Origin: Amycolatopsis sacchari
GTDB lineage: Bacteria > Actinomycetota > Actinomycetes > Mycobacteriales > Pseudonocardiaceae
Assembly (NCBI RefSeq): GCF_900114035.1
Contig: NZ_FORP01000010.1
Coordinates: forward strand, 124,001-188,000
Direction of reading: 5' to 3'
Length of the DNA stretch: 64,000 nucleotides
Below are positions 1 through 64,000 of the stretch, piece by piece; the stretch's first letter is position 1, and each line of letters begins with the position of its first letter. A model generated the notes under the pieces. That model did no database searches and was not told the origin of the DNA. It saw only the letters and a program-made list of their open reading frames with translations. The translations under genes were made by a program, and so were the position numbers.

Positions 1-878
1 GACGCGACCGCCGCACCGGCGATCACGCGGTACGTCACCGCCGCCTTCCCCGTCTTCGAGAAGACCACGAACTTGTCGTCGCGCAGCGCGAAGTAGCCCA
101 GCGAGTCCCGCTCGCCGTGCTGGTCGAGCAGCTCCTTCAGCCGCGCCTTCTCCGCCTCCGACGTGTGCGGCGCCGGCTCCGCCGAGCGCAGCAGGAAATA
201 GGCCGCGACCAGCACCGCGCCGAGCCCGAACAACAACCCCACCGACGTGGTGAGGTCGTCCATCCACGTGACGCGGAACACCGCCGGGCCGCTCACGCCG
301 ATCAACGCCAGCGCCGCGTCGGCGAGCCTGCCCTGCCAGTCCAGCGGCTCCACGAACGCCCGCGGGGCGAACGACAGCAGCGCGAAGTTGATCAGCAACC
401 CGGCCAGCGCCAGCTGCAGGAACACCCGCACCGCCCGCCACCGCCCGGTCACCGGATCGGGCAGCGCGATGAAGTGCCGCCGGTTCGCCAGCAACGCCAC
501 CGCCAGCGCGACCGACACCAGCCCCGCACCGAACACGTGGCGCAACCCCAGGTGCGACAACGCCAGCAGCACGCTCGCCGCGAGCGCCAGCTGCCACGCC
601 CGGCGCTTGCGCCGCCGCAGACCCGACGCGAGCAGGATCAACAGCACACCGGTGACCAGCACGACCGCGGCCGCGGCCGTCGTCGCGTCCTGCGGCAACT
701 CCAGCCACTCGGCGACGTGCCCGCGCAACCCCCTGCGCCCGGCGGGCAGCACCACCGACAGCACCGCGACCAGCCCGACGAGCCGCGTCGTCGACGTGAT
801 CGCGGCGACCGACGCGGCCCCGGTCAGGCGCCACAGCGCCGGCGACACGTGTCGTTCGCCCGCCAACGGCCTCCCCAC
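1..878 (-). CDS. LysX/MprF-type lysyl-phosphatidylglycerol synthase, N-terminal part (partial)
   Basis: Only the first ~292 residues are inside the window; the gene runs off the left edge. The visible part has six to seven hydrophobic helices, then a soluble stretch reading DSLGYFALRDDKFVVFS, which matches the start of the DUF2156 transferase domain of LysX/MprF proteins. These enzymes move lysine from Lys-tRNA to phosphatidylglycerol in the membrane, lowering negative charge and raising resistance to cationic peptides. A C-terminal LysRS domain, as in mycobacterial LysX, cannot be judged here. GTG at 878 is preferred because GGAGG lies 9-10 bases upstream; TTG at 881 is the alternative. It follows the acetoacetyl-CoA synthetase gene by 22 bases and is probably cotranscribed. 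Confidence 0.72.
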   Translation of the reverse strand, partial: MGRPLAGERHVSPALWRLTGAASVAAITSTTRLVGLVAVLSVVLPAGRRGLRGHVAEWLELPQDATTAAAAVVLVTGVLLILLASGLRRRKRRAWQLALAASVLLALSHLGLRHVFGAGLVSVALAVALLANRRHFIALPDPVTGRWRAVRVFLQLALAGLLINFALLSFAPRAFVEPLDWQGRLADAALALIGVSGPAVFRVTWMDDLTTSVGLLFGLGAVLVAAYFLLRSAEPAPHTSEAEKARLKELLDQHGERDSLGYFALRDDKFVVFSKTGKAAVTYRVIAGAAVA

Positions 879-900
879 CAACCCGCTCCCCTCCTGCTGC

Positions 901-2883
901 CTACCCCCTGGCCAGCTCCACGAACGGCCCCAACGCGTCCGGGTTGGCCAGCGCGTCGCGGCTCACCGCTCTGTCGAGTGGCATCCCGGCCAGGATCCGC
1001 TTGACCGGGACCTCACACTTCTTACCGTTGAGCGTCCTCGGCACCGCGGCCACCTCGATGAACCGGTCCGGCACGTGCCTCGGCGACAACTCCGCCCGCA
1101 GCGCCTTCCGCAGCGCGGGCTCGACGTCGGCGAGCACCGCGCCCTCCGCCAACACCACGAAACACAGCAGCTCACCGTTGGTATTCCCGACGCTGGTGGT
1201 GTCGATCACGAGGGAGTCGGCGATCTCGTCGAAGCCCTCGACGACGCGGTAGAACTCGGCCGTGCCCATCCGCACCCCGCCGCGGTTGAGCGTCGAGTCG
1301 CTGCGGCCGTAGATCACGGCGGACCCGCGCTCGGTGATCCGGATCCAGTCCCCGTGCCGCCACGCGCCCGGGTAGTAGTCGAAGTACGCGTCACGCAGCC
1401 GCGAGCCGTCCGGGTCGTTCCAGAAGTACACCGGCATCGACGGCATCGGCTGCGTCACCACGAGCTCGCCGACCTCCTCGACGACCTCGTTCCCGTCGTC
1501 GTCGTACGCGGCCACGGCGGCACCGAGCGCACGGCACGACAGCTCGCCCAGCCACACCGGCACGTCCGGCGCCGCGCACACGAAGGCCGCGCACAGGTCG
1601 GTACCGCCCGACACGGAGCAGATCTGGATGCTCGCGCCGACCTTCTCGGCGATCCACCGGAAGCCCTCGACGCTCAGCGGCGCACCCGTCGACCCGATGG
1701 CGCGCAACGACGACAGGTCGTACTCCGCGCCCGGTTCCAGCCGCGCCTTGAGGCAGCTCTGCACGAACGGCGCCGACGTGCCGAAGTACGTGATCCGCTC
1801 CCGCTCCGCGAGGCGCCACAGCGCACCGAGGTCCGGGTGGCCGGGGCTGCCGTCGAACAACACGATCGTCGTGCCCACCAGCAGCCCGCCGATGAGGAAA
1901 TTCCACATCATCCAGCCGGTCGTGGTGAACCAGAAGAACCGGTCGCCGGGGCCGAGATCGCTCTGCACGGCCAGCGCCTTGAGGTGTTCGAGGACGATGC
2001 CGCCGTGCCCGTGCACGATGCCCTTGGGCAGGCCGGTGGTGCCGGAGGAGTAGAGGACCCACAGCGGGTGGTCGAACGGGACGGCCTCGAACTCCAGCTC
2101 CGCCCCGGCGTGCTCGCGCAGCTGCTCGTCCCAGTCGAGCGCGCCGTCGAGCTCGCCGCTGCCCGCGTAGCCGATGAGGACGGTCGCGGAGAGGGACGGG
2201 ATTTCCCGGCGCAGCTGCTCCACCGTCGGCCGCACGTCGAACGACCGTCCGTTGTAGACATAGCCGTTGACGGCGATGAGCACCTTGGGCTCGATCTGGG
2301 CGAAGCGTTCCGTGACCGCGCGGACGCCGAAGTCGGGCGAGCAGGACGACCAGACCGCGCCGAGGCTCGCCGTGGCGAGGAACGCCACGAGCGTCTGCGG
2401 GCAGTTCGGCGCGAGCGCGACCACCCGGTCGCCCCTGCCGACGCCGAGCGCGACGAGCGCGGCCCGCGCCGCGGCGACCTGGCTCCGCAGCTCTCCGTAG
2501 GTCAGCCGCGCGCCGGCGCCGTCCTCCCGGGAGAAGATCACGGCGAGCTCGTCGTCCGCCTTCGTCGCGCCGGCCACGCCGGGCGTCAGCGCGTGCTCGG
2601 CGTAGTTCAGCGTGCCGCCGGGGAACCACGTGGCGCCCGGCATGTCCGCGCCGTCGAGCACCGACCTCGGCCGGTCGTGCCACCGCAGCGCCAGGAACTC
2701 CGCGAGGCCGCCCCAGAAACCGGCCAGGTCGGAGACCGAGTACCGCCACAGCTCGTCGTAGTCCGCCACCCGCACGCCTCGCTGGCTCGCCAGCCACTCG
2801 CGGAAGGCCTGGATCCTGCTGCCCGCGACCTGGTCAGGAGCGGGGCGCCACAGCACTTCGGGGATGTCAGCGTCGTTGGTCAC
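901..2883 (-). CDS. acetoacetate--CoA ligase (acetoacetyl-CoA synthetase)
   Basis: This 660-residue protein is an ANL-superfamily adenylate-forming enzyme that activates acetoacetate to acetoacetyl-CoA in the cytosol (ketone body or polyhydroxybutyrate use, or precursor supply). The N-terminal acetyl-CoA-synthetase-type extension (about residues 30-90) is present. The AMP-binding loop reads YSSGTTGLPKGIVHG near residue 270, and the C-terminal lysine region includes LNRGGVRMGTAEFYRVVE and RTLNGKKCEVPVK. Length and motifs match the acetoacetate subfamily rather than acetate ligases. The start is GTG with no Shine-Dalgarno; a -10 TAAAGT six bases upstream suggests a leaderless mRNA. It heads an apparent operon with the LysX-like gene. 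Confidence 0.9.
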   Translation of the reverse strand: MTNDADIPEVLWRPAPDQVAGSRIQAFREWLASQRGVRVADYDELWRYSVSDLAGFWGGLAEFLALRWHDRPRSVLDGADMPGATWFPGGTLNYAEHALTPGVAGATKADDELAVIFSREDGAGARLTYGELRSQVAAARAALVALGVGRGDRVVALAPNCPQTLVAFLATASLGAVWSSCSPDFGVRAVTERFAQIEPKVLIAVNGYVYNGRSFDVRPTVEQLRREIPSLSATVLIGYAGSGELDGALDWDEQLREHAGAELEFEAVPFDHPLWVLYSSGTTGLPKGIVHGHGGIVLEHLKALAVQSDLGPGDRFFWFTTTGWMMWNFLIGGLLVGTTIVLFDGSPGHPDLGALWRLAERERITYFGTSAPFVQSCLKARLEPGAEYDLSSLRAIGSTGAPLSVEGFRWIAEKVGASIQICSVSGGTDLCAAFVCAAPDVPVWLGELSCRALGAAVAAYDDDGNEVVEEVGELVVTQPMPSMPVYFWNDPDGSRLRDAYFDYYPGAWRHGDWIRITERGSAVIYGRSDSTLNRGGVRMGTAEFYRVVEGFDEIADSLVIDTTSVGNTNGELLCFVVLAEGAVLADVEPALRKALRAELSPRHVPDRFIEVAAVPRTLNGKKCEVPVKRILAGMPLDRAVSRDALANPDALGPFVELARG

Positions 2884-2888
2884 ACGCC

Positions 2889-2918
2889 GACTTTACGTCA
2901 GCGGAGGTGCGCGTCGAA
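2889..2918 (-). promoter_or_regulatory. Leaderless-type promoter for acetoacetyl-CoA synthetase
   Basis: Read on the minus strand, TTCGAC (-35), a 17-base spacer and TAAAGT (-10, at 2895-2890) lie immediately before the GTG start at 2883. The -10 to start-codon distance is six bases and no Shine-Dalgarno is visible, the typical layout of actinobacterial leaderless genes. Confidence 0.45.
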
Positions 2919-3515
2919 CCAGTTCAGCGTGCGCTGCCACGCCTCGACGGCGGCCTTCGGATCGGCGTCGAACCGGTGGTTCGCGCCGGGGTAGCGCACG
3001 ACGTCGGTGACCACACCGGACGCGGCCGCGGCGTCCCGCAGCTGCTCCACCTCGGCCGCGGCGGGCTCGTCGCCCGCGTCGCCGAAGATCCCCAGCCACG
3101 GGCTGCTCAGCTTGCGCGCGCTCGCGACGAGGTCGCTGCCGCCCTGCCCGCCGACGCTGACGGCCGCGCCCAGCTTCCGGTTGGCGGCGACGACGAGCGC
3201 CGCGGTGCCGCCGAGGTCGAACCCGACGACGCCGATGAGGTCGGCCTGCACCCCGTGGTCGACGAGCCAGGCCAGCGCGATGTCGGTGGCGGCGAGGATG
3301 TCCTCCTGCTCCGGGTCGCCCTTCAGGTGCGGCGCGACGGCCAGCCAGCCCTCGGTCGCGAGACTGCCGATCAGCAGGCGCACACCCGCGGTGATGCCCT
3401 CGGCCTCGTGCAGTACGACCAGCCCGCCCCGCACGGCGTTCTCCGGCTCGGCGTAGGTCAGCTCGATCGCGCGACCGTCGTCACGCTCGTAGTGCTCGGT
3501 GTGCGTCTGCGTCAT
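2898..3515 (-). CDS. dienelactone hydrolase family protein
   Basis: A 205-residue alpha/beta-hydrolase. The C-terminal YPGANHRFDAD element supplies the expected catalytic His (about residue 180) and the fold pattern matches dienelactone hydrolases. The nucleophile elbow reads GFDLGG, so the usual Cys of the family (G-x-C-x-G) is an Asp, about residue 100. That either changes the chemistry (as in Asp-nucleophile hydrolases) or means loss of classical activity. The substrate is unknown. ATG at 3515 is taken as start; an in-frame TTG lies four codons upstream. It lies upstream of, and codirectional with, the acetoacetyl-CoA synthetase gene. Confidence 0.78.
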   Translation of the reverse strand: MTQTHTEHYERDDGRAIELTYAEPENAVRGGLVVLHEAEGITAGVRLLIGSLATEGWLAVAPHLKGDPEQEDILAATDIALAWLVDHGVQADLIGVVGFDLGGTAALVVAANRKLGAAVSVGGQGGSDLVASARKLSSPWLGIFGDAGDEPAAAEVEQLRDAAAASGVVTDVVRYPGANHRFDADPKAAVEAWQRTLNWFDAHLR

Positions 3516-3620
3516 CTCCCTACTCAACCACCTGAGAGTGAACAGAAGTCAACATGAACTTGGTCGGAACTCACGGGTTACGGTGACAGCAGCCGCTTTT
3601 CGCCCAGAAGGAGCATCGCA

Positions 3621-4679
3621 ATGCCCGTCCAGCCCCGCGCCGATCTCGTTTCCCTCCCCGACTACGTCGCGGGCCGGACCGTGCCGGGAGCGATCAAGCT
3701 GTCCAGCAACGAGGTGCCCGACGGGCCGCTGCCGAGCGTGGCGCGGGCGATCGCCGAGGCCGCCACGGGCCTCAACCGCTACCCGGACCCGAGCATCGGC
3801 AAGCTCGCCGCGCGGCTGGCGGCGAAGGTCGGCCTCCCCGTCGAGCGGGTCGCCGTGGGCTGTGGCTCGGTTTCCCTGTGCCACCAGCTGATGCACGCGA
3901 TGTGCGCGCCGGGCGACGAGGTCGTCTACGCCTGGCGGTCGTTCGAGACGTACCCCATCGCCAGCCAGATCGCGCTCGCCGAGCAGGTGAAGGTGCCGCT
4001 GGACGCCAACCACACGCACGACCTCGACGCGATGGCCGCCGCCGTCACGCCGCGGACGAAGGTCGTCATCGTCTGCAACCCCAACAACCCCACGGGCACC
4101 GCGAACCGGCGCGCGGAGCTGGACCGCTTCCTCGACCGCGTCCCGTCGGACGTGCTCGTCGTGCTCGACGAGGCGTACCGCGAGTTCGTCACGGACCCCG
4201 AGGTGCCGGACGGGCTGGACTACGTGCGGGCGCGGGACAACGTCGCCGTGCTGCGCACCTTCTCGAAGGCGTACGGGCTCGCCGGGCTGCGTGTCGGCTA
4301 CTTCGTCGGGCCGGAGCAGATCGCCGCCGCGATGCGGAAGGTGTACGTGCCCTTCAGCGTCAACTCGCTCGCGCAGATCGCCGCGATGGCGTCGCTCGAC
4401 GCGGAGCCGGAGCTGCTGGCCCGGTGCGGGACGATCGTCGCCGAACGCGAGCGCGTGCGGGCCGCACTCCTCGACGCGGGCTACGAAGTGCCTGACACGC
4501 AAGCGAACTTCGTGTGGCTGCCGCTCGGCGACGCCGCGCTGGACTTCTCCGAGCACACGCTCGCGAACAAGGTCGTGGTGCGGGCGTTCGCCGGTGACGG
4601 CGTGCGCGTGACCATCGGCCGCCCCGAGGAGAACGACCTGTTCCTGCACGCCGCCCGCAGCTACCGCAGGACCAGCTGA
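3621..4679 (+). CDS. pat: aromatic amino acid aminotransferase (HisC-like)
   Basis: A 352-residue class I/II PLP aminotransferase. The PLP lysine is in RTFSKAYGLAG (about K216), with VLDEAY around residue 183 and CNPNNPTGT around 152. The segment VGCGSVSLCHQL and the start PGAIKLSSNE resemble the mycobacterial Pat/HisC2 group (Rv3772) more than true histidinol-phosphate aminotransferases. It should convert aromatic 2-oxo acids such as phenylpyruvate to amino acids. ATG is preceded by AGAAGGAG at good spacing. There is no his operon around it, which agrees with Pat. Its 3' end overlaps the convergent permease gene by 19 bases. Confidence 0.87.
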   Translation: MPVQPRADLVSLPDYVAGRTVPGAIKLSSNEVPDGPLPSVARAIAEAATGLNRYPDPSIGKLAARLAAKVGLPVERVAVGCGSVSLCHQLMHAMCAPGDEVVYAWRSFETYPIASQIALAEQVKVPLDANHTHDLDAMAAAVTPRTKVVIVCNPNNPTGTANRRAELDRFLDRVPSDVLVVLDEAYREFVTDPEVPDGLDYVRARDNVAVLRTFSKAYGLAGLRVGYFVGPEQIAAAMRKVYVPFSVNSLAQIAAMASLDAEPELLARCGTIVAERERVRAALLDAGYEVPDTQANFVWLPLGDAALDFSEHTLANKVVVRAFAGDGVRVTIGRPEENDLFLHAARSYRRTS

Positions 4680-5425
4680 ACGATCGCGGCGAGTCCGACC
4701 ACGACGATCACGGCCCGCAGCACGGCGGGCGGCAGGCGCCTGCCGATCTTGGCGCCGAGCTGCCCGCCGAGCGTGGAGCCGACCGCGAGCAGCGCCACCA
4801 CCGGCCAGCTGATGGGCGCGACGAACGCGTAGATGGCCCCCGCCACCACGTTCACGACGGCGGCGAGCACGTTCTTGATGCCGTTGAGCCGTTGCAGCGG
4901 ATCGGTGAGCAGCATGCCCATGATGCCCATCAGCATCACGCCCTGCGCGGCGGTGAAGTACCCGCCGTACACGCCGACGAGGAAGATCAGGAACAGCAGC
5001 AGCGGTGTGGTCTGCGGCACCTCGCCCGAGCCGCGCTCGCGCCGCTTCGCGACCCACGTCGACACCTTCGGCTGCACGATCACCAGCACCACCGCGAGCC
5101 CGACGAGCACGGGCACGACGGTCTCGAAAGCGTTGGGCGGCAAGGACAACAACAGCACCGTGCCGCAGCACGCGCCGAGGAACGACGGCACCGCGTACCG
5201 CACGATCCGCCACTTCTGGCCGGCCAGCTCGTGCCGGTACCCCACCGCGGCGCTGATCGTGCCCGGCGCGAGCCCGATCGCGTTCGACGTCGTCGCCGTC
5301 ACCGGCGGGTAGCCCAGCGCCACCAGCACCGGGAACGTCACGAGCGTCCCGGACCCCACCACCGCGTTGATCGCACCCGCCCACACCCCGGCGAGCAGCA
5401 CCAGGACCCCGTGCCACCAGGTCAT
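4661..5425 (-). CDS. sulfite exporter TauE/SafE family membrane protein
   Basis: A 254-residue protein with about seven to eight hydrophobic helices. The N-terminus carries the family's GAINAVVGSGTLVTFP region and the middle has GVYGGYFTAAQGVM; both are typical of the two TauE/SafE half-repeats. Such proteins move sulfur-containing or organic anions across the cytoplasmic membrane; the substrate here is unknown. The ATG overlaps the stop of the upstream VOC gene (ATGA), so the two form a translationally coupled pair. The end overlaps pat convergently. Confidence 0.88.
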   Translation of the reverse strand: MTWWHGVLVLLAGVWAGAINAVVGSGTLVTFPVLVALGYPPVTATTSNAIGLAPGTISAAVGYRHELAGQKWRIVRYAVPSFLGACCGTVLLLSLPPNAFETVVPVLVGLAVVLVIVQPKVSTWVAKRRERGSGEVPQTTPLLLFLIFLVGVYGGYFTAAQGVMLMGIMGMLLTDPLQRLNGIKNVLAAVVNVVAGAIYAFVAPISWPVVALLAVGSTLGGQLGAKIGRRLPPAVLRAVIVVVGLAAIVQLVLR

Positions 5426-5760
5426 CGGGCGAACACGCAGAACTCGTTGCCCTCCGGGTCGGCGAGCACGTCCCACTCGATGTCCTCGTCCCGCGCCCTG
5501 ACCAGCGTCGCACCGGCGGCGAGCAGCTCCTCCGCCGAGCCCCACACGTCCAGGTGCATCCGGTTCTTCACGGTTTTGCGCTCGGGCACGGGGTTGATCC
5601 AGATGAGCGGGCCGCGGCCCGCGGGGTCCTCGATGGGCACCGGCGACGCGGGGTCGCCGTCCGGGTCGTGCCGCCGGTAACCGAGGGCCGCGCACCACCA
5701 GTCCGCGAGCGCCTGGTGATCGTTCGCGTCGAGGCACAGATCCTTGAACTCAGCCGCCAT
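5422..5760 (-). CDS. VOC family protein (glyoxalase/bleomycin-resistance fold)
   Basis: A 112-residue single-module VOC protein: an N-terminal LCLDANDHQALADWWCAALG helix pattern, a central ERKTVKNRMHLDVWG strand, and a final VLADPEGNEFCVF strand. Proteins of this type are metal-dependent enzymes or binding proteins; no specific substrate is indicated. ATG at 5760 gives normal family length; an upstream in-frame GTG at 5796 would add 12 residues unlike the family. It is coupled to the downstream TauE/SafE gene by an ATGA overlap. Confidence 0.85.
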   Translation of the reverse strand: MAAEFKDLCLDANDHQALADWWCAALGYRRHDPDGDPASPVPIEDPAGRGPLIWINPVPERKTVKNRMHLDVWGSAEELLAAGATLVRARDEDIEWDVLADPEGNEFCVFAR

Positions 5761-5813
5761 ACCCCCATCGAACAGCACGTTTTGCCCTGCTCGCACCGGG
5801 GTACCACCGGGCC

Positions 5814-6869
5814 ATGCAGACGACGACGTTACGACAGCTGGTGACCACCACAGGTCCGTTCACGTCCGTCTACTTCGAGGACTCCCACGACACCGAGGAC
5901 GCGGCGAAGCAGCTCGAACTCCGGTGGCGGGAGCTACGCGACCAGCTGGCCGCCCAGCACGCCCCCGACGAGTCGCTCGACGCGCTCGAAGCCGCCGTGC
6001 GCGACAGCTCGCGCCCCGTCGGCCGCAGCGGGCGCGGGCTCGTCGCCGCCGGGAACGCCGTCGTGGTCGACGAGCAGCTCGACGAGCCGCCCGCCGCGCC
6101 CGTCACGCGCGTGTCGGACCTGCCGTACGTCCTCCCGCTGACCCGTTACGCCAAGCCGGGGCTGAAATACGTCGTCGCGACCGTCGACCAGGTCAACGCG
6201 ACCGTGCGCGCGTACGACGAGCACGGCGGCGAAATCGCCGCTGACGACGTCACCGGCCGCGAACACCCCGTGCACCACGTCCGCGGCGGCGGGACCGCGC
6301 AGTACCCGATGCGCCAGCACACCGAAGAGACCATCCGGCGCAACGTCGCCGACGTCGCCGAGGACGTCACCAGGCTGGCCGACCGCATCGGCGCCGAGCT
6401 GGTCGTGATCGCCGGCGAGATCCAGGGGCGGCGCGCGGTGTGCGAGGCACTGCCGAAGCGGCTGCGGGAGATCACGCAGGAAGTCACGCACTCCGACGTC
6501 GCGAGCGAAGTCGTGCTGACCGCGAAGCAGCGCCGCCTCGACGAGGTGCTGGAACGCTTCCACAACGCCCTCAACAGCGAGAGCGGCCTGGCGGTCGACG
6601 GGCTCGAAGCCGTGACGGCCGCGCTGGTCGAGGGCAACGTCGAGACGCTGCTGATCAGCGACCCCCAGGACGCCACCGTGTACGTCGGCGACTCGCCCAC
6701 CCACATCGCCGTCGCGGAGGCCGAACTGCGCACGATGGGCGCGCGGGAGGTGCGGCAGCGGCGGGCCGACGAGGCGGTCCCGGTGGCCGCCATCGCGGTC
6801 GGCGCGGACCTCGTCTACGTTGACAGCGCACTGACGGAAGGCTTCGGCGCGATCCTCCGCCACAACTGA
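5814..6869 (+). CDS. Rv2629-like protein (bacterial archaeo-eukaryotic release-factor-like family)
   Basis: A 351-residue soluble protein. It starts TLRQLVTTTGPFTSVYFEDS, closely resembling mycobacterial Rv2629, and keeps the same order of motifs: a conserved HTEETIRRN stretch near residue 165, a nucleotide-fold core, and a C-terminal AAIAVGADLVYVD segment. The family belongs to the baeRF group related to eRF1/Vms1 and may act on stalled ribosomes or under hypoxia/dormancy; function in this organism is unknown. It precedes the anti-sigma/SigF pair by about 75 bases on the same strand and may share their regulation. Confidence 0.8.
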   Translation: MQTTTLRQLVTTTGPFTSVYFEDSHDTEDAAKQLELRWRELRDQLAAQHAPDESLDALEAAVRDSSRPVGRSGRGLVAAGNAVVVDEQLDEPPAAPVTRVSDLPYVLPLTRYAKPGLKYVVATVDQVNATVRAYDEHGGEIAADDVTGREHPVHHVRGGGTAQYPMRQHTEETIRRNVADVAEDVTRLADRIGAELVVIAGEIQGRRAVCEALPKRLREITQEVTHSDVASEVVLTAKQRRLDEVLERFHNALNSESGLAVDGLEAVTAALVEGNVETLLISDPQDATVYVGDSPTHIAVAEAELRTMGAREVRQRRADEAVPVAAIAVGADLVYVDSALTEGFGAILRHN

Positions 6870-6945
6870 TGATCATCAGCGGGCGGAAGTCCCCCGTTCG
6901 AGGCATCATGGTGCGCAGCGACATCCGAACTACGGCGAGGTGAAA

Positions 6946-7383
6946 GTGGCAGACTGGGAACCCCCGCGCCTGCACGCGAACAACGACATCGAGCTGTGGC
7001 TCGCTGCCGACCTGGTGCACCTGCCGATCGTGCGGTCCGTGGTGGCGACCATCGCCACCCGCGCCGACTTCGACCTCGACGCCATCGCCGACCTGCGGCT
7101 GGCCGTGGACGAGGCGTGCTCGACGTTGATCACGCGGGCGGTCCCCGGCAGCACCATGCGCTGCCGGTTCACCGTGTCCGGTGACGAACTGCGGTTCACC
7201 GGGACGGTGCACTCCGACAGCGACAGCTCCCCCAGCACGAAGTCGTTCGGCTGGCGCGTGCTGACGACGCTGACGGACTCCGTCGACAGCCGCGTCACGG
7301 CGAACGGGCAGCAAGGGCACCAGGTGGACATCGAGCTCGCCAAGCGGCGGGTCGTGGTCGACCCCTCAGGGGCGGGCGCGTGA
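6946..7383 (+). CDS. anti-sigma factor, RsbW/UsfX-type serine kinase (HATPase)
   Basis: A 145-residue GHKL-fold protein with LRLAVDEACSTLI (N-box helix) around residue 50 and KSFGWRVLTTLTDSV near the C-terminus, as in anti-SigF/SigB switch proteins. It should bind and hold the SigF-type sigma factor encoded immediately downstream. GTG at 6946 has GCGAGG five bases upstream; an in-frame GTG at 6940 has no room for a ribosome site. The stop overlaps the start of sigF (GTGA), so the two proteins are made in step. No anti-anti-sigma gene is seen next to it. Confidence 0.85.
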   Translation: MADWEPPRLHANNDIELWLAADLVHLPIVRSVVATIATRADFDLDAIADLRLAVDEACSTLITRAVPGSTMRCRFTVSGDELRFTGTVHSDSDSSPSTKSFGWRVLTTLTDSVDSRVTANGQQGHQVDIELAKRRVVVDPSGAGA

Positions 7384-8195
7384 CCGGCTCCCGAGCCGAG
7401 CCAGCGAAGCCCACTTCTTCGAACGAATACGAGCACCTCGCTCCGCTGTTCGAGGAACTCGCGGCGCTGGACAAGGACGACCCCCGGCGGGCCGCGCTGC
7501 GGGACGAACTGGTGACCGGGCACCTGCCGCTGGCCGAGCACATCGCGCAACGCTTCTCCGGGCGCGGCGTGGCGAAGGAGGACCTGGTCCAGGTCGCCAC
7601 GGTCGGGCTGATCAACGCCGTCGACCGGTTCGACGCGAGCCGCGGCTCGGACTTCCTGTCCTTCGCGGTGCCGACGGTGATGGGCGAGGTCCGCAGGCAC
7701 TTCCGCGACACGGGCTGGCTCGTGCGGGTCCCGAGGCGGCTGAAGGAACTGCACCTGTCGATCTCCGCCGCGAACACCGAGCTCGCGCAGTCGCTGGGCC
7801 GCGCCCCGACGCCGAGCGAGATCGCCACGCACCTGGGCATCAGCCAGGACGAGGTGTTCGAGGGCCTGGAGGCGGGCAACGCCTACCACTCGATGTCGCT
7901 GGACGAGGTGCTCTCGGGCGACACGGAGAACCTCGCGCTCGGCGACACGCTGGGTGAGGAGGACGCCGCGCTCGAGGGCGTCGAAAACCACGAGGCGCTG
8001 CTGCCGCTGATCCAGGAACTGCCGGAGCGGGAACGCAAGATCCTCGGGCTCCGGTTCGTGCACAACATGACGCAGACCCAGATCGCGGAACGCATCGGCG
8101 TGTCCCAGATGCACGTCTCACGGCTGCTGGCCAGGACGCTGGAACGGCTGCGCGACGGGCTCACCGAGCAGGACGAGGACTCCGTCTCGCGCTGA
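7380..8195 (+). CDS. sigF: RNA polymerase sigma factor, SigB/SigF/SigG subfamily
   Basis: A 271-residue group 3 sigma factor. Region 2 contains DLVQVATVGLINAVDRFD and SFAVPTVMGEVRRHFRD; region 3 follows; region 4 has the helix-turn-helix RFVHNMTQTQIAERIGVSQMHVSRLL near residue 225 (quoted only to locate it). It should direct RNA polymerase to stress, stationary-phase or development genes and be held by the RsbW-like protein encoded just upstream, with which it overlaps by four bases. Confidence 0.93.
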   Translation: MTGSRAEPAKPTSSNEYEHLAPLFEELAALDKDDPRRAALRDELVTGHLPLAEHIAQRFSGRGVAKEDLVQVATVGLINAVDRFDASRGSDFLSFAVPTVMGEVRRHFRDTGWLVRVPRRLKELHLSISAANTELAQSLGRAPTPSEIATHLGISQDEVFEGLEAGNAYHSMSLDEVLSGDTENLALGDTLGEEDAALEGVENHEALLPLIQELPERERKILGLRFVHNMTQTQIAERIGVSQMHVSRLLARTLERLRDGLTEQDEDSVSR

Positions 8196-8241
8196 GGTGA
8201 CAACGGTTTCCAGCCGGCCCGGCGGGGGTACACCGCCGATC

Positions 8242-9186
8242 ATGGAGACCGAGGTCGGCTGGCGTGAGCCCATGCTCGCGACGCTGACCCAGCGCCGCTT
8301 TTCCAGCGAGGACTGGCTGTTCGAGCGCAAGCTCGACGGCGTGCGCGTGCTCTGTTCGCGCGACGGCGGCCGTCCGACGCTGTGGTCGCGCAACGGTCAC
8401 GTGCTGAACGACTCCTACCCGGAGCTGGTGGAAGCGCTGACCACGCACGGGGGTCCACGCTTCGTCGCCGACGGGGAGATCGTCGCCTTCGACGGCCCGC
8501 AGACCAGTTTCGCGAAGCTGCAGCCCCGCATCCACCTCACCGATCCCGCGCGCATCGCGGAAACCGGTGTGCAGGTCTACTGCTACCTGTTCGACCTCCT
8601 CGTGCTGGACCACGCCGACGTCACCGGACTGCCGCTGCGCAAGCGGAAACAGTTGCTGCGCAACGCTTTCGGCTGGGTCGACCCGTTGCGTTACAGCAAC
8701 CACCGCAACGCCGACGGCGAGCGGTACTTCGACTACGCGTGCTCCCACGGCTGGGAGGGCCTCGTCGCCAAGCGTGCCGACTCCCCCTACCGCGGCGGCC
8801 GCGGCTCGGACTGGCTCAAGTTTAAATGCGTGAAGGACCAGGAGTTCGTGGTCGGCGGGTTCACCAAACCGGGCGGTTCCCGCAGCGGTTTCGGTGCGCT
8901 GCTCGTCGGCTACTACGACTCCGGGAAGCTGCGGTACGCGGGCAAGGTCGGCACCGGCTACACCGAGACGACGCTGCGGGACCTGGCGGGCACGCTCGGC
9001 GAGCTGCGCCGGGACACCTCGCCGTTCGACGAGGTCGTGCCCGAGCGCGGGCCGCGCTGGGTGGAGCCGAAGCTGGTGGTGCAGGTGCGGTTCTCCGAGT
9101 GGACGGCCGACGGGAAGCTGCGCCATCCTCGGTTCACCGGGCTGCGCGACGACAAGCCGCCGACGTCGGTCATCCGGGAGGGCTGA
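8242..9186 (+). CDS. ATP-dependent DNA ligase (LigD ligase-domain type)
   Basis: A 314-residue stand-alone ligase. The nucleotidyl-lysine motif is FERKLDGVRVLC (K about residue 30), motif III is in YCYLFDLLVLD, motif IV is EGLVAKR, and the C-terminal OB domain carries DWLKFKC and a closing RFSEWTADGKLRHP element typical of LigD ligase modules. It seals strand breaks in non-homologous end joining. It lies four bases before ku, so the pair forms a minimal NHEJ operon; the polymerase and nuclease modules of a full LigD are not here. ATG at 8242 is chosen; an in-frame GTG at 8197, right after sigF, would add 15 residues. Confidence 0.88.
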   Translation: METEVGWREPMLATLTQRRFSSEDWLFERKLDGVRVLCSRDGGRPTLWSRNGHVLNDSYPELVEALTTHGGPRFVADGEIVAFDGPQTSFAKLQPRIHLTDPARIAETGVQVYCYLFDLLVLDHADVTGLPLRKRKQLLRNAFGWVDPLRYSNHRNADGERYFDYACSHGWEGLVAKRADSPYRGGRGSDWLKFKCVKDQEFVVGGFTKPGGSRSGFGALLVGYYDSGKLRYAGKVGTGYTETTLRDLAGTLGELRRDTSPFDEVVPERGPRWVEPKLVVQVRFSEWTADGKLRHPRFTGLRDDKPPTSVIREG

Positions 9187-9189
9187 GCC

Positions 9190-10155
9190 ATGGCACGGGC
9201 GATCTGGAGCGGTGCGATCAACTTCGGGCTGGTGACGGTGCCGGTCGAGCTGTACAGCGCGACCGAGGACCACACCGTGCACTTCCGGCAGTTCGAGCGC
9301 GGCACGTCCGACCGGATCCGGTACCGCCGCGTCAACGAGCGCACCGGCAAGGAGGTCGACTTCGGCGACATCGTGAAGGGCTACGACCTCGGCGACGGCG
9401 AGTACGTGCTGGTCGAGCAGGAGGAGCTGGACGAGATCGCGCCGGGCCGCTCGCGCTCGATCGACATCGAGGCGTTCGTGGACCTCGACGACATCGACCC
9501 GATCTTCTTCCAGAAGAGCTACTGGCTGGCGCCGTCGAAGGAGGAGTTCGGCCGCGCGTACGGGCTGCTGCTGCAGGCGATGGACCGGACGAACAAGGCG
9601 GGGATAGCGCGGTTCGTCATGCGCGGCAAGGAACAGATCGCCGCGATCCGCGCGGGCGCGGACGGGGTGCTGATCCTGGACACCCTGCTGTTCGCCGAGG
9701 ACCTGCGGGATCCGGCGAAGGAGCTGCGGAAGCTGCCGTCGAAGACGGAGGCGCGGGGCCGGGAGCTGGACATGGCGGTCAGCCTCATCGACTCGATGAC
9801 GGAGGACTGGCAGCCCGAGGACTACCACGACACGTACACCGAGCGCGTGCACAAGCTCATCGACGACAAGAAGGCGGGCCGCAAGGTGTCGGTCGAGGCG
9901 CCGCCCGCCGAGCCGACGAAGGTCGTCGATTTGTTCGAGGCCCTGTCGCGCAGTGTCGAAAGCCGCAAGGGCGGGGGCGGCAGGAAGAAGTCCTCCTCAC
10001 GCAAGCCGAAGGCGCCGGACCTGTCGGGGCTGAGCAAGGCCGAGCTGGACAAGATGGCGCGCGAGCTGGACGTCAAGGGCCGGTCGAAGATGTCGCGGTC
10101 GGAGCTGGAGAAGGCGGTCGGCGAGGCGCAGGGCTCGCGCAAACGGGCTTCCTGA
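9190..10155 (+). CDS. ku: Ku protein, NHEJ DNA end-binding factor
   Basis: A 321-residue bacterial Ku. The first ~255 residues are the Ku core, starting MARAIWSGAINFGLVTVPVE. It forms a homodimer that threads onto DNA ends and recruits the ligase encoded just upstream. After residue ~255 there is a Lys/Arg-rich linker, then a short SAP/Rho-N-like helical segment (LSKAELDKMARELDVKGRSK), an extended C-terminus seen in several actinobacterial Ku proteins and likely to add DNA contacts. The ATG has GGAGGGCTGAGCC upstream, overlapping the ligase stop. Confidence 0.95.
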   Translation: MARAIWSGAINFGLVTVPVELYSATEDHTVHFRQFERGTSDRIRYRRVNERTGKEVDFGDIVKGYDLGDGEYVLVEQEELDEIAPGRSRSIDIEAFVDLDDIDPIFFQKSYWLAPSKEEFGRAYGLLLQAMDRTNKAGIARFVMRGKEQIAAIRAGADGVLILDTLLFAEDLRDPAKELRKLPSKTEARGRELDMAVSLIDSMTEDWQPEDYHDTYTERVHKLIDDKKAGRKVSVEAPPAEPTKVVDLFEALSRSVESRKGGGGRKKSSSRKPKAPDLSGLSKAELDKMARELDVKGRSKMSRSELEKAVGEAQGSRKRAS

Positions 10156-10168
10156 ATACGATCACGAG

Positions 10169-11650
10169 GTGCGCCGGTCCACGCGATTCACGAGGTTCCG
10201 GGTCGCGCTGCGCACGGCGGTCGGTTTCGCGGTGCTGGGCGTCGGTTCGAGTGTGTGCGGCGCGGCGGCGGTGGCGTTGCTGCTCGTCCTGCAGGGGCTG
10301 CCTGCGGACATGGGGGCGCACAACCTGATGTTCGTGCTGGTCGCCGCCGCGTACGTGGCGCTGGCCGTGGTCGTGGGTTCACTGTGGACGGCGCTCCTGC
10401 ACCGGCGCACCGCGGTCTGGTTCGCCGAGGGCCGCCGTCCGACCCCGGAGGAGGCGGACAGGGCGCTGCGGCTGCCGGTGCACATGGCGCAGGTCAGCGG
10501 CACGCTCTGGCTCGGTGGGACGGTGTTGCTGGGCTCGTTGGCGGCCTTGCTGGCGACGTGGCTGTACGCGTACGGCGTGACGCTCACGATCGGGCTGGGT
10601 GGCCTGCTCACGGTCGGGTTGATGTACCTCGCGGCGGAGTGGGTGGCGCGGCCGATCCTGACGGTCGCGCTGGAGGTGACGCCGCCGGAGCGGGCGGCGT
10701 CGGTCACGGTGTTGTCGAGGCTGGTGCTGACGTGGGGCGTGTCGAGCGGTGTGCCGCTGCTCGGGGTGCTGGTCGTGACGTCGCCGCCGGATCTGGGCCA
10801 CGCCAACGACCGGGCGACGCTGCTCATGCTGGCGATCGTCGGGTTGCTGTCGGGGGCGGTGGGCACGGGGTTGCTGGCGAGGGCGGTGGCGGCGCCGTTG
10901 CGGCGGTTGCGGGTGGCGCTGGAGCAGGTGACGCGGGGGCGGCGGGACGTCGAGGTGCAGGTCGACGACGCCAGTGAGATCGGGCAGCTGCAGGTGTCGG
11001 TGAACAGCATGGTCGCCGGGTTGCGGGAGCGGGACCGGATGCGGGACCTGTTCGGCAGGCACGTGGGCGACGACGTGGCGAGGCACGCGCTGGAGCACGG
11101 GATCTCGTTGTCGGGTGACGTGCGCGAGGTGACGGCGTTGTTCGTGGACGTGGTGGACTCGACGGCGCTGGCGTACGCGAGTTCGCCGGAGGAGATCGTG
11201 CGGAAGCTGAACCGCCTGTTCGGCAGTGTGGTCTCGGTGGTGGATGCCAGGGGTGGCCTGGTGAACAAGTTCCAGGGTGACGCGGCGTTGTGCGTGTTCG
11301 GCGCGCCGACCCGGCTGGCCGGCGCGGAGACCCTGGCACTGTCCGCGGCCCGCGCGATCCGGGACGAGGTGCTGGCGGCGGGTGAGCTGGACCTGGGGAT
11401 CGGGGTGGCGAGCGGGCGCGTGTTCGCGGGGCAGCTGGGTGCCCGCAGCCGCCTGGAGTACACCGTGATCGGCGACGCGGTGAACGAGGCCGCGCGGCTG
11501 ACCGAGCACGCGAAGAAGGTCCCGGGCCGCATCCTGGCGAGCGAAGCGGTGGTCACCGCGGCGGCAACCGCGGAGCGCGACCAGTGGTCGGCGTACCGGA
11601 AGATCCGCCTGAGGGGCCGGGAAATCCCCACCGCCACCTGGACGGCGTAA
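10169..11650 (+). CDS. membrane class III adenylate/guanylate cyclase with HAMP domain
   Basis: A 493-residue protein: six hydrophobic helices in the first ~240 residues, a HAMP linker (RAVAAPLRRLRVALEQVTRG, about 240-290), and a class III cyclase catalytic domain (about 310-490). The metal-binding aspartates are in ALFVDVVDSTALA and the second in VNKFQGDAALCVFG; GQLGARSRLEYTVIGDAVN is also typical. It resembles the mycobacterial Rv1318c-Rv1320c group. It should make cAMP at the membrane in response to an unknown signal. The GTG follows ACGAGG closely and lies 13 bases after ku. Confidence 0.9.
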   Translation: MRRSTRFTRFRVALRTAVGFAVLGVGSSVCGAAAVALLLVLQGLPADMGAHNLMFVLVAAAYVALAVVVGSLWTALLHRRTAVWFAEGRRPTPEEADRALRLPVHMAQVSGTLWLGGTVLLGSLAALLATWLYAYGVTLTIGLGGLLTVGLMYLAAEWVARPILTVALEVTPPERAASVTVLSRLVLTWGVSSGVPLLGVLVVTSPPDLGHANDRATLLMLAIVGLLSGAVGTGLLARAVAAPLRRLRVALEQVTRGRRDVEVQVDDASEIGQLQVSVNSMVAGLRERDRMRDLFGRHVGDDVARHALEHGISLSGDVREVTALFVDVVDSTALAYASSPEEIVRKLNRLFGSVVSVVDARGGLVNKFQGDAALCVFGAPTRLAGAETLALSAARAIRDEVLAAGELDLGIGVASGRVFAGQLGARSRLEYTVIGDAVNEAARLTEHAKKVPGRILASEAVVTAAATAERDQWSAYRKIRLRGREIPTATWTA

Positions 11651-11686
11651 GCGCTTTCGGGGTCTCGGGGGGTTGTTGCGTGGCAC

Positions 11687-11868
11687 GCGGGTCGGCGTGC
11701 CCCGGGTGGCGTGCGGGTCGCCGCGCCTCGGGCTACGCGCGGGTCGGCGTTCCCCGGGTGGCACGCGGGTCGCCACGCCCCGGGTGGCAGGCGGATCGGC
11801 GTTCCCCGGGTGGCACGCGGGTCGCCACGCCCCGGGTGGCAGGCGGGTCGGCACGCCTCGGGGGGCGT
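11687..11868. repeat. Tandem array, seven 26-bp units
   Basis: Seven head-to-tail units of exactly 26 bp with consensus beginning GCGGGTCGSCRYKCCCCGGG and ending TGGCAS. Units 3/5 and 4/6 are nearly identical pairs, giving a 52-bp higher-order period (units with GGCGTTCC alternate with units with GCCACGCC). Most units contain CCCGGG. There are no spacers, so this is not CRISPR. Confidence 0.9.
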
Positions 11869-11906
11869 GAGCGCCGTCCCTGTCGCCGGTCCTTGCCCGG
11901 CTCGGC

Positions 11907-12210
11907 GGCTGCCGCAGGTTCGTGCCGTACCCGTGGCCTCACGGGCGGCCCCACCTCGCCAACGCGAACCCCGGCTCGCTAACCAGCCGCGATGATCCCG
12001 AGCTCCCCTGCCGCCGGTCCACCCGGCCGCTGCCGCAGGTTCGTCCCTCACCGGCAGCCTCACCCCACCGATGCGAAACTCGGCTTCCCAGCCAGCCGCC
12101 ACACCGCCAAAGCTTCCATGCCGCCGAGCCCCCGCTCCCACAGGTTGTCCCTCACCGGCAGCCTCACCCCACCGATGCGAAACTCGGCTTCCCAACCACC
12201 CGCCACGGCC
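11907..12210. repeat. Degenerate ~105-bp direct repeat (2 good copies, 1 poor)
   Basis: Two copies (from 12036 and 12141) share about 65 bases almost without change, from CAGGTT(C)GTCCCTCACC through GCGAAACTCGGCTTCCCA. A third, much diverged copy starts near 11911 (CAGGTTCGTGCCGTAC). The period is about 105 bases. No reading frame is kept across the copies. Confidence 0.75.
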
Positions 12211-12262
12211 CCAGGCAGCCCGGCAGACTCACCGCGCCCCGTCGCGGTCGCCCGCACCGCGG

Positions 12263-13261
12263 TCAGCCCGGCTTCACATCCGGCCAGGTCAGCAGCGTGG
12301 ATCCCCAGGTGAGCCCCGCCCCGAAGGCCGTCATGAGCACCCGGTGCCCCGGCCGCAGGCTGCCGTCCTCGCACGCGTCCGCAAGAGCGAGCGGGATCGA
12401 AGCCGCGCTGGTGTTCCCGGTGCGGGCGATGTTCGCCACCACCCGGTCCTCGGGCAGCCCGAGCTGCTTGGCGGTCGCCTGCAGGATGCGCAGGTTCGCC
12501 TGGTGCCCGACGAAGCGGTCCACGTCGGCCACATCCTGCCCCGCCCGCTCCAGCACCGTCCGCGCCGACTCCGCCATGCGGGCACAGGCGTGGCGGAACA
12601 CCGTCGTGCCCTGCATGGTCAGGAAGTAGTCGTGCGGCTCCGCGGACACCCGCTGCCGCGCCCCGCCCGCGGGCACGATCAGCAGGTCGGCGAGTTCTCC
12701 GTCACTGTGCAGGTCGATCGGACCGAGCGCGCCGGGCTCATCCGCGTCACCCGCGCGCAGCACCACCGCGCCGGCCCCGTCCCCGAAGATCGGCAGGGTG
12801 CTCCGGTCCTCCGGGTCGCACAGCCGGCTGAAGACGTCGGCGCCGATGACCAGCACCCGGTTGGCGATGCCCCCCGCGATCAGCCCGCCCGCCGTCGCGA
12901 GCGCGTACAGGAAGCCGCTGCACACGGCGTTCACGTCGAACGCGGCGATCCCGCTGAGGCCCAGCCCGGACGCCACCTGCGGAGCACTGGCGGGACACAG
13001 CTGATCGGCTGTCGAGGTGGCCAGCACGAGTGCGTCCACGACGTCGGAACCCGCGCTGCGGAGGGCGTTCCCTCCCGCCTGTACCGCCAGGTCCACTGTG
13101 GACGTGTCGGCGTCGGCGATCCGCCGTTCTCGGATCCCGGTGCGGGTGCGGATCCACTCATCGGAGGTGTCGAGGCTCCGCGAGAGCTCGTCGTTGTCCA
13201 CCACTCGTGGGGGCAGCCAGGCGCCCAGCCCGGCGACGACCGCGGAATGCCCCTTCTGCAT
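12263..13261 (-). CDS. fabH: 3-oxoacyl-ACP synthase III (KAS III, FabH-like)
   Basis: A 332-residue thiolase-fold enzyme. The catalytic triad is visible: Cys in DVNAVCSGFLYA (about C114), His in DRFVGHQANLRIL, and Asn in ANIARTGNTSAAS. KAS III condenses a starter acyl-CoA with malonyl-ACP to begin fatty-acid synthesis; FabH paralogues also prime polyketide pathways. It stands alone here, not in a fab cluster, so it may be an accessory KAS III. The ATG has only a weak AAGTG ribosome site. The divergent neighbour is an Lrp/AsnC regulator. Confidence 0.9.
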   Translation of the reverse strand: MQKGHSAVVAGLGAWLPPRVVDNDELSRSLDTSDEWIRTRTGIRERRIADADTSTVDLAVQAGGNALRSAGSDVVDALVLATSTADQLCPASAPQVASGLGLSGIAAFDVNAVCSGFLYALATAGGLIAGGIANRVLVIGADVFSRLCDPEDRSTLPIFGDGAGAVVLRAGDADEPGALGPIDLHSDGELADLLIVPAGGARQRVSAEPHDYFLTMQGTTVFRHACARMAESARTVLERAGQDVADVDRFVGHQANLRILQATAKQLGLPEDRVVANIARTGNTSAASIPLALADACEDGSLRPGHRVLMTAFGAGLTWGSTLLTWPDVKPG

Positions 13262-13513
13262 GTTTCACTTGTAGGGCCTACCACTCGGTAGACCGGTGAG
13301 TTGTGTTCCAGGTCACTATCGCGCCGCCCGAAAGGACTACAGGCTGGTAAAGGCGGTGGAACTCCCGGTGGAACAAGCGGTCATTCCTCCACAAAGGACA
13401 GAGGCACCGTGACGAGCCCGCCTCGCCCACCTGATCGGCCGCGAGCCGAGGCGGACTTCTCCGAACTTGCGCAATCAGTGCTCTGATCTGCAGTTTCTCG
13501 CTAGGATGCGAAG

Positions 13514-13990
13514 GTGCCTGCTGCCGAACTCGACCCCCTGGACCAAGCCATCCTCAGCAGGCTGCAGGTGGATTGCCGCACGATCGCCGAGTCCATCGGC
13601 GCTCAGGTCGGCCTGTCCACCGCAGCTGTACAGCGCCGGATCAAGCGGCTGCGGGCGACAGGGGTGATCGCCAAGGAGGTGGCGGTCGTCGAGCCCCGCT
13701 CGGTCGGCGTGGACATGACGTTCATCGTCGGCGTCGAGATGGAGCGGGAGCGCATCGAGGTGCTCGAGGCGTTCCGCAAGCAGGTGCTGAGCGACCCGGC
13801 GGTGCAGCAGTGTTACTACGTGACGGGCTCGGCGGACTTCGTGCTGGTGGTCATGTGCCGGGACATGGCAGAGTTCGAGGAGTTCACCCGCCGGACCTTC
13901 TTCGACAACGGTGAGGTGCGCCACTTCACCACCAGCGTCGTGATGGACCGTGTGAAGGTCGGGCTGACGGTTCCCCTGAACGGCGGCTGA
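13514..13990 (+). CDS. Lrp/AsnC family transcriptional regulator
   Basis: A 158-residue protein with an N-terminal winged-helix AsnC domain (LDQAILSRLQVDCRTIAESI, then the recognition helix STAAVQRRIKRLRATGV) and a C-terminal RAM ligand domain with VQQCYYVTGSADFVLVV. Such proteins form octamers that respond to amino acids. The target is not known; the divergent fabH gene is 250 bases away. GTG start, no strong Shine-Dalgarno; TCTCGCTAGGATGCGAAG just upstream could give a leaderless transcript. Confidence 0.88.
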   Translation: MPAAELDPLDQAILSRLQVDCRTIAESIGAQVGLSTAAVQRRIKRLRATGVIAKEVAVVEPRSVGVDMTFIVGVEMERERIEVLEAFRKQVLSDPAVQQCYYVTGSADFVLVVMCRDMAEFEEFTRRTFFDNGEVRHFTTSVVMDRVKVGLTVPLNGG

Positions 13991-14141
13991 CCCCAAGCGG
14001 GTCACGCGTTACACGTTCGGACCGATTGCACCGGATCGCGTGAAAGTCTTTCACCGGGCATCATCATCGGCGCTCAACGCCATCTCCTGGCTGTCCGATC
14101 GGTTCGCGCGTGGCGCGGACCCAGAGCACGAGGAGAGGCAC

Positions 14142-14546
14142 GTGAACACCGAAGCCGTCAACCAGAGTCAGTTCGTCACGCTGAACGGTTCTCCCGCTCC
14201 GGTCCTGTCTCGACTGTCCTATGTGGGCACCGAGCCGTTCGCGGTCAACATCGCTTTCCGCACCGAGCGGGGCCGCTGGGTGGAGTGGACCTTCGCCAGG
14301 GAACTGCTCGTGCGCGGCCTGTCGGAGCCGGCGGGCCTCGGGGACGTCCGGGTCCGGCCCGATCTGGCGAACGACGACGACCTGCTGATTCTCGAGATCG
14401 AGTCACCGGACGGTTACGCTCTGGTGGAGATGGATCGCGAGGACGTCGAGCGTTTCCTGGACGTCTCCGCGGAGATCGTGCCGATCGGCGCCGAGAGCGA
14501 GCACTTCGACGTCGACGCGTTCATCGCCGAGATCACGAACGTCTGA
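14142..14546 (+). CDS. SsgA-like (SsgB type) sporulation/cell-division protein
   Basis: A 134-residue SsgA-family protein, a group found only in morphologically complex actinomycetes. It guides septum site choice by bringing FtsZ to future division sites; SsgB is the most widespread member. Family motifs: LSYVGTEPFAVNIAFRT, WTFARELL and DLLILEIESPDGYALV. GTG at 14142 follows AGGAGAGG by a few bases; an open frame extends up to 14040 but has no ribosome site and is not conserved in the family. The protein stands alone. Confidence 0.88.
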   Translation: MNTEAVNQSQFVTLNGSPAPVLSRLSYVGTEPFAVNIAFRTERGRWVEWTFARELLVRGLSEPAGLGDVRVRPDLANDDDLLILEIESPDGYALVEMDREDVERFLDVSAEIVPIGAESEHFDVDAFIAEITNV

Positions 14547-14602
14547 CCCGCGCCCGGCACGTCGCGGGCTCCTGAGGAGCCGCGACCGTTACCGTCAGCC
14601 GC

Positions 14603-15277
14603 GTGGACTCGGACGAGGCACCGGCATGGCGCGCCCCGACGCGGGGCGAGCACCGTTCACCCGCGGCCGCGGTCGTCGTCGGCACGGTCGCGCTCCAGCT
14701 GCTGTTGCCCAACGAGCTGGTGTTGCGCCCCTGGTGGGTGTTGCCGGCCGTCACCGGTCTGCTCGTGATCGCACTGCTGCTCGTCAACCCGGGGCGGGTC
14801 AGCAAGCGCACCCCGGTGGAGCGCGGCATCGCGCTGTCCGTGGTGGCCGTGGTGAGCATCGCCAACGCGGCTTCCGCCGTTCAGCTGGTCGACGGCATCA
14901 TCTCCGGCTCGATCACCAATCGCCCCGGTCCGGTTCTGGCGAGCGCCGCCATCGTCTACTGGACCAATGTCGTCGCCTTCTCCCTCTGGTACTGGGAGTT
15001 CGACCGCGGTGGGCCCGGCCAGCGCGCGACCGGCGAGCAAGAGTTCCCGGACTTCCTGTTCCCCCAGATGACGTCACCCGAGTTCGCGGGCCGGAACTGG
15101 CGGCCGACCTATCCCGACTACCTCTACCTCTCCTTCACCAACTCGACGGCCTTCAGCCCCACGGACGTGATGCCCCTCCGCCCCTGGGCGAAGCTCACGA
15201 TGATGGTGCAGTCAGCCATCTCCCTCGTCATAGCCCTCCTCGTGGTCGCCTGGGCGGTCGGCGCCCTCAACTCCTGA
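14603..15277 (+). CDS. DUF1345-like integral membrane protein
   Basis: A 224-residue protein with about six predicted helices: two paired near residues 22-62, one near 74-98, one near 108-130, and one at the C-terminus. The conserved-looking stretch TNSTAFSPTDVMPLRPWAK sits just before the last helix, similar in position to the S-x-S-D-x-D region of DUF1345 proteins. No function is known for the family; the arrangement resembles ion-channel pore loops but this is only a resemblance. GTG start. Confidence 0.65.
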   Translation: MDSDEAPAWRAPTRGEHRSPAAAVVVGTVALQLLLPNELVLRPWWVLPAVTGLLVIALLLVNPGRVSKRTPVERGIALSVVAVVSIANAASAVQLVDGIISGSITNRPGPVLASAAIVYWTNVVAFSLWYWEFDRGGPGQRATGEQEFPDFLFPQMTSPEFAGRNWRPTYPDYLYLSFTNSTAFSPTDVMPLRPWAKLTMMVQSAISLVIALLVVAWAVGALNS

Positions 15278-15296
15278 CCTCTCCGCGCGAAATGCC

Positions 15297-15340
15297 TTGC
15301 CCTATAGCGCACACAGCCCGTATACAACCTGTATGGAATT
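15297..15340 (+). promoter_or_regulatory. Leaderless promoter with overlapping inverted-repeat operator
   Basis: TTGCCC (-35), an 18-base spacer and TATACA (-10 at 15321-15326) lead directly to the ATG at 15333. A perfect short palindrome ATACA-ACC-TGTAT (15322-15334) covers the -10 and start codon, a natural place for a repressor of the MerR, GntR or TetR kind. No regulator gene is adjacent. Confidence 0.4.
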
Positions 15341-15686
15341 AGGTGTCGGCCGCTTCCCGGAACCGCCTTACTACGCGGTCATCTTCACCTCACGCTTCCA
15401 CGACACCGGTGACGACTACGAGCCGACGTCAGAGCGCATGTTGCAGCTGGCCGCAGAGCAACCGGGCTTCCTGGGCGTCGACTCCGCGCGTGGGAACGAC
15501 GGGCTCGGCATCACGGCCTCGTACTGGCGCGACGAGGAATCGATCGCCGCCTGGCGCTCGCACGCCGAGCACACGCTCGCCCGCCAGACCGGCCGCGAAC
15601 GGTGGTACGCCGCGTTCGAGGTCCAGGTCGCCCGGGTCGAGCGCAGCTACGGCTTCCGCCGGAACGGGCGGCTTCAGCGGCCGTAG
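15333..15686 (+). CDS. antibiotic biosynthesis monooxygenase (ABM) domain protein
   Basis: A 117-residue small dimeric alpha/beta-barrel protein. The pattern YYAVIFTSRFHDTGDDYEPT, then GFLGVDSARG and ITASYWRDEESIAAWRSHAEH is typical of YdhR/ABM-type proteins annotated as antibiotic biosynthesis monooxygenase; many act as heme or quinone oxygenases, others have unknown substrates. ATG at 15333 sits on a leaderless-type promoter. An in-frame TTG at 15297 would place the -10 inside the gene. The end overlaps the convergent membrane protein gene by 13 bases. Confidence 0.83.
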   Translation: MELGVGRFPEPPYYAVIFTSRFHDTGDDYEPTSERMLQLAAEQPGFLGVDSARGNDGLGITASYWRDEESIAAWRSHAEHTLARQTGRERWYAAFEVQVARVERSYGFRRNGRLQRP

Positions 15687-16312
15687 ACGTGGAAGTCGTG
15701 GCTGCGGTAGACCTGCGTGCCGCCGCTACCCCACGTCCACGGCCCGAACATCCGCTCGAGCTGCTCGCCCAGGCTGTCCACCGGATCCTGCAGCGGACCC
15801 GAGTCGGCGTCAGGAAGGTCGGCTCGCTCTTGCACGCTCGGCTTGGCCGGGGTCGTCGTGGTGGTCTTGCTGGTGCGCTTACCGCTCGGGACAACCTGCT
15901 TCTGGGAGACGGCCGGCGCCGTGGTCTGGGGCGCCTGAGGAGCAGGAACCACCTCACGGGTAGCAGGCGGCTCAGCCGACGGCTGAACGCTGCTTTGCAC
16001 CGGCGCGGGAACCGTGCCCACCGCCAGCGCGGGCGTCGGCTCGGGGTCCTGCTGCCCGAACATCCCTCCGCTGACCCAACCCACCACCAGGAACAACGCC
16101 GCGGCGCAGGTGAAGGCGAGGTTGCGGCGAACCCGTCGTCCGGCCGGTCGTTGGGGTTCCGTCGCAGCGACCAGTACCGACGGCGTGATCTCCACCGGCT
16201 TGGGCTCTTCCGCGGCCGGCGGGGCACTGTGGGCGACGATGCCCGTCCGATCGGCCATCTGAATCGCCGTAACGATGTCACCCGGCCTGCTGCGCAGACC
16301 CGCGCGCGCCAT
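15674..16312 (-). CDS. membrane-anchored hypothetical protein, Thr/Pro-rich
   Basis: A 212-residue protein of unknown function. Residues ~1-62 are cytoplasmic (basic, with MADRTG early), a single transmembrane helix follows (NLAFTCAAALFLVVGWVSGG, ~65-84), then a Pro/Ala/Thr/Ser-rich external linker of ~90 residues and a short C-terminal part ending HDFHVYGR. The ATG is preceded by GGAGG with six-base spacing, better than the GTG one codon earlier. It resembles actinobacterial cell-wall-spanning proteins of low complexity. Confidence 0.65.
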   Translation of the reverse strand: MARAGLRSRPGDIVTAIQMADRTGIVAHSAPPAAEEPKPVEITPSVLVAATEPQRPAGRRVRRNLAFTCAAALFLVVGWVSGGMFGQQDPEPTPALAVGTVPAPVQSSVQPSAEPPATREVVPAPQAPQTTAPAVSQKQVVPSGKRTSKTTTTTPAKPSVQERADLPDADSGPLQDPVDSLGEQLERMFGPWTWGSGGTQVYRSHDFHVYGR

Positions 16313-16552
16313 CACAATCCTCCAGTGGCACCGTCTGATCAGCTTCGACGCCCGCAGCGGAACCGGCCATCACCCGACGGCAGTTTTCCTTGCTACGCGG
16401 CGCGCCCGAAGCTACCAGGGTGATGCCTCACCCAATGACGAAACAGTCTCAGTTTCGTCGATCAAGCAGAAAGTCAACTCTATCGGGTGACGCGAGCTGG
16501 GCTCGATCATGCGGAGAGTAACGGCTGGTCGCCCGGTTGCTCTTTGCCTCGA

Positions 16553-17203
16553 TCACCTTCCTTTCCGGCCGCTTTCCCACACCCAGGCAGCGACTGCGAC
16601 TCGGTTGCGCAACCTGAGCTTCCGCTGCACGTGCATAAGATGCGATTTCACTGTGCCCACGGAGATGGACAACTCCGCGGCGATCTCCAGATTCGTCTTC
16701 GCCTCGGCGACGAGTGACGCCACCGCCAGTTCGCGAGCGGTCAGCGGCTCCGTGGGCACCGCCGCTGGCGTCAGGGTCGTGAGGTGCCGGAGGAGCTGGA
16801 CGGTCACCTCCGGACTGATCAGCACGTCGCCGGAGACCGCGGCACGCACGCCCTCCACGAGCAGTGTTGGGCCAGACCGCTTGAGGAGGAACCCAGCGGC
16901 TCCGTTGCGGATCGCGCCGTACACGTACTCGTCGAGTTCGAAGGTCGTGATGACGACGACCCGCAGAGGCTGCTCGACGTCCGGCCCAGCCAGAGCTCTC
17001 GTCACCGCGAGGCCGTCGAGCCCGGGCATCCGGACATCCACCAGCACGACGTCCGGCTGCAACACCCGCGCGCGTTCGATCGCCGCCGCGCCGTCCACCG
17101 CCTCCCCGATCACCCGCAGGTCCGGTTCGGCCTCCAGAATCCGCCGGAGATTCCGGCGCACCGCCTCCTGATCGTCGGCGATGAGCACCCTGACCCCGGT
17201 CAT
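16553..17203 (-). CDS. NarL/FixJ-type response regulator
   Basis: A 216-residue regulator: a receiver domain (phospho-acceptor Asp in PDVVLVDVRMPGLDG, about residue 55; Lys in GAAGFLLKRSGP) and a C-terminal LuxR helix-turn-helix (LTARELAVASLVAEAKTNLE, then VGTVKSHLMHVQRKL). It overlaps the sensor kinase gene by four bases (ATGA), so the pair is translated together. The stimulus is unknown; the NCS1 permease gene across a 700-base gap is a possible target. Confidence 0.93.
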   Translation of the reverse strand: MTGVRVLIADDQEAVRRNLRRILEAEPDLRVIGEAVDGAAAIERARVLQPDVVLVDVRMPGLDGLAVTRALAGPDVEQPLRVVVITTFELDEYVYGAIRNGAAGFLLKRSGPTLLVEGVRAAVSGDVLISPEVTVQLLRHLTTLTPAAVPTEPLTARELAVASLVAEAKTNLEIAAELSISVGTVKSHLMHVQRKLRLRNRVAVAAWVWESGRKGR

Positions 17204-18432
17204 GCCCGCACCGGAATCACCGCACGCACCGCCCAGCCTCCACGTTCGCGGCGTCCGGCTTGGAGCCGCCCACCCAACGCCTCTACTCGTCCTGTCAGCA
17301 GCGGCAACCCGGTTCCACCGGAGACCCGCCGACCGAACCGCGGCCGAGCCCGGCGCCCGTCTCCGTCGTCATCCACCGTCACGACCAACTCAGCCCCGCA
17401 CCGGTGCACCGCTACCCGCACCAGCGCGGCGGAGGACGCATGCCGCCGCACGTTCGTCAGTGCCTCGCGCAGAACCTGTTCGGCTGTCGCGGCAACCTCG
17501 GGCGGCACATCGCCAACTCCTTCTTCCGTCAGCAGTTCGACCCGTGCCGAACTCGTTCTCGCGAACCGTTCGACGATCCCGGCGAAGTCGGCGCGTCCAT
17601 CCCCCTGCGGAAGCGCATGTCGCGACCCGGAAGGCGCGGCAAGAAGCCGGACAGTGCGGTCGAGTGAATCCAGAGCACGGACGCCCGCCTCCTCGATGCG
17701 CCGCAACGACGCCACCATTTCGAGCGAGTCGGAGCCGATCCGCGTCGCCTGCGCCTCAAGCACGATCGCCGTCACTTCATGGGCGAGCCAGTCGTGCACC
17801 TCCCCGGCAAGCTGCACACGTTGCTCCCGCCTGGCCGCTGCCACCGTGTGCTCGCGCACCTCGTCCAGATGCCGGAGGTACAGCCCGACAGCTGTGGCAG
17901 CCGCAGCGAGGACGAACCAGCTGCAAGCCAGGCCGGTCACCTGCGCCGCGTCAGGGGAGGCACGGGGCAGCAACGTGACCCGCAGGGTTGACGAGACGAC
18001 GGCGACTATGGCCAGCAATGAGCCGATGGCCGCCCGCACCGGGGGCAACACCCGCACCGCTCGCGCGAGGAGCACCAGCATGAAGGCGGTCTCCACCACG
18101 AGCCAGGCCAAGGCGCCGCCGTTCGTTGTGCCGCCGGCTGCCGACGTCGCCGTCACCGACGCCACCACCGCAATGCCGAGGCAGGGCTCCAGCCCGCGGC
18201 GAGCCCGTGGTTCGAGGCCCACGACGGCCGCCGCGATGACGATCACGGCGGACGCGACGAGCACGTTCGGCACCCGCGGTGATCCCGCGAGAACGACGAC
18301 CGCTGCGATCGCAAGGATCGCCGAGCACCAGAGCCAGGGCTGCCGAAGCCGCCTCGCACCCTCGCGCGGTGCTGCTTCCTGCCCGGTACCGGGACCCCAC
18401 GGGCCGCCGAGGCTGAGGGTCGTACCGTCCAC
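17200..18432 (-). CDS. sensor histidine kinase (HisKA_3-like)
   Basis: A 410-residue kinase. Five to six hydrophobic helices occupy about residues 30-210, followed by a dimerization helix with the phospho-accepting His in LAGEVHDWLAHEVTAIVLEA and a C-terminal HATPase with EQVLREALTNVRRHA (N-box) and GGTGLPLLTGRVEALGG. It should phosphorylate the response regulator encoded immediately downstream. GTG at 18432 has GAAGGAG six bases upstream; the open frame continues to 18528 without a ribosome site. No extracellular sensor domain is visible. Confidence 0.9.
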   Translation of the reverse strand: MDGTTLSLGGPWGPGTGQEAAPREGARRLRQPWLWCSAILAIAAVVVLAGSPRVPNVLVASAVIVIAAAVVGLEPRARRGLEPCLGIAVVASVTATSAAGGTTNGGALAWLVVETAFMLVLLARAVRVLPPVRAAIGSLLAIVAVVSSTLRVTLLPRASPDAAQVTGLACSWFVLAAAATAVGLYLRHLDEVREHTVAAARREQRVQLAGEVHDWLAHEVTAIVLEAQATRIGSDSLEMVASLRRIEEAGVRALDSLDRTVRLLAAPSGSRHALPQGDGRADFAGIVERFARTSSARVELLTEEGVGDVPPEVAATAEQVLREALTNVRRHASSAALVRVAVHRCGAELVVTVDDDGDGRRARPRFGRRVSGGTGLPLLTGRVEALGGRLQAGRRERGGWAVRAVIPVRA

Positions 18433-19140
18433 ATCATCGCTCCTTCCCCATTGGTCGAACCGGGTTCGAGACTGGCGCAGATTCATGTCGAGCACCATCG
18501 GCCAAAAGACAGATCTTTTCTGGAACATCGACAGCGAGACACCCGAAAGTGTGTCGAACAGGCTTTCGATATCTGCTACGGTCGTCTTCGAGGCCGCGCA
18601 GAGTCATCCGGCCGAATCCGAATCGTCTTCGAACAGGTAGGTTGATCATGTTCTCGTGGTGCCACAAGGTTTTGCACGACTTGCCCCTGGCTCTGCGCAG
18701 CGTGCTTTGCGCGCAGCAACAGGAAGCCGCCCGCGGAGCGCACTGCGCCACGCGCGAGGACGGTTACCGGTTCCAGCATGGACTGCCAGGCGACGACATC
18801 CTCCGAAGGACACCTGGGGCCAGCAGAACCGGGCCGGGTGCAGGTCTACTTGCGCCAGAGATCGACCTGCCCGCCAAGGCGTCGCGCGCCCCTCCGACAG
18901 TGGATCCACAAAGGACAGAGGTTGTGGAGGAACGGGGAGGAGTGCGAGCGGATCTCTTATGCCACGACGGGCGATGACGCAGGTGACGGGCGAGCCTCAT
19001 CGCGCGGGGAGGCAAGTGCCCAGCATTTTGGCGCTGTTCCACGGGCTTCCGGGGTGGCAGTGAATGGGGCCGACCGGCTCCGCGAGGCGGCCAGTGTGCG
19101 CAAGCGGACAGGAAGAAGGTGAAGGTTCTGTGAGACGGTG
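18433..19140. other. 700-base interval before the NCS1 permease; one doubtful small ORF
   Basis: No recognised gene. An ORF at 18649-18977 (+, 109 residues, Cys/Arg-rich) has an AGGTAGG site before its ATG but resembles nothing I know and its codon use is mixed, so it is not called. The 17-base string TCCACAAAGGACAGAGG (18904-18920) also occurs at about 13387-13404 upstream of the Lrp gene, the only clear sharing of this kind between the two leaders. Confidence 0.4.
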
Positions 19141-20562
19141 ATGCCCATGGACAGGACTGCGCTGACAGCGGAGGTGTTCGGCGGCCGGATGCCCGCTCGC
19201 GCCGGTGACCTCGTGATCGAGTCGCACGGGATCACGCCCGTGCCACTCGGCAACCGGTTCGGCCGGCCGGTGCGCCTGCTCACGGTGTTCTTCGCGCCGA
19301 ACCTGACGATGACCGCCGTGTTCTCCGGAACACTCGGTGCCGGGCTCGGGCTCGGTTTCGGTACGGGGCTGGTCGCGCTGCTGCTCGGGACGATCCTCGG
19401 TGCGATTCCCGTTGCCTACCTGGCGACGTGGGGACCGCGAACCGGCACGGCCCAGCTGCCGCTCGCGCGGCTGCCCTTCCGGGGGACGGTGGTTCTGCCG
19501 GGGCTGGTGCAGTGGTTCAACTCGATCGCGTGGGACGCCCTCGTGGGGCTTTTCGGCGGCGACGCGCTCGCTCAGCTGGTCGGGATGCCGTTCTGGCTGG
19601 CAGTGGCGATCGTCTTGCTCCTGCAGTGCGCGGTGGGTGTGCTGGGGTACGAGGTGATCCACCGGGTCCAGGCGGTGATGACGGCGATCATCGCGGTCTT
19701 CTTCGTCGTGCTGACCGTCAGGTTGCTGAGCGGGCATGCGGTGGTGGTGGACAACAGCGTGTCGGGCGCGGATCTCGTCGGTGCGTTTCTGCTGTTCAGC
19801 ACGATCGCGCTGAGCCTGTCGATCTCCTGGGCGAGCTACGCCTCGGACTTCAGCAGGTACCTGCCGCCGACGACGTCGCGGTCGCGGGCGTTCCTCTACA
19901 CGCTCCTCGGAGTGACGCTGTCGTTCGTGTGGGGAGAAGCGCTGGGATTGGCTGCCGGACAGACGCTGAGCGACCAGACCACGGCGGGAATCAGCACGTT
20001 GCTCGGCGGCGGAGTCCTCGGCGGAGTGGCCCTGCTGGTGATCGCGTTGACAGCGGTTTCGTCCAACGCGATGAACGACTACAGCGGCTCGCTCGCACTG
20101 CAGACCGTGGGCGTCCGGCTGCGGCGTCCCGTTTCGGCGGTGGTGGTGACCGTGATCGCGTTCGCGCTGATCCTGTGGATGCACAGTGGTGACCTGGCCT
20201 CGAAGTTCGAGGACGTGTTGCTGGTGATCGGGTACTGGATCCCGCCGTTCGTCGGGGTGGTGGTGATCGACTGGTGGATCCGCACGAAGCGTGGGCGCCG
20301 GTTCGACGTGCTCGCCGACGCCGCGAAACCGCAGGCGGGCTGGCCCGCTCTGGTGGCGTTCACGGTCGGTTGTGCCGCTGCGGTGCCGTTCATGAACACG
20401 AGCATCTTCACCGGTCCCGTCGCCGCGGCCGCCCATGGCGCTGACCTCGCCTACTACGTCGGGCTGGTGGTTTCGGGAGCGGTGTACTCCCTCCTCCGCG
20501 TGCTGGTGCGGTCACGCGGTGGAGCGGAGCTCGGCGAGGGGACGAGCGAACGCGGACAGTGA
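19141..20562 (+). CDS. NCS1-family purine/cytosine permease
   Basis: A 473-residue membrane protein with about 12 helices. The N-terminal cytoplasmic part leads into FFAPNLTMTAVFSGTLGAGLGL, the conserved NCS1 helix 1; WASYASDFSRYLP is the typical helix 6 loop and GYWIPPFVGVVVIDWW the helix 9-10 region. Members import cytosine, purines, allantoin or hydantoins with cations. No nucleobase-degrading genes lie next to it, so the substrate is open. Three in-frame starts (19138, 19141, 19147) exist; ATG 19141 is chosen. Confidence 0.87.
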   Translation: MPMDRTALTAEVFGGRMPARAGDLVIESHGITPVPLGNRFGRPVRLLTVFFAPNLTMTAVFSGTLGAGLGLGFGTGLVALLLGTILGAIPVAYLATWGPRTGTAQLPLARLPFRGTVVLPGLVQWFNSIAWDALVGLFGGDALAQLVGMPFWLAVAIVLLLQCAVGVLGYEVIHRVQAVMTAIIAVFFVVLTVRLLSGHAVVVDNSVSGADLVGAFLLFSTIALSLSISWASYASDFSRYLPPTTSRSRAFLYTLLGVTLSFVWGEALGLAAGQTLSDQTTAGISTLLGGGVLGGVALLVIALTAVSSNAMNDYSGSLALQTVGVRLRRPVSAVVVTVIAFALILWMHSGDLASKFEDVLLVIGYWIPPFVGVVVIDWWIRTKRGRRFDVLADAAKPQAGWPALVAFTVGCAAAVPFMNTSIFTGPVAAAAHGADLAYYVGLVVSGAVYSLLRVLVRSRGGAELGEGTSERGQ

Positions 20563-20612
20563 GACTGAGGGGCTCGGGCTCTCGACAGTCCAGAAGTCCC
20601 CGCGGCGGCCGA

Positions 20613-20649
20613 GCGGGTGGTGGCGAGGAGGAGCCCTGCCACCACCCGC
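20613..20649. terminator. Hairpin between convergent permease and fusion genes
   Basis: GCGGGTGGTGGC (20613-20624) and GCCACCACCCGC (20638-20649) form a perfect 12-bp stem with a 13-base loop in the 107-base gap between two convergent genes. No T-run follows on either strand; in GC-rich actinomycetes such hairpins commonly serve as bidirectional terminators. Confidence 0.6.
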
Positions 20650-20669
20650 GAGGACCTCACGAGCTGCTG

Positions 20670-22457
20670 TCAGGGGTTGGGGCCGGTGGCAACCGGACGG
20701 TCCGGGTGGTTCGACCACTGGGACCACGACCCGGGGTAGAGGGCGGCCTCGATGCCGGCAACGGCGAGTGCGGCGACCTCGTGCGCCGCGGTCACACCCG
20801 AACCGCAGTAGACGGCGACGCGATCACCGTCCGCGCCGAGTGAGCTGAACCGCGCGGCCAGCTCGTCGACCGGGCGGAAGTGTCCGTCGGCCGTCAGGTT
20901 CTCGCCGGTGGGGGCGCTCACGGCACCGGGGATGTGGCCGGCCCGGGGATCCACCGGTTCCTGCTCGCCTCGGTAGCGCTCGGCGGCTCGGGCGTCGAGC
21001 AGAACGCCGTCGAACTGCCCGGCCTCGTCCATGTCGATGACGGGCATGTTGCCTGGCTTGAGGACGACGTCTCCCGGTTCCGGGCTGGGACCGAAACCCG
21101 TCTCAAGAGGACGGTCGCCCCAGGCGGGAAGGCCGCCGTCGAGCAGTCGGACATCGCTCACCCCTGCCCAGCGCAACAACCACCAGGCACGAGCGGCCGC
21201 GAGGTTTCCGCCGTTGTCGTACGCGACGACGCGGCTGCCTTCTCGGATGCCCCAGCGCCGGGCGGCTGCCTGCAGGGCGTCGATGTCCGGCAGCGGGTGT
21301 CGTCCTTCGGTCGGCACCGGCGGGGCGGCCAGCTCCGTGTCCAAATCCACGTACACGGCGCCGGGGATATGTCCGTCCAGGTAGTGCTGGTGCCCGTGCG
21401 GGTCGCCGAGTGCCCACCGGACGTCCAGCAACACCGGGGGATCCGCGGACTCCAGCTGCCGCGCCAGCTCCTCACCGCTGATCAGTACGGGCGGCACGGC
21501 CATCGGCAGCTCGTCGAGGTCCGCCGTGCCGGGCTGCTCCTGCCGTTCCGCCGCCAGGCCGAGACGGTGCTGCACCGCCTCGTTGAGCGGCGTCGGAACC
21601 CCGTGCAACCTCCCCAGCAACACGATCTCGCCGTTCAGGAAGTCCCCCTCGACGGACCGGCCACGCGCGAGACTCTGCGACGTCGAACTCCCGACCCGCG
21701 GTCGAGTCGAGTTCTCCACCGCCTTCGCGAGCGATATCGGGATCTCGGACTCCGCCACCAGGTCGGCTGCCGAGATCCCGGCCGCGGCGAACACGCGCCG
21801 GGCCTCGGCCTGCAGCTGCGCGGTCACGCGTTCGTTCCGTCCGTACAGGGCCTCGACCGCGTTGCCGAGATTGCCCAGCAGCTTGCCCGCCTTCCAGCGC
21901 ACGAGGTCCGGCACGATCTGCACCGCGAAGTCCGCGGCCCGGAAATCCTCCGCGATCCCTGACAGCCGGGGATCATCACCTGACGGGTAGCGGCCGAGCC
22001 AGAAGATGCCCGGCTTCTCGGCGCCGTCCGCGCTGACCTCACCGGCGCGAACGAAGGTGGCGGGCTGCCACAACGCGGCCCCGAAGACCGTCCGGAACCG
22101 GCGTAACGCCGCGCGCTCGTTCTCGAGGCCGTTCTGCAGACTTACGACGGGCAGGTCGGCTGCGACGCCGTCACCGGCCGGGCGCCACGACCACTCCTGC
22201 AGAACCGCCTCGGTGTCCTGGGTCTTGGTCGAGAGCACGAGCACGTCGTCCGGCTTCAGCTCCACCTCTTCCGCGCCGCCCGCGACCGGGACCCGCACCA
22301 CCTGCTCCCCGGACGGCCGGAAGTACCGCAAACCCCTCTCGCGGATGGCCTCGCCGTGCTCGCCGCGGGCGATCAGCAGGACCGGAACCTCGGCGAGGTG
22401 CAGCTGGGCCGCAACCGTCGAGCCGATCGCCCCGGCGCCGATGATGATGTATCGCAT
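20670..22457 (-). CDS. fusion: ketopantoate-reductase-like domain + two-domain rhodanese sulfurtransferase
   Basis: One uninterrupted frame of 595 residues. Residues ~1-315 are a 6-phosphogluconate/ketopantoate reductase-like enzyme (MRYIIIGAGAIGSTVAAQLH nucleotide fold; later WKAGKLLGNLGNAVEAL and GSSTSQSLARG). Residues ~319-595 are an SseA-type tandem rhodanese: VLLDVRWALGDP and DGHIPGAVYVD in the inactive half, DARAAERYRGE and the active loop VYCGSGVTAAHEV with the catalytic Cys in the second half. The latter would move sulfur from thiosulfate or 3-mercaptopyruvate. An internal ATG at 21503 is where a stand-alone SseA would start, but no stop separates the parts and no clear ribosome site precedes it. 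GGAGGT lies unusually close to the ATG at 22457. Confidence 0.78.
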   Translation of the reverse strand: MRYIIIGAGAIGSTVAAQLHLAEVPVLLIARGEHGEAIRERGLRYFRPSGEQVVRVPVAGGAEEVELKPDDVLVLSTKTQDTEAVLQEWSWRPAGDGVAADLPVVSLQNGLENERAALRRFRTVFGAALWQPATFVRAGEVSADGAEKPGIFWLGRYPSGDDPRLSGIAEDFRAADFAVQIVPDLVRWKAGKLLGNLGNAVEALYGRNERVTAQLQAEARRVFAAAGISAADLVAESEIPISLAKAVENSTRPRVGSSTSQSLARGRSVEGDFLNGEIVLLGRLHGVPTPLNEAVQHRLGLAAERQEQPGTADLDELPMAVPPVLISGEELARQLESADPPVLLDVRWALGDPHGHQHYLDGHIPGAVYVDLDTELAAPPVPTEGRHPLPDIDALQAAARRWGIREGSRVVAYDNGGNLAAARAWWLLRWAGVSDVRLLDGGLPAWGDRPLETGFGPSPEPGDVVLKPGNMPVIDMDEAGQFDGVLLDARAAERYRGEQEPVDPRAGHIPGAVSAPTGENLTADGHFRPVDELAARFSSLGADGDRVAVYCGSGVTAAHEVAALAVAGIEAALYPGSWSQWSNHPDRPVATGPNP

Positions 22458-23147
22458 ACCTCCATCCCACCACCGGCCGCCAGTCCGTGGCGAGCGAGCC
22501 GGGCGGGGCAAACGGGCATGCCAGGAGATTCCGGACAGGCAGGTCGCTGCCACGAGTTCCGTCCGGCGGGGTCTTCCCGCGCGGAGCGGGTGGAGGGGGC
22601 CGCGCCCTTCGGCAGGAGGGGCCGGAGAGCGGGGAATCTCGGCGGGGTGCGGGGTTTCGTGTAGGGAGGGTGTACCGGCGGCAGCAGGCGTTTCCACACC
22701 AGCGAGACCGCCGTCCGGGGCATGCCGCCTCGATCCGTGGGGCTGCGCGTGGGTGCGGTGGCTGGCGGTGTGCGGCGGGGTGGGGTGAGCAGTCCAGTGG
22801 GGGCTGGCGAGGGCTGGTGGCGGTTGCCGGGCGCGCTCCTGGCGGCCCCGCCAGTCGCGGCGGATGCCGTGTCGCCGGGTAGTGACCCCCGGCAGTCCCG
22901 GTTGGTGTCGGCCACCGGGCCCTGGCAGCGGCGGCAGGTGCCGGGCAGCGGCCCCACCAGCGGCGGCTGGTGCCGCTTCACCGCCCAGCTGGCGCACACG
23001 CCTTGCCCTACCGACCCCGCCTCCCATCGCACCCCAAACCCCTCAAAAGACCCGCTCGCAACAAGATCGTGACCGCTGCGCGTCAACCTTCCGGGTGATG
23101 TGGGCGTCTCAACTGGTGTCAGGGAACGGCGAATCGAGGGGGACCGC
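22458..23147. other. 690-base divergent intergenic region, no gene seen
   Basis: Very GC-rich DNA between the divergent fusion gene and the L,D-transpeptidase. Several long frames are open on both strands (for example 22722-23072, +) but all have Arg/Gly/Pro-rich products without family resemblance and poor codon periodicity. Promoters for both flanking genes must lie here; I cannot place them with confidence. Confidence 0.5.
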
Positions 23148-23792
23148 GTGCGCGTGAACAAGATCTGGATGGCCTTGACCGGCGCGGCCGCGGCCGTTGC
23201 GCTGGTGGGGTGTGGCGGGAGCACCGAGGGCGGTGGCTCGCAGCCGCTCGCCGCGGTCAGCACGCCTACCTCGACCAGCTCGGCGACCACCCCGCCCGCG
23301 ACCACGGCACCGCCGTCCACGACGGCGGCCCCGAGCACCACCAGCACCACCAGCACCACCAGCACCACCAGCACGTCGAAGACCACCCCCAAGCCGTCCT
23401 CCACGACGAAGAAGACGACGCCCCAGCCCGCCGCCAACCCGGCCGTGCCGTGCACCGTCACCGACGGCGCCTGCGTCGACATCTCCGCGAAGAAGGCCTG
23501 GCTGCTCAGCGGCGGCAAGGTCGTCTACGGCCCCGTCCCGATCACCACCGGACGCAAGGGCTACGCGACGCCGACCGGCATGTTCCACGTGCTCTACAAG
23601 GAGAAGATGCACTACAGCAAGGAGTTCGACAACGCGCCGATGCCGAACTCGGTCTTCTTCTACCCCGGCGACGCCTTCCACCAGGGCAGCCTCTCCACCC
23701 CGTCGCACGGCTGCGTGCACCTCTCCAGCGCCGCGTCGCTGAAGTTCTTCAGCACCCTCAGCGTCGGCGACCCCGTGCAGGTCGTCCCCTAA
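23148..23792 (+). CDS. L,D-transpeptidase (YkuD) lipoprotein
   Basis: A 214-residue exported protein. It has a basic start, a hydrophobic segment ending in the lipobox LVGC (about residues 20-23), then a Thr/Ser/Pro-rich linker of about 60 residues, and a YkuD domain from about 95 to the end. The catalytic motif is STPSHGCVHLS with an upstream His. It should form 3-3 cross-links in peptidoglycan or anchor proteins. The bacterial Ig-like domains of mycobacterial Ldt proteins are absent; the linker replaces them. GTG 23148 has GAGGGGG at correct distance; a second GTG lies two codons on. Confidence 0.87.
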   Translation: MRVNKIWMALTGAAAAVALVGCGGSTEGGGSQPLAAVSTPTSTSSATTPPATTAPPSTTAAPSTTSTTSTTSTTSTSKTTPKPSSTTKKTTPQPAANPAVPCTVTDGACVDISAKKAWLLSGGKVVYGPVPITTGRKGYATPTGMFHVLYKEKMHYSKEFDNAPMPNSVFFYPGDAFHQGSLSTPSHGCVHLSSAASLKFFSTLSVGDPVQVVP

Positions 23793-26026
23793 CCCTCCGC
23801 CGGCTCCAGCTCGGCCCGCAGCTCGGCGAGCAACTCGCTGCGGCTGCCGGCGCCGAGCCGCTGCCGCATGCGCGCCATGTGGTGCTCGACGGTCTTCGCC
23901 GAGATGAACAGGCGGTCACCGATCTGCTTGTACGTCAGGCCGGCGAGCACCAGCTCCGCCACCTGCCGCTCACGCTCGCTCAGGCGCGCCGGGCCCGGCG
24001 TCGGCGCCGGGTCGCGGCCCTGCAGCACCCTCGCGCAGTCCAGCAGGGTCACCATCACCTTGCGGTCCGACGTGCGGATCGCCGCCTGACCTGCCAGCCT
24101 CGCGCCGTCCCAGCACAGCCCGACGTCGTGCAGTGCCCTGGCCGCGGCTTCGACGGCGACCGGGTCCACCTCGCCGCCCAGCACCTTCAGCCAGCACTCC
24201 GCCGCCTGCGACATCGCCGCGAAGTACGGCCCCGTCGCCGCACCGGCGGCCAGCGCCCGCGCGTGCTCCGCCGCCTCCTCCGGCTGCTCCGCCAATATCG
24301 CCGCGTGCAGGCCGCTCCAGTGCAACGCCGTCGCCCACAGCGGCGGCTCCCCGAGCGCTGCCAGCAGTTGCCGCGCCTGCCGCAGGTGCGGCGCGAGCCG
24401 GTCCCGCTCCCCCAGCCGGGCCGCCGCGACCTCGAACTCCCCGAACGGCAGGAACGTGAACAGGTCGACCGGGTGCCGGATCACGGCCTCGCGTGCCTGC
24501 CCCCAGATCCGCCGCAGCGCCGCCAGGTCGCTCGCCCGGCGCGCGATCCCGACGCGCAGCCCCACGGCGAACAGCCAGTCGCGCGGCGACAGGTCGTCGC
24601 CCGCTTCGCGCAGCCTGGCGACGGCCGTCTCCTCGTCACCGCGCACCATCGCGATCCACGCCAGCAGCAACCGGTGCCGCGCGACCAGCGCACCCGCCTC
24701 GATCGCCCGCTCCAGCAACGGTTCCGCGATCGCCGCCTCACCGCTGTGCAGGGCGACGAGCGCGCCGAGCGCCGCCGGGCTGTCCGGCAGCAGCAGCCGC
24801 CTGGACACCGGTTCCAGCATCTCCGCCGCCCGGACCAAAGTGGACAGAGCGACCGCGGGCTGCTCCGTCACCGACTCGACGATCCCGCGCGCGGCACCGT
24901 TCACCGCGCCGGACAACAACGTCGGCGGACCCGTGCCGGCGCACTCGTCCAGCGCCTTCCGCGCCTCCGGGACCCGGCCGGTGCCGACGAGCGCGATCGC
25001 CGCGAAACACCGGCTGTCACCGGTGCCCGCCCACTGGAACAACTCCGCGCTGCGCGCGAGCTGACCGCGGTGCGCCAGCGCCGTGCCCGCCACCCGCGCC
25101 CCTTCCTCGCGGTCACGGGGGTTCTCGGCGGCGAGCAACTCGTCGGCCAGGCGCAACGCCGCGTCGAAGTCACCGGCTCGCGCGACCGCCTCCGCCCACC
25201 GGGCACCGACCCGGCGCCCCGCCTTGGCCGCCGCCTCGTACAGCTTCGCCGCGAGCGCCGGTTCCGCCTCATCCGCGGCGGCCTCGAACGCCGCGCCGAT
25301 CTCCGGCCCGGTCAGCCCGGCCTCCAGCAACGGGCGCACCAGCGGCAGCACGGGACCACCGCGTTCGAGCTGCCGCTGCACCAGCTGCCTGCGCAACGCC
25401 ACCTGCCGCGGCTGCGGGACCAGCTCACGCAGGGCCCGCGCGGCGATCGGGAGCAGCCGCCCGTCCGGCGACAACAACCCCGTCGCGTGCGCGGCCTCGA
25501 TGACGGCGCCCGACTGGTCCGCCGCCGCGCCGGCTTCCGCGGCGAACAGGAAGCGGACGACGTCCTCGCCCGCGTGGTCCAGTTCGTGCCGCAACAGGTT
25601 CAGCTCCGACGTCGCCCTGACCAGTCCCGGCACGCCGCCGGTCTGCGCGTGCACGAACTCCGCCAGCTCCGGCGAGCCCGTCGCTTCCAGGAACGCCTTC
25701 GTGCGGGCGACGTCGAACGGGCGCAGCACGATCTGCCCGCGCAGGCGCGCGAGCACCTGGTTCAGCGCCGCGCGCCGGGGATGCGGCCGGGTGGCGATCA
25801 CGATCTGCGCCTGCTCGTCCTCCAGGTAGCGCAACAGCTCGCCCAGCTCCGCGTCGCCGAGCAGGTGGGCGTCGTCGACCAGGCGCACGTCGGCCCCGGC
25901 GAGGCGCTCGAGCACCGTCGTCTTGCCGTAGCCGCCGGGTGCGACGATCGCGAGCCGGACCGGCGCGAGGTCCCCGGCCACGATGGCCGCGCACACGCGT
26001 TCCGTCGGTTCGTCCAGCAGGATCAC
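23789..26026 (-). CDS. LuxR-family ATPase regulator (IniR-like)
   Basis: A 745-residue STAND/MalT-like regulator. The N-terminal NTPase has Walker A APGGYGKTTVLE (about residues 30-40) and Walker B VRLVDDAHLL; a long helical TPR-like middle follows; the C-terminal LuxR helix-turn-helix spans about 680-740 (LSERERQVAELVLAGLTYKQ, then SAKTVEHHMARMRQRL). By position it corresponds to mycobacterial IniR, beside iniBAC. GTG at 26026 overlaps the stop of the upstream Hsp70-like gene (GTGA), so both form one operon divergent from iniB. Its stop overlaps the end of the convergent L,D-transpeptidase gene by four bases. Confidence 0.85.
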   Translation of the reverse strand: MILLDEPTERVCAAIVAGDLAPVRLAIVAPGGYGKTTVLERLAGADVRLVDDAHLLGDAELGELLRYLEDEQAQIVIATRPHPRRAALNQVLARLRGQIVLRPFDVARTKAFLEATGSPELAEFVHAQTGGVPGLVRATSELNLLRHELDHAGEDVVRFLFAAEAGAAADQSGAVIEAAHATGLLSPDGRLLPIAARALRELVPQPRQVALRRQLVQRQLERGGPVLPLVRPLLEAGLTGPEIGAAFEAAADEAEPALAAKLYEAAAKAGRRVGARWAEAVARAGDFDAALRLADELLAAENPRDREEGARVAGTALAHRGQLARSAELFQWAGTGDSRCFAAIALVGTGRVPEARKALDECAGTGPPTLLSGAVNGAARGIVESVTEQPAVALSTLVRAAEMLEPVSRRLLLPDSPAALGALVALHSGEAAIAEPLLERAIEAGALVARHRLLLAWIAMVRGDEETAVARLREAGDDLSPRDWLFAVGLRVGIARRASDLAALRRIWGQAREAVIRHPVDLFTFLPFGEFEVAAARLGERDRLAPHLRQARQLLAALGEPPLWATALHWSGLHAAILAEQPEEAAEHARALAAGAATGPYFAAMSQAAECWLKVLGGEVDPVAVEAAARALHDVGLCWDGARLAGQAAIRTSDRKVMVTLLDCARVLQGRDPAPTPGPARLSERERQVAELVLAGLTYKQIGDRLFISAKTVEHHMARMRQRLGAGSRSELLAELRAELEPAEG

Positions 26027-27165
26027 TCGTCGTCCTCGTCTCGGGAACCGCTCCGCCGGGTCGGGACGAACCTGCGGCGCGGCGGTTCGAGCGGGGTCAC
26101 CACCACCGGGGGTCGTGGTGGGCTGGGTTCGGGATCGTAGACCTCCTCGGGCTCCAGCTCGGGCAGGCCCGTCACCCTCGGCACCAGCGCGGTGGACGCG
26201 GGCGGCGCCTCGGCGGGCGGGCGGGCGGCGAGCGCGGCACCCCGGCAGGCGGGCGTCGCGGGATCGGGGTCGACGACGACGCGGCAGTCCAGCACTTCCT
26301 CCGCCAGCCGTCCGGCGAGCGGGATCCGCGCGGTGCCGCCGACGAGCAGGGCCGCCGACAGCTGCTCGTACCGCCGCAGCGGCGTGAGCGCGAGCCTCAG
26401 GTACGGCTCGGCCAGCCGTTCGAACTCCGTGCGGGTGAGCCGGCCCGGCAGGTCCACTTCCGGCGACGACGAGAGCAGCTCCTTGGCTTCGACGCACGCG
26501 TCGTGCAGCTGCGCCGCCTCACCGCCGAAGCGCGCCACCGCGTGCTCGGTCAGCACGTCGTCGAGCGGGGGCGCGAGCTGCTCGTCGGAGCTGACCAGTT
26601 CGAACGTCGCCGCCGCACGCCGCAGCAACGCCGTGTCGACGTACTCGCCACCCAGCCGGCACACCCCGAGCAGGCTGCCCGGCTCGACCCGCTCCCGCAC
26701 GAACAGGCTCTCGGCCGCCGCGATCGGGGTGGGCAGCAACAACGCACCGGGCAGGCCGGCCTCGGCGAGCGCGTCATGCAGCAACCGCCGCCGGTGCCCG
26801 CCCCAGCCCGGGGGGTGGGTGAGGGCGATCCGGTCCGCCTCAACACCCTCGGCCTCCGCGACCTCGTCGGCCACCCAGCCCGCGACGACCGCGGTCAGCG
26901 CCTCCGGCCGGTACAGCTCGTCGCCCAGCAGCAGGGGCACGTCGTCGCCGATGCGGCGCGCGAAACCCCGCGCGCTCCGGCCGGGCTCGGCCAGCGCGCG
27001 GCGGCGTGCCTCCGGTCCGGCGACGACTGTCGCGTCCGGCGCGACGTGCAGCACCGACTCGAGCGAGCACACCACCTCGGGCTCGCCCCAGACCTCTCCC
27101 GCGCGGCGGCAGACGGCGGCCTTGATCCGGGTGCCGCCGAGGTCGATACCGAGGACGTAACGCAT
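26023..27165 (-). CDS. Hsp70-family (actin-fold ATPase) protein
   Basis: A 380-residue protein with the DnaK-type ATPase only: phosphate 1 loop YVLGIDLGGTRIKAAV at the start, ALTHPPGWGGHRRRLLHDAL in the middle, phosphate 2 region LGVCRLGGEYVDTALL, adenosine loop ALLVGGTARIPL. The substrate-binding domain of DnaK is missing and is replaced by a Pro/Glu/Arg-rich tail of about 60 residues. Such short Hsp70-like proteins are common beside LuxR-type ATPase regulators in actinomycetes and may sense or gate the partner's activity. ATG 27165 has GGAGG ten bases upstream. Confidence 0.83.
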   Translation of the reverse strand: MRYVLGIDLGGTRIKAAVCRRAGEVWGEPEVVCSLESVLHVAPDATVVAGPEARRRALAEPGRSARGFARRIGDDVPLLLGDELYRPEALTAVVAGWVADEVAEAEGVEADRIALTHPPGWGGHRRRLLHDALAEAGLPGALLLPTPIAAAESLFVRERVEPGSLLGVCRLGGEYVDTALLRRAAATFELVSSDEQLAPPLDDVLTEHAVARFGGEAAQLHDACVEAKELLSSSPEVDLPGRLTRTEFERLAEPYLRLALTPLRRYEQLSAALLVGGTARIPLAGRLAEEVLDCRVVVDPDPATPACRGAALAARPPAEAPPASTALVPRVTGLPELEPEEVYDPEPSPPRPPVVVTPLEPPRRRFVPTRRSGSRDEDDE

Positions 27166-27224
27166 TCGAGTGCTGCCTCCTAGGAGTCGTCCTTTCGTAC
27201 CAAAGGCCGCCGTTCGGGTCACAT

Positions 27225-27330
27225 CCCCTAATCCCCTAACCCGCTCGTGTCCCGTGGTCCCCACCGGGACCCGGCACGATCCCCGATGGCAGGACCTGCG
27301 GGAATACCTAGATTGACTCGAAGTTGTCCG
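27225..27330. promoter_or_regulatory. Divergent ini-locus control region
   Basis: The 216 bases between the Hsp70-like and iniB starts contain a perfect inverted repeat GGTCCC-CACC-GGGACC (27256-27271) and a direct repeat of CCCCTAA (ATCCCCTAATCCCCTAACCC, about 27224-27243). Either could bind the LuxR-type regulator encoded in the locus. A possible -10 (TACCTAGAT) lies near 27307. All are by eye. Confidence 0.4.
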
Positions 27331-27381
27331 GCCGGTGCCGGACGCCCTCGTGAGACCGACCCCTAGATACCGGAGACCTCG

Positions 27382-28908
27382 TTGTCCCACCCCGCCCAGA
27401 ACCTGCACGACTTCGTGCTGAACCTGCTGACCGACGACGCCGCCCGGTCCGTGTTCGCCGCCGACCCGACTGCCGCGCTCGAGCGCGCCGGGCTGAGCGA
27501 CGTGACGCCGCAGGACATCCAGGAAGTCGCCCCGCTCGTCGCCGACTACGCGCCGGCCAACGCCGCGGCCTCGCTCGAGTCCGTGCTCTCCACCCTGCCC
27601 ACCGGTGAGGGCCTGCAGGACACGATCGCGCACCTGACCGCCGTCGCCGACGCCGCGGACGCCGCCGGGGTCCTCCCCTCGCTGGACGCCCCCGAGCGCC
27701 AGCTGCCGGTTTCGGCCCCCACGCTCAGCGGGCTGCCGGTCGCCACGCCGGAGCTGGGCAGCACCCTGCCGCTCGGGCTGCCCGAGCTGGGCCAGCAGCT
27801 GCCGGAGCTGGGCAACACGCTGCCCGTCGGGGACCTGCCGCTGGACAGCTCGCTGCTCGGCAACCTCCCCCTCGACGGCTCCGCGCTCGGCGACCTGCCG
27901 CTCGGCGACCTCCCGCTCGACGGTTCCGCGCTGAGCGGCCTGCCCCTCGACGCGGCCAAGTCCGACGGCCTGCCGATCGCCACCAGCGGCATCGAGGGCC
28001 TCAACACCCCGCAGGTGAGCGGCCTGCCCGTCTCGACCCCCGAGCTGGACCTGCCGCTCCTCGGCAAGGTGGAGACCTCGACCAGCGGCACCGGCGACGG
28101 CTTCGCCGGCACCGCGACCTATGAGGGTGACGCGGCCACGGGTGCCGCGGGCGTCGCCGCGGCCGACGACAGCCTGGCGGTCGCGGGTACCACCCAGTCG
28201 AAGCTCGGTTACGTGGCCGGCAGCGGGATCGCCGGTGCGGACACCCTCGCGGGCGGCCTGCAGAGCGAGTCCGGCCTCGGCTCGTACGGCGTCAGCGCCG
28301 AGGGCAGCCCGGCCTCCCTGCCGGACTTCGGCACCGTGACCGACCTGGGCGAGAGCCTGGACTCCGACGCGCTGGCGAAGAGCGCCCCGGCCGCCGGCAC
28401 CCTGGCCGACTACGTCTCCTCCGGCGGCGAGCTGCTGGGTGAGCACGTCGAGGCCGCCTCGACGACCATCGGTGGCTACCTCACCGGTGTCAGCACCCCC
28501 ACCGGCGACCTGCGGGCGACCAACGCCCTCACCGACGCCGGCGAGCGGGGCAACGACGCGATCCAGGACGCGGCGAACCACGCCTCGGACCAGGTCTCGC
28601 AGCACGTGCCCGCGACCCCGGCGCTGCCCGCGCCGGAGCTGCCCACCGACCTGCCCACGCACCTGCCCGCCGACCTGCCGGTCCACGTGCAGGCCGAGCT
28701 GCCCGGTGGGCTGCCGCACCTGCCGGTCGCGAACCCGATGCCGCAGGCGGGCGACCTGGAGCACGCTCTGTCCGCGCAGCCGCTGAGCGACTCGGTGGAC
28801 GTGTCCCACAACCCCGTCAGCGACGCGACCAGCGCCCTCGACCACTCGCCGCTGTCCCAGGTCACCGACCTCGGCGGCCTCACCGACGACCTGCCTTTCG
28901 GCCACTGA
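27382..28908 (+). CDS. iniB: IniB-like protein
   Basis: A 508-residue protein. The first ~70 residues form the IniB N-terminal domain (LHDFVLNLLTDDAARSVFAA, then ALERAGLSDVTPQDIQEVAP). The rest is low complexity: residues ~115-230 are built from Leu-Pro-Leu-(D/G) repeats such as LPLDGSALGDLPLGDLPL, followed by Gly/Ser/Ala-rich and another Pro/Leu-rich block near 410-455. IniB heads the iniBAC operon in mycobacteria, induced by cell-wall inhibitors. Start is TTG with CGGAGA five bases upstream. Two strong hairpins separate it from iniA, which may lower expression of the GTPases. Confidence 0.83.
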   Translation: MSHPAQNLHDFVLNLLTDDAARSVFAADPTAALERAGLSDVTPQDIQEVAPLVADYAPANAAASLESVLSTLPTGEGLQDTIAHLTAVADAADAAGVLPSLDAPERQLPVSAPTLSGLPVATPELGSTLPLGLPELGQQLPELGNTLPVGDLPLDSSLLGNLPLDGSALGDLPLGDLPLDGSALSGLPLDAAKSDGLPIATSGIEGLNTPQVSGLPVSTPELDLPLLGKVETSTSGTGDGFAGTATYEGDAATGAAGVAAADDSLAVAGTTQSKLGYVAGSGIAGADTLAGGLQSESGLGSYGVSAEGSPASLPDFGTVTDLGESLDSDALAKSAPAAGTLADYVSSGGELLGEHVEAASTTIGGYLTGVSTPTGDLRATNALTDAGERGNDAIQDAANHASDQVSQHVPATPALPAPELPTDLPTHLPADLPVHVQAELPGGLPHLPVANPMPQAGDLEHALSAQPLSDSVDVSHNPVSDATSALDHSPLSQVTDLGGLTDDLPFGH

Positions 28909-28921
28909 CCGCGCCCAGTGT

Positions 28922-28975
28922 GGCGGGCGGTGTTCTCGCCAGTGCCCTCCCTACGGGGTGAGAACACCGCCCGCC
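28922..28975 (+). terminator. 16-bp hairpin after iniB
   Basis: GGCGGGCGGTGTTCTC (28922-28937) pairs perfectly with GAGAACACCGCCCGCC (28960-28975) around a 22-base loop, 14 bases after the iniB stop. No T-run follows. It probably slows or processes the transcript between iniB and iniA. Confidence 0.65.
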
Positions 28976-28985
28976 GGTCGTACTG

Positions 28986-29021
28986 ACGGCGGGGGTTCGT
29001 CGCAAGACGGACCCCCGCCGT
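28986..29021 (+). terminator. 16-bp GCAA-loop hairpin before iniA, T-containing tail
   Basis: ACGGCGGGGGTTCGTC (28986-29001), the tetraloop GCAA, and GACGGACCCCCGCCGT (29006-29021) form a 16-bp stem with one G-T wobble, followed by TTTCCATTTC. With the preceding hairpin it makes a double barrier between iniB and the dynamin genes. Confidence 0.7.
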
Positions 29022-29060
29022 TTCCATTTCGTGACCGGACAGGGCACACTGCTGCCCGTG

Positions 29061-30863
29061 ATGGCACCGCCCTGGCTCGAAGTGCTGGACGACACCGTCC
29101 GCGCCTGCGCCACCCACCGGCGCGCGGATCTCGTCGAGCGGCTGAGCACGCGGAGATCCCGGCTGCTGGATCCGAAGCTCCGCGTCGTCGTCATCGGCGA
29201 GGCGGGACAGGGCAAGAGCCAGCTGATCAACGCCCTGCTCAACGCCCCCGTGTGCGCGGTCGGCGACGACCGGACCACCGAGGTCCCCGCCCTGATCGAG
29301 CACGCCGAGACCCCGACCGCGGCCGTGGTGACGGCCCGCCCGCGCGCCATCGCAAGCTCCTCGCGCACGTCTGTGGCGGTCGAGGACGTGACGGCCGAGG
29401 CGAACCGCGAAGCCCGCTCCGCCTCCGGCGCTCCGGTAGTCCGCACGGAGATCGGCCTGCCGAGGGCCCTGCTGGCCGGCGGGCTCGCGCTCGTCGACTC
29501 GCCCGCCCCGGCCGCGCTGGACACCGTGCGGGAGATGGCCGCGGACGCCGTGGTGATGGCCACCGACGCGACGAGTGAGCTGTCCGGCACGGAGGTCCGC
29601 CTGCTCGAACAGGTCGCGCGGCTGTGCCCGACGATCGTCGTGGCCCTCACCAAGATCGATCTCGTCCCGGGCTGGCGTGCCGTGGCCGAGCGGACGCGCG
29701 CCCGCCTCGTCGAGGGCGGCCTGCTCGCCACGGTGCTGCCCGTGTCCGCGACGCTGCGGCTGGCCGCCGCCCGCACCGGCGACAAGGCCCTCAACGAGGA
29801 ATCCGGGTTCGCGGACCTGATCCGCTTCCTGCACCAGGGCCTGCTGGGCCAGGCGGACCTGCTCGCCCGCCGCTCGGTCGCCGCGGTGACCGCGCTGACC
29901 GTCGACTCGCTGCTCGGCCCGCTGCAGGAGGAGTTCGCCGCGACGCAGCGCGCCGCGAACACCGAAGCCGTCGCACGCTGGCACAACGAGGGCCGCAGGC
30001 TGGAACGGCTGCAGCGCGACGCGAGCCGCTGGCAGACGATGCTCTCCGACGAGGTGTCCGACCTGCTGTCGGACGTCGAGTTCGACCTGCGGGACCGCAC
30101 GCGCCGGATCCTGGTGGAGGTCGACGAGTACTTCGACGCGGCCGACCCCGCGAAGACGTGGGACGAGTTCGAGGTCTGGCTCCGGGAGAACCTGACGGCG
30201 GTCGCCGAGACGAACTCCGAATGGCTGCTCGACCGGTTCGAGTGGATCGCGCGGAAACTGGCCCGCCAGCTCGCGCCCCACCGGCCCGACGCGGTGCCCG
30301 ACTCGCTGCCGCGCGAGGTGCCCGCGGACGCCGTGGGCGACCTGCGGATGCCCCGGGTGGAGCGGTTCGGCGTGGGCCAGAAGCTGTTCGTCGGTATGCG
30401 CGGCTCGTACAGCGGGCTGCTGATGTTCGGCCTCGCGACCACGATCGCGGGCCTGCCGCTGATCAACCCGATCTCGCTCGGCGCGGGTGCGGCGTTCGGC
30501 GCCAAGAGCGTGCTCGAAGAGCGGGGCAACCGGCTCAAGCGCAGGCAGGCCGCCGCGAAGACCGCAGCCCACCGGTACGTCGACGACTTCTTCCTGACCT
30601 ACGGCAAGCACAGCAAGGACACCGCGCGGCAGATCCACCGCGCGCTGCGCGACCGGCTCACGGCCGTGGCCGACGAGCTGCGGGCCGAGATCACCGAGTC
30701 CGCGAAGTCGATCAAGCAGGTCATCGACACCGACACGGCGCAGCGCACGGCACGTGCGAACGAGATCCGCCGCAGCATCGAGGAGCTGGCCGGGCTCCGG
30801 CAGCGGGCGCAGTCGCTCGGCGCGACCAGGGCGGTCCAGGTGCCGCGGGGGCTCACCGCGTGA
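29061..30863 (+). CDS. iniA: dynamin-like GTPase IniA
   Basis: A 600-residue bacterial dynamin-like protein. G1 loop VVIGEAGQGKSQLINALL (about 46-60), G3 LVDSPAP in place of DxxG, G4 ALTKIDL near 200, then long helices, a hydrophobic paddle region near 450-475 (GLLMFGLATTIAGLPLINPI) and a coiled-coil C-terminus. Mycobacterial IniA remodels membrane and supports survival under isoniazid. The start is uncertain: ATG 29061 and GTG 29058 are adjacent and without a good ribosome site. Its stop overlaps the iniC start (GTGA), indicating a coupled pair. Confidence 0.85.
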   Translation: MAPPWLEVLDDTVRACATHRRADLVERLSTRRSRLLDPKLRVVVIGEAGQGKSQLINALLNAPVCAVGDDRTTEVPALIEHAETPTAAVVTARPRAIASSSRTSVAVEDVTAEANREARSASGAPVVRTEIGLPRALLAGGLALVDSPAPAALDTVREMAADAVVMATDATSELSGTEVRLLEQVARLCPTIVVALTKIDLVPGWRAVAERTRARLVEGGLLATVLPVSATLRLAAARTGDKALNEESGFADLIRFLHQGLLGQADLLARRSVAAVTALTVDSLLGPLQEEFAATQRAANTEAVARWHNEGRRLERLQRDASRWQTMLSDEVSDLLSDVEFDLRDRTRRILVEVDEYFDAADPAKTWDEFEVWLRENLTAVAETNSEWLLDRFEWIARKLARQLAPHRPDAVPDSLPREVPADAVGDLRMPRVERFGVGQKLFVGMRGSYSGLLMFGLATTIAGLPLINPISLGAGAAFGAKSVLEERGNRLKRRQAAAKTAAHRYVDDFFLTYGKHSKDTARQIHRALRDRLTAVADELRAEITESAKSIKQVIDTDTAQRTARANEIRRSIEELAGLRQRAQSLGATRAVQVPRGLTA

Positions 30864-32110
30864 ACCTCGCGGCACAGACCCGGCTGCTGCTGGAACAGGC
30901 CTACGACGCGTACCGGGACAGCCCGCGCGCCGCCTCCTGGCTGGGCAGGCACCTCGACCGGTTCTCCGACCCGCTGCGCCTCGCCGTCGTGGGCGGTCCG
31001 GCGACGGGCAAGTCGACGATGGTGAGCGCGATCGCCGGGCAGGAGCTGTCCGGGCAGGGCGACGGGATGCGCTGGTTCCGCGCCGCGCCGAGCCGCTCGC
31101 AGAACGAGCTGACGCTCATCGACACGCCCGCGATCGACGAGCACGCCACCCCCCAGACCATCGAGGGGATCTGCGCGGAAGCGGACGCGGTGCTGTACCT
31201 GGTGCGGCATCCGCACAACGCCGACCTCGGCTTCCTGCACACGTTGCAGGACCACGCGATCGCGCGTGCTTCGGCGGTCAACTCGGTCGTCGTGCTGTCG
31301 CGGGCCGACGAGCTGGGCGGCGGCCGGGTGGACGCGTTGATCTCCGCCCGCCAGATCGCCCGCCGCTACCGGCGCGAGCCGGAGCTGCGTGGCCTGTGCC
31401 AGGACGTCGTGCCGGTCGCGGGGTTGCTCGCCGCGGGCGGGCGCACCCTGCGGGAGGCCGAGTTCGACGCGCTGGTGGACCTCGCCGCCGTGCCGAAGGC
31501 CGAGCTGGAGCCGCAGTTGCTGTCGGCCGACCGCTTCCTCGCCTCGACCGGGCAGCCGGGTGCGGTGCTGCTCGAACGGTTCGGCCTGTTCGGCGTGCGG
31601 CTGGCGATCACGCTCATCCGCCGCGGCGCGCAGACCCTGCCGTCACTGGCGGCGCAGCTCGTGCCCCGCAGCGGGCTCGCCGAGCTGCGCGACTCGATCG
31701 ACCAGTACTTCACCGAGCGCGAGGAGGTGCTCAAGGCGCGTTCCGCGCTGCTGGGGCTGGAAGTGGTGCTGCGCATGGAACCCCGGCCCGCGACGCCCGC
31801 GCTGGCCGCGGAGCTGGAGCGGGTCGTGGTGAGCGCGCACGAGTTCCGCGAGCTGCGCCTGCTGGCGGCGTTGCGGACGGGGCGGATCGCGCTGCCGCCG
31901 GAGCTCGCCGCGGAGGCGGTGCGGCTCCTGGGCGGGCACGGCACGGGGATCGCGGAGCGGCTGGGCGGCGACGGGTCGCAGCACGCTGTGCTCGACGCGA
32001 TCCGGCGGTGGCGGGAGCTGGCGGAACGGCCGGGGGCCGGCACGGGTGAACGGCGCGCGGCGGCCGTGGTGGTGCGCAGCTGCGAGGCGCTGGCGGCGGG
32101 ACCGCTGTGA
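30860..32110 (+). CDS. iniC: dynamin-like GTPase IniC
   Basis: A 416-residue partner GTPase. P-loop VVGGPATGKSTMVSAIAG (about 43-60), switch region TLIDTPAID (G3), VVVLSRADELGGG (G4-like), then a helical half with hydrophobic LFGVRLAITLIRRG near 240. It is shorter than IniA and may form a hetero-complex with it at the membrane, as with paired bacterial dynamins. It starts by GTGA overlap with iniA and is followed by a strong bidirectional hairpin. Confidence 0.85.
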   Translation: MNLAAQTRLLLEQAYDAYRDSPRAASWLGRHLDRFSDPLRLAVVGGPATGKSTMVSAIAGQELSGQGDGMRWFRAAPSRSQNELTLIDTPAIDEHATPQTIEGICAEADAVLYLVRHPHNADLGFLHTLQDHAIARASAVNSVVVLSRADELGGGRVDALISARQIARRYRREPELRGLCQDVVPVAGLLAAGGRTLREAEFDALVDLAAVPKAELEPQLLSADRFLASTGQPGAVLLERFGLFGVRLAITLIRRGAQTLPSLAAQLVPRSGLAELRDSIDQYFTEREEVLKARSALLGLEVVLRMEPRPATPALAAELERVVVSAHEFRELRLLAALRTGRIALPPELAAEAVRLLGGHGTGIAERLGGDGSQHAVLDAIRRWRELAERPGAGTGERRAAAVVVRSCEALAAGPL

Positions 32111-32114
32111 AGTG

Positions 32115-32139
32115 GCGCGGCAACAGGCTGTTGCCGCGC
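32115..32139. terminator. Bidirectional hairpin after iniC
   Basis: GCGCGGCAACA (32115-32125), loop GGC, TGTTGCCGCGC (32129-32139): a perfect 11-bp stem in the 33-base gap between the convergent iniC and the small peptide gene. It can end transcription from both sides. Confidence 0.75.
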
Positions 32140-32143
32140 GGGT

Positions 32144-32341
32144 TCACTCCTGCGGTGCGGCCGGTTTGAAGTAGACGGTGCCGCCGCCGGTGGGCATGCG
32201 GCGGAAGAAATCCACCCGGGTGACCGGGCGGCCGGCGGGCTGCTGCCCGACCGCGGGGTGCTCGCCGGGCCCGCCCGGTCGCGTGACCGGCTCGCCGGGC
32301 CGCGTGCCGGTTCTGCGAGAGGGCTCCCACTGCGCTGCCAT
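32144..32341 (-). CDS. small 65-residue protein, possible RiPP precursor (speculative)
   Basis: A short ORF with a very good ribosome site (AAGGAG, four bases before ATG). The product is Arg/Pro/Gly-rich in the first 40 residues and ends with VDFFRRMPTGGGTVYFKPAA followed by PQE. It is not a known family to me. It lies 198 bases downstream of, and on the same strand as, the HExxH-type enzyme gene; enzymes of that kind modify ribosomal peptides, so the C-terminal aromatic/Lys/Pro segment could be a core peptide. This link is inference from position only. Confidence 0.55.
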   Translation of the reverse strand: MAAQWEPSRRTGTRPGEPVTRPGGPGEHPAVGQQPAGRPVTRVDFFRRMPTGGGTVYFKPAAPQE

Positions 32342-32539
32342 CGCGCTCCTTAACCGATTCGGGGAATTCCGTGCGATGTGGACAGTACTCCGCCGGTGCG
32401 CCAGTCCGCCCGCGCCCCGCCCCCGGTCAATTCGGCCGCGAAAACCGTTGGCGCAGCGCGAACCCGGGCTGACTTCGGGTGACGGATAACCGTTACCGGC
32501 ATTGCCGAACCCCCTGCTCCCTCGAACGTGTCACCCCGA

Positions 32540-33748
32540 TCAGGGGAGACGGTGCACCAGCGCCGACCGCACGAGGTGCGCGAGCGCGACGGCCTGTTCC
32601 GGGGCCAGCGCGTCCGCGGACAAGGGCTCCTTTTCCAGTCTCCGCACGATTTCCGCGGCGTCCTGTGCCAGCCAGTGCAGTTGCGGCGGGCTGCCGGGGC
32701 GCGCGGCGAGGACGCGTCCGGTCGCGGCCATCCGCGCGAGCCGCACGAGCGGATCGAGAACGTAACGCCCCGCGGGCGCGGTTTCCCCGGGAATTTCCGG
32801 CGGATTTCCCTCCGCACGCAAAAATGTGCGGAGCAGCCACCGCGCGTCCCCTTCGAGGGCGTCCTCGGCGCCCAGCAGCCACCGCCCGATTTCGGTTTCC
32901 CTCGCCCTGGCGGAGAGCAGCAGCGAATTCTCCCCCAGCAGCCCGGTTTCCCCGCGGCGCACGACCTCTTCAGCGAACTGCGCGAGGCACGCGTAGGCGT
33001 GGAACGCGGCGACGACCTGTTCCACCGGCCAGCTCGCCCCGGACCACGACGGACGGAAGATCCGGTCCCGCGACAGGTCCTCGGCGAGGAAGTCGTGCGT
33101 GATGGCGAGGTCGAAGAACTTCTGGTGCGCGCCTTCGTGCACCAGTGCCTCCGCGACGTCGTACGCGCACGCCGGCTCGTCGATCAGGATCAGCCCGGGG
33201 AACAACCGCGAGGAGGCCGACACCAGGCCGCGCGAGGTGTCCCTGTCGAGCACGACGAGCAAACCCGTGTGCGGCACCAGGTCCGCGGCGAGCCGGGGGA
33301 TGACTTCGGCCGCCTTCGCCAGCCCGGCCTGGACGAGCGTCAGCGCCCGGTGGTGCCGTTCGCCGTCGGCTTCCGTCAGCGGCCGCGGCGGCGGGCCGGG
33401 AATGCCGCTCTGCGCGTGCACGACCGACAACGCGCCGGCGAGGCGGTCCCCGGCCTGCGCGCCGGTCGCGACGTCCAGGCGCAGGGGCCCGGCGTGCAGG
33501 CGCGTGATCACGTCGTCGAGCGAGTCGTCGGCCGTGGGGTCGAAGGTGCTCCGGCCCGCCAGCGCCTCGCCGACGCGGAACCGGAACAGGGGGTTGTCGA
33601 GCTGGTCGTCGGACCGGGTGCAGGGCGCCGAGGCGCACACCTCGACGGCCAGCCGGTACAGCGCCCGGCGCTCGGCGAGGAGCGCGTCCGCGGGCGCGAG
33701 CGCCGCGTGGACTTCGGTCGCATCCGGCCAATCGGAACTGAGAGTCAT
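32540..33748 (-). CDS. HExxH-motif protein (alpha-ketoglutarate HExxH peptide hydroxylase-like)
   Basis: A 402-residue protein. The metal site is ALVHEGAHQKFFDL (His 204, Glu 205, His 208), preceded by LFPGLILIDEP and followed by a conserved-looking VVAAFHAYACLAQF helix that can give the third ligand. This matches the 'HEXXH motif domain' found with RiPP clusters and recently recognised as alpha-ketoglutarate-dependent beta-hydroxylases, not peptidases. The C-terminal part is helical and Ala/Arg/Leu-rich. No radical-SAM, transporter or peptidase gene is adjacent; the nearest partner is the 65-residue peptide gene downstream. ATG 33748 is chosen on domain grounds; the ribosome site is weak. 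Confidence 0.72.
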   Translation of the reverse strand: MTLSSDWPDATEVHAALAPADALLAERRALYRLAVEVCASAPCTRSDDQLDNPLFRFRVGEALAGRSTFDPTADDSLDDVITRLHAGPLRLDVATGAQAGDRLAGALSVVHAQSGIPGPPPRPLTEADGERHHRALTLVQAGLAKAAEVIPRLAADLVPHTGLLVVLDRDTSRGLVSASSRLFPGLILIDEPACAYDVAEALVHEGAHQKFFDLAITHDFLAEDLSRDRIFRPSWSGASWPVEQVVAAFHAYACLAQFAEEVVRRGETGLLGENSLLLSARARETEIGRWLLGAEDALEGDARWLLRTFLRAEGNPPEIPGETAPAGRYVLDPLVRLARMAATGRVLAARPGSPPQLHWLAQDAAEIVRRLEKEPLSADALAPEQAVALAHLVRSALVHRLP

Positions 33749-33825
33749 CCTGCGGCTTCCACCTTGAACGAGAGGTGATCCCCGACCGCGACAAGGTACG
33801 CCGCCCACCGGGTTCCCACATCTCC

Positions 33826-33862
33826 GGGGACATGTCAGACAACAGATCACCGACATGTCCCC
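33826..33862. promoter_or_regulatory. Paired GGGGACATGTC inverted repeat upstream of HExxH gene
   Basis: GGGGACATGTC (33826-33836) and GACATGTCCCC (33852-33862) are perfect 11-base inverted arms with a 15-base spacer. Each arm contains the palindrome GACATGTC, so two identical sites are centred 23 bases apart. This fits a two-site operator or a terminator for the convergent 52-residue gene. Confidence 0.5.
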
Positions 33863-33883
33863 CGAACGGCCGTCAGCGTGCGA

Positions 33884-34042
33884 TCAGACGGCCCCGCCGA
33901 GCAAGGAGACGATCTGCACCAGGCCGAGCACCGCGAGCGTGAGCCCCGCGGTCACGGTCATGACCAGAATCGTGCGCCAGCCGATCATCGCGACCGCAAG
34001 GGCCACCAGGAAGATGACTATCAGCAGGTTTTGCGAGTTCAC
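33884..34042 (-). CDS. small two-helix membrane protein
   Basis: A 52-residue protein made of two hydrophobic helices (LLIVIFLVALAVAMIGW and ILVMTVTAGLTLAVLGLVQI) joined by a short turn. GTG at 34042 follows GAGGAGG by about eight bases; another GTG is one codon upstream. The function is unknown; it resembles small proteins that modulate membrane complexes. It is divergent from a GntR regulator whose putative operators lie between them. Confidence 0.6.
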   Translation of the reverse strand: MNSQNLLIVIFLVALAVAMIGWRTILVMTVTAGLTLAVLGLVQIVSLLGGAV

Positions 34043-34145
34043 CACGACACCTCCTCGGTTGCTGCCGAGCCGGCACCGGGGGTTGGGGTTGCCAGCCCTT
34101 GTCCGCCTCGGTGTAACGAGCATGCTTGTCTAGTCTGTTGTCTGT

Positions 34146-34185
34146 CAAGTAACAACTTGCTGACTGACAACTTGCGTCCGTTGTC
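34146..34185. promoter_or_regulatory. Candidate GntR operators
   Basis: Two inverted repeats lie in the divergent region: CAAGT-AACA-ACTTG (34146-34159) and GACAAC-(8)-GTTGTC (34166-34185). The surrounding DNA is AT-richer than average (TTGTCTAGTCTGTTGTCTGT). They sit 60-100 bases before the GntR gene and could mediate its autoregulation and control of the small membrane protein gene. Confidence 0.45.
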
Positions 34186-34246
34186 CGCCAGGAGTTACAG
34201 TTCCTGGAACGCTCGGGGAACCCCTAGAGACTCGAGAAGGCTGCTC

Positions 34247-35029
34247 ATGGATGACGAGAGCTGGGCGCTCTCACCGGACACCCGCAAACCACTGCCGGAG
34301 CTGATCGAGGACAAGCTCCGGCAGCTGATCGAGAGCGGTCGTTTCCAGGCCGGCGACCGGTTGCCGACCGAACCCGAGCTGGCGCAACGGCTCGCGGTCG
34401 CCCGCAGCTCGCTGCGCACGGCGCTGCAGCGCCTGCAGCTGCAGGGCATCGTCGAGGTGATGCGCGGACGCGGCTGGTACGTCCGGTCCACGAACTTCGG
34501 TGACCGCGACGAGGCGCCGCTGGTGCTCGACGGGCAGATCAGCGGTTCGGACCTGATGGAGGTCCGGATCGCGCTGGAGGCCACCGCGGCCAGCCTCGCC
34601 GCGACGCGCGCCGACGACGGCGAGCTCGACGAGATCGCGAAGCGCGCGAAGGACCACCAGACCGCGGCCACCGAGGACGCGGACGAACTGCTCCGCACCG
34701 ACGAGGAGTTCCACGCCGCCGTCATCAGGGCGAGCCACAACGAGTTCCTCGAACAGCTGTACCGGTCGCTCGTGCCGAAACTGCGGGGCTACCGGCGGAA
34801 CAGCTACGGCACGGTGGAGCTGCACAACCGGTCCGCGACGGAACACGACCAGGTGGCGTGGTTCCTCAAGCGCCGGGACGAGGGCGGCGCCCGCGTGTCG
34901 ATGACCGCCCATCTGCTCGGGCTGTACAACGACCTGGCGAACCGGGACGCGCTGCCGGCTGAGGAACGGGCGACGCTGAACACGTACAGCTACGACGAGG
35001 CCGACGAACCCCGCTGGCACAAGAGCTGA
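34247..35029 (+). CDS. GntR family (FadR type) transcriptional regulator
   Basis: A 260-residue regulator: winged-helix GntR domain in the first ~85 residues (LPELIEDKLRQLIESGRFQA and RLPTEPELAQRLAVARSSLR) and an all-helical FCD ligand domain (LMEVRIALEATAASLAA, TDEEFHAAVIRASHN). FCD proteins bind carboxylates through a metal; acidic and His residues are present. GAGAAGG lies six bases before the ATG. The target is unknown; the divergent small membrane protein gene or the gene itself are nearest. Confidence 0.9.
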   Translation: MDDESWALSPDTRKPLPELIEDKLRQLIESGRFQAGDRLPTEPELAQRLAVARSSLRTALQRLQLQGIVEVMRGRGWYVRSTNFGDRDEAPLVLDGQISGSDLMEVRIALEATAASLAATRADDGELDEIAKRAKDHQTAATEDADELLRTDEEFHAAVIRASHNEFLEQLYRSLVPKLRGYRRNSYGTVELHNRSATEHDQVAWFLKRRDEGGARVSMTAHLLGLYNDLANRDALPAEERATLNTYSYDEADEPRWHKS

Positions 35030-35105
35030 ATTAATCCGATCGGGCCTATCGCCCTTTCCCGCCTTCCGCAGATCATGGATGCTCTCGCTACGAGGCGGAG
35101 AGGCA

Positions 35106-36284
35106 GTGGAGGCTGGGGACGAAATCCGGCCCGCCGGATTCACGCGGCCCAGGCGGGGGGTACGGCGGCTGGCCGGCTCGCTGCTGTTCCTCGGGGTGCT
35201 GGCGCTGGTCGGGACGGTGCTGTGGGCGCCGGGAGGTGGCTGGGCGGAGCCGGTCCACCGGCTGCTCGAACTGACCTTCCCCGTGTTGTTGCTGGCGGCT
35301 GCCGGGCTCTACGGGTACGAGCTGTTCCTGCGCCGGTGGCTGGCGGCCGAGCTCGTGCGCATCGCCGGGCCGCGGATCGTCGAGGCGCTCCTCCCCCACC
35401 AGGTGATGGAGGCGTTCCTCGATTCGATCTACGGGCGCAACGAGGCGAACCGGGACGTGATGACGGGTGTGCTCGGCGGGGCGGGACGCCGTCCCGGCGG
35501 GGGCGACCTGACCATCAGCACGCACACCGGTGTGCACATGGAGCTGCGGGCCGTCGACCAGGAGCTGTACTACCTCACCACCGCCGTCACCTACAGCTTC
35601 CGGCAGAACGTGCCGGTGGACCGGTTCATCGTGTTCGCGACGTGCAACGCGCTGCTGCGGGACTCGATCAGCTCCGGCTGCCAGCTGCCGTTGTTCGAGC
35701 TGTGGTTCGTGCCGGACAGCACCCTGTTCCACAGTTCGGTGGACGACATGCTGCCGTCGGTGCGGCTCGGCATCGAGTACGTCGATTCGGCGGGCAGGCA
35801 CCACAGCGCGTCGGCGAGCAAGCTGCGGCTGCGCGAGGTGAAGTACCAGCAGTGGGCGGACTACCTGTCGTTCTTCCGGGAGGACATGGGCCCGCTGCCG
35901 CGGCAGAACACGTCGGACCACCTCGGTGACCTGCGGATCTTCGAGTGCGACCTGAGCGACATCGCCGCGGACGACCACACGGTGCAGGCCATCGAGCGGC
36001 TGTCGGTGCGGGTCAGCGCGCTGCAGCGCGTCGACGACGGCATGTGTTACTGGCAGGCGCCGTACCCGTGCTACGTCGACCAGATCACGTTCGCGGTGAA
36101 GGAGCTGGACGTGGAGGGCTCGGGGGCGTTCGAGTTCAACCTCGCGCCGTTCACGTTCCGCTCCAACACCGCGACGACGCGCTGGCTGCGGGCGGAGGAC
36201 CTGCCGGAACTGGACGTGCGTTCGTGGCTGCTGCCGGGGCACGGGGTCGCACTGCTGTGGCGCCCCAGCCGCGGCGGCGAGTGA
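35106..36284 (+). CDS. membrane protein of unknown function
   Basis: A 392-residue protein that I cannot assign to a family. Two hydrophobic helices lie near residues 22-42 and 56-75; the remaining ~300 residues are soluble, with repeated aromatic-rich beta-like segments such as TTAVTYSFRQNVPVDRFIVF, LPLFELWFVPDSTLFH and GAFEFNLAPFTFRS, suggesting beta-sandwich domains on a membrane anchor. GTG 35106 has GGCGGAG at suitable spacing; ATG 35079 is an in-frame alternative without a site. Confidence 0.65.
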   Translation: MEAGDEIRPAGFTRPRRGVRRLAGSLLFLGVLALVGTVLWAPGGGWAEPVHRLLELTFPVLLLAAAGLYGYELFLRRWLAAELVRIAGPRIVEALLPHQVMEAFLDSIYGRNEANRDVMTGVLGGAGRRPGGGDLTISTHTGVHMELRAVDQELYYLTTAVTYSFRQNVPVDRFIVFATCNALLRDSISSGCQLPLFELWFVPDSTLFHSSVDDMLPSVRLGIEYVDSAGRHHSASASKLRLREVKYQQWADYLSFFREDMGPLPRQNTSDHLGDLRIFECDLSDIAADDHTVQAIERLSVRVSALQRVDDGMCYWQAPYPCYVDQITFAVKELDVEGSGAFEFNLAPFTFRSNTATTRWLRAEDLPELDVRSWLLPGHGVALLWRPSRGGE

Positions 36285-36294
36285 GGCGGCGCGG

Positions 36295-36801
36295 TCAGAG
36301 CTCGATCCAGTAACGCAGAACGCGGTCACTGCTTTCGAGAACGCCACCGTTCCGCTCGATCGTCTTGGCTGAGGCGGAGTTGTCCGCTCGGCAGACGAGC
36401 AGCACGCGTGGCAGGCCCAGCGCACGTGCTTCGTCGAGCATCGCGCCGAGCGCCCAGGTGGCGATCCCCCGGCCCCGCGCCGAAGGACGGATGCCGTAGC
36501 CGATGTGCCCGAGCCGCGCCGCGGCACCGGTGAGCTCGTGCCGCAGCGCGATGCCGCCCAGCACTTCACCGTCCTCGACGATCCACCGGCAGGTGGCGTG
36601 GACCCGGCCGTCCGGCAGGGGCCGCGCGGGGTCCCCCTGGTCGTTCAGCCGCGCGACCCAGGCCGCGAACCCCTCCGGGGAGTCGACGTCGTCGTCCGGG
36701 CCGATGCCGAAGCCGTCCTCGTGGACGCCTGGGCCCCAGTCGTCCCGCGCGCGGAGCCACGCGTCACGCAATCCGGTGGTGGGGGCGAGCAGTTCGAGCA
36801 C
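36295..36801 (-). CDS. GNAT family N-acetyltransferase
   Basis: A 168-residue acetyltransferase. The acetyl-CoA loop is GIRPSARGRGIATWALGAML and the preceding strands VLGGIALRHEL and LGHIGYG match the GNAT fold; the C-terminus NSASAKTIERNGGVLES is the usual N-x-A-S-x-K element of RimJ/RimL-like and aminoglycoside-type members. The substrate is unknown. GTG 36801 has GGAGG at five bases; the frame is open further upstream but unsupported. It is 16 bases downstream of the phenolic acid decarboxylase gene on the same strand. Confidence 0.86.
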   Translation of the reverse strand: MLELLAPTTGLRDAWLRARDDWGPGVHEDGFGIGPDDDVDSPEGFAAWVARLNDQGDPARPLPDGRVHATCRWIVEDGEVLGGIALRHELTGAAARLGHIGYGIRPSARGRGIATWALGAMLDEARALGLPRVLLVCRADNSASAKTIERNGGVLESSDRVLRYWIEL

Positions 36802-36817
36802 AGACCCTCCGAGGGGG

Positions 36818-37321
36818 CTAGTTGCGGCGGTCGGACCAGCCGGCGGGCAGCTGGTCGGGCGCGACGGAGATGACCGACTCGTCATTCTCGCCGACGTGCT
36901 CGAACAGGGTGATCTCGGCGAACTCGGGGACGATGTAGATCGGGTAGGTCGGCCCCTCGTCGCGGTAGGCGCGCATCTCGTCGAGGTGCTCGTTCTGGAA
37001 GACGACCGTGCGCTCGCCGTGTTCCTCCACCCAGCGCGGGAAGAAGATCACGCCGTGCAGGCGGCGCCGCGCGGGCAGCACGTTCACGACGACGGACGTG
37101 CCGGTCGGCTCGTTCCAGGAGATCTTGTAGTCGTCGTCGCCGAGGCGGACCAGGTCGACCTGCTGGTCCTTGACCCAGCGGCCGCCGACCATCCCGGAGT
37201 GGATGCGGTAGTCGATGGTCGTCGCGTTCTTGACGTACATCTCGTACTGCCAGCCGTTGGCGTAGGTGTAGATGAACCGGTGGCCGACGAGGCCGGACAG
37301 ATCTTGAACGGTGGTGCTCAT
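36818..37321 (-). CDS. padC: phenolic acid decarboxylase
   Basis: A 167-residue protein with strong family motifs: [39 protein letters not shown], then [18 protein letters not shown] and [13 protein letters not shown]. It decarboxylates ferulic, p-coumaric and caffeic acids to vinylphenols, a detoxification of plant phenolics. Tyr and Glu residues expected in the barrel are in [10 protein letters not shown] and WNEPTGT. It is divergent from a MarR regulator with two operator-like repeats in between, the usual PadR/MarR arrangement for phenolic-acid-inducible genes. Confidence 0.93.
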
Positions 37322-37329
37322 GCCTTTTA

Positions 37330-37359
37330 TTTTGTCACAAAACTAGTTTGTCTCGAAAC
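37330..37359. promoter_or_regulatory. Two tandem operator-like repeats between padC and the MarR gene
   Basis: TTTTGTCACAAAAC (37330-37343) and GTTTGTCTCGAAAC (37346-37359) are near-palindromic copies of the same pattern (KTTTGTCNCRAAAC), 16 bases apart, in the 62-base gap. They overlap where the padC promoter must be, fitting repression by the divergent MarR protein and release by phenolic acids. Confidence 0.65.
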
Positions 37360-37383
37360 GAGAGTTGCGGCACACTGTGACGC

Positions 37384-37833
37384 GTGGACGCCGCCGCCGA
37401 ACTCGGCCGACTGCTGGGCCCCCTCCGCCGCGCCGTGCTGCGCGCGGCCCGCACCGCCGCGGACCTGCCCGACCTGCCGGAGGCGCAGATCGAGCTGCTG
37501 CGGGTGCTGGTCGCCGAAGGGCCGCTGGGCCCGCGGACCGTCGCGGCGCGGCTGCACGTCGCGCCGTCGACCGTGAGCAACCTGGTGAAGGCGATGCTCG
37601 CGGCGGACCTGGTCGAACGCGTCCCCGCCCCGGACGATCTGCGCACGGTCCGCCTCAGCGCGTCAGCGAAGGCGCGCGACCTGCTGAACCGCTACGACCG
37701 GACCAGTTCCGCGACACTGGCCCGCACGATCGCCGAATTGCCGGCGGAGGAGCGGGCGGTGCTGGAGACGGCGTTGCCGGTACTGGCGCGGCTGGTGGAG
37801 AAGCTGGAACGGGGCGCCTCTTCGCCGGACTGA
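37384..37833 (+). CDS. MarR family transcriptional regulator
   Basis: A 149-residue winged-helix regulator: LPEAQIELLRVLVAEGPLGP, the recognition region ARLHVAPSTVSNLVKAMLAA, and the wing RVPAPDDLRTVRLSASAKAR. It is divergent from padC and very probably represses it until a phenolic acid binds. GTG start, only 62 bases from padC. Confidence 0.9.
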   Translation: MDAAAELGRLLGPLRRAVLRAARTAADLPDLPEAQIELLRVLVAEGPLGPRTVAARLHVAPSTVSNLVKAMLAADLVERVPAPDDLRTVRLSASAKARDLLNRYDRTSSATLARTIAELPAEERAVLETALPVLARLVEKLERGASSPD

Positions 37834-37834
37834 T

Positions 37835-38798
37835 TCACGCGTTGCCGGGCAGCTTGGGCCAGGTCGCGGCGGCGATCGTCTTGGCCACGGTGCAGGCGTC
37901 CGTGGCGTTGTCGGACGGGCGCACGAACAGCTGCGCGAACTGGTGGAACCCGCGGACCGGGGAAGGGCCGAGGTCGGTGGCCAGGGCACAGCCCGTGTCG
38001 CCCGGCATGGTGACCGTCGGCCGGTTCGCGATGCGGACGTCGGACCTGCCGGGCAGGTTGCCGTAGTCCAAGCTGAACTCGATCTGGCTGTAGTCGGTCA
38101 GGTCGAGCCACGTGCAGTGGTGGCGGGTGAGAGCGGGCACCGGCTTCATCCCGTCGGCCAGCGCGGGCGGCGCGATCGCGAGGACGTCGGGCACGACGGT
38201 GCAGGCGTCGATCGTGCCGATGCCGCCGGCGGGGAAGGTCAGATGGCCGGCCTTCCTGGCGGTGACGTCGGCGACGAGGCCGTCGAGAACGGCGTCTTCC
38301 ACCTTGCAGAGGTCCTCACGCTGGTCGACGGTGTTGTCGTCGCCGGTGAGCGCCACGGACGCGGCGAGGTGCGTCCCGTCGGCGAAGGTCAGGTAGCGAC
38401 GACATTCGTCGGGCGAGCCGTAGCCGGTGGACTCGATCTTCAGGCCGTCGCCGAGCGTCTTCGCGGTGACGTCCGCGGTGCGGTCGGGGTCCGCCGTCTT
38501 GCCGCCGAGCCCGCCGACGGTGAGCAGCGCTTCCTTACCGTCCACAGTGGTCAGAGCGGAGCACTGGTCAGGCGCGGGGAGGACGCTCTTGACGTTCTTC
38601 GCGCCCGCGGCACCGGCGGCGTCGAGGTCGAGCAGACTGCAGTAGTCGATCGTGGTGAGGTCGCCGAACGCCTGCTCGGCGGTCAACGCCGGCGGCGGGG
38701 GTGGCGGAGTGCTGGGCGCGGGCGCAGGCCCGGCGACGGTGGACGCACAGGCGGCGAGCAGCACGGCGGGAAGCACCGCGAACCAAGATCGGGACACG
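37835..38798 (-). CDS. lipoprotein, DUF3558-like
   Basis: A 320-residue exported protein with signal peptide and lipobox LLAAC (Cys about residue 17), a Pro-rich linker, and two similar halves each with paired cysteines (DYCSLLD, PDQCSAL, DECRRY, DLCKVED; then DACTVVP, HHCTWLD, TGCALAT, DACTVAK). The duplicated Cys pattern is that of DUF3558-type lipoproteins common in Pseudonocardiaceae and mycobacteria, of unknown role. GTG 38798 is taken as start; no good ribosome site. It overlaps nothing and ends one base after the MarR stop. Confidence 0.72.
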
Positions 38799-38925
38799 CG
38801 AGGGTTATCCGTCACAGGCGGCGTGGTGTTTCGTCCCGTGATCAAACCGTTCCCGGAATCGGAAATCGAGGTGGTTATCGGGCCATCACACCGGCCCGGA
38901 CATCCGGAACGGGCAGAATACTGCC

Positions 38926-39552
38926 ATGGATGCTGGCCTCCGGGAGTTCTACGACGTCGTCGGTGAGCCGGGCTACGAAATCGACGTGAACCCGGAGTTC
39001 CCACCGGACGGCAATTGGGCTGAGCCTGTTTTCACGTTCGGCCCGGACGGTCGGGTCGAGCCCGGATTCGCGCCAGGCACAGGTGGAGTCCTCGTTCTTC
39101 GAGTCACCGCGGCCGAGGCACCGGCTTGGGTTGGGGTTTTCCCGGCTGGCGACCTCCGCGGCGTCGACGGGGTATACGCAGGTCCGGCCGCCCGTCAAAT
39201 GTGCGTGCTTGCCGCTGGAGACGCGTATCTCGTACAGGTGGACGCGCCGCACGCAGGTGCGCTCGTCGCCCAGGTCCAGGTCCAGCAGGTGGCCAAATCG
39301 CTCGATCCGGCGCTGCTCCTGCTGGTCCGCGACTTCGACATCGTGGCTATCGGGAGGTCAGGAATCGCGTGGCGTTCCCCGAGACTGGCGGTCGACGATC
39401 TTCGCGTGCTGGCGGCGGATTCCCGCGGAATCCACTGCACGGGCTACTTCCTCGGCGACAGGACGGAAACGGTCACCGTGGATCCGATGACCGGCGAAGT
39501 GATCGACGGACGACGCCTGAAAGGCACCGGCCCCGGGCCTGGCCCGGCATAA
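38926..39552 (+). CDS. hypothetical protein
   Basis: A 208-residue soluble protein I do not recognise. It is beta-rich by eye, with VLVLRVTAAEAPAWVGVFPA and CVLAAGDAYLVQVDAPHAGA, and a C-terminal RLAVDDLRVLAADSRGIHCT segment that resembles small immunity-type or SMI-like proteins in character only. It was originally the chromosomal gene just downstream of tRNA-Ser and now borders the integrated elements. Confidence 0.7.
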   Translation: MDAGLREFYDVVGEPGYEIDVNPEFPPDGNWAEPVFTFGPDGRVEPGFAPGTGGVLVLRVTAAEAPAWVGVFPAGDLRGVDGVYAGPAARQMCVLAAGDAYLVQVDAPHAGALVAQVQVQQVAKSLDPALLLLVRDFDIVAIGRSGIAWRSPRLAVDDLRVLAADSRGIHCTGYFLGDRTETVTVDPMTGEVIDGRRLKGTGPGPGPA

Positions 39553-39563
39553 CCCCTGGTCAC

Positions 39564-39623
39564 AGACGCGGAAGCGGAGGGATTTGAACCCTCGGTGGGG
39601 TTGCCCCATGCTCGCTTTCAAGG
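39564..39623. repeat. att site 1: left end of satellite element (3' half of tRNA-Ser)
   Basis: A 60-base copy of the 3' half of the tRNA-Ser gene, from the anticodon loop to the acceptor 3' end (starts AGACGCGGAAGCGGAGGG and ends CTCGCTTTCAAGG). It differs from the tRNA copy at a few positions. To the left lies chromosomal DNA; to the right, element DNA that resembles the left end of the AICE. Confidence 0.88.
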
Positions 39624-39716
39624 TCCACGAGGTGCAGTTCGGACGTGGCCGGACCCGGTTTGACCGTAGGCGGAGGCGGCCACTGCGACGAGAGAGCGGG
39701 GATGGATGGGCCTGAA

Positions 39717-39725
39717 CTGCAACCC
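39717..39725. repeat. CTGCAACCC arm-site candidate, satellite left end
   Basis: CTGCAACCC occurs 94 bases inside att site 1. The same nonamer lies 95 bases inside att site 2 (43374-43382) and, doubled, near both right ends (43157-43176 and 56772-56791). Equal spacing at each end fits integrase arm-type binding sites. Confidence 0.5.
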
Positions 39726-39864
39726 AGGCTGCGCACGTGGCTACAGGGGCTCGGCAACTGCGCCAAGTATTCGCCCGCGGACCCACCTGCGTTGACCAGC
39801 GTGCCGCAACCTAGGGGCAGTTCGTCGAAACCCTACGAGACGAACCGCCCCAGGTTTCGGATAT

Positions 39865-42648
39865 CTAAACCTTGTACTTGCTGCTCCGCTTGCGGAACGC
39901 CTCGGGCCCCCCGTCGAGAACCTCGCACGCATGTTCCCGGATTCCACAAGAACTCAGAACATGGTCAACATCACGCTTTTCCTCGCTGTGTTCGAGCGAT
40001 CCGGACAAATAATCAAACATTCTTCCGTTTAGATTTTTCCGATCATCATCGTGGCGATTCGCGATGATTACTTGCTCTGAGTCAGCGCCGACGACTAGGT
40101 TCGCATTATGGCTTACCATCAGTATCTGTCGCTCGGATTTTCGCTTGACAAGGTATGGAACAATATTGTCATAGACAGACCTGCTATCCAGGTCGTCTTC
40201 CGGCTGATCGATCAGTAACGGCCACGCCTCCGGCGATTCCTCCAGTATAAGCGTCGGGGCGAACAGCGCTTGCTTACCAGGAGTCATTGAGGAACGCTGA
40301 AAGCCCCCAATACGGTCCCCATCCAATACAGCAAAGAAGCGGATCTCAGGTGTCGCGCACAGGACATCTGCAGACAAACCGTCAGGCGTCCAAGCAGCTC
40401 GAATTCTCTGAGTACCCACAAACATCGACAGCAAGAATTCTGAGGGTGCGTCTTGAGCCTCCTCGATTCTGGCGGTCTGTGTCGCCTTGTCTAGATACGG
40501 CCCGTGATCCCGCATGTTGAACCCCTGCGAGAGAGTCCGCTTCGTTTCCTCTGAAAATTCTATTTCGATACCGATTGTGATACCGTCATCAAGCTTATTA
40601 TTCGCATGGCCGAAGTTTTCAAACAGCTCACTAATATGCTTACCGCGATCACTAATCTGTGATTTTATCTTATCGACTTCGGCTAGCTGCTGCTCCTGCA
40701 ACCTCTTAACTACACCCTCCTGTGTGGCAATCGCAGCAAGAGTTGTTTCTTGCTTCCTGCTACTTTGCACCAGTGCATCTAGCTCAGATAAGGCTCGGTA
40801 CTTTGCAATGAGGGCCTCGTTGTCCAGCCTCAGCGATCGAGTCGCTGCACCGATCTCTGACGACTCAATTTCGAGTTCGCGCCGGTACTCTCCTATTTTC
40901 CTTCTCAAATTTTCAGTTAGCGTACTACGCGCTTCTTCGACCAGCTTGACAATCTCACTTTCAAGGTCGGAAGGCAGCGCTGAGGACGAGGGGGTGGTGT
41001 CGATACGAACCTGTACGAGCTCACTCCCGACGTAACCCCCTCCTTCGGTCATCGAGACGTAAGGCGCAACTAGATCGCTTTCCTCAGCAAGTCTCTTAGC
41101 CCGGCTCTCCTTCTCTCCGATCTCACTGACGATTCGCTGGTAAGTTTCAGTCTCTCCCGCAGTCAGATGCGATGCATCTCGCAAGGTCGCGATCTGTTCT
41201 AGAATCGCGTTATAGGTACTTTCTACCCCTTTCTTGTCACCGAGCTCCCGCAATTTGCTTACTGCCGCGGATACTTCACTTGTTAACTCGAACCAGCGAT
41301 TGACCGAAGATCGGATAGTCTTATTGCAAGCCTGAATATCAGCTTCAACCTGACGGTAAATAGCAGCGAACCGTGTATCTCTCCTAAACAACGCCGGCTG
41401 AATCTTGCTCGTTATTTCTTCGGGTCGCTCGCTAATTGCATAGAGGGAGTTTTGAGGGATGTAAATGACGCGGCCCGTTTCCGCAGCGGGATCCCCCCAC
41501 TCCACCTTGCACACGATGTTCTTTACAGAATCCCATGTCATCCCGGCGGCCGGCCCTGCGTCCTCGCGCCTTACCAAACCGGTGGCCACCTGCTGTTCAA
41601 TAGCATTTTCTGGGTCGACAGCATGGGCGATGTAGGCCAAGAGGGAGGACTTGCCCGACGAACGTGCGCCAATAATCGAGACGAGGTTCTGATTAAGAAC
41701 GACCTCCGACGGGAAGTCTTCGGTACCTGTGAAGCTAACCCTAGATATGTACTGGTAAGGCTCGCGTCGATCTGGCCGCACAGCCTGAAGCTTCACTCGG
41801 TTTTGCGGCTCGAAGTACGTTTGCTGGAGACCTTCAAAAGTGAGGTCTGCCTTTATCCACGTCGTTTCATAGTTCGTGTTTCCTTCACGCACGTGCTTAC
41901 CGAGACCGGTATCAAGGTCAGTGAAGTGATGTGCATCGCAGCCACCGAAAACCGGTTTTTGAGCGACCTGTTCGTCCCCTTCAAGGCGATCAATGTTGAG
42001 AAAGTAGCTCACATTGCGCTGGTTGCCGAAAAATGCATGTGAAAACTTGTCTATCTCGTCGCTGAGGTTTTCCTTACGTCGAGCACCACGAGTCGGACGC
42101 AGACCATCGCCTTTACACGAGGTCACCACGAGCACGTTCTCTAAGATGTCAACTTTTCGGCCAAAGGTTTCTTTTACAGCCTCGGCGATATCCTCTTTTA
42201 AGACAGTAGCTCGGCCGAAGTCGCTATGCTTGAGGTCGGCGCACGTCAGCTGTATCTGACCCGGATCGTAACACTGCGTGCGAAGCCTAGACAAGAATTT
42301 TTGAGCCACTTCCTCGCTGATATCTGGCCGAAATATAAGATGCAGATTTACTTCTTCACCTGCACCGTTAACAGCTTCGACGAGACGCAGCTCAACGTTC
42401 GGAAAGAACACTTTTTCCGAGTACGGATATAGGCGCTGGTACTCGTTTCTGAGACGGAAGTACCCGTCGAAAGAGAAGTAGTCGGTGATCCCGAAGGCAT
42501 CGACATCAGATTGCTCAAGAGTTCGGCAGAAACGTTCCCAAACTGCAGGGTCGTCGGCGTTGCCGTACTGGTTGTTCAGCTTCGTGCCCGGCGGATGCAA
42601 ATGCAAGTCCCATTTGCGCCACTCTGAACCCCTCGGGAATCGTCTCAA
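39865..42648 (-). CDS. TrlF-like PHP-domain AAA/SMC-type ATPase (probable defence gene)
   Basis: A ~927-residue protein. N-terminal PHP phosphoesterase-like domain: WDLHLHPPGTK near residue 15, DAFGITDY near 50, a later GCDAHHF near 237. ABC/SMC ATPase: Walker A IIGARSSGKSSLLAYI near 330, central coiled coil (~420-720), Walker B region in LLIDQPEDDLDSRSVYDNI and switch His in QILMVSHNANLVVG. This order is that of TrlF-family proteins, often carried in genomic islands and suspected in anti-phage defence. Base use is clearly lower in GC than the chromosome. TTG 42648 is preferred (AAGGAG nine bases upstream); TTG 42657 touches that site. Confidence 0.82.
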   Translation of the reverse strand: MRRFPRGSEWRKWDLHLHPPGTKLNNQYGNADDPAVWERFCRTLEQSDVDAFGITDYFSFDGYFRLRNEYQRLYPYSEKVFFPNVELRLVEAVNGAGEEVNLHLIFRPDISEEVAQKFLSRLRTQCYDPGQIQLTCADLKHSDFGRATVLKEDIAEAVKETFGRKVDILENVLVVTSCKGDGLRPTRGARRKENLSDEIDKFSHAFFGNQRNVSYFLNIDRLEGDEQVAQKPVFGGCDAHHFTDLDTGLGKHVREGNTNYETTWIKADLTFEGLQQTYFEPQNRVKLQAVRPDRREPYQYISRVSFTGTEDFPSEVVLNQNLVSIIGARSSGKSSLLAYIAHAVDPENAIEQQVATGLVRREDAGPAAGMTWDSVKNIVCKVEWGDPAAETGRVIYIPQNSLYAISERPEEITSKIQPALFRRDTRFAAIYRQVEADIQACNKTIRSSVNRWFELTSEVSAAVSKLRELGDKKGVESTYNAILEQIATLRDASHLTAGETETYQRIVSEIGEKESRAKRLAEESDLVAPYVSMTEGGGYVGSELVQVRIDTTPSSSALPSDLESEIVKLVEEARSTLTENLRRKIGEYRRELEIESSEIGAATRSLRLDNEALIAKYRALSELDALVQSSRKQETTLAAIATQEGVVKRLQEQQLAEVDKIKSQISDRGKHISELFENFGHANNKLDDGITIGIEIEFSEETKRTLSQGFNMRDHGPYLDKATQTARIEEAQDAPSEFLLSMFVGTQRIRAAWTPDGLSADVLCATPEIRFFAVLDGDRIGGFQRSSMTPGKQALFAPTLILEESPEAWPLLIDQPEDDLDSRSVYDNIVPYLVKRKSERQILMVSHNANLVVGADSEQVIIANRHDDDRKNLNGRMFDYLSGSLEHSEEKRDVDHVLSSCGIREHACEVLDGGPEAFRKRSSKYKV

Positions 42649-42896
42649 CCCACCCAACTCCTTGACGTCAACAGTTTACGACACCTGCCACTAGTAGGAT
42701 CACTCTTGGCGAGCGTCGGCTTCGTTCGAACGCTGTTCAAAGCGTTCAGGCGGGCGAGAATTTATCAGCTTGGCGACTTGGAAGTCGGAGGGCTCGCCGC
42801 GTTGTCGCCGAGCTTTTTCAAAGTTCTCGATCTTACGATTCGTAGGCATGCCTTCGCGGACCGCAGCCATCTACACCTAGACCGCTCCCACGCGGC

Positions 42897-43094
42897 AGTC
42901 AGACGACTACAGCGACGGCCAGTTGGGCCGTCACTCAAAGGGCTGACTGCGTCTTCACCGATGGTCGACGGTTCCCGATCGCCTACTACGACGTTCATGG
43001 ACGCTCGGTATGCATCGATGGCGACGCGGCTTGTTGGCTATTCGTAGTCCACGAGGACGACAAAGTGCTGACGCGCATAGAGGAGGGCACCTAG
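42897..43094 (+). pseudogene. 3' remnant of the AICE right-end gene
   Basis: About 200 bases strongly similar to the last part of the 156-residue gene at 56248-56718 (shared runs around GTCGACGGTTCCCGATCGCC and CATGGACGCTCGGTATGCAT). Small deletions near 42925-42955 shift the frame, and the 5' portion is unrelated DNA. The final codons and TAG are kept. It marks the old right end of a once-complete sister element. Confidence 0.75.
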
Positions 43095-43156
43095 GTACTA
43101 ACCGCAAGCCCCTGTGTTCGGATGACCCCCGCATGCGCTACACCGTAGGGGCCCTA

Positions 43157-43176
43157 CTGCAACCCGAACTGCAACC
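43157..43176. repeat. Doubled CTGCAACC arm-site candidate, satellite right end
   Basis: CTGCAACCC (43157-43165) and CTGCAACC (43169-43176), 12 bases apart, about 50 bases before att site 2. The AICE right end has the same doublet at 56772-56791. Confidence 0.5.
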
Positions 43177-43224
43177 GAGGCGGAACCGTTCCGGGCGACG
43201 TCCGGCATAACCTCCGGCCACAAA

Positions 43225-43279
43225 GCGGAAGCGGAGGGATTTGAACCCCCGGTCGGTTGCCCGACGCTCGCTTTCAAGG
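43225..43279. repeat. att site 2: junction between satellite and AICE
   Basis: A 55-base copy of the tRNA-Ser 3' half (starts GCGGAAGCGGAGGGATTTG, ends CTCGCTTTCAAGG) with compensating changes in the variable arm (GGTCGGTTGCCCGAC). It is the right end of the satellite and the left end of the AICE at once. Confidence 0.88.
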
Positions 43280-43707
43280 TCCATGAAGGGCTGTTCGGAC
43301 GCGGCTGGACCCGGTCTGACCTGGAAGGCAGGGGCAACACTGCCACGACTGGAACAACCCGAACAGGTTCGGACTGCAACCCAGACTGCACACAACCCCA
43401 CCCCGGGTCGCCTACCTGCAACCCTCCGCTCTCCAAGACCCTGAGGGGTGGTTCAAGGGGGTTCGATGATGATCGTTTCCCCTGGTCAGGACGGCGGGTA
43501 CGACTGCAGCAAAAGTTCGGCGGGCGGCGAACTGGGCCCCTCATTGAGCCCCTCTCGGACTGCGAGATGGCGCACGCATAGCGCCGCCGGTAACGCGTGG
43601 TAACACAAGGTGCGGCGACTGCGATCTTCAAACTGTCAGCGACGCGCTACGACTTTCAACCGGGCGCAACCCAAGGCGGCAAGCCTTAACAAGAGGACAA
43701 GGCAAGG
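43280..43707. other. AICE left-end non-coding region
   Basis: Non-coding. The first ~120 bases match the satellite's left end (TCCATGAAGGGCTGTTCGGA and GGACTGCAACCCAGACTGCA), including a CTGCAACCC site at 43374-43382. The remainder has no gene on either strand that I can support and leads to the promoter of the split HEPN gene. Confidence 0.6.
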
Positions 43708-44301
43708 GTGGAGAACCAAATCAAAGACGCGACGCTCTGGGAACTGGTCGAGCCGGTTGCACGTGACGCACTTCACAAAATGCATGACGCCTACACGAGA
43801 GGTTTAAATAAGGAAACGTACTGGGGTTACACCACCATAATCGAAACCCCAGAAGGAAGACAGCGGACACATAAGTCGCCACTTAAATACTCATCAGCAA
43901 TCGGGCCCGAAAAAGGCATCTTTGGCCGACAGTACACGTACGCAGAACTTGACGGCTTTTCCGACCTTCTCGCCTACACGGAGAAGACGCCCGAATATCG
44001 GAGTTTTCTTTCGCCTAAAGAAGCTGACACGGTTGGCGATAGATTGGTGCTCGTTGGCACGGCCGACCTTCCACTGGAAATCGCCGAACGACACGCACAT
44101 TGCGTCGGCTGGGAATACGACAGCGAATTCCTGAAAAGTACCTACATTGAACTCGAACGATGGTGGATAGGCGAGGGCCTAACAGTTGATTTGATAATCC
44201 CAATTCTTGGATCAACATTTAACCAATCTGATATCCCGATGCTGAAAGGGCGTCTAATAGAAACGGATGTCGGCATCCTTGCCGCAGGCCAATACCGCTA
44301 A
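43708..44301 (+). pseudogene. 5' half of a MITE-split ApeA-like HEPN gene
   Basis: The first 194 codons of a gene interrupted by a 221-bp insertion at 44290. The product is soluble and mixed alpha/beta (KETYWGYTTIIETPEGRQRT; YAELDGFSDLLAYTEKTPEY); the insertion adds three foreign codons and a stop. It corresponds to the N-terminal domain that precedes HEPN in ApeA-like proteins. Base use is low GC, like other cargo. GTG 43708 follows CAAGG. Confidence 0.7.
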
Positions 44302-44510
44302 GTTTAGGCGAGTTTCCGCAGCTCAGAGGCGTTTGGAGGCGTCGCCCACAGAGCGGTCACACCCCGACAGAACAGTTGCCTCAATTGAAGATTCCCCTCA
44401 ACCGCAACGGCGACTGTCTCAAGTGGAGAACCGCCTAACCGGCGGGAACGACTGAACAGAGCCTCCGGTAACGCCCTGACCAGGTAAAACGTACTAACTT
44501 AGCGGTATTG
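44290..44510. mobile_element. 221-bp MITE with terminal inverted repeats and 9-bp target duplication
   Basis: The left end CAATACCGCTAAGTTTAG is the inverse of the right end CTAACTTAGCGGTATTG. GCCGCAGGC directly flanks both sides (44281-44289 and 44511-44519). The interior has no ORF of note. Removing the element and one duplication restores a single frame across the gene. It is a non-autonomous insertion moved by some IS transposase; a 9-bp duplication fits IS4-type elements. Confidence 0.9.
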
Positions 44511-45359
44511 GCCGCAGGCTGGCCAGACGCAAGAATATTGAGCGGTGCCGATGAACGACTGCTATTGAGCAGCACGCACTCATGGACGTATCCGGAATTA
44601 CCGGTTCGCAGACGCCATGCATGGGGCGACATACTCGAGCCTGCAGACTATACAGCATTCGAGGAACTGAGCCTGTTCCTACAGACGCTAAAAATAACCA
44701 CTCGAGAACCAGTCGGGGTAAACCATGCAATCTATCTCCGCAACGGCTGGTCCTCTGGCTACAAGGCGGCGCTACCTTGCGCGTCACACGCATGGCATGA
44801 ACGTCGACATTTACATGGATTAGAAGATGTCCCCGAGAATCCCGTCCAGCTCGATTCGCGGCTTTTGCGCAAGCGGATTGATTCCTTAAATGCAATGTCG
44901 CCCAAGGTTAAACTGGCTTCAGAACGCCTACTTGGCGGAGCGCTCCGACAAACTCAGGTGGACCGAATTCTTGACGCATGCATCGGCCTGGAAGCCCTTG
45001 CTGGCGACGACAGTCCCGGCGACATAACCTACAAACTTGCCCTACGCACGACGGCATTACTTGCACATAATGGAGCCGATCGAGTCCATGAGATTTTCTC
45101 AGCAGCAAAGCAAATCTATCGCTACAGGTCGGCAGTGGCTCATGGGTCACCAACCGCTGATAAGAAGAGCGTGATTGACTTTGTCGGCGACAAATACCAT
45201 GCCAGCGACATAGCTGAGTTCTTTCTTGAGCAGATACTTTCCACCGTTCTAGACGAACCTGAAATTGGACCCAAGATCTCGAACGACGACCTGATTCTGG
45301 AGATGCTTCTCCGTGGCTCGAGAGTCGACAAGACTGGGGAAGCTGACACTACGGAGTAA
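44508..45359 (+). pseudogene. 3' half of the split gene: ApeA-like HEPN domain
   Basis: The last ~279 codons of the split gene. The HEPN domain lies near the end: RILDACIGLEALAGDD, ITYKLALRTTALLA, and the catalytic-type R-x4-H in YRYRSAVAHGSP. HEPN proteins of this class are RNases in abortive phage defence (ApeA) and related toxins. A frame remains open from TTG 44508, created at the insertion edge, so a truncated HEPN-only protein could still be made. Restored length is about 473 residues. Confidence 0.75.
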
Positions 45360-45369
45360 CCTCGCGCGC

Positions 45370-45690
45370 ATGACGCAAGTGTGGCAGGTCCAGATAGCGG
45401 CTCCGAGCAAGGAACACGCGACCGAGCTGGCGCGCGGAGCCGTCGAGGCGAAGCTAGCCGCTGGCGGCCAAGTCGTCGGCCCCGTGACCAGCGTCTTCTG
45501 GCACCTGGGCGAGTTCGGCACGGGCGAGGAGTGGACGGTCATCCTGAAGACGACGGAGGACCGCTACAAGGAGCTGGAGCAGCACATCGTCGAGCGGCAC
45601 GAGTGGACGAGCCCCGAGATTACGGCCATCCCGCTCGCGGCCGGGCTAGCTCCGTACCTGGAGTGGGTCGAGCGGACGCTGAGCGAGTAG
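45370..45690 (+). CDS. cutA: CutA1-family divalent-ion tolerance protein
   Basis: A 106-residue trimeric ferredoxin-fold protein: VQIAAPSKEHATELARGAVE, GQVVGPVTSVFWHLGEFGTG, EEWTVILKTTEDRYKELEQH, and PEITAIPLAAGLAPYLEWVE all match CutA1. Linked to copper tolerance in E. coli, but its biochemical role is unsettled. The chromosomal copy is usually single, so a copy on an AICE is unusual cargo. The 3' end overlaps the convergent XRE-TPR gene by 45 bases. Confidence 0.85.
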   Translation: MTQVWQVQIAAPSKEHATELARGAVEAKLAAGGQVVGPVTSVFWHLGEFGTGEEWTVILKTTEDRYKELEQHIVERHEWTSPEITAIPLAAGLAPYLEWVERTLSE

Positions 45691-47022
45691 GTCGGCCACC
45701 TCCGGCACGGATTGGTGGGGCTCCAGTCGGCTCATGACCACGCTGAGCCGCTGCTGCGGGCGGGCCGACGCCACGTCTGCGGCCAGGCCCAGTGCGCGGG
45801 TAGCCGCGGTTGCCGAGTGCTCCACCTCCCCCGCGTCCAGGTACGCCTCCGACAGCCAGGACAGGTACAGGGCCTTGTCACGCGCGTGGCTGTCGTCGTA
45901 CTGGGCCATCGCCGCTTCGAGGGCGGGTACGGCGCGGAGCGGGCGGTGCAGCTCGGTCCAGCACCGGCCGGTGATGATCTGCAGCTCGGTCGGGTTGTGC
46001 GCCCACACCGCCCAGTCTGGCCCGTAGCCCTCCCCCGCCTCACTGACCAGGGCCGCCTCCGCTTGGCCGAGTGCCCATGCGGCCTTGTCGGCTTGACCGG
46101 CCACCGCGTAGGTCCAGGCTCCGCGCTGGTAGAGCAGCGATTTCACGCCGGGATGCACACTCTTGGCCGCGATCGAGCACGACTTGTCCGTGAGGTCCAC
46201 GGCCACGTCCGTCGAGGGCAGGAGCTGGTACGAGCGGAGCGCGAGAGCGTTGGCGGCCAGGTCGACGTCGTTCGCGGCCTTCGCCGCTTCGAAGCTCTGT
46301 TCGTAGAGCATCTTGGCCTCGTTGTGCCAGCCCGCGTCGAACGCCGCCCACCCGGCCTGCTGTGCCTGCTCGGCGAAGAACGACAGCAGCTCCTGCCGGT
46401 CCGGCCCGGCGAAGCTGGCGCTCTTGAGCAGTGCGTCCGTCTTCTGCACTTCGGCGAAGTAGAGCCGGTAGGTGTCCGCGCCGCCCAGGTGGTCGTCGAG
46501 ACGGCGCAGCCGCCCGAAGCTGGCGCGCAGCTCGGCGACAGTGCTCGACCCCACGCGGTTGCCGACCGTGCGGGACGGGAGGCCCGGCAGCTGCGCCGCC
46601 AGGCCTGTCGCGGCAAGCCCCGCTCCCAGCTTCATGAAGTCGCGTCGCAGCACTGAAGGGTCTCCATCCTCGCTCGACGGTTGGGTGTGCGAGGCGTCGG
46701 CAACAGGGCGCACGTGGCGCGTGCTGGTCTCCCAGGACCGGGGTGCGAGATCCAGCATCTCCCCCGGAATGTGCAGGCCGTCCGCGACGCGTTCGAAGAT
46801 CTCGACGCGCTGCGCCTGGACGCGGCCGTTGATGTAGTCCTGCACTCGCGAGACGGTCAGCTCGCATCGCCGGGCCAGGTGGGACGCGGTGAACCCGACG
46901 CCTCCCCATCGCTTTGCCAGGCGCAGTACTTCGCCGAGATTGCGTTCAGCACACGCCTGCCGGAAGTCCGCTCGCGCGAGCACTTCCGGCGGTAGGTGAT
47001 CTGCTGGCCGTTGCCTTGCCAC
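45646..47022 (-). CDS. XRE-type HTH regulator with TPR-like C-terminus
   Basis: A 458-residue protein. Residues ~28-90 are an XRE helix-turn-helix (FTASHLARRCELTVSRVQDY). The C-terminal ~280 residues are helical, TPR-like (for example LSFFAEQAQQAGWAAFDAGW and KALYLSWLSEAYLDAGEVEH). Between them is a twin-arginine-like hydrophobic segment, RRDFMKLGAGLAATGLAA at about 126, a peculiar feature repeatedly seen in this actinobacterial regulator class although the protein should be cytosolic. Common AICE passenger; probably senses a peptide or host state. A palindrome upstream may be its operator. Confidence 0.8.
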   Translation of the reverse strand: MARQRPADHLPPEVLARADFRQACAERNLGEVLRLAKRWGGVGFTASHLARRCELTVSRVQDYINGRVQAQRVEIFERVADGLHIPGEMLDLAPRSWETSTRHVRPVADASHTQPSSEDGDPSVLRRDFMKLGAGLAATGLAAQLPGLPSRTVGNRVGSSTVAELRASFGRLRRLDDHLGGADTYRLYFAEVQKTDALLKSASFAGPDRQELLSFFAEQAQQAGWAAFDAGWHNEAKMLYEQSFEAAKAANDVDLAANALALRSYQLLPSTDVAVDLTDKSCSIAAKSVHPGVKSLLYQRGAWTYAVAGQADKAAWALGQAEAALVSEAGEGYGPDWAVWAHNPTELQIITGRCWTELHRPLRAVPALEAAMAQYDDSHARDKALYLSWLSEAYLDAGEVEHSATAATRALGLAADVASARPQQRLSVVMSRLEPHQSVPEVADLLAQRPLDPLQVRS

Positions 47023-47075
47023 GTCCTCGATCCTCCCCCAGGTCGGGCCGAAAACTCCCTTGTTACTGACGAGTT

Positions 47076-47090
47076 TACCCAGCTTGGGTA
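47076..47090. promoter_or_regulatory. Palindrome TACCCA-GCT-TGGGTA upstream of the XRE-TPR gene
   Basis: A perfect inverted repeat with six-base arms and a three-base centre, in the divergent gap between the XRE-TPR gene and the small membrane protein gene. Flanking bases GAGT and ACTC extend it imperfectly. A likely operator for the XRE-type protein. Confidence 0.5.
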
Positions 47091-47196
47091 CTCAAGTTGT
47101 CCTTATTCCAACCCTGCGACCAGCGGTTTTCTTGCTTCATGAGCAACGCCAGCAAGCGCGGACCTCAGAACGACACCAGCGAGCGAGGAGACCGAG

Positions 47197-47397
47197 ATGG
47201 CCAAGAACACCTTCCCGCCGATCAAGACCGGCACGAGCCTGCTGACCAAGGTCGTCGGGCTCCTGACGCTGATCGCGATCCTCACGCTCGTCGTCAAGCA
47301 CCCCACGGACGCCGCGACGTGGCTGAGTCAGGCTGGACACTTCGTCGGAACGGTGATCGACGGAATCGCTTCGTTCCTGCAGCACGCCCTTGGTTGA
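47197..47397 (+). CDS. small AICE membrane protein
   Basis: A 66-residue protein with one clear helix (LLTKVVGLLTLIAILTLVV) and an amphipathic second half ending GIASFLQHALG. Good GAGGAG ribosome site. Small membrane proteins like this are regular parts of AICE transfer regions and may help intra-mycelial spread (Spd role); the specific role is inference. Confidence 0.7.
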   Translation: MAKNTFPPIKTGTSLLTKVVGLLTLIAILTLVVKHPTDAATWLSQAGHFVGTVIDGIASFLQHALG

Positions 47398-47416
47398 GCG
47401 CCACTCCACCGAGCGG

Positions 47417-47764
47417 TCAGCGGTCGGCAAGCCGCCGCTCAAGCTGCTCGACGCGCTCAACCAGGCCCTCGACCAGGCGCCGCAGCTCGTCCAGCTCGGT
47501 CACGGTCGGCTTGTCGTCGACGGGTTCCTGCCGGGTCCGGACGTACGAGCCCTTGCCCTGCCGGGTCACGATCAGCCCGGCGTCGCGAAGCACCGCCAGG
47601 GCGCTCTTCACGGTGCCGGTCGACACCTCGTATTCGCTGCTCAGGGCCGGGAGCGCCGGAAGCTGCGCACCTGGGGCGAGCTTGCCTGCCTCGATATCGG
47701 CCCGCAGCGCGTCGGCAATCTGCCGGTACGGCGGCCGTGAGTCGTCCGGGTCGAGTTTGCCCAT
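47417..47764 (-). CDS. GntR-type repressor (KorSA-like)
   Basis: A 115-residue regulator: GntR winged helix (YRQIADALRADIEAGKLAPG; YEVSTGTVKSALAVLRDAGL) and a short coiled-coil tail (LDELRRLVEGLVERVEQLE). No ligand domain, as in KorSA of pSAM2, which represses the activator/transfer genes and itself. It is divergent from the small HTH gene and transfer operon with repeated CAGTGTTA-like sites between. ATG 47764 begins the domain exactly. Confidence 0.85.
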   Translation of the reverse strand: MGKLDPDDSRPPYRQIADALRADIEAGKLAPGAQLPALPALSSEYEVSTGTVKSALAVLRDAGLIVTRQGKGSYVRTRQEPVDDKPTVTELDELRRLVEGLVERVEQLERRLADR

Positions 47765-47787
47765 GCCAACGAGCCTACTGCCCGCCA

Positions 47788-47834
47788 ACAGTGTTACCCG
47801 AGATATGACAGTGTTGACTGTGTTAGCAGTGTCA
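47788..47834. promoter_or_regulatory. Operator cluster for the KorSA-like repressor
   Basis: An imperfect 29-base palindrome (47806-47834, TGACAGTGTTGAC through GCAGTGTCA) and a further CAGTGTTA copy at about 47788 form at least three CAGTGT units in the divergent region. They lie just upstream of the repressor start and about 100-145 bases before the transfer operon start, the right place to control both. Confidence 0.6.
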
Positions 47835-47932
47835 GCTACTTTCTCTCTTGTCGCAGTCAGCGCACACAGCACAAAGCCCCGACCGGTGCGGCAACACCAG
47901 CCGGGGCGGACATCGAAACCTTGGGAGCATCG

Positions 47933-48151
47933 ATGCAGTTCGAGCCTAACCGCATGTACCGCGTCAAGGCAGTCGCCGAAGCACTGGACGTCTCCGTCGC
48001 GACCATCTACCGCGCCATCGAGGCCGGGAAGCTCAACGCGTTCAAGATCGGCACCGGCAAGGGCGCTCTGCGCATCCCCGGCGGGGCCATTCCGGCCTAC
48101 CTGGAGGAATGCGCCCACGCCGCCGCCCTGGTCCACGGTGGTGAGCGCTGA
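47933..48151 (+). CDS. small helix-turn-helix protein (MerR/excisionase-like)
   Basis: A 72-residue DNA-binding protein with an excisionase-type winged helix (YRVKAVAEALDVSVATIYRA, then KIGTGKGALRIPGGAIPAYL). It is first in the transfer operon and overlaps the next start by one base (TGATG). It may be an activator of transfer/replication or a second directionality factor besides the xis gene next to int. GGGAG lies five bases before the ATG. Confidence 0.75.
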   Translation: MQFEPNRMYRVKAVAEALDVSVATIYRAIEAGKLNAFKIGTGKGALRIPGGAIPAYLEECAHAAALVHGGER

Positions 48152-48405
48152 TGTCGGCCTTCGAGGTCCTGCAACGGTTCGGCACCACGGCACTGCTGAA
48201 GTTCGCCGCCGCTGTGGTCGTGTTCCTGCTGCTGCACCTGCTGCGTATCCCGCTGGTCGTCCTCGCGCGGGTGCTGGAGGTGTCCATGCGGCGCCTTGAC
48301 GGCTACGCGACCAAACAGGCGAGCAAGCCACCCACCGGGCCGATCAACCAATTCTTCCGTCCCACCAACGCTTTCCGGGAGGAGTCCAGCAATGTCCACG
48401 CCTGA
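48151..48405 (+). CDS. small AICE membrane protein, one helix
   Basis: An 84-residue protein with a single transmembrane helix (KFAAAVVVFLLLHLLRIPLV) and a polar tail. Unknown role, in the transfer operon between the HTH protein and another small membrane protein; its stop lies within the start region of the next gene (14-base overlap). Probable Spd-type accessory of mycelial spread. Confidence 0.7.
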   Translation: MSAFEVLQRFGTTALLKFAAAVVVFLLLHLLRIPLVVLARVLEVSMRRLDGYATKQASKPPTGPINQFFRPTNAFREESSNVHA

Positions 48406-48694
48406 GCACACCCCCGACACGACCGAGCTGGATACGCGTCGACGCGCCTTGGCTGCTGTCTACGCGCACACCACCGAACCGACTCGCGCCACTCGCGCGA
48501 TCTCGTGGGCCGGTTGGCACCTGGGCGAAATCGCGGGCGTGACTGTCCCTTTGGGACTCGCGCTGACGGTCTGGGACGGCTTCTACGCGTTCTCCGGCGT
48601 GGCCGCTGTCTGCTGGGCCGTGCATGAGGTGCGACTGCAGCTCAAGCAGCGCGCGATCCGCGCGGCTGCTGAGGCGAAGGAGGTGCGGCGATGA
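48392..48694 (+). CDS. small AICE membrane protein, two helices
   Basis: A 100-residue protein: polar N-terminus of ~45 residues, two helices (IAGVTVPLGLALTVWDGFYA and FSGVAAVCWAVHEVRLQL), basic tail. GGGAGGAG precedes the ATG by seven bases and lies inside the previous gene; its end overlaps the DUF2637 gene (ATGA). Role unknown, probably in transfer. Confidence 0.7.
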   Translation: MSTPEHTPDTTELDTRRRALAAVYAHTTEPTRATRAISWAGWHLGEIAGVTVPLGLALTVWDGFYAFSGVAAVCWAVHEVRLQLKQRAIRAAAEAKEVRR

Positions 48695-49815
48695 ACTGGC
48701 GTGAGGAACGACGCGCGGACCGGATCGCCGAGGCACAGATCAGGCGCGAGGAAGCGGCTGCTCAGGCACAGGTCCGCATCGCCGAGCAGTCCGCGGCTGC
48801 CCAGCAGCGCCGGGCCGACGAGCAGGCCCGCGCCGAGGCCCGCCGTGCCGAGCAGGACCGGCGTCGGGGGCGGCGCGCGGCGCGTATGGCCCGCATCCGG
48901 ACCTGGACGAGCGCGCACGCCGTTGACCTCCTGATTTACCCGCTCGCGCTGGTATCGGCTGTGCTGGCGGTTCCGGCGATGGCCGCCTACGGCCACCAGG
49001 TGTACGGCAACGCCACGGGCTACGCCCTGTTCTGCATCACCGAACTCGGGATGTGGGCCTTCGCCCTGGCCGTCCAGATCACCCGGCACCGGAACCCGGA
49101 ACGGCCTGTGTGGGCGCTGCAGCTCGGCGTGTGGGCCTTCGCCGCCGTCGCGTTCGGTGTGAACGCCCTGCACGGCGCCGAGCGCGGGTTCTCCCCCGCC
49201 GTCGTGATGGGTATCGGCTCGATCGCCGGAGTGCTGGCGCACCAGCTCATCACTGCCGGGCACCTCCGGTCCCGGCTGGAACGGACGCAGGCGAGGATCG
49301 AGCGCCAGGCGGCGCGCAAGGTCGCGCGGGTGCAGCGCACTGCGGTGCGCCAGGCGGTTGCCGAAATCGCCACCGACGGCACCGCCCGCCTCGTATACGC
49401 CCCCGGCCGGTACGTGATCGCCAGGAGTCGCGTTACCCGGCGGCCTCGACTTGAAGCCGCGATCGTGCCCGGCCTGCCGACCGGCGAGTCGGCCGACTGG
49501 GACCGGGAGTTGGCCGACCTGCTGGCGACGCACCGGCCCTCGATCGACCCGACCGACGGCACCCTTGGTACCGGTCCAGTGGCGACCCTCGATCCCGATC
49601 CTGAGCAGCAAAAATCGACCCCCAACCGATCGAAGGTCGGTGGTCGTCCGAGCCGCACCATCGCACAGCTCCGGGCCGAGCTGAAGCGGGCCATGAAGGC
49701 CCGCCCTGGCTCGATCGATCCGACCTCTGCCGAGTCGATCCGCAAGGCGCTGCGCTGCTCTCCTGCGCGCGCTCGGCAGCTCCGCGACGAACACCGCCAG
49801 GGAGGCACGAAGTGA
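48691..49815 (+). CDS. DUF2637 (SpdB-like) membrane protein
   Basis: A 374-residue protein. The N-terminal ~65 residues are an Ala/Glu/Arg coiled coil; four helices follow (~80-190: LIYPLALVSAVLAVPAMAAY; FCITELGMWAFALAVQITRH; VWAFAAVAFGVNALHG; VVMGIGSIAGVLAHQLITAG), typical of DUF2637 proteins in AICEs and actinomycete plasmids; the C-terminus has an HTH-like segment (SIRKALRCSPARARQLRDEH). Likely works with the FtsK-like transfer protein encoded next by GTGA overlap. Confidence 0.82.
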   Translation: MNWREERRADRIAEAQIRREEAAAQAQVRIAEQSAAAQQRRADEQARAEARRAEQDRRRGRRAARMARIRTWTSAHAVDLLIYPLALVSAVLAVPAMAAYGHQVYGNATGYALFCITELGMWAFALAVQITRHRNPERPVWALQLGVWAFAAVAFGVNALHGAERGFSPAVVMGIGSIAGVLAHQLITAGHLRSRLERTQARIERQAARKVARVQRTAVRQAVAEIATDGTARLVYAPGRYVIARSRVTRRPRLEAAIVPGLPTGESADWDRELADLLATHRPSIDPTDGTLGTGPVATLDPDPEQQKSTPNRSKVGGRPSRTIAQLRAELKRAMKARPGSIDPTSAESIRKALRCSPARARQLRDEHRQGGTK

Positions 49816-52013
49816 GCACCGACAACGACCGTGAGGAGCTGGCGCGCGTGCACTACCTGCCGAGCCACAACGGCGCTGATACGGAGGTGATCGAGGGCGA
49901 GCTGATCAGCGATGAGGAGTACGCGTTGCTGACGAGCCAGAAAGCGCAGGCACTGGAGCGCTACCGGGGCTACCGCCGCGACGCGGTGACTGTCTACAAG
50001 GGTGTCCGCTACGCGGCGACGCACGACTACACGAAGACGGCGGGTAAGACGCTGATGCGGCACGGCTCCTATGTGCTGGGTGGTGCGGGGGTGCTGGCGA
50101 AGCGGGTGTGGGAGGCCAAGACCAACTCCCGCTATGAGCGGCTGCTGCGGGCGGCGGAGGTGCAGGGCGACTGGGAGCGGCTGGGCGAGTGGGAGCAGCG
50201 CGCCGAGCAGGCCCGCGAACACCGCCACCGCCGCCGCATGGACTGGCTCGACGCCCCCGCGAAGCTGGTCAAGGCCGTCGTCATCGGCGCCGCCTCGCTG
50301 ATCGGGTTCCTGTTCGCGCTCGGGATCGTGCTGGCCGTCGCCTCCAAGGACCTGGGCAAGATCCTGGGGCCGATCGAAGCCCTGCTGCAGCTGGTGCAGT
50401 GGATCGCCTGGGTCGTGACCGTGGTGTGGGGGCCGCTGGTGCTGGCCGCCCCGTGGGTGGTGGTGCTGGCGCTGTGGAACATCGGCCGGCGGGCCGGGGC
50501 CGCCCCCTCCTGGCTGTCCACCGGCGGGCAGCGCTCCGGTGAGGGAGAGCCCATCACGCCGTCGATCGTGGTCACCGCCCTACGCGACCTCGGGATAGCC
50601 AAGCTGGCGACGGCCATCAAGGAGATGGGAGACGCGGGAGCGTCGATGCTAGGACCGATCCGGCTCGCAGGATGCGGCGTCGAAGTCGACGTGACCCTTC
50701 CCAGCGGCGTCACCACCGAGGAGGTACAGCGCAAGCGCCGCAAGCTCGCCGAAAACCTGACCCGCCACGAGCACGAAGTGTTCATCACCATCCCCCAAGC
50801 CGCCCGCACCGTGCGGCTATGGATCGCCGACAGCGGCGCCCTCGACGAACCGATCGGGCCGTCTCCGCTGGTCACCGACCCCGACACCACCGCCGACCTC
50901 TACACCGGCCGCGCACCCTGGGGACAGGACCTCCGGGGCGACGCCGCCGCGATCGCGCTCCTGCAGCGGCACCTGCTGATCACCGGCCTGTCCAACCAGG
51001 GCAAAACCGCCGCGCTGCGGGCACTGGTGCTGTGGCTGGCGCTGGACACCTCGACCGAATTCCGGATCGCCGACCTCAAGGGCGTGGGTGACTGGCGCAT
51101 GTTCGAGGGCCTAGCGACCCGCCTGATCCAGGGACCGACCGATGAGCACGTCATCGCCACCACCGAGATGCTGGAAGAAGGCGTAGCGGAGATGGAGCGG
51201 CGCATTGCCGCGCTGGAAGCCTCCGGCGCCACGGATGGCGTCACGCGGGAAATGGCCCGCTACCCCGGGTCCGGGTTCCACCCGATCTTCCTGGTCGTCG
51301 ACGAAGCCCAGGTGGCATTCATGTGCCCCGCCATCGGGGAGGACAAGCGGCCCTATGGCGGGACGAAGAACACCAGCCGCTACTTCATGGCCGCCCGCAA
51401 AATCCACAACCAGGGGCGCGCGGTGAACGTGCACCTGTGGCAGGGCACCCAAGACCCCACCGACCAGAACCTCCCGAAGCTGGTGCGCGAAGGTGCCCAC
51501 ATCCGGGCCTCGCTGGTCGTGGGCACGGAGGAACAGGCCCGCATGGCACTCGGGGACAAGGCCGTCAACGGTGGCGCGGCGCCGCACAAGCTCCGGCAGG
51601 GCGCGGACAAGGGCACCGTGGTCGTCGCCGGAGACGGCGTGCCCCTCCCGGCCGGGCAGGCGTCGATCACGATCCGCACGCACTTCATCAACGGTGAGGA
51701 CGCCACCGAGGTCGCCGAGCGCGCCAAGACCCGCCGAGGCACGGTGATCACGGCCGAAGAGGGGCCAGAGGAGCGGGACCTGCTCGACGACGTGGCCGAG
51801 GTTCTGGGCACCGAGGCCGCCGTCAAGGCCACCGACGTCGCCGCCCGGCTGCGCGAACTGGCACCCGAGCACACGGACTACCGCAAGCTCACCGCCGAGG
51901 GCCTGGCCGCCTGGCTCGCGAGCGAGGGTGTGGTGGTCAAGAAGGTCAACGGCACCCTCACCGTCCGTGCCCGCATGATCCACGCCGCACTCGCCGACCG
52001 CGACGACGACTAG
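49812..52013 (+). CDS. FtsK/SpoIIIE-type DNA transfer ATPase (TraB-like)
   Basis: A 733-residue protein. Two helices near 155-180 and 195-230 anchor it; a FtsK ATPase domain follows with Walker A LITGLSNQGKTAALRALV (about 390) and Walker B HPIFLVVDEAQVAFM. The C-terminal ~70 residues are a winged-helix-like region (VKATDVAARLRELAPEHTDY), the position of the TraB gamma domain that reads clt repeats. In AICEs this single hexameric motor moves double-stranded DNA between hyphae. Start GTG overlaps the preceding stop. Confidence 0.9.
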   Translation: MSTDNDREELARVHYLPSHNGADTEVIEGELISDEEYALLTSQKAQALERYRGYRRDAVTVYKGVRYAATHDYTKTAGKTLMRHGSYVLGGAGVLAKRVWEAKTNSRYERLLRAAEVQGDWERLGEWEQRAEQAREHRHRRRMDWLDAPAKLVKAVVIGAASLIGFLFALGIVLAVASKDLGKILGPIEALLQLVQWIAWVVTVVWGPLVLAAPWVVVLALWNIGRRAGAAPSWLSTGGQRSGEGEPITPSIVVTALRDLGIAKLATAIKEMGDAGASMLGPIRLAGCGVEVDVTLPSGVTTEEVQRKRRKLAENLTRHEHEVFITIPQAARTVRLWIADSGALDEPIGPSPLVTDPDTTADLYTGRAPWGQDLRGDAAAIALLQRHLLITGLSNQGKTAALRALVLWLALDTSTEFRIADLKGVGDWRMFEGLATRLIQGPTDEHVIATTEMLEEGVAEMERRIAALEASGATDGVTREMARYPGSGFHPIFLVVDEAQVAFMCPAIGEDKRPYGGTKNTSRYFMAARKIHNQGRAVNVHLWQGTQDPTDQNLPKLVREGAHIRASLVVGTEEQARMALGDKAVNGGAAPHKLRQGADKGTVVVAGDGVPLPAGQASITIRTHFINGEDATEVAERAKTRRGTVITAEEGPEERDLLDDVAEVLGTEAAVKATDVAARLRELAPEHTDYRKLTAEGLAAWLASEGVVVKKVNGTLTVRARMIHAALADRDDD

Positions 52014-52292
52014 GGAACACGCGGCACCCCTTCCAGTGGGTGCGATCCGGGCCGCTGACCAGGCTCTCCTGGCAGCGATTCCCTAGCTCCCTTCGCTCCC
52101 TGATCGACATGTTTCCGCTGATCAGCGGTAGTGACCCGGGCAAGGGAACGGGGAAGGGAATTCGCCCTTCCCCGGCCCGGACTCCCCAGCCCATTCCCTA
52201 CCAATTCCCTGCCCGCGCGGCGCCCCTCGGAACGCCGTGACGGCACCCCCTACCCAAGTCTCGGACACGCACTGTCACCGAAAGGGCAACTG
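52014..52292. promoter_or_regulatory. Non-coding region before prim-pol: palindromes and ATTCCCT repeats
   Basis: No gene. It holds the perfect palindrome CCGCTGATCAGCGG (52115-52128), a hairpin GGGGAAGGG-AATTCG-CCCTTCCCC (52150-52173) without T-run, and at least three ATTCCCT copies (about 52078, 52193, 52203). Placed between the transfer ATPase and replication genes, it could be the clt transfer site, a replication origin or a promoter/terminator switch. Confidence 0.5.
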
Positions 52293-53165
52293 ATGACCAC
52301 CGCAGACACCTCGCTGCTGGAGTGGGCGTTGTACTTCGCCGGGCTCGGCTGGCCGCTGTTCCCGCTCCGTCCGGGCACCAAGCGGCAGCCCGCCCTCAAG
52401 GACTGGGAGCACCGGGCAACCACCGATCCAGAGCGCATCCGCCGGTGCTGGTCCGCCGACCGCTGGAACATCGGACTGGCGACCGGTCCCGCCGGGCTGG
52501 TCGTGGTCGACCTCGACATGACCAAGGCCGGTGACACCGGTCCGGACGGCGCGACGGCCCTGGCCGCGCTCGCCGCCGAGCGTGGCGGTCCGGTGCCGGA
52601 CACGTACACCGTCGCCACGCCCTCCGGCGGTCGGCACCTGTACTACCGCGCCCCGGCCGGTGTGCGGCTGCGCAACTCGCAACGCCAGATCGCCACCAAC
52701 GTGGACACCCGCGCTGGAGGCGGATATGTGGTGGCGCCTGGGTCGGTCACCGCCGAGGGCGCGTACGAGCTGGTTGACGAGCGCGAGCCTGCCGACCTCC
52801 CGGCCTGGTTGGTCCAGGTGTGCTCTGAAAAGCCGTCAGCGGCGATCTCAGCGCCCGTTCAGATCCGCTCTGCCGACACGACCGCGTACGGGTCGGCCGC
52901 ACTCCGGGGCGAGTGCCAGCGCGTGCGAGACGCGGCGCCAGGCACCTACAACGCTGTGCTCTCGTCGGCCGCCTACACCATCGGCCGCAAGGTCGGGGCC
53001 GGTCTCGTCGACCACCGCGCCGCCCGCGCTGAGCTGATCACAGCCGGAGAAACCCTCATCGGTTCCGAGCACTGGCCGCCGAATCCGCGGGAAGTCGCCC
53101 GCGTGGTCGACGCCGGGCTGAACAAGGGAGCCAGCAATCCCGTGCAGCGAAAGGAGATCGCATGA
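52293..53165 (+). CDS. bifunctional DNA primase/polymerase (prim-pol)
   Basis: A 290-residue archaeo-eukaryotic-type primase. Catalytic acidic pair in LVVVDLDMTKAGDTG (about 70), further motif VATPSGGRHLYYRAP (about 110) with the catalytic His, and DTRAGGGYVVAPGSV, all as in AICE prim-pol proteins. It primes and may extend DNA for autonomous AICE replication with the DUF3631 protein encoded next (ATGA overlap). GAAAGGG lies seven bases before ATG 52293; the frame upstream is unsupported. Confidence 0.9.
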   Translation: MTTADTSLLEWALYFAGLGWPLFPLRPGTKRQPALKDWEHRATTDPERIRRCWSADRWNIGLATGPAGLVVVDLDMTKAGDTGPDGATALAALAAERGGPVPDTYTVATPSGGRHLYYRAPAGVRLRNSQRQIATNVDTRAGGGYVVAPGSVTAEGAYELVDEREPADLPAWLVQVCSEKPSAAISAPVQIRSADTTAYGSAALRGECQRVRDAAPGTYNAVLSSAAYTIGRKVGAGLVDHRAARAELITAGETLIGSEHWPPNPREVARVVDAGLNKGASNPVQRKEIA

Positions 53166-54499
53166 CGACGACCACCGACACCGTGGCCGCGATCGACGAA
53201 GTGATCGGTACCTGCAACCAGTGCGGGCGACCGCTCGGCGAGTCCCCTTCGGATGACTTCTGCTCGGAGAACTGCCAGCAGGTCTGGCGCTCGGCGAACC
53301 GCGTTGTCATGGCCGGGCACGAGGTGCTGGACCAGGTGCGCGACTTTGTGGCACGGTTCAACGTCTTCCCGTCCGAGCACTGCGCACCCATGCTCGCGCT
53401 CTGGTACGCCCACACTCACGCCGCCGACCACTTCTACGTCACGCCACGCCTGATCCTGTCCTCAGTGGAACCCGGCTCCGGGAAGACGCGGGTACTGGAA
53501 GTGGCTCAGTTCCTCGTGCGGGCACCGGAAATGACGTTCTCCGCGACCACGGCCGCGCTGTTCCGCATGGTGTCCGAAGGACCGATCACGATCCTGTTCG
53601 ACGAAGTGGACACCATCTTCGGCGGCAAGAACGGCGGCAACAATGAAGACCTCCGGGGCCTGCTCAACGCGGGCTACAAGCGTGGCGCGACCGTCGCCCG
53701 GTGCGTCGGTGATGCCAAGGCGATGAAGGTGCAGAGGTTCCCCGTGTTCGCCCCGGCCGCGCTCGCGGGCATCGCCGGGAACATGCCCGACACGATCACG
53801 ACCCGCGCGATCACCGTGCACATGAAGCGCCGCCGCGATGACGAAGAGGTAGACGAGTTCTGGGAAGAGGAGGTCGAAACCGAGGCGGCGCCGCTGCGGG
53901 ACGCGCTCGCGGCGTGGGTGGATTCCGTGACGGACAAGATCAGCCGGGGACGGCCCACGATGCCGCCCGGTGTGCGGGACCGTTCCGCCGAGATCTGGCG
54001 CCCGCTCATCGCGATCGCCGACGCGGCAGGCGGGCACTGGCCCGACACCGCTCGCGCGGCCTGCCTGCACTTCGTCGAAGTCGCCAACACCGACCGCAGC
54101 GGCGGCGGCACGCGGGTCCGGTTGCTCGCCGACCTCCGTGAGGTGTTCAGCGCCGCGCGCGCCGACGAGCTACCCACCGCCGCGATCCTCGACGCCCTGA
54201 CCGGAATGGAGGAAGCCCCCTGGGCCGACCTCGACGGCAAGCCGCTCGACGCCCGCCGACTGGCCCGCGAACTGAAGCCCTACGGCGTCACGTCGAAGAA
54301 CGTCCGGCTGCCCGGCGACAAGGTGGCCAAGGGCTACCACGTGACCGGCGACGGCGGCCTTGCCGACGCCTGGAGCCGCTACCTGCCTGCCACCGCTACG
54401 AGCGCTACAGGCGCTACCGCGCAGGCCAGAGGCGTAGCGGATACGGAGGGCGTAGCGGACGCAACCGCTACAGCCGTCCGGCCACCCCCGCCGTCGTGA
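53162..54499 (+). CDS. DUF3631 helicase-like protein with N-terminal zinc ribbon
   Basis: A 445-residue protein. The N-terminus has CNQCGRPL and CSENCQQVW (four Cys, residues ~18-40), a treble-clef-like zinc site; then an AAA-like core with Walker A SSVEPGSGKTRVLEVA (about 100) and Walker B ITILFDEVDTIFGGKN, followed by DUF3631 (~190-360). It is the replicative helicase/initiator partner of the prim-pol. The last ~45 codons run into the CGCTAC/GTAGCG repeat region, so the Ala/Thr-rich tail may be shaped by DNA constraints. Confidence 0.85.
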   Translation: MTTTTDTVAAIDEVIGTCNQCGRPLGESPSDDFCSENCQQVWRSANRVVMAGHEVLDQVRDFVARFNVFPSEHCAPMLALWYAHTHAADHFYVTPRLILSSVEPGSGKTRVLEVAQFLVRAPEMTFSATTAALFRMVSEGPITILFDEVDTIFGGKNGGNNEDLRGLLNAGYKRGATVARCVGDAKAMKVQRFPVFAPAALAGIAGNMPDTITTRAITVHMKRRRDDEEVDEFWEEEVETEAAPLRDALAAWVDSVTDKISRGRPTMPPGVRDRSAEIWRPLIAIADAAGGHWPDTARAACLHFVEVANTDRSGGGTRVRLLADLREVFSAARADELPTAAILDALTGMEEAPWADLDGKPLDARRLARELKPYGVTSKNVRLPGDKVAKGYHVTGDGGLADAWSRYLPATATSATGATAQARGVADTEGVADATATAVRPPPPS

Positions 54500-54584
54500 C
54501 CACGCCGTAGCGGACCCAAGCGCTACGCCCCCCGTATCCGCTACCGCCCTGACCAGGCACGTAGCGCCAGTAGCGGACGTAGCG
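54377..54584. repeat. CGCTAC/GTAGCG iteron-like cluster (candidate oriV)
   Basis: Thirteen copies of CGCTAC or its complement GTAGCG within about 210 bases, in both orientations, covering the end of the DUF3631 gene and the gap before xis. Few would be expected by chance. Lying beside the replication genes, they are good candidate sites for the prim-pol/DUF3631 initiator or for the excisionase. Confidence 0.8.
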
Positions 54585-54632
54585 CTCCCAGCCAGCTCAG
54601 TCCCACCCGCACGACCCGCAGGAGCAAGACCA

Positions 54633-54854
54633 GTGGAGACCGCCAGCATCCCGACCGAAGACCCGACCAGCCCGCGTGTGCTGCTGACCGTCGAGGACGC
54701 CGCGAAGGCCCTCAGCATCGGCCGCACCACCATGTACGCGCTCATCAAGGCCGGGCACATCGCCACCGTCCAGATCGGCCAACTCCGCCGCGTTCCGACA
54801 ACCGCGCTCGCGGCCTACGTCCAGCAGCTCACGACGCAGCAGAGCGCTGCCTGA
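54633..54854 (+). CDS. excisionase (Xis-like, MerR-type HTH)
   Basis: A 73-residue protein: LLTVEDAAKALSIGRTTMYA, then LIKAGHIATVQIGQLRRVPT, the typical excisionase winged helix of AICEs. It steers the integrase towards excision. AGGAG lies eight bases before the GTG start, and the integrase gene follows after 17 bases. Confidence 0.87.
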   Translation: METASIPTEDPTSPRVLLTVEDAAKALSIGRTTMYALIKAGHIATVQIGQLRRVPTTALAAYVQQLTTQQSAA

Positions 54855-54871
54855 TCAACGAGGGGGAAGAC

Positions 54872-56173
54872 ATGACACGCAGGAAGCGCCCCGAGGGCAG
54901 CCGCCGACCAAACGGCGCGTCGAGCATCTACTTGGGCAGTGACGGGAACTGGCACGGCTGGGTCACGATGGGAGTGCGTGACGACGGAAGCCCTGACCGG
55001 CGACACGTCAAGCGCAAGGACGAGGCCGCCGTGATCGACGCGGTTCGCGAACTCGAGAAGCAACGTGATGCCGGAAAGGTGCGCAAACCGGGCCGCGCCT
55101 GGACGGTCGAGAAATGGCTGACGCACTGGGTCGAGAACATCGCCGCTCCGTCAGTCCGCAGGAACACGCTCGTCGGATACCGGGCGGCCGTGTACGGCCA
55201 CCTCATCCCTGGAATCGGAAAACACCGGATCGACAAGCTGCAGCCGGAGCACCTGGAGACGCTGTACCGGAACCTCGCGAGCAAGAAGGGGAAGCACGGG
55301 AAGGTCCTTCGTCCGGCGACCATTCACCAGGCGCACCGCACCGTGCGAACGGCGCTTGGAGAGGCAGTGCGCCGCGGACACATCACGTCGAATCCCGCGC
55401 AGATCGCCCGGCCGCCGCGAATCCCCGAGGAAGAGATCATCCCGTTCACGAAGGAAGAAGCCGCTCGAATTCTCCGCGCCTGCCAGCACCGGCGCAACGG
55501 CGTGCGATTCGTCATCGCGCTGACGCTCGGCCTTCGGAAAGGTGAAGCCCTGGGGTTGCAGTGGCGAGACGTCGATTTCGCCGCTCGCACTCTGTCGGTT
55601 CGTCGGTCGCTGCAGCCGGTGAAGTGGCAGCACGGATGCACCCCGGAGAATCCGTGCGGACGTCGACACGCTGGGCATTGCCCGGACCGGCACGGCGGCG
55701 GCGCGATCGCACAGGAAGTGAAGTCTCGGGCCGGGCGGCGGGTGGTCGCCATTCCCGTGCCGATTTTGGAGGCGCTGCGCCAGCACCAGCGCGACCAGCT
55801 CCAGGAGCGCGAGCAGGCCGGGAACCTCTGGCAGGACGAGGGCTGGGTGTTCGCGAGCCCGATTGGGAAGGCCGTTCATCCCCGAACTGACCACGACGAG
55901 TGGAAGGACCTGTTGAAGGCCGCGAAGGTGCGGAACGCGCGCTTGCACGACGCCCGGCACACCGCCGCGACGATGCTGCTCGTGCTCGGCGTGCCCGGCC
56001 GGGCAGTGATGGAGGTGATGGGCTGGTCTCACGTCGGAATGACGTCCCGCTACCAGCACATGACGAGTGAGCTGATGACCTCGATTGCTGATCAGATCGG
56101 TGGGTTCTTCTGGGCCGAGGACGACCAGGACGACGGAGATGAGGGTTCGGCAGGCCAACCGGTAGCTGTCTAA
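54872..56173 (+). CDS. tyrosine recombinase (AICE integrase)
   Basis: A 433-residue integrase: N-terminal arm-binding region, SAM-like core-binding domain (WTVEKWLTHWVENIA; IDKLQPEHLETLYRN), and a catalytic domain with ALTLGLRKGEALGLQW (first Arg), HDARHTAATMLL (His-x-x-Arg) and SHVGMTSRYQHMTSEL (Tyr nucleophile). A Cys/His-rich insert (HGCTPENPCGRRHAGHCPDR, about 250) within the catalytic domain is typical of this AICE group. It recombines the tRNA-Ser 3' end 680 bases downstream. GAGGGGG precedes the ATG. Confidence 0.95.
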   Translation: MTRRKRPEGSRRPNGASSIYLGSDGNWHGWVTMGVRDDGSPDRRHVKRKDEAAVIDAVRELEKQRDAGKVRKPGRAWTVEKWLTHWVENIAAPSVRRNTLVGYRAAVYGHLIPGIGKHRIDKLQPEHLETLYRNLASKKGKHGKVLRPATIHQAHRTVRTALGEAVRRGHITSNPAQIARPPRIPEEEIIPFTKEEAARILRACQHRRNGVRFVIALTLGLRKGEALGLQWRDVDFAARTLSVRRSLQPVKWQHGCTPENPCGRRHAGHCPDRHGGGAIAQEVKSRAGRRVVAIPVPILEALRQHQRDQLQEREQAGNLWQDEGWVFASPIGKAVHPRTDHDEWKDLLKAAKVRNARLHDARHTAATMLLVLGVPGRAVMEVMGWSHVGMTSRYQHMTSELMTSIADQIGGFFWAEDDQDDGDEGSAGQPVAV

Positions 56174-56247
56174 ATTCTTCGGGAACCGCGGCTGCTCGCC
56201 GTGCGTTAATGATCCTGGCCCGATATCGCTAGGTAAGGGAGCTGAAA

Positions 56248-56718
56248 TTGGACGAGGTGACGATTGTTGATCGCGTCCAGGTCGACATTGACGACTTGGG
56301 AAAGCTCGCCGATCACGTCGCCATTCCACCTGCCGAACAACTTGAGGTGGTCTACGTCAACACCGAAAGCGGAGGTCGACGCACGCGGCGCGTTTACGGT
56401 TTCACCGCAGGAGGTGATGCACTCGTCGTGCCTAACAGCGGTGCCCGTCTCGTGGCCGCTCATCGGGAGGCCAAGCCGAACGAACGTCTCCACATTCGGC
56501 GGCGGTCAGACGACTACAGCGACAGGCCCGTTGGGCCGTTCACTCCAGCCCCCAAGGGGCTAACTGCCGTCTTCACCGACGGTCGACGGCTTCCAATCGC
56601 CTACTACGACGTTCATGGACGCTCGGTATGCATCGATGACGACGCGGCTTGTTGGCTATTCGTAGTTCACGAGGACAACGAAGTGCTGGCGCGCGTCGAG
56701 GAGGAACCTACCTACTAA
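56248..56718 (+). CDS. hypothetical protein at the AICE right end
   Basis: A 156-residue soluble protein of unknown function, with IPPAEQLEVVYVNTESGGRR, RLHIRRRSDDYSDRPVGPF and ACWLFVVHEDNEVLARVEEE. A frameshifted 3' remnant of the same gene is at the right end of the satellite element, so it belongs to the element family's right terminus. TTG 56248 has AAGGGAG six bases upstream. Confidence 0.7.
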   Translation: MDEVTIVDRVQVDIDDLGKLADHVAIPPAEQLEVVYVNTESGGRRTRRVYGFTAGGDALVVPNSGARLVAAHREAKPNERLHIRRRSDDYSDRPVGPFTPAPKGLTAVFTDGRRLPIAYYDVHGRSVCIDDDAACWLFVVHEDNEVLARVEEEPTY

Positions 56719-56771
56719 CCGTAAGCCCCTGCGCTCGGATGACCCCCGCACGCGCTACACCGTAGGGGCTA

Positions 56772-56791
56772 CTGCAACCCGAACTGCAACC
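56772..56791. repeat. Doubled CTGCAACC arm-site candidate, AICE right end
   Basis: CTGCAACCC (56772-56780) and CTGCAACC (56784-56791), about 60 bases before the tRNA-Ser att copy, matching the doublet at the satellite right end and single copies at both left ends. Confidence 0.5.
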
Positions 56792-56848
56792 TAGGCGGAG
56801 CCATGCCGGGCGAGCGCACATGCCTCGCCCGGCATATCTGCTGGTGAG

Positions 56849-56907
56849 AGACGCGGAAGCGGAGGGATTTGAACCCCCGGTGGGTTGCCCCACGCTCGCT
56901 TTCAAGG
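56849..56907. repeat. att site 3: AICE right end within tRNA-Ser
   Basis: The 59-base region shared with att sites 1 and 2 covers the 3' half of the tRNA-Ser gene up to the anticodon loop (ends CTTTCAAGG). The identity stops exactly where the tRNA's 5' half begins, defining the crossover segment. Confidence 0.88.
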
Positions 56908-56938
56908 CGAGTGCATTCGGCCGCTCTGCCACGCTTCC
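56854..56938 (-). tRNA. tRNA-Ser (anticodon UGA)
   Basis: On the minus strand: acceptor arm GGAAGCG pairs with CGCTTCC, D-arm with GCAGAGCGGCCGAATGCA, anticodon stem CTCGC/GCGAG with loop CTTGAAA (anticodon TGA), a long variable arm GTGGGGCAACCCAC as required for serine, and T-arm CGGGGGTTCAAATCCCTCCG. CCA is not encoded. It is the AICE integration site and remains intact because the element restores the 3' half. Confidence 0.95.
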
Positions 56939-56958
56939 CTGCCCTGCAGGGTAGCCCG

Positions 56959-57423
56959 TCAGTCCGGTAGCTGGTTCAGGTGCTCGTACACCCGCTCGAA
57001 GGCCTCGCCGATCACGCGTTGCTCCTGCGGCGTCAGCAGGTCGATGAGGTGTTCCCGCACGCCCTGGACGTGCGTCGGCGCGGCGCGTTCCAGTAGGGCG
57101 CGGCCCGCGGGCGTCAGCTCGGCGATCACGCCGCGCTTGTCCTCCGGATCGGGGACCCGGCGCACGTACCCGGCGTCCTCCACCCGCCCCACCTGGTGCG
57201 ACAGCCTGCTCTTCGTCGACCCCAGGAAGTTCGCCAGCTCGGTCATCCGCATCCGGCCGTCCGCCTGGGTGTCCAGGCAGACGAGCACCTCGTAGTCGAT
57301 CAGGGAGACCTGCTGGGCTTCGCTCAGCTCGCGGTGCAGGCGGTGCCGCAGCTTGAGCGTGGCGACGATGTAGAACCGCCAGGCCTTCGCCTCGGGTTCA
57401 CTCAGCCAGCGCACTTCGCCCAT
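56959..57423 (-). CDS. MarR family transcriptional regulator
   Basis: A 154-residue winged-helix protein: QVSLIDYEVLVCLDTQADGR, MTELANFLGSTKSRLSHQVG (recognition), YVRRVPDPEDKRGVIAELTP (wing), and a C-terminal dimer helix. The target is unknown. ATG 57423 starts MGEVRWLSEPEAKAW; the open frame upstream is not supported. Confidence 0.9.
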   Translation of the reverse strand: MGEVRWLSEPEAKAWRFYIVATLKLRHRLHRELSEAQQVSLIDYEVLVCLDTQADGRMRMTELANFLGSTKSRLSHQVGRVEDAGYVRRVPDPEDKRGVIAELTPAGRALLERAAPTHVQGVREHLIDLLTPQEQRVIGEAFERVYEHLNQLPD

Positions 57424-57894
57424 GCCCGGCAACCCTAGCGGGCGAACGCGGATCCGCCCGGACGTGGGATGACGGATCGGTTGAGCCCGGCGCCGGAAAG
57501 GCGCATGCTGGGCAGTGACGGAGGACGAAGCTCCGCGGTACCGGGACACCACCGGGGGTGCCCGGCGCGGGGCCGCCGCCGCGGAAGGTCAGGTGGTTCA
57601 GTGGCAAGAAAAACCCCGCGGTTGACTGCCTGCTGCGCCCCCACGGCCGGGAGACGGTGATCGCCGGCCCGGCCGCGATGTGAACAGCACGGGCGTCCCC
57701 GTGCGCCACCTCTCGCGCATCACGGCGGGAATCTGGCCTGCGTCGGTACCACCTCCGCGTGCGCACCGGCAGTGCGAAACCCGCCGGCCCGAGAGGCAGC
57801 CAACCGCCCCCACAACAGTGACAACCTCGGTGAATCCCGGGCGCGGTTCCTCCAACCACCGCGCCCGGGATTTCTTCAGTAGGCTTCCGCAACC
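57424..57894. other. 470-base divergent gap with highly structured DNA (candidate ncRNA)
   Basis: No gene, but nested inverted repeats: CGGTTGACTGCCT (57619-57631) with AGGCAGCCAACCG (57794-57806); CCTCTCG (57708-57714) with CGAGAGG (57790-57796); GGCCGGG (57645-57651) with CCCGGCC (57668-57674); GCACGGG-cgtc-CCCGTGC (57687-57704). On the minus strand the outer stem is followed by GCGGGGTTTTTCTT, like an ncRNA terminator. I do not recognise an Rfam-type family. Confidence 0.5.
57834..57871 (+). terminator. 14-bp hairpin just before the zinc metallopeptidase gene
   Basis: ATCCCGGGCGCGGT (57834-57847) and ACCGCGCCCGGGAT (57858-57871) form a perfect stem with a ten-base loop, followed by TTCTTC. 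It lies 23 bases before the start codon, so it may act as an attenuator of the metallopeptidase gene. Confidence 0.6.
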
Positions 57895-58815
57895 ATGAGG
57901 TTCGACGACAACGCTGGCCTGGACACGTCCGAGGTTGACGACCTGCGCGGCGGAGGCGGTGGCATCGGCGGCCGGGTCGCGCTCGGTGGCGGCGGGCTCG
58001 GCGTGGTGGGCCTGATCATCTACTTCGTGCTGAGCCAGCTGGGCGGCGTCGGCACCACGGGCGGCAGCAGCAGCGTCGGCCTGGGCCAGCTCGGCTCCGG
58101 TCAGCAGATCAGCAACAGCACCCTCTCCCAGGAGTGCCGCACGGGCGCGGACGCCAACCGCAACCACGACTGCGCCGTCGTCGCGATCATCAACTCCATC
58201 CAGGACTACTGGACCGACCAGTTCGCCCGCTCCGGGCGCACCTACCGCAAGGTCCCCACGAACTTCTTCAACGGCAGCGTCCGCACCGGCTGCGGCGGCG
58301 CCACCTCCGACACCGGCCCCTTCTACTGCCCCGCCGACTCCGAGGTCTACATCGACCTGTCGTTCTTCCAGGAACTGCAGACCCGCTTCGGCGCCGAAGG
58401 CGGGCCGTTCGCCGAGGCCTACGTCCTCGCCCACGAGTACGGCCACCACGTGCAGAACCTCCTCGGCACGTCCGACCGCGTCGGCAACGGCACCGGCCCC
58501 ACCTCCGGCTCGGTGCGCCTCGAACTGCAGGCCGACTGCTACGCCGGCGTCTGGGGCAACCACGCCACCACCACCCCGTCGTCGAGCGGCCGCCCGCTGA
58601 TCACCGAGATCACCCAGGACGACATCCAGCGCGCGCTCGACACGGCGTCCCGCATCGGCGACGACTACATCCAGAAGAACCTGGGCAACGGCAAGATCGA
58701 CACCTCCCAGTTCACGCACGGCACGTCGGCGCAGCGCGAGAAGTGGTTCAACACCGGCTTCACGACCGGTGACCCCGCCCGCTGCGACACCTTCGGCGCC
58801 CGCGACCTCGGCTGA
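57895..58815 (+). CDS. neutral zinc metallopeptidase (YpfJ family)
   Basis: A 306-residue protein: a short Gly-rich N-terminus (DDLRGGGGGIGG), one membrane helix (GLGVVGLIIYFVLSQL), then the extracytoplasmic peptidase domain. Zinc site: AYVLAHEYGHHVQNLLG (HExxH, about 180); further conserved RLELQADCYAGVWGNHA. Length and motifs match the putative neutral zinc metallopeptidase family. Substrate unknown. Confidence 0.92.
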   Translation: MRFDDNAGLDTSEVDDLRGGGGGIGGRVALGGGGLGVVGLIIYFVLSQLGGVGTTGGSSSVGLGQLGSGQQISNSTLSQECRTGADANRNHDCAVVAIINSIQDYWTDQFARSGRTYRKVPTNFFNGSVRTGCGGATSDTGPFYCPADSEVYIDLSFFQELQTRFGAEGGPFAEAYVLAHEYGHHVQNLLGTSDRVGNGTGPTSGSVRLELQADCYAGVWGNHATTTPSSSGRPLITEITQDDIQRALDTASRIGDDYIQKNLGNGKIDTSQFTHGTSAQREKWFNTGFTTGDPARCDTFGARDLG

Positions 58816-58835
58816 GCCGAGATAGGGTCACGGGT

Positions 58836-59813
58836 ATGCATGCGATCACCATTCGTGAGCCCGGCGGCCCGGAAGTCCTGGAGTGGACGGAGGTTCCCGA
58901 TCCCGAGCCCGGCCCCGGCGAGGTGCTCGTCGAGGTCGCCGCGAGCGCCGTCAACCGCGCGGACCTGTTGCAGCGGCAGGGTTTCTACAACCCGCCGCCC
59001 GGCGCGAGCGACATCCCGGGGCTCGAGTGCTCCGGCACGATCGCCGCGGTCGGCGAGGGCGTCGAAGGGTGGCAGGTCGGTGACGAGGTGTGCGCGCTGC
59101 TCGCGGGCGGCGGGTACGCCGAGAAGGTCGTCGTGCCCGCCGTGCAGCTGCTGCCGGTGCCCGGCGAGGTCAGCCTCGTCACGTCGGCGGGGCTGCCCGA
59201 GGTCGCGTGCACGGTGTGGTCGAACGTCGTCATGATCGGGCAGCTGACCGAGGGCGAGGTCCTGCTCGTCCACGGCGGTGCCGGCGGCATCGGCACCCAC
59301 GCGATCCAGGTCGGGAAGGCGCTGGGCGCGACGGTCGCGGTCACGGCCGGCTCACCCGAGCGGCTCGACCGGTGCCGCCAGCTCGGCGCCGACATCACGA
59401 TCAACTACCGCGAGCAGGACTTCGTCGAAGTGCTGAAGGAGGAGACCGGCGGCGCCGACGTCATCCTCGACAACATGGGCGCCGCGTACCTGGAGCGCAA
59501 CATCGCGGCGCTGAAGCCCAACGGCAGGCTCACGATCATCGGCATGCAGGGCGGCACCAAGGCGGAGCTGAACCTCGGCCAGCTGATCGCCAAGCGGGGC
59601 GTGATCTCGGCGACGACGTTGCGCGCGCGGCCGGTGGAGGACAAGGGCCGCATCGTCGCCGACGTGCGGAAGAACCTGTGGCCGTTCGTCGAGGACGGGA
59701 CGATTCAGCCGATCGTCGGCCAGGCGGTGCCGATGTCCGAGGCCTCGAAGGCACACACCGCACTGGAAGAGGGCGGCGTGTTCGGGAAGGTTCTGCTCAC
59801 CACCAAGGGTTAG
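58836..59813 (+). CDS. NAD(P)H-quinone oxidoreductase (PIG3/zeta-crystallin-like)
   Basis: A 325-residue zinc-free MDR enzyme: AITIREPGGPEVLEWTEVPD at the start, VNRADLLQRQGFYNPPPGAS, dinucleotide loop VLLVHGGAGGIGTHAIQVGK (about 150), and GRLTIIGMQGG. These are typical of the PIG3 quinone reductase subfamily, which reduces quinones with NADPH in the cytosol. It corresponds to mycobacterial Rv3777 by sequence and by its neighbour (Rv3778c-like, convergent). Confidence 0.9.
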   Translation: MHAITIREPGGPEVLEWTEVPDPEPGPGEVLVEVAASAVNRADLLQRQGFYNPPPGASDIPGLECSGTIAAVGEGVEGWQVGDEVCALLAGGGYAEKVVVPAVQLLPVPGEVSLVTSAGLPEVACTVWSNVVMIGQLTEGEVLLVHGGAGGIGTHAIQVGKALGATVAVTAGSPERLDRCRQLGADITINYREQDFVEVLKEETGGADVILDNMGAAYLERNIAALKPNGRLTIIGMQGGTKAELNLGQLIAKRGVISATTLRARPVEDKGRIVADVRKNLWPFVEDGTIQPIVGQAVPMSEASKAHTALEEGGVFGKVLLTTKG

Positions 59814-61009
59814 CGGAGTTCCTCGAGGACGCGGACCAGCTGGTTGACCTCGAAGACGTTGGAGTAGTGGGCGAGGCCGATGCGCACCGCGCCGCCGACC
59901 TCGCCGACGCCCAGCGCCGCGAACACCCCGCTGGTCCCGTCGTCGGCGAACGCGCACAGGCCCTGTGCCGCCAGGTGGTCCGCGACCTCCGGCGCCTTCT
60001 TGCCCGCCACGGCGAACGCCAGCGCCGGGATGCGCCGCATCGCGTCCCCGATGACCATCACGTGCGGCAACGCCCGCAGCTCGCTCGTGAGCTGCGCGAG
60101 CAGGCCGGCGTGGTACGACTTCGCCGAACCCAGCGACGTGACGAGCCGCTCGCGGCGCGAACCGGTGGCGGCGTCGTCGAGGCCCGCGAGGTAGTCGATC
60201 GACGCGATGAGGCCCGCGAGCAGCGGGTACGCGTGCGGGCCGAGTTCGAGCCGGGCCGGGCCGCGGACGTCCGGGTCCAGCGACGCCGACGGCAGCCGCT
60301 CGATCATCTCGGGGTCGCGGAACGCGAGCGCGCCCACCGCGGGACCGCCCCAGGACTGCGCGGACACCACGATCACGTCGGCACCCAGCTCCGGCAGGTC
60401 CAGCGGCAGGAACGGCGCCGCGTACGTCGCGTCGACGACGACCGTCGCGCCGACGCGCTTGGCGAACTCCACGACCGTCGGCACGTCGGGCCTCGTGCCG
60501 ACGGAACCGGACGCGGCCGTGATCGCGACCGCCTTCGTGTGGGCGGTGACGAGGTTTTCGTACTGCCACGCGGGCAGCTCGCAGGTCTCGATGTCGATCT
60601 CGCTCCAGCGCACGATCGCGCCGACGCGCTTCGCGGCGCGCTGCCACGGGGCGAGGTTCGCGTGCTCGTCGAGCCGCGACACGATGACCTCGTCGCCCAG
60701 CGTCCACCGCTCGCTCATCGCGTCGGCGAGGCGGCGGAGCAGGACGGCGGCGCTCGGCCCGAGCACGACACCGGCCGGATTGGTACCGACGAGGTCGGCC
60801 ACCGCCCGCCGGGCGGCGGTCACTATGCTCTCCGCACGCTGGGAGGCCGGGAACGCGCCACCGGGCACGGAGACCGGAGCACGCATCGCCGTGGACACGG
60901 CCGAGGCCACCTGTTCGGGTACCAGCATTCCGGCAGGGCCGTCGAAGTGGATCCAGCCGTCACCCAGCGCGGGGAACAACCCACGAATTCGAGCGACGTC
61001 GAACGCCAT
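59810..61009 (-). CDS. cysteine desulfurase-like protein lacking the PLP lysine (Rv3778c-like)
   Basis: A 399-residue class V aminotransferase-fold protein. The start FDVARIRGLFPALGDGWIHF and overall layout match Rv3778c. Where active desulfurases have S-x-x-K-x-x-GP, this protein reads VSAQSWGGPAVGALAF, so the PLP-binding lysine is absent. The same change is present in the mycobacterial homologue as I remember it, so it is a conserved subfamily and not a local mutation; activity may be lost or altered. The ATG has no ribosome site but a -10 TACCGT six bases upstream, consistent with a leaderless mRNA. Confidence 0.85.
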   Translation of the reverse strand: MAFDVARIRGLFPALGDGWIHFDGPAGMLVPEQVASAVSTAMRAPVSVPGGAFPASQRAESIVTAARRAVADLVGTNPAGVVLGPSAAVLLRRLADAMSERWTLGDEVIVSRLDEHANLAPWQRAAKRVGAIVRWSEIDIETCELPAWQYENLVTAHTKAVAITAASGSVGTRPDVPTVVEFAKRVGATVVVDATYAAPFLPLDLPELGADVIVVSAQSWGGPAVGALAFRDPEMIERLPSASLDPDVRGPARLELGPHAYPLLAGLIASIDYLAGLDDAATGSRRERLVTSLGSAKSYHAGLLAQLTSELRALPHVMVIGDAMRRIPALAFAVAGKKAPEVADHLAAQGLCAFADDGTSGVFAALGVGEVGGAVRIGLAHYSNVFEVNQLVRVLEELR

Positions 61010-61022
61010 GGGCACACGGTAC
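61010..61022 (-). promoter_or_regulatory. Leaderless-type -10 for the Rv3778c-like gene
   Basis: TACCGT (61021-61016, minus strand) ends six bases before the ATG at 61009; no Shine-Dalgarno is present. The -35 is not clear. Confidence 0.4.
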
Positions 61023-61114
61023 GGAGGAGTAATTTCGCTGCGCGTCCGGGGTTGGGCTATGGGCGCGCCGGGCGGCTAGGCTCGGACGTGCCGCACCTGC
61101 GGCGAGGCGAGTCC

Positions 61115-61684
61115 ATGGATGGAGCGATGACCGACCCCAACAACCTCAACCCCCAGTCCGACGAGCAGGCCCAGCACGTGCTCGTGGTCGGCCCGGACGG
61201 TGCCCCGGTGGGCACGGCGCGGGTGCCGTCGGGCGAGGAGGACCAGCAGCAGGAGTCCGTCGGTGACCTCGTCGAAGAACCGGCGAAGGTGATGCGCATC
61301 GGCACGATGATCAAGCAGCTCCTGGAGGAGGTGCGTGCGGCCCCGCTGGACGACGCGAGCCGCAACCGCCTGCGCGAGATCCACCAGACCTCCGTCAAGG
61401 AGCTGGAGCAGGCGCTCGCGCCGGAGCTGCAGCACGAGCTGGAGCGCCTGGTGAGCCCGTTCACCGAGGACTCCACCCCGTCGGACGCGGAGCTGCGCAT
61501 CGCGCAGGCCCAGCTCGTCGGCTGGCTCGAAGGGCTGTTCCACGGCATCCAGACCGCGTTGTTCGCCCAGCAGATGGCGGCACGCGTGCAGCTGGAGCAG
61601 ATGCGCCGCGGGCTGCCCCCGGGCACCACCGCCCGCGGCGACGGCCACACCCCCGGCATCAGCGGGACCGGGCAGTACCTCTAG
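61115..61684 (+). CDS. bpa: bacterial proteasome activator Bpa
   Basis: A 189-residue protein that ends in GTGQYL: the C-terminal GQYL motif docks into the 20S proteasome alpha ring. The helical core (VGDLVEEPAKVMRIGTMIKQ to LFAQQMAARVQLEQMRRG) is closely similar to mycobacterial Rv3780. It forms a dodecameric, ATP-independent ring that feeds unfolded proteins to the proteasome. ATG 61115 has GCGAGG at seven bases; ATG 61127 is an alternative. Its placement near the Rv3777 and Rv3778c homologues keeps the mycobacterial order. Confidence 0.95.
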   Translation: MDGAMTDPNNLNPQSDEQAQHVLVVGPDGAPVGTARVPSGEEDQQQESVGDLVEEPAKVMRIGTMIKQLLEEVRAAPLDDASRNRLREIHQTSVKELEQALAPELQHELERLVSPFTEDSTPSDAELRIAQAQLVGWLEGLFHGIQTALFAQQMAARVQLEQMRRGLPPGTTARGDGHTPGISGTGQYL

Positions 61685-61711
61685 CGGGGCGGCGCCGGGC
61701 CCGGCCGGAGG

Positions 61712-62140
61712 TCACTGCCCCAGCCGCGTGCTGAGCGTGTCCTCGACCCGGGCCAGGCGTTCCTCGTACTTGGCCACCGCGGTCAGCCGTGCCCGGATGC
61801 GCGCGTGCTCGGCCCGCACCTCGTCCAGAGCGGGCCGCGGGTCGCCCTCCGCGACGCCGGGCCGTTCCAACTCCGCGACGCGGGTCTGCAGCCCGGACAG
61901 GATCGGCGTCATGAGCTTCAGCTCGTTGTCGTGCCAGTCCAGCCTGTTCGTGATGGCTTCGACGTGCCCGCGCAGCTCCTCGCGGAGCGTGTGCACCTCG
62001 CCGCGCAAACCGTCCAGCTCACGGCGCAGCTCGTCGAACCGCGGGCCGTGGCGCTGCTCGGTGACCTGCTCGATGCGCCACCGCAGCTTCCGCCACAGCG
62101 GGAACGCGAGCACCTTCCCCAGCCTCTTCACACCGCTCAC
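61712..62140 (-). CDS. coiled-coil protein of unknown function
   Basis: A 142-residue protein with a basic amphipathic start (RLGKVLAFPLWRKLRWRIEQ) and then long heptad-like helices (ELRRELDGLRGEVHTLREEL; RARLTAVAKYEERLARVEDT). No family recognised. The start overlaps the stop of the GT29-like gene (GTGA), so it is the last gene of the nonulosonic acid operon seen here and may anchor or organise the glycosylation enzymes. Confidence 0.7.
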   Translation of the reverse strand: MSGVKRLGKVLAFPLWRKLRWRIEQVTEQRHGPRFDELRRELDGLRGEVHTLREELRGHVEAITNRLDWHDNELKLMTPILSGLQTRVAELERPGVAEGDPRPALDEVRAEHARIRARLTAVAKYEERLARVEDTLSTRLGQ

Positions 62141-62829
62141 GGGAGGACTTCGACCCTTCCTTCGTCACGCCACGACCTCAACAGCGCGGACTCGGCCCGC
62201 AGCCGGTGGTCCACGGTCACTTCCACGTCGGCGCCCCACGCGTGCGCGAACCTGGTCTGCTCAGGGTCGTCCACGATCGAGAACCCCGCCATCCGGATCT
62301 TCGCCTCGGGGAACAGCCGGGCGCACAGGTAGACGGCGAGCGTGCCGGTGGTCGCCCAGACCGGCTGGGCGGGGTCGAGCCCCAGCAGGCGCCCCAGCGG
62401 GCGGACGACCGGCCGGTTCGGGATCGGCAGGAACCCGAGGTCCGGCGGCCACCAGTCCGGCAACCACTCCGGCTCCCAGTGCATCCGGCCGGGTTCGGCC
62501 AGCAGGTACAGCCTGGACGTGTAGTCGGCGAACGTGTGCGGGCTCGCGAGCACTCCCCGGTGCACGACCACGACGTCGGTCTTGCGCCCGTAACAGGGCG
62601 CTTCCCCGTGCTCGTCGAGCGCGAACGTCGTCAGCCGCAGCACGAGGTCGCTGTCGTCGATCAGCCGGGCGCGAGCGGGATCCGGCCGCATCGGCGCGTT
62701 GCCGACGACGGTGATCGTCTCGGGCGGCCGCTGCCCGCGGGCGTACGCGGTGAACAGCTCGCGATGGACGTCGAGCTCGTCGTCGGCGACCGCGTCGTCA
62801 CGCTCGGCCTCCACGGCCTCGCTAAACAC
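62137..62829 (-). CDS. glycosyltransferase family 29-like (sialyltransferase-type) protein
   Basis: A 230-residue protein. The motif ITVVGNAPMRPDPARARLID followed by DSDLVLRLTTFALD resembles the L-sialylmotif of GT29 enzymes (VGNSP... IDxxDxVxRxN), and later GTLAVYLCARLFPEAKIRMA with a His in FAHAWGADVE resembles the S-motif region. Encoded in the same operon as NeuB, it likely transfers a nonulosonic acid to a cell-surface glycan. GTG start, overlapping the neuB stop by eight bases. Confidence 0.72.
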   Translation of the reverse strand: MFSEAVEAERDDAVADDELDVHRELFTAYARGQRPPETITVVGNAPMRPDPARARLIDDSDLVLRLTTFALDEHGEAPCYGRKTDVVVVHRGVLASPHTFADYTSRLYLLAEPGRMHWEPEWLPDWWPPDLGFLPIPNRPVVRPLGRLLGLDPAQPVWATTGTLAVYLCARLFPEAKIRMAGFSIVDDPEQTRFAHAWGADVEVTVDHRLRAESALLRSWRDEGRVEVLP

Positions 62830-63691
62830 GCCGCAACCGCCTCCTCGGCGCCTCTTCGCCGGGGAAGACCCGCTTCACGCCGTCGCCCATCGCCGCCTCG
62901 ACGGTCCGGATGTCGCGGACCAGCCGCCGCAGTCCCTCGGGTTCGAGCGACGCGGCCTGGTCCGAGCCCCACATCGTGCGGTCGAGCGTGACGTGCCGTT
63001 CGACGAGGCAGGCGCCCAGCGCGACGGCCGCGATCGAGACCTGCAGACCGCGCTCGTGCCCGGAGTAACCGACCGGGACACCGAACCGGCGCGACAACGT
63101 CTCGATCGTGCGCAGGTTCGCCTCCTCCGGCGGGCACGGGTAGGTCGACGTCGTGTGCAGCAACACGAGCCGGTCCGTGCCGAGCAACTCCACCGCGGCG
63201 TCGATTTCGTCCATAGTGGACATTCCGGTCGAAGCGATGACCGGGCGGCCGGTGTCCCGCAACCGGACGAGCAGCTCCCTGTCGGTGAGCGACGCCGACG
63301 CCACCTTGTGGCACACCACGTCGAACTTCTCCAGGAAGTCCACGCTCGGCACGTCCCACGGGGACGCGAACCACGCGATGCCGCGCTCCGCGCAGTACCG
63401 GTCGATTTCCTCGTACTCGGTGACGCCGAACTCGACCCGGTACCGGTAGTCCAAATAGGTCATTTCGCCCCACGGCGTGTCACGCGGGGTGTCGCGCATG
63501 TCCGGCGGCGTCGCGATGTCCGGGGTCCGTTTCTGGAACTTCACCGCGTCGACACCGGTGTTCGCCGCGATGTCGATCAACTGCTTGGCGATTTCCAGGT
63601 CGCCGTTGTGGTTGATGCCGATCTCGGCGACCGTGTACACCGGCCTGCCCTCGCCGACCTCGCGATCGCCGATCCGCACGGTCGAGGTCAC
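62822..63691 (-). CDS. neuB: N-acetylneuraminate synthase-like (NeuB) without SAF domain
   Basis: A 289-residue TIM-barrel enzyme: YTVAEIGINHNGDLEIAKQL at the start, DAVKFQKRTPDIATPPDM, FASPWDVPSVDFLEKFD, CHKVASASLTDRELLVRL, IASTGMSTMDEIDAAVELL and LHTTSTYPCPPEEANLRT, GYSGHERGLQ. It condenses phosphoenolpyruvate with a hexose derivative to a nonulosonic acid. The C-terminal antifreeze-like SAF domain (normally to about residue 345) is missing, the frame ending PRRRLRRV. GGAGG precedes the GTG; the start overlaps the upstream stop (GTGA). Confidence 0.88.
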   Translation of the reverse strand: MTSTVRIGDREVGEGRPVYTVAEIGINHNGDLEIAKQLIDIAANTGVDAVKFQKRTPDIATPPDMRDTPRDTPWGEMTYLDYRYRVEFGVTEYEEIDRYCAERGIAWFASPWDVPSVDFLEKFDVVCHKVASASLTDRELLVRLRDTGRPVIASTGMSTMDEIDAAVELLGTDRLVLLHTTSTYPCPPEEANLRTIETLSRRFGVPVGYSGHERGLQVSIAAVALGACLVERHVTLDRTMWGSDQAASLEPEGLRRLVRDIRTVEAAMGDGVKRVFPGEEAPRRRLRRV

Positions 63692-64000
63692 GCGTTCCTC
63701 CGTTCGTACGCACGCAAAACCAGGTCGCTCAGCTCCCGGACCGCACCCGCACCGCCCACTTTGGTCAGCACCAGCCGGGCCGCCTGGCGCACCGCGGGGT
63801 GGGCGTCGCCGACCGCGACCGGCCAGCCGACCAGCGCCATCGCGTCGAGGTCCCTCAGGTCGTTGCCCACGTAGGCGACGCGGGCGGGGTCGAGCCGCTG
63901 CTCCGCGAGCCACGACTTGAGCACCGCCGCCTTGTCCCCGACGCCGTGCAGCACCTGGGCACCGAGCTTCTTCGCACGTGCTGCCACGACGGGGTTCTGC
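63688..64000 (-). CDS. KdsC-like HAD phosphatase domain, probably C-terminus of a CMP-nonulosonate cytidylyltransferase (partial)
   Basis: Only the last ~103 residues are in the window. VAYVGNDLRDLDAMALVGWP is the HAD motif IV of KdsC-type phosphatases, followed by AVGDAHPAVRQAARLVLTKV. In nonulosonic acid operons this domain is often fused after an acylneuraminate cytidylyltransferase (NeuA); the start of the sequence (NPVVAARAKKLGAQVLHGVG) fits either a fusion or a single-domain protein. It overlaps neuB by four bases. Confidence 0.75.
   Translation of the reverse strand, partial: QNPVVAARAKKLGAQVLHGVGDKAAVLKSWLAEQRLDPARVAYVGNDLRDLDAMALVGWPVAVGDAHPAVRQAARLVLTKVGGAGAVRELSDLVLRAYERRNA

What the first reader, a model, noticed from the sequence alone, without database searches (positions are those of the whole stretch)
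39564..56938. Tandem integration at one tRNA-Ser: satellite (CIME) next to a complete AICE
Three copies of the tRNA-Ser 3' half split the region into a 3.7-kb unit with both ends but no integrase or replication genes and a 13.7-kb complete AICE. The small unit's left and right ends resemble those of the AICE, and it keeps a decayed copy of the AICE right-end gene. This is a clear accretion array in which the satellite could be excised and transferred by the AICE machinery. CIMEs are described for streptococcal ICEs; I know of few for AICEs.
Basis: partly seen in the sequence, partly recalled or inferred. Interest (0 to 1): 0.82.

Follow-up and report, generated by a model that had tools for sequence, protein, structure and literature searches.

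The report
One-gene passenger beside a conjugative element
A bacterium, probably an actinomycete, carries side by side at one tRNA gene a mobile element and a tiny stripped-down relative that keeps only the two ends and one defence-like gene; such pairs are already known, and this is a very small example.

Summary
Three direct copies of the tRNA-Ser(TGA) 3' part (39568, 43225, 56853) bound a 3.66-kb unit and a 13.6-kb AICE. Similarity runs beyond the att core at both ends, above all shuffles, with CTGCAACC motifs at similar spacing that look like integrase arm sites. The AICE has tyrosine integrase, Xis-like, FtsK-type Tra, Prim-Pol, DUF3631/RepAM and GntR genes. The small unit has none of these: it holds one apparently intact large gene, a TrlF-family AAA-like ATPase, and a truncated copy of the AICE right-end gene. 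Eight of 18 congeners have a near-empty site with one att copy in the stretch read; G010 has a related AICE without the small unit. The unit is best read as a CIME: a deletion remnant of a related AICE, reduced to left end, cargo and right end. Its left end differs from the neighbour's about as much as two AICEs differ, so a recent deletion of that copy is unlikely. It lacks the AICE's origin/clt-like repeat cluster, so movement as a 17.3-kb composite is likelier than alone. Excision is untested. CIMEs beside actinomycete elements are published (XSAM1/pSAM2; TR1/TR2). New member of a known kind.

The parts
39568..39623 (.). att1: tRNA-Ser 3' part; outer (left) boundary of the array
39624..39745 (.). 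CIME left end with one CTGCAACC arm-like motif at 39717
39865..42657 (-). TrlF-family AAA-like ATPase, 930 aa, apparently intact; GC 52%
   Evidence: NCBIfam NF045780, 496 bits, cut-off 350, profile 1-944 of 944; GC
42703..42870 (-). small ORF (56 aa) upstream of trlF; no significant match in other loci fetched by then
42892..43224 (.). CIME right end: truncated, frame-shifted copy of the AICE right-end gene, then two CTGCAACC motifs (43157, 43169)
43225..43279 (.). att2: CIME/AICE junction
43280..43410 (.). AICE left end, CTGCAACC at 43374 (another just outside, at 43416)
43708..45359 (+). AICE left-end cargo: two ORFs (43708-44301, 44508-45359) either side of a MITE-like insert
45646..47022 (-). 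NsdA-family regulator
   Evidence: NF053720, 237 bits
47417..48331 (-). GntR-family regulator (ORF as listed; start not settled)
   Evidence: PF00392, 61 bits, residues 201-264
48296..49815 (+). two ORFs upstream of tra (48296-48694, 48691-49815; Spd-like by position only)
   Evidence: no Pfam hit:
49812..52013 (+). FtsK/SpoIIIE-type Tra (TraB-like)
   Evidence: PF01580
52131..53165 (+). Prim-Pol
   Evidence: PF09250
53162..54499 (+). DUF3631 (RepAM-type) replication protein
   Evidence: PF12307; called RepAM in PMC3218068
54376..54584 (.). cluster of 13 GTAGCG/CGCTAC repeats overlapping a 92-nt imperfect inverted repeat; candidate replication origin or clt (inference)
   Evidence: 13 copies in the same place in G010
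54633..54854 (+). Xis-like HTH protein
   Evidence: PF12728; PHROG excisionase families
54872..56173 (+). tyrosine integrase
   Evidence: PF00589, PF14659
56248..56718 (+). AICE right-end gene, 156 aa, unknown
56772..56791 (.). AICE right-end arm-like motifs CTGCAACC at 56772 and 56784
56853..56938 (-). att3: intact tRNA-Ser (TGA)

Best explanation
The 3.66-kb unit is a CIME: a reduced lineage of an AICE family that inserts in the 3' half of tRNA-Ser(TGA). A past deletion removed everything between the left-end cargo slot and the middle of the right-end gene. What remains is the left end, one cargo gene (trlF) and the right end. A related AICE integrated in tandem on the tRNA side, probably later. 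The AICE integrase and Xis should act on any pair of the three att sites, giving a 13.6-kb AICE circle, a 3.66-kb trlF circle and a 17.3-kb composite. Only circles that contain the AICE carry Tra, Rep and the candidate origin/clt, so trlF most likely moves in cis as the composite and can then re-seed the tRNA site of a recipient. Shown: anatomy, homologous ends, no mobility genes seen in the unit, near-empty sites and an AICE-only site in relatives. Inferred: deletion origin, order of arrival, recombination, transfer, and a defensive role for trlF.
For: Three direct att copies with shared ends. CTGCAACC: 7 of 11 copies in the window lie in four end segments that total 530 bp (segments drawn after the motif was seen); the G010 AICE has the motif in its left end and, in its right end, one exact copy and one with a changed first letter. 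Left-end signature (core, 85-115 bp, motif) in 4 of 390 family genomes, this one included, and right-end signature in 6 of 390; reversed-pattern control 0. G010 has a related AICE alone between att and tRNA: 83.7% over 10.85 kb, no trlF match. Eight of 18 congeners have the conserved left flank within about 1.1 kb of the tRNA and no second att copy in the stretch of about 20 kb read. trlF lies in the place that corresponds to the left-end cargo slot of both AICEs: low-GC ORFs here, an OLD-like ATPase/TOPRIM gene in G010. Reduced units occur at the same tRNA elsewhere in the family: 6.2 kb with int and xis matches but no tra/rep match (G350), 2.9 kb with only a C-terminal part of int (G261).
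Against: No excision or transfer data. Left ends of CIME and AICE are only about 70% identical outside the core (86 of 122), so recognition by the AICE integrase is plausible but not assured. The CIME right end has lost 12-13 bp between arm motifs and core; the outer motif then sits 109 bp from the core, close to the 110 bp of the AICE inner motif (positions). The right-end gene is 89% identical between CIME and resident AICE (133 of 149), closer than the left ends and without a counterpart in the aligned G010 right end: the two right ends may share a closer history or have exchanged sequence, which the simple separate-lineage picture does not explain. The unit was not found alone or beside another AICE in 386-390 family genomes, one per species, so repeated mobility is not shown.
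Confidence: 0.72

Rival explanations
1. Dead remnant: the small unit once belonged to an AICE but its ends are no longer recombined; it is simply left between att scars.
For: Right-end gene decayed, 12-13 bp lost from the right end, no other genome found with the unit. G012 shows a 1.8-kb stretch with a degenerate att copy beside the tRNA.
Against: 14-bp core identical in all three copies, arm-like motifs present at both ends, trlF ORF apparently intact.
Confidence: 0.2
2. The unit is a small integrative satellite that uses the AICE in trans for excision, replication and transfer.
For: Both ends are kept; size is small.
Against: No integrase seen. The GTAGCG cluster is 13 copies in this AICE and in G010, at most 1 per 210 bp in the CIME. 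Not found without the AICE in the genomes searched.
Confidence: 0.05
3. A single 17.3-kb AICE with an internal duplicated att, the trlF unit being part of its normal cargo.
For: The composite could excise as one (inference).
Against: The internal att has right-end sequence on its left and left-end sequence on its right, which means two complete elements; G010's AICE ends at the equivalent of att2.
Confidence: 0.03

Closest known systems
XSAM1 beside pSAM2 (Streptomyces ambofaciens ATCC 23877), called a CIME in PMC4891641 (whole text)
   Same: CIME immediately adjacent to an AICE
   Different: XSAM1 is 42 kb; this unit is 3.66 kb with one large gene. As recalled, a different tRNA; sequences were not compared here.
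Thaxtomin region TR1 (CIME) / TR2 (ICE) in scab Streptomyces, as described in PMC8369830 (passages)
   Same: Tandem units split by an internal att; one unit is needed for mobilisation of the other
   Different: Site is aviX1, not a tRNA; sizes 20 and 157 kb; thaxtomin cargo; excision and transfer reported there from cited work
AICE/DAICE accretion at tRNA-Arg in a Streptomyces population, PMC9513070 (passages)
   Same: Array of elements with a traB-less remnant between repeats at a tRNA; mobilisation in cis proposed
   Different: Other tRNA and other elements; sequences were not compared here
Streptococcal ICESt1-type CIMEs (recalled; Pavlovic 2004 seen only as a reference in PMC3218068)
   Same: Ends of an ICE without its mobility genes, in tandem with it
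   Different: Different phylum and conjugation mechanism (recalled)

Membership tests
CIME (cis-mobilizable element) | flanked by attL and attR related to those of an ICE | tested here: met
CIME (cis-mobilizable element) | no recombination or conjugation genes of its own | tested here: met
   only one large ORF, trlF; short ORFs not all scanned
CIME (cis-mobilizable element) | tandem accretion with an ICE that shares its att | tested here: met
CIME (cis-mobilizable element) | mobilised in cis by that ICE | not testable with these tools
   needs junction PCR and mating
AICE (13.6-kb unit) | integrase, FtsK/SpoIIIE-type Tra and RepSA/RepAM/Prim-Pol in one unit (criteria read in PMC3218068) | tested here: met
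   PF00589, PF01580, PF12307, PF09250
AICE (13.6-kb unit) | site-specific integration in a tRNA, flanked by direct repeats | tested here: met
   near-empty sites in relatives
AICE (13.6-kb unit) | excises, replicates and transfers | not testable with these tools
   needs culture work
IME | own integrase and mobilisation gene or origin | tested here: not met
   no integrase or mobilisation gene seen in the unit; an origin was not assayed
TrlF family (39865-42657) | NCBIfam NF045780 above its curated cut-off | tested here: met
   496 vs 350 bits
TrlF family as an anti-phage system | protects against phage | not tested
   only partial matches to defence models (PADLOC Ppl, 73 bits, C-terminal part; NCBIfam Ppl 78 bits, far below its cut-off of 1000); TrlF's own role unproven in PMC7554251 (passages)

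The most novel reading that the evidence does not exclude
The left-end slot of this AICE family is a dock for single large defence-type genes, and deletion of the AICE core turns such an element into a minimal one-gene defence cassette (left end, gene, right end) that an incoming AICE of the family can pick up in cis and carry to the tRNA site of a new host.
Probability: 0.25. Interest if true: 0.55.

Novelty: new member of a known kind. Interest (0 to 1): 0.33.

Why it matters
It is a compact, testable case of how conjugative elements shed their machinery and leave a single useful gene still bounded by recombination sites. With three resolvable junctions and a neighbour that has the full gene set, cis-mobilisation in AICEs could be measured directly. 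If the reading is right, immunity-type genes could spread as very small passengers that AICE finders based on int/rep/tra would miss.

Tried and rejected
Considered the small unit as a recent deletion of the neighbouring AICE: thought unlikely because left ends differ about as much among CIME, AICE and G010 (CIME-AICE 70.5%, CIME-G010 76.3%, AICE-G010 74.4%); the 89% match in the right-end gene points the other way and is told under evidence against. Considered region 36272-39563 as a further element: it separates the conserved left flank (ending near 36270) from att1, but no exact att core lies there and a weak match (68.6% over 137 bp) to the gene at 38926-39552 lies left of the far att in G016, so it is treated as accessory chromosome. 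Compared the 60 nt next to the tRNA in 18 relatives with the left sides of the three att copies, to tell native from element flank: inconclusive, att1 and att3 score alike in many. Looked for clustered 8-mers and for GACCCGGA-type clt words (recalled): no GACCCGGA cluster in AICE or CIME. The search of solved structures with TrlF gave 0 hits at E<=0.01. PHROGs gave nothing for TrlF or the right-end gene. tRNA genes near 11 of the 80 distant TrlF loci kept showed no pattern (in L056 a tRNA-Ala lies close beyond trlF, but with its 5' side towards the gene). Literature searches for TrlF in phage defence listed no paper on it (listings only). No tool named the source organism; only genus and family codes are known.

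Ten of the 18 congeners are not near-empty: G010 and G015 carry an AICE; six (L040, L045, L047, L048, L049, L050) have about 2 to 9 kb of other DNA between left flank and tRNA, of which L045 (G012) has a degenerate att; in two (L034, L043) no left-flank match lay within the stretch read. G003 (L047) has a right-end signature and int fragments at the tRNA but no second core in the stretch read.

Dropped before counts: AICE-interior matches under 80 bp were not printed; output was cut, so the figure for L050 comes from its all-against-all part; one search kept 80 of at least 579 TrlF loci; the weak 33-60 bp matches that lie more than 45 kb away or on other contigs were not counted as att copies of this array.
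Full report
Observation. The window has an intact tRNA-Ser(TGA) at 56853-56938 on the minus strand and two partial direct copies of its 3' part at 39568-39623 and 43225-43279. The three copies share GCTCGCTTTCAAGG, found nowhere else in the window, and diverge right after it. The polarity is informative: att2 has right-end sequence on its left and left-end sequence on its right, so two elements with both ends lie head to tail.

Ends. Right ends of the two units (42892-43225, 56499-56853) are identical in 294 of 358 columns; left ends in 82 of 125 (a slightly different cut gives 86 of 122). Local alignment scores were 432 and 59 against maxima of 35 and 32 in 300 mononucleotide shuffles each. 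CTGCAACC occurs 11 times in the window; 7 copies lie in four end segments, 530 bp in all, drawn after the motif was seen: 39717, 43157, 43169, 43374, 43416, 56772 and 56784. The copy at 43416 has no counterpart in the CIME. The G010 AICE has the motif in its left end and, in its right end, one exact copy and one with a changed first letter. I read them as arm-type integrase sites (inference). The CIME right end lacks 12-13 bp of the stretch next to the tRNA part, which puts its outer motif 109 bp from the core; the AICE inner motif is at 110 bp (positions).

The AICE. It has a tyrosine integrase, an Xis-like HTH protein, an FtsK/SpoIIIE-type Tra, Prim-Pol, DUF3631/RepAM, a GntR protein and an NsdA-family regulator. 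This meets the int/rep/tra criteria used in PMC3218068 (passages). Between the Rep and Xis genes lies a cluster of 13 GTAGCG/CGCTAC repeats in about 210 bp, with 13 copies in G010 too; the CIME never exceeds one per 210 bp. I take it as a candidate origin or clt (inference).

The small unit. It carries 39865-42657 (-), a full-length TrlF-family AAA-like ATPase by NCBIfam (496 bits, cut-off 350), GC 52% against 68.5% for the AICE core, one 56-aa ORF upstream of it, and a truncated frame-shifted copy of the AICE right-end gene. TrlF is rare in the family: 2 of 386 genomes at E<=1e-30, this one and G215, where it matches in two pieces at 53-54%. In named genomes relatives are scattered over many phyla; the best actinobacterial one listed is Agromyces, 48% in its best segment. 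This fits horizontal spread. TrlF takes its name from a Photorhabdus temperature-restriction operon; the passages read leave its own role open (PMC7554251).

Relatives. In the genus search (19 genomes with this one) the 18 others match the tRNA, and the tRNA-Ser(TGA) and matching right flank are present in the 18 stretches read. Eight of 18 (L035, L037, L038, L039, L041, L042, L044, L046) have the conserved left flank, which ends near window 36265, within 161-1062 bp of the tRNA's 5' end, and show no second att copy in the stretch read. Four of 18 have another att copy within 45 kb: G010 (14 kb away), G015 (11.8 kb), G012 (1.8 kb, degenerate), G016 (43 kb). G010 carries a related AICE alone, 83.7% identical over 10.85 kb, with no trlF match. 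The remaining congeners hold other DNA there (listed under Tried and rejected). In 390 family genomes the left-end signature occurs in 4 (this one, G010, G272, G350) and the right-end signature in 6 (this one, G003, G010, G261, G272, G371), with 0 for the reversed-pattern control. Of these, G272 and G371 hold fuller AICE-like elements between two cores. G350 has a 6.2-kb unit with int (in three tblastn pieces, so perhaps broken) and xis but no tra/rep match, and an IS5-type transposase gene. G261 has a 2.9-kb unit with only a C-terminal part of int. These look like stages of reduction at one site.

Model. In the resident AICE and in the G010 AICE the slot next to the left end holds cargo: here two low-GC ORFs either side of a MITE-like insert, in G010 an OLD-like ATPase/TOPRIM gene. 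TrlF sits in that slot in the small unit. One deletion from above trlF into the right-end gene of a related AICE would make the CIME. Left ends differ about as much among CIME, AICE and G010 (CIME-AICE 70.5%, CIME-G010 76.3%, AICE-G010 74.4%), so I read the CIME as an independent lineage rather than a fresh deletion of the neighbour. Against that, the right-end gene is 89% identical between the two resident units and is not shared with the G010 right end, which may mean a closer shared history or exchange at that end. Without Rep, Tra or the repeat cluster, the unit should move as part of the 17.3-kb att1/att3 composite (inference).

Known ground. CIMEs next to AICEs or ICEs of actinomycetes are in print: XSAM1/pSAM2 (PMC4891641, whole text), TR1/TR2 (PMC8369830, passages), accretion with a traB-less remnant (PMC9513070, passages), tandem Frankia AICEs that excise singly and jointly (PMC3218068, passages). 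Searches for AICE with CIME and for CIME with defence terms listed no one-gene defence-type CIME beside an AICE (13 of 13, 15 of 25 and 15 of 39 papers listed; listings only, open-licence papers only).

Limits. Draft assembly (72 contigs; the window is internal to one 229-kb contig). No read data, so no evidence on excision. The defence role of trlF is inferred from family likeness only.

Noticed in passing
window 44289-44511: MITE-like 223-bp insert, 16-bp terminal inverted repeats, between two ORFs of the AICE cargo; 20 near-full copies at 99-100% in this genome, this one included, plus 4 partial, so probably recently active. In the 6 loci checked (this copy included) it is 223 bp with a 7-bp duplication at its edges; the outermost TIR base varies.
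   Followed up: partly
L158, L160, L161, L162 (and similarly L159), flanks of the MITE-like insert: Four of the 6 copies checked sit in the same short palindrome-like target (AGCCTGCCCGCCGGCGAGGCA, either strand), which suggests insertion into a repeated hairpin sequence. L158 and L161 have identical flanks and might be copies of one locus.
   Followed up: no
L033:15929-17869: The G010 AICE carries an OLD/GajA-like ATPase-TOPRIM gene in the left-end cargo slot.
   Followed up: partly
window 44508-45359: The 283-aa cargo ORF has an R-x4-H stretch reminiscent of HEPN domains (my recall); no Pfam hit, only a weak PHROG match of unknown function.
   Followed up: no
L154:2005-3881: In G012 a 1.8-kb stretch between a degenerate att copy and the tRNA holds a cytochrome P450 gene; no integrase was seen among its ORFs.
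   Followed up: partly
L184:9094-15270 and L185:1011-3967: Reduced units at the same tRNA-Ser in other genera: int plus xis matches without tra/rep, and a C-terminal part of int with a WYL-domain regulator.
   Followed up: partly
L051:13066-13188 (G016): The att copy 43 kb from the tRNA in G016 has AICE right-end-like sequence with an arm motif on its left (85.6% to window 56783-56906), a hint of another element or of a native flank that resembles the right end.
   Followed up: no
window 36272-39563: 3.3 kb of accessory DNA between the conserved left flank and att1, without an exact att core.
   Followed up: partly
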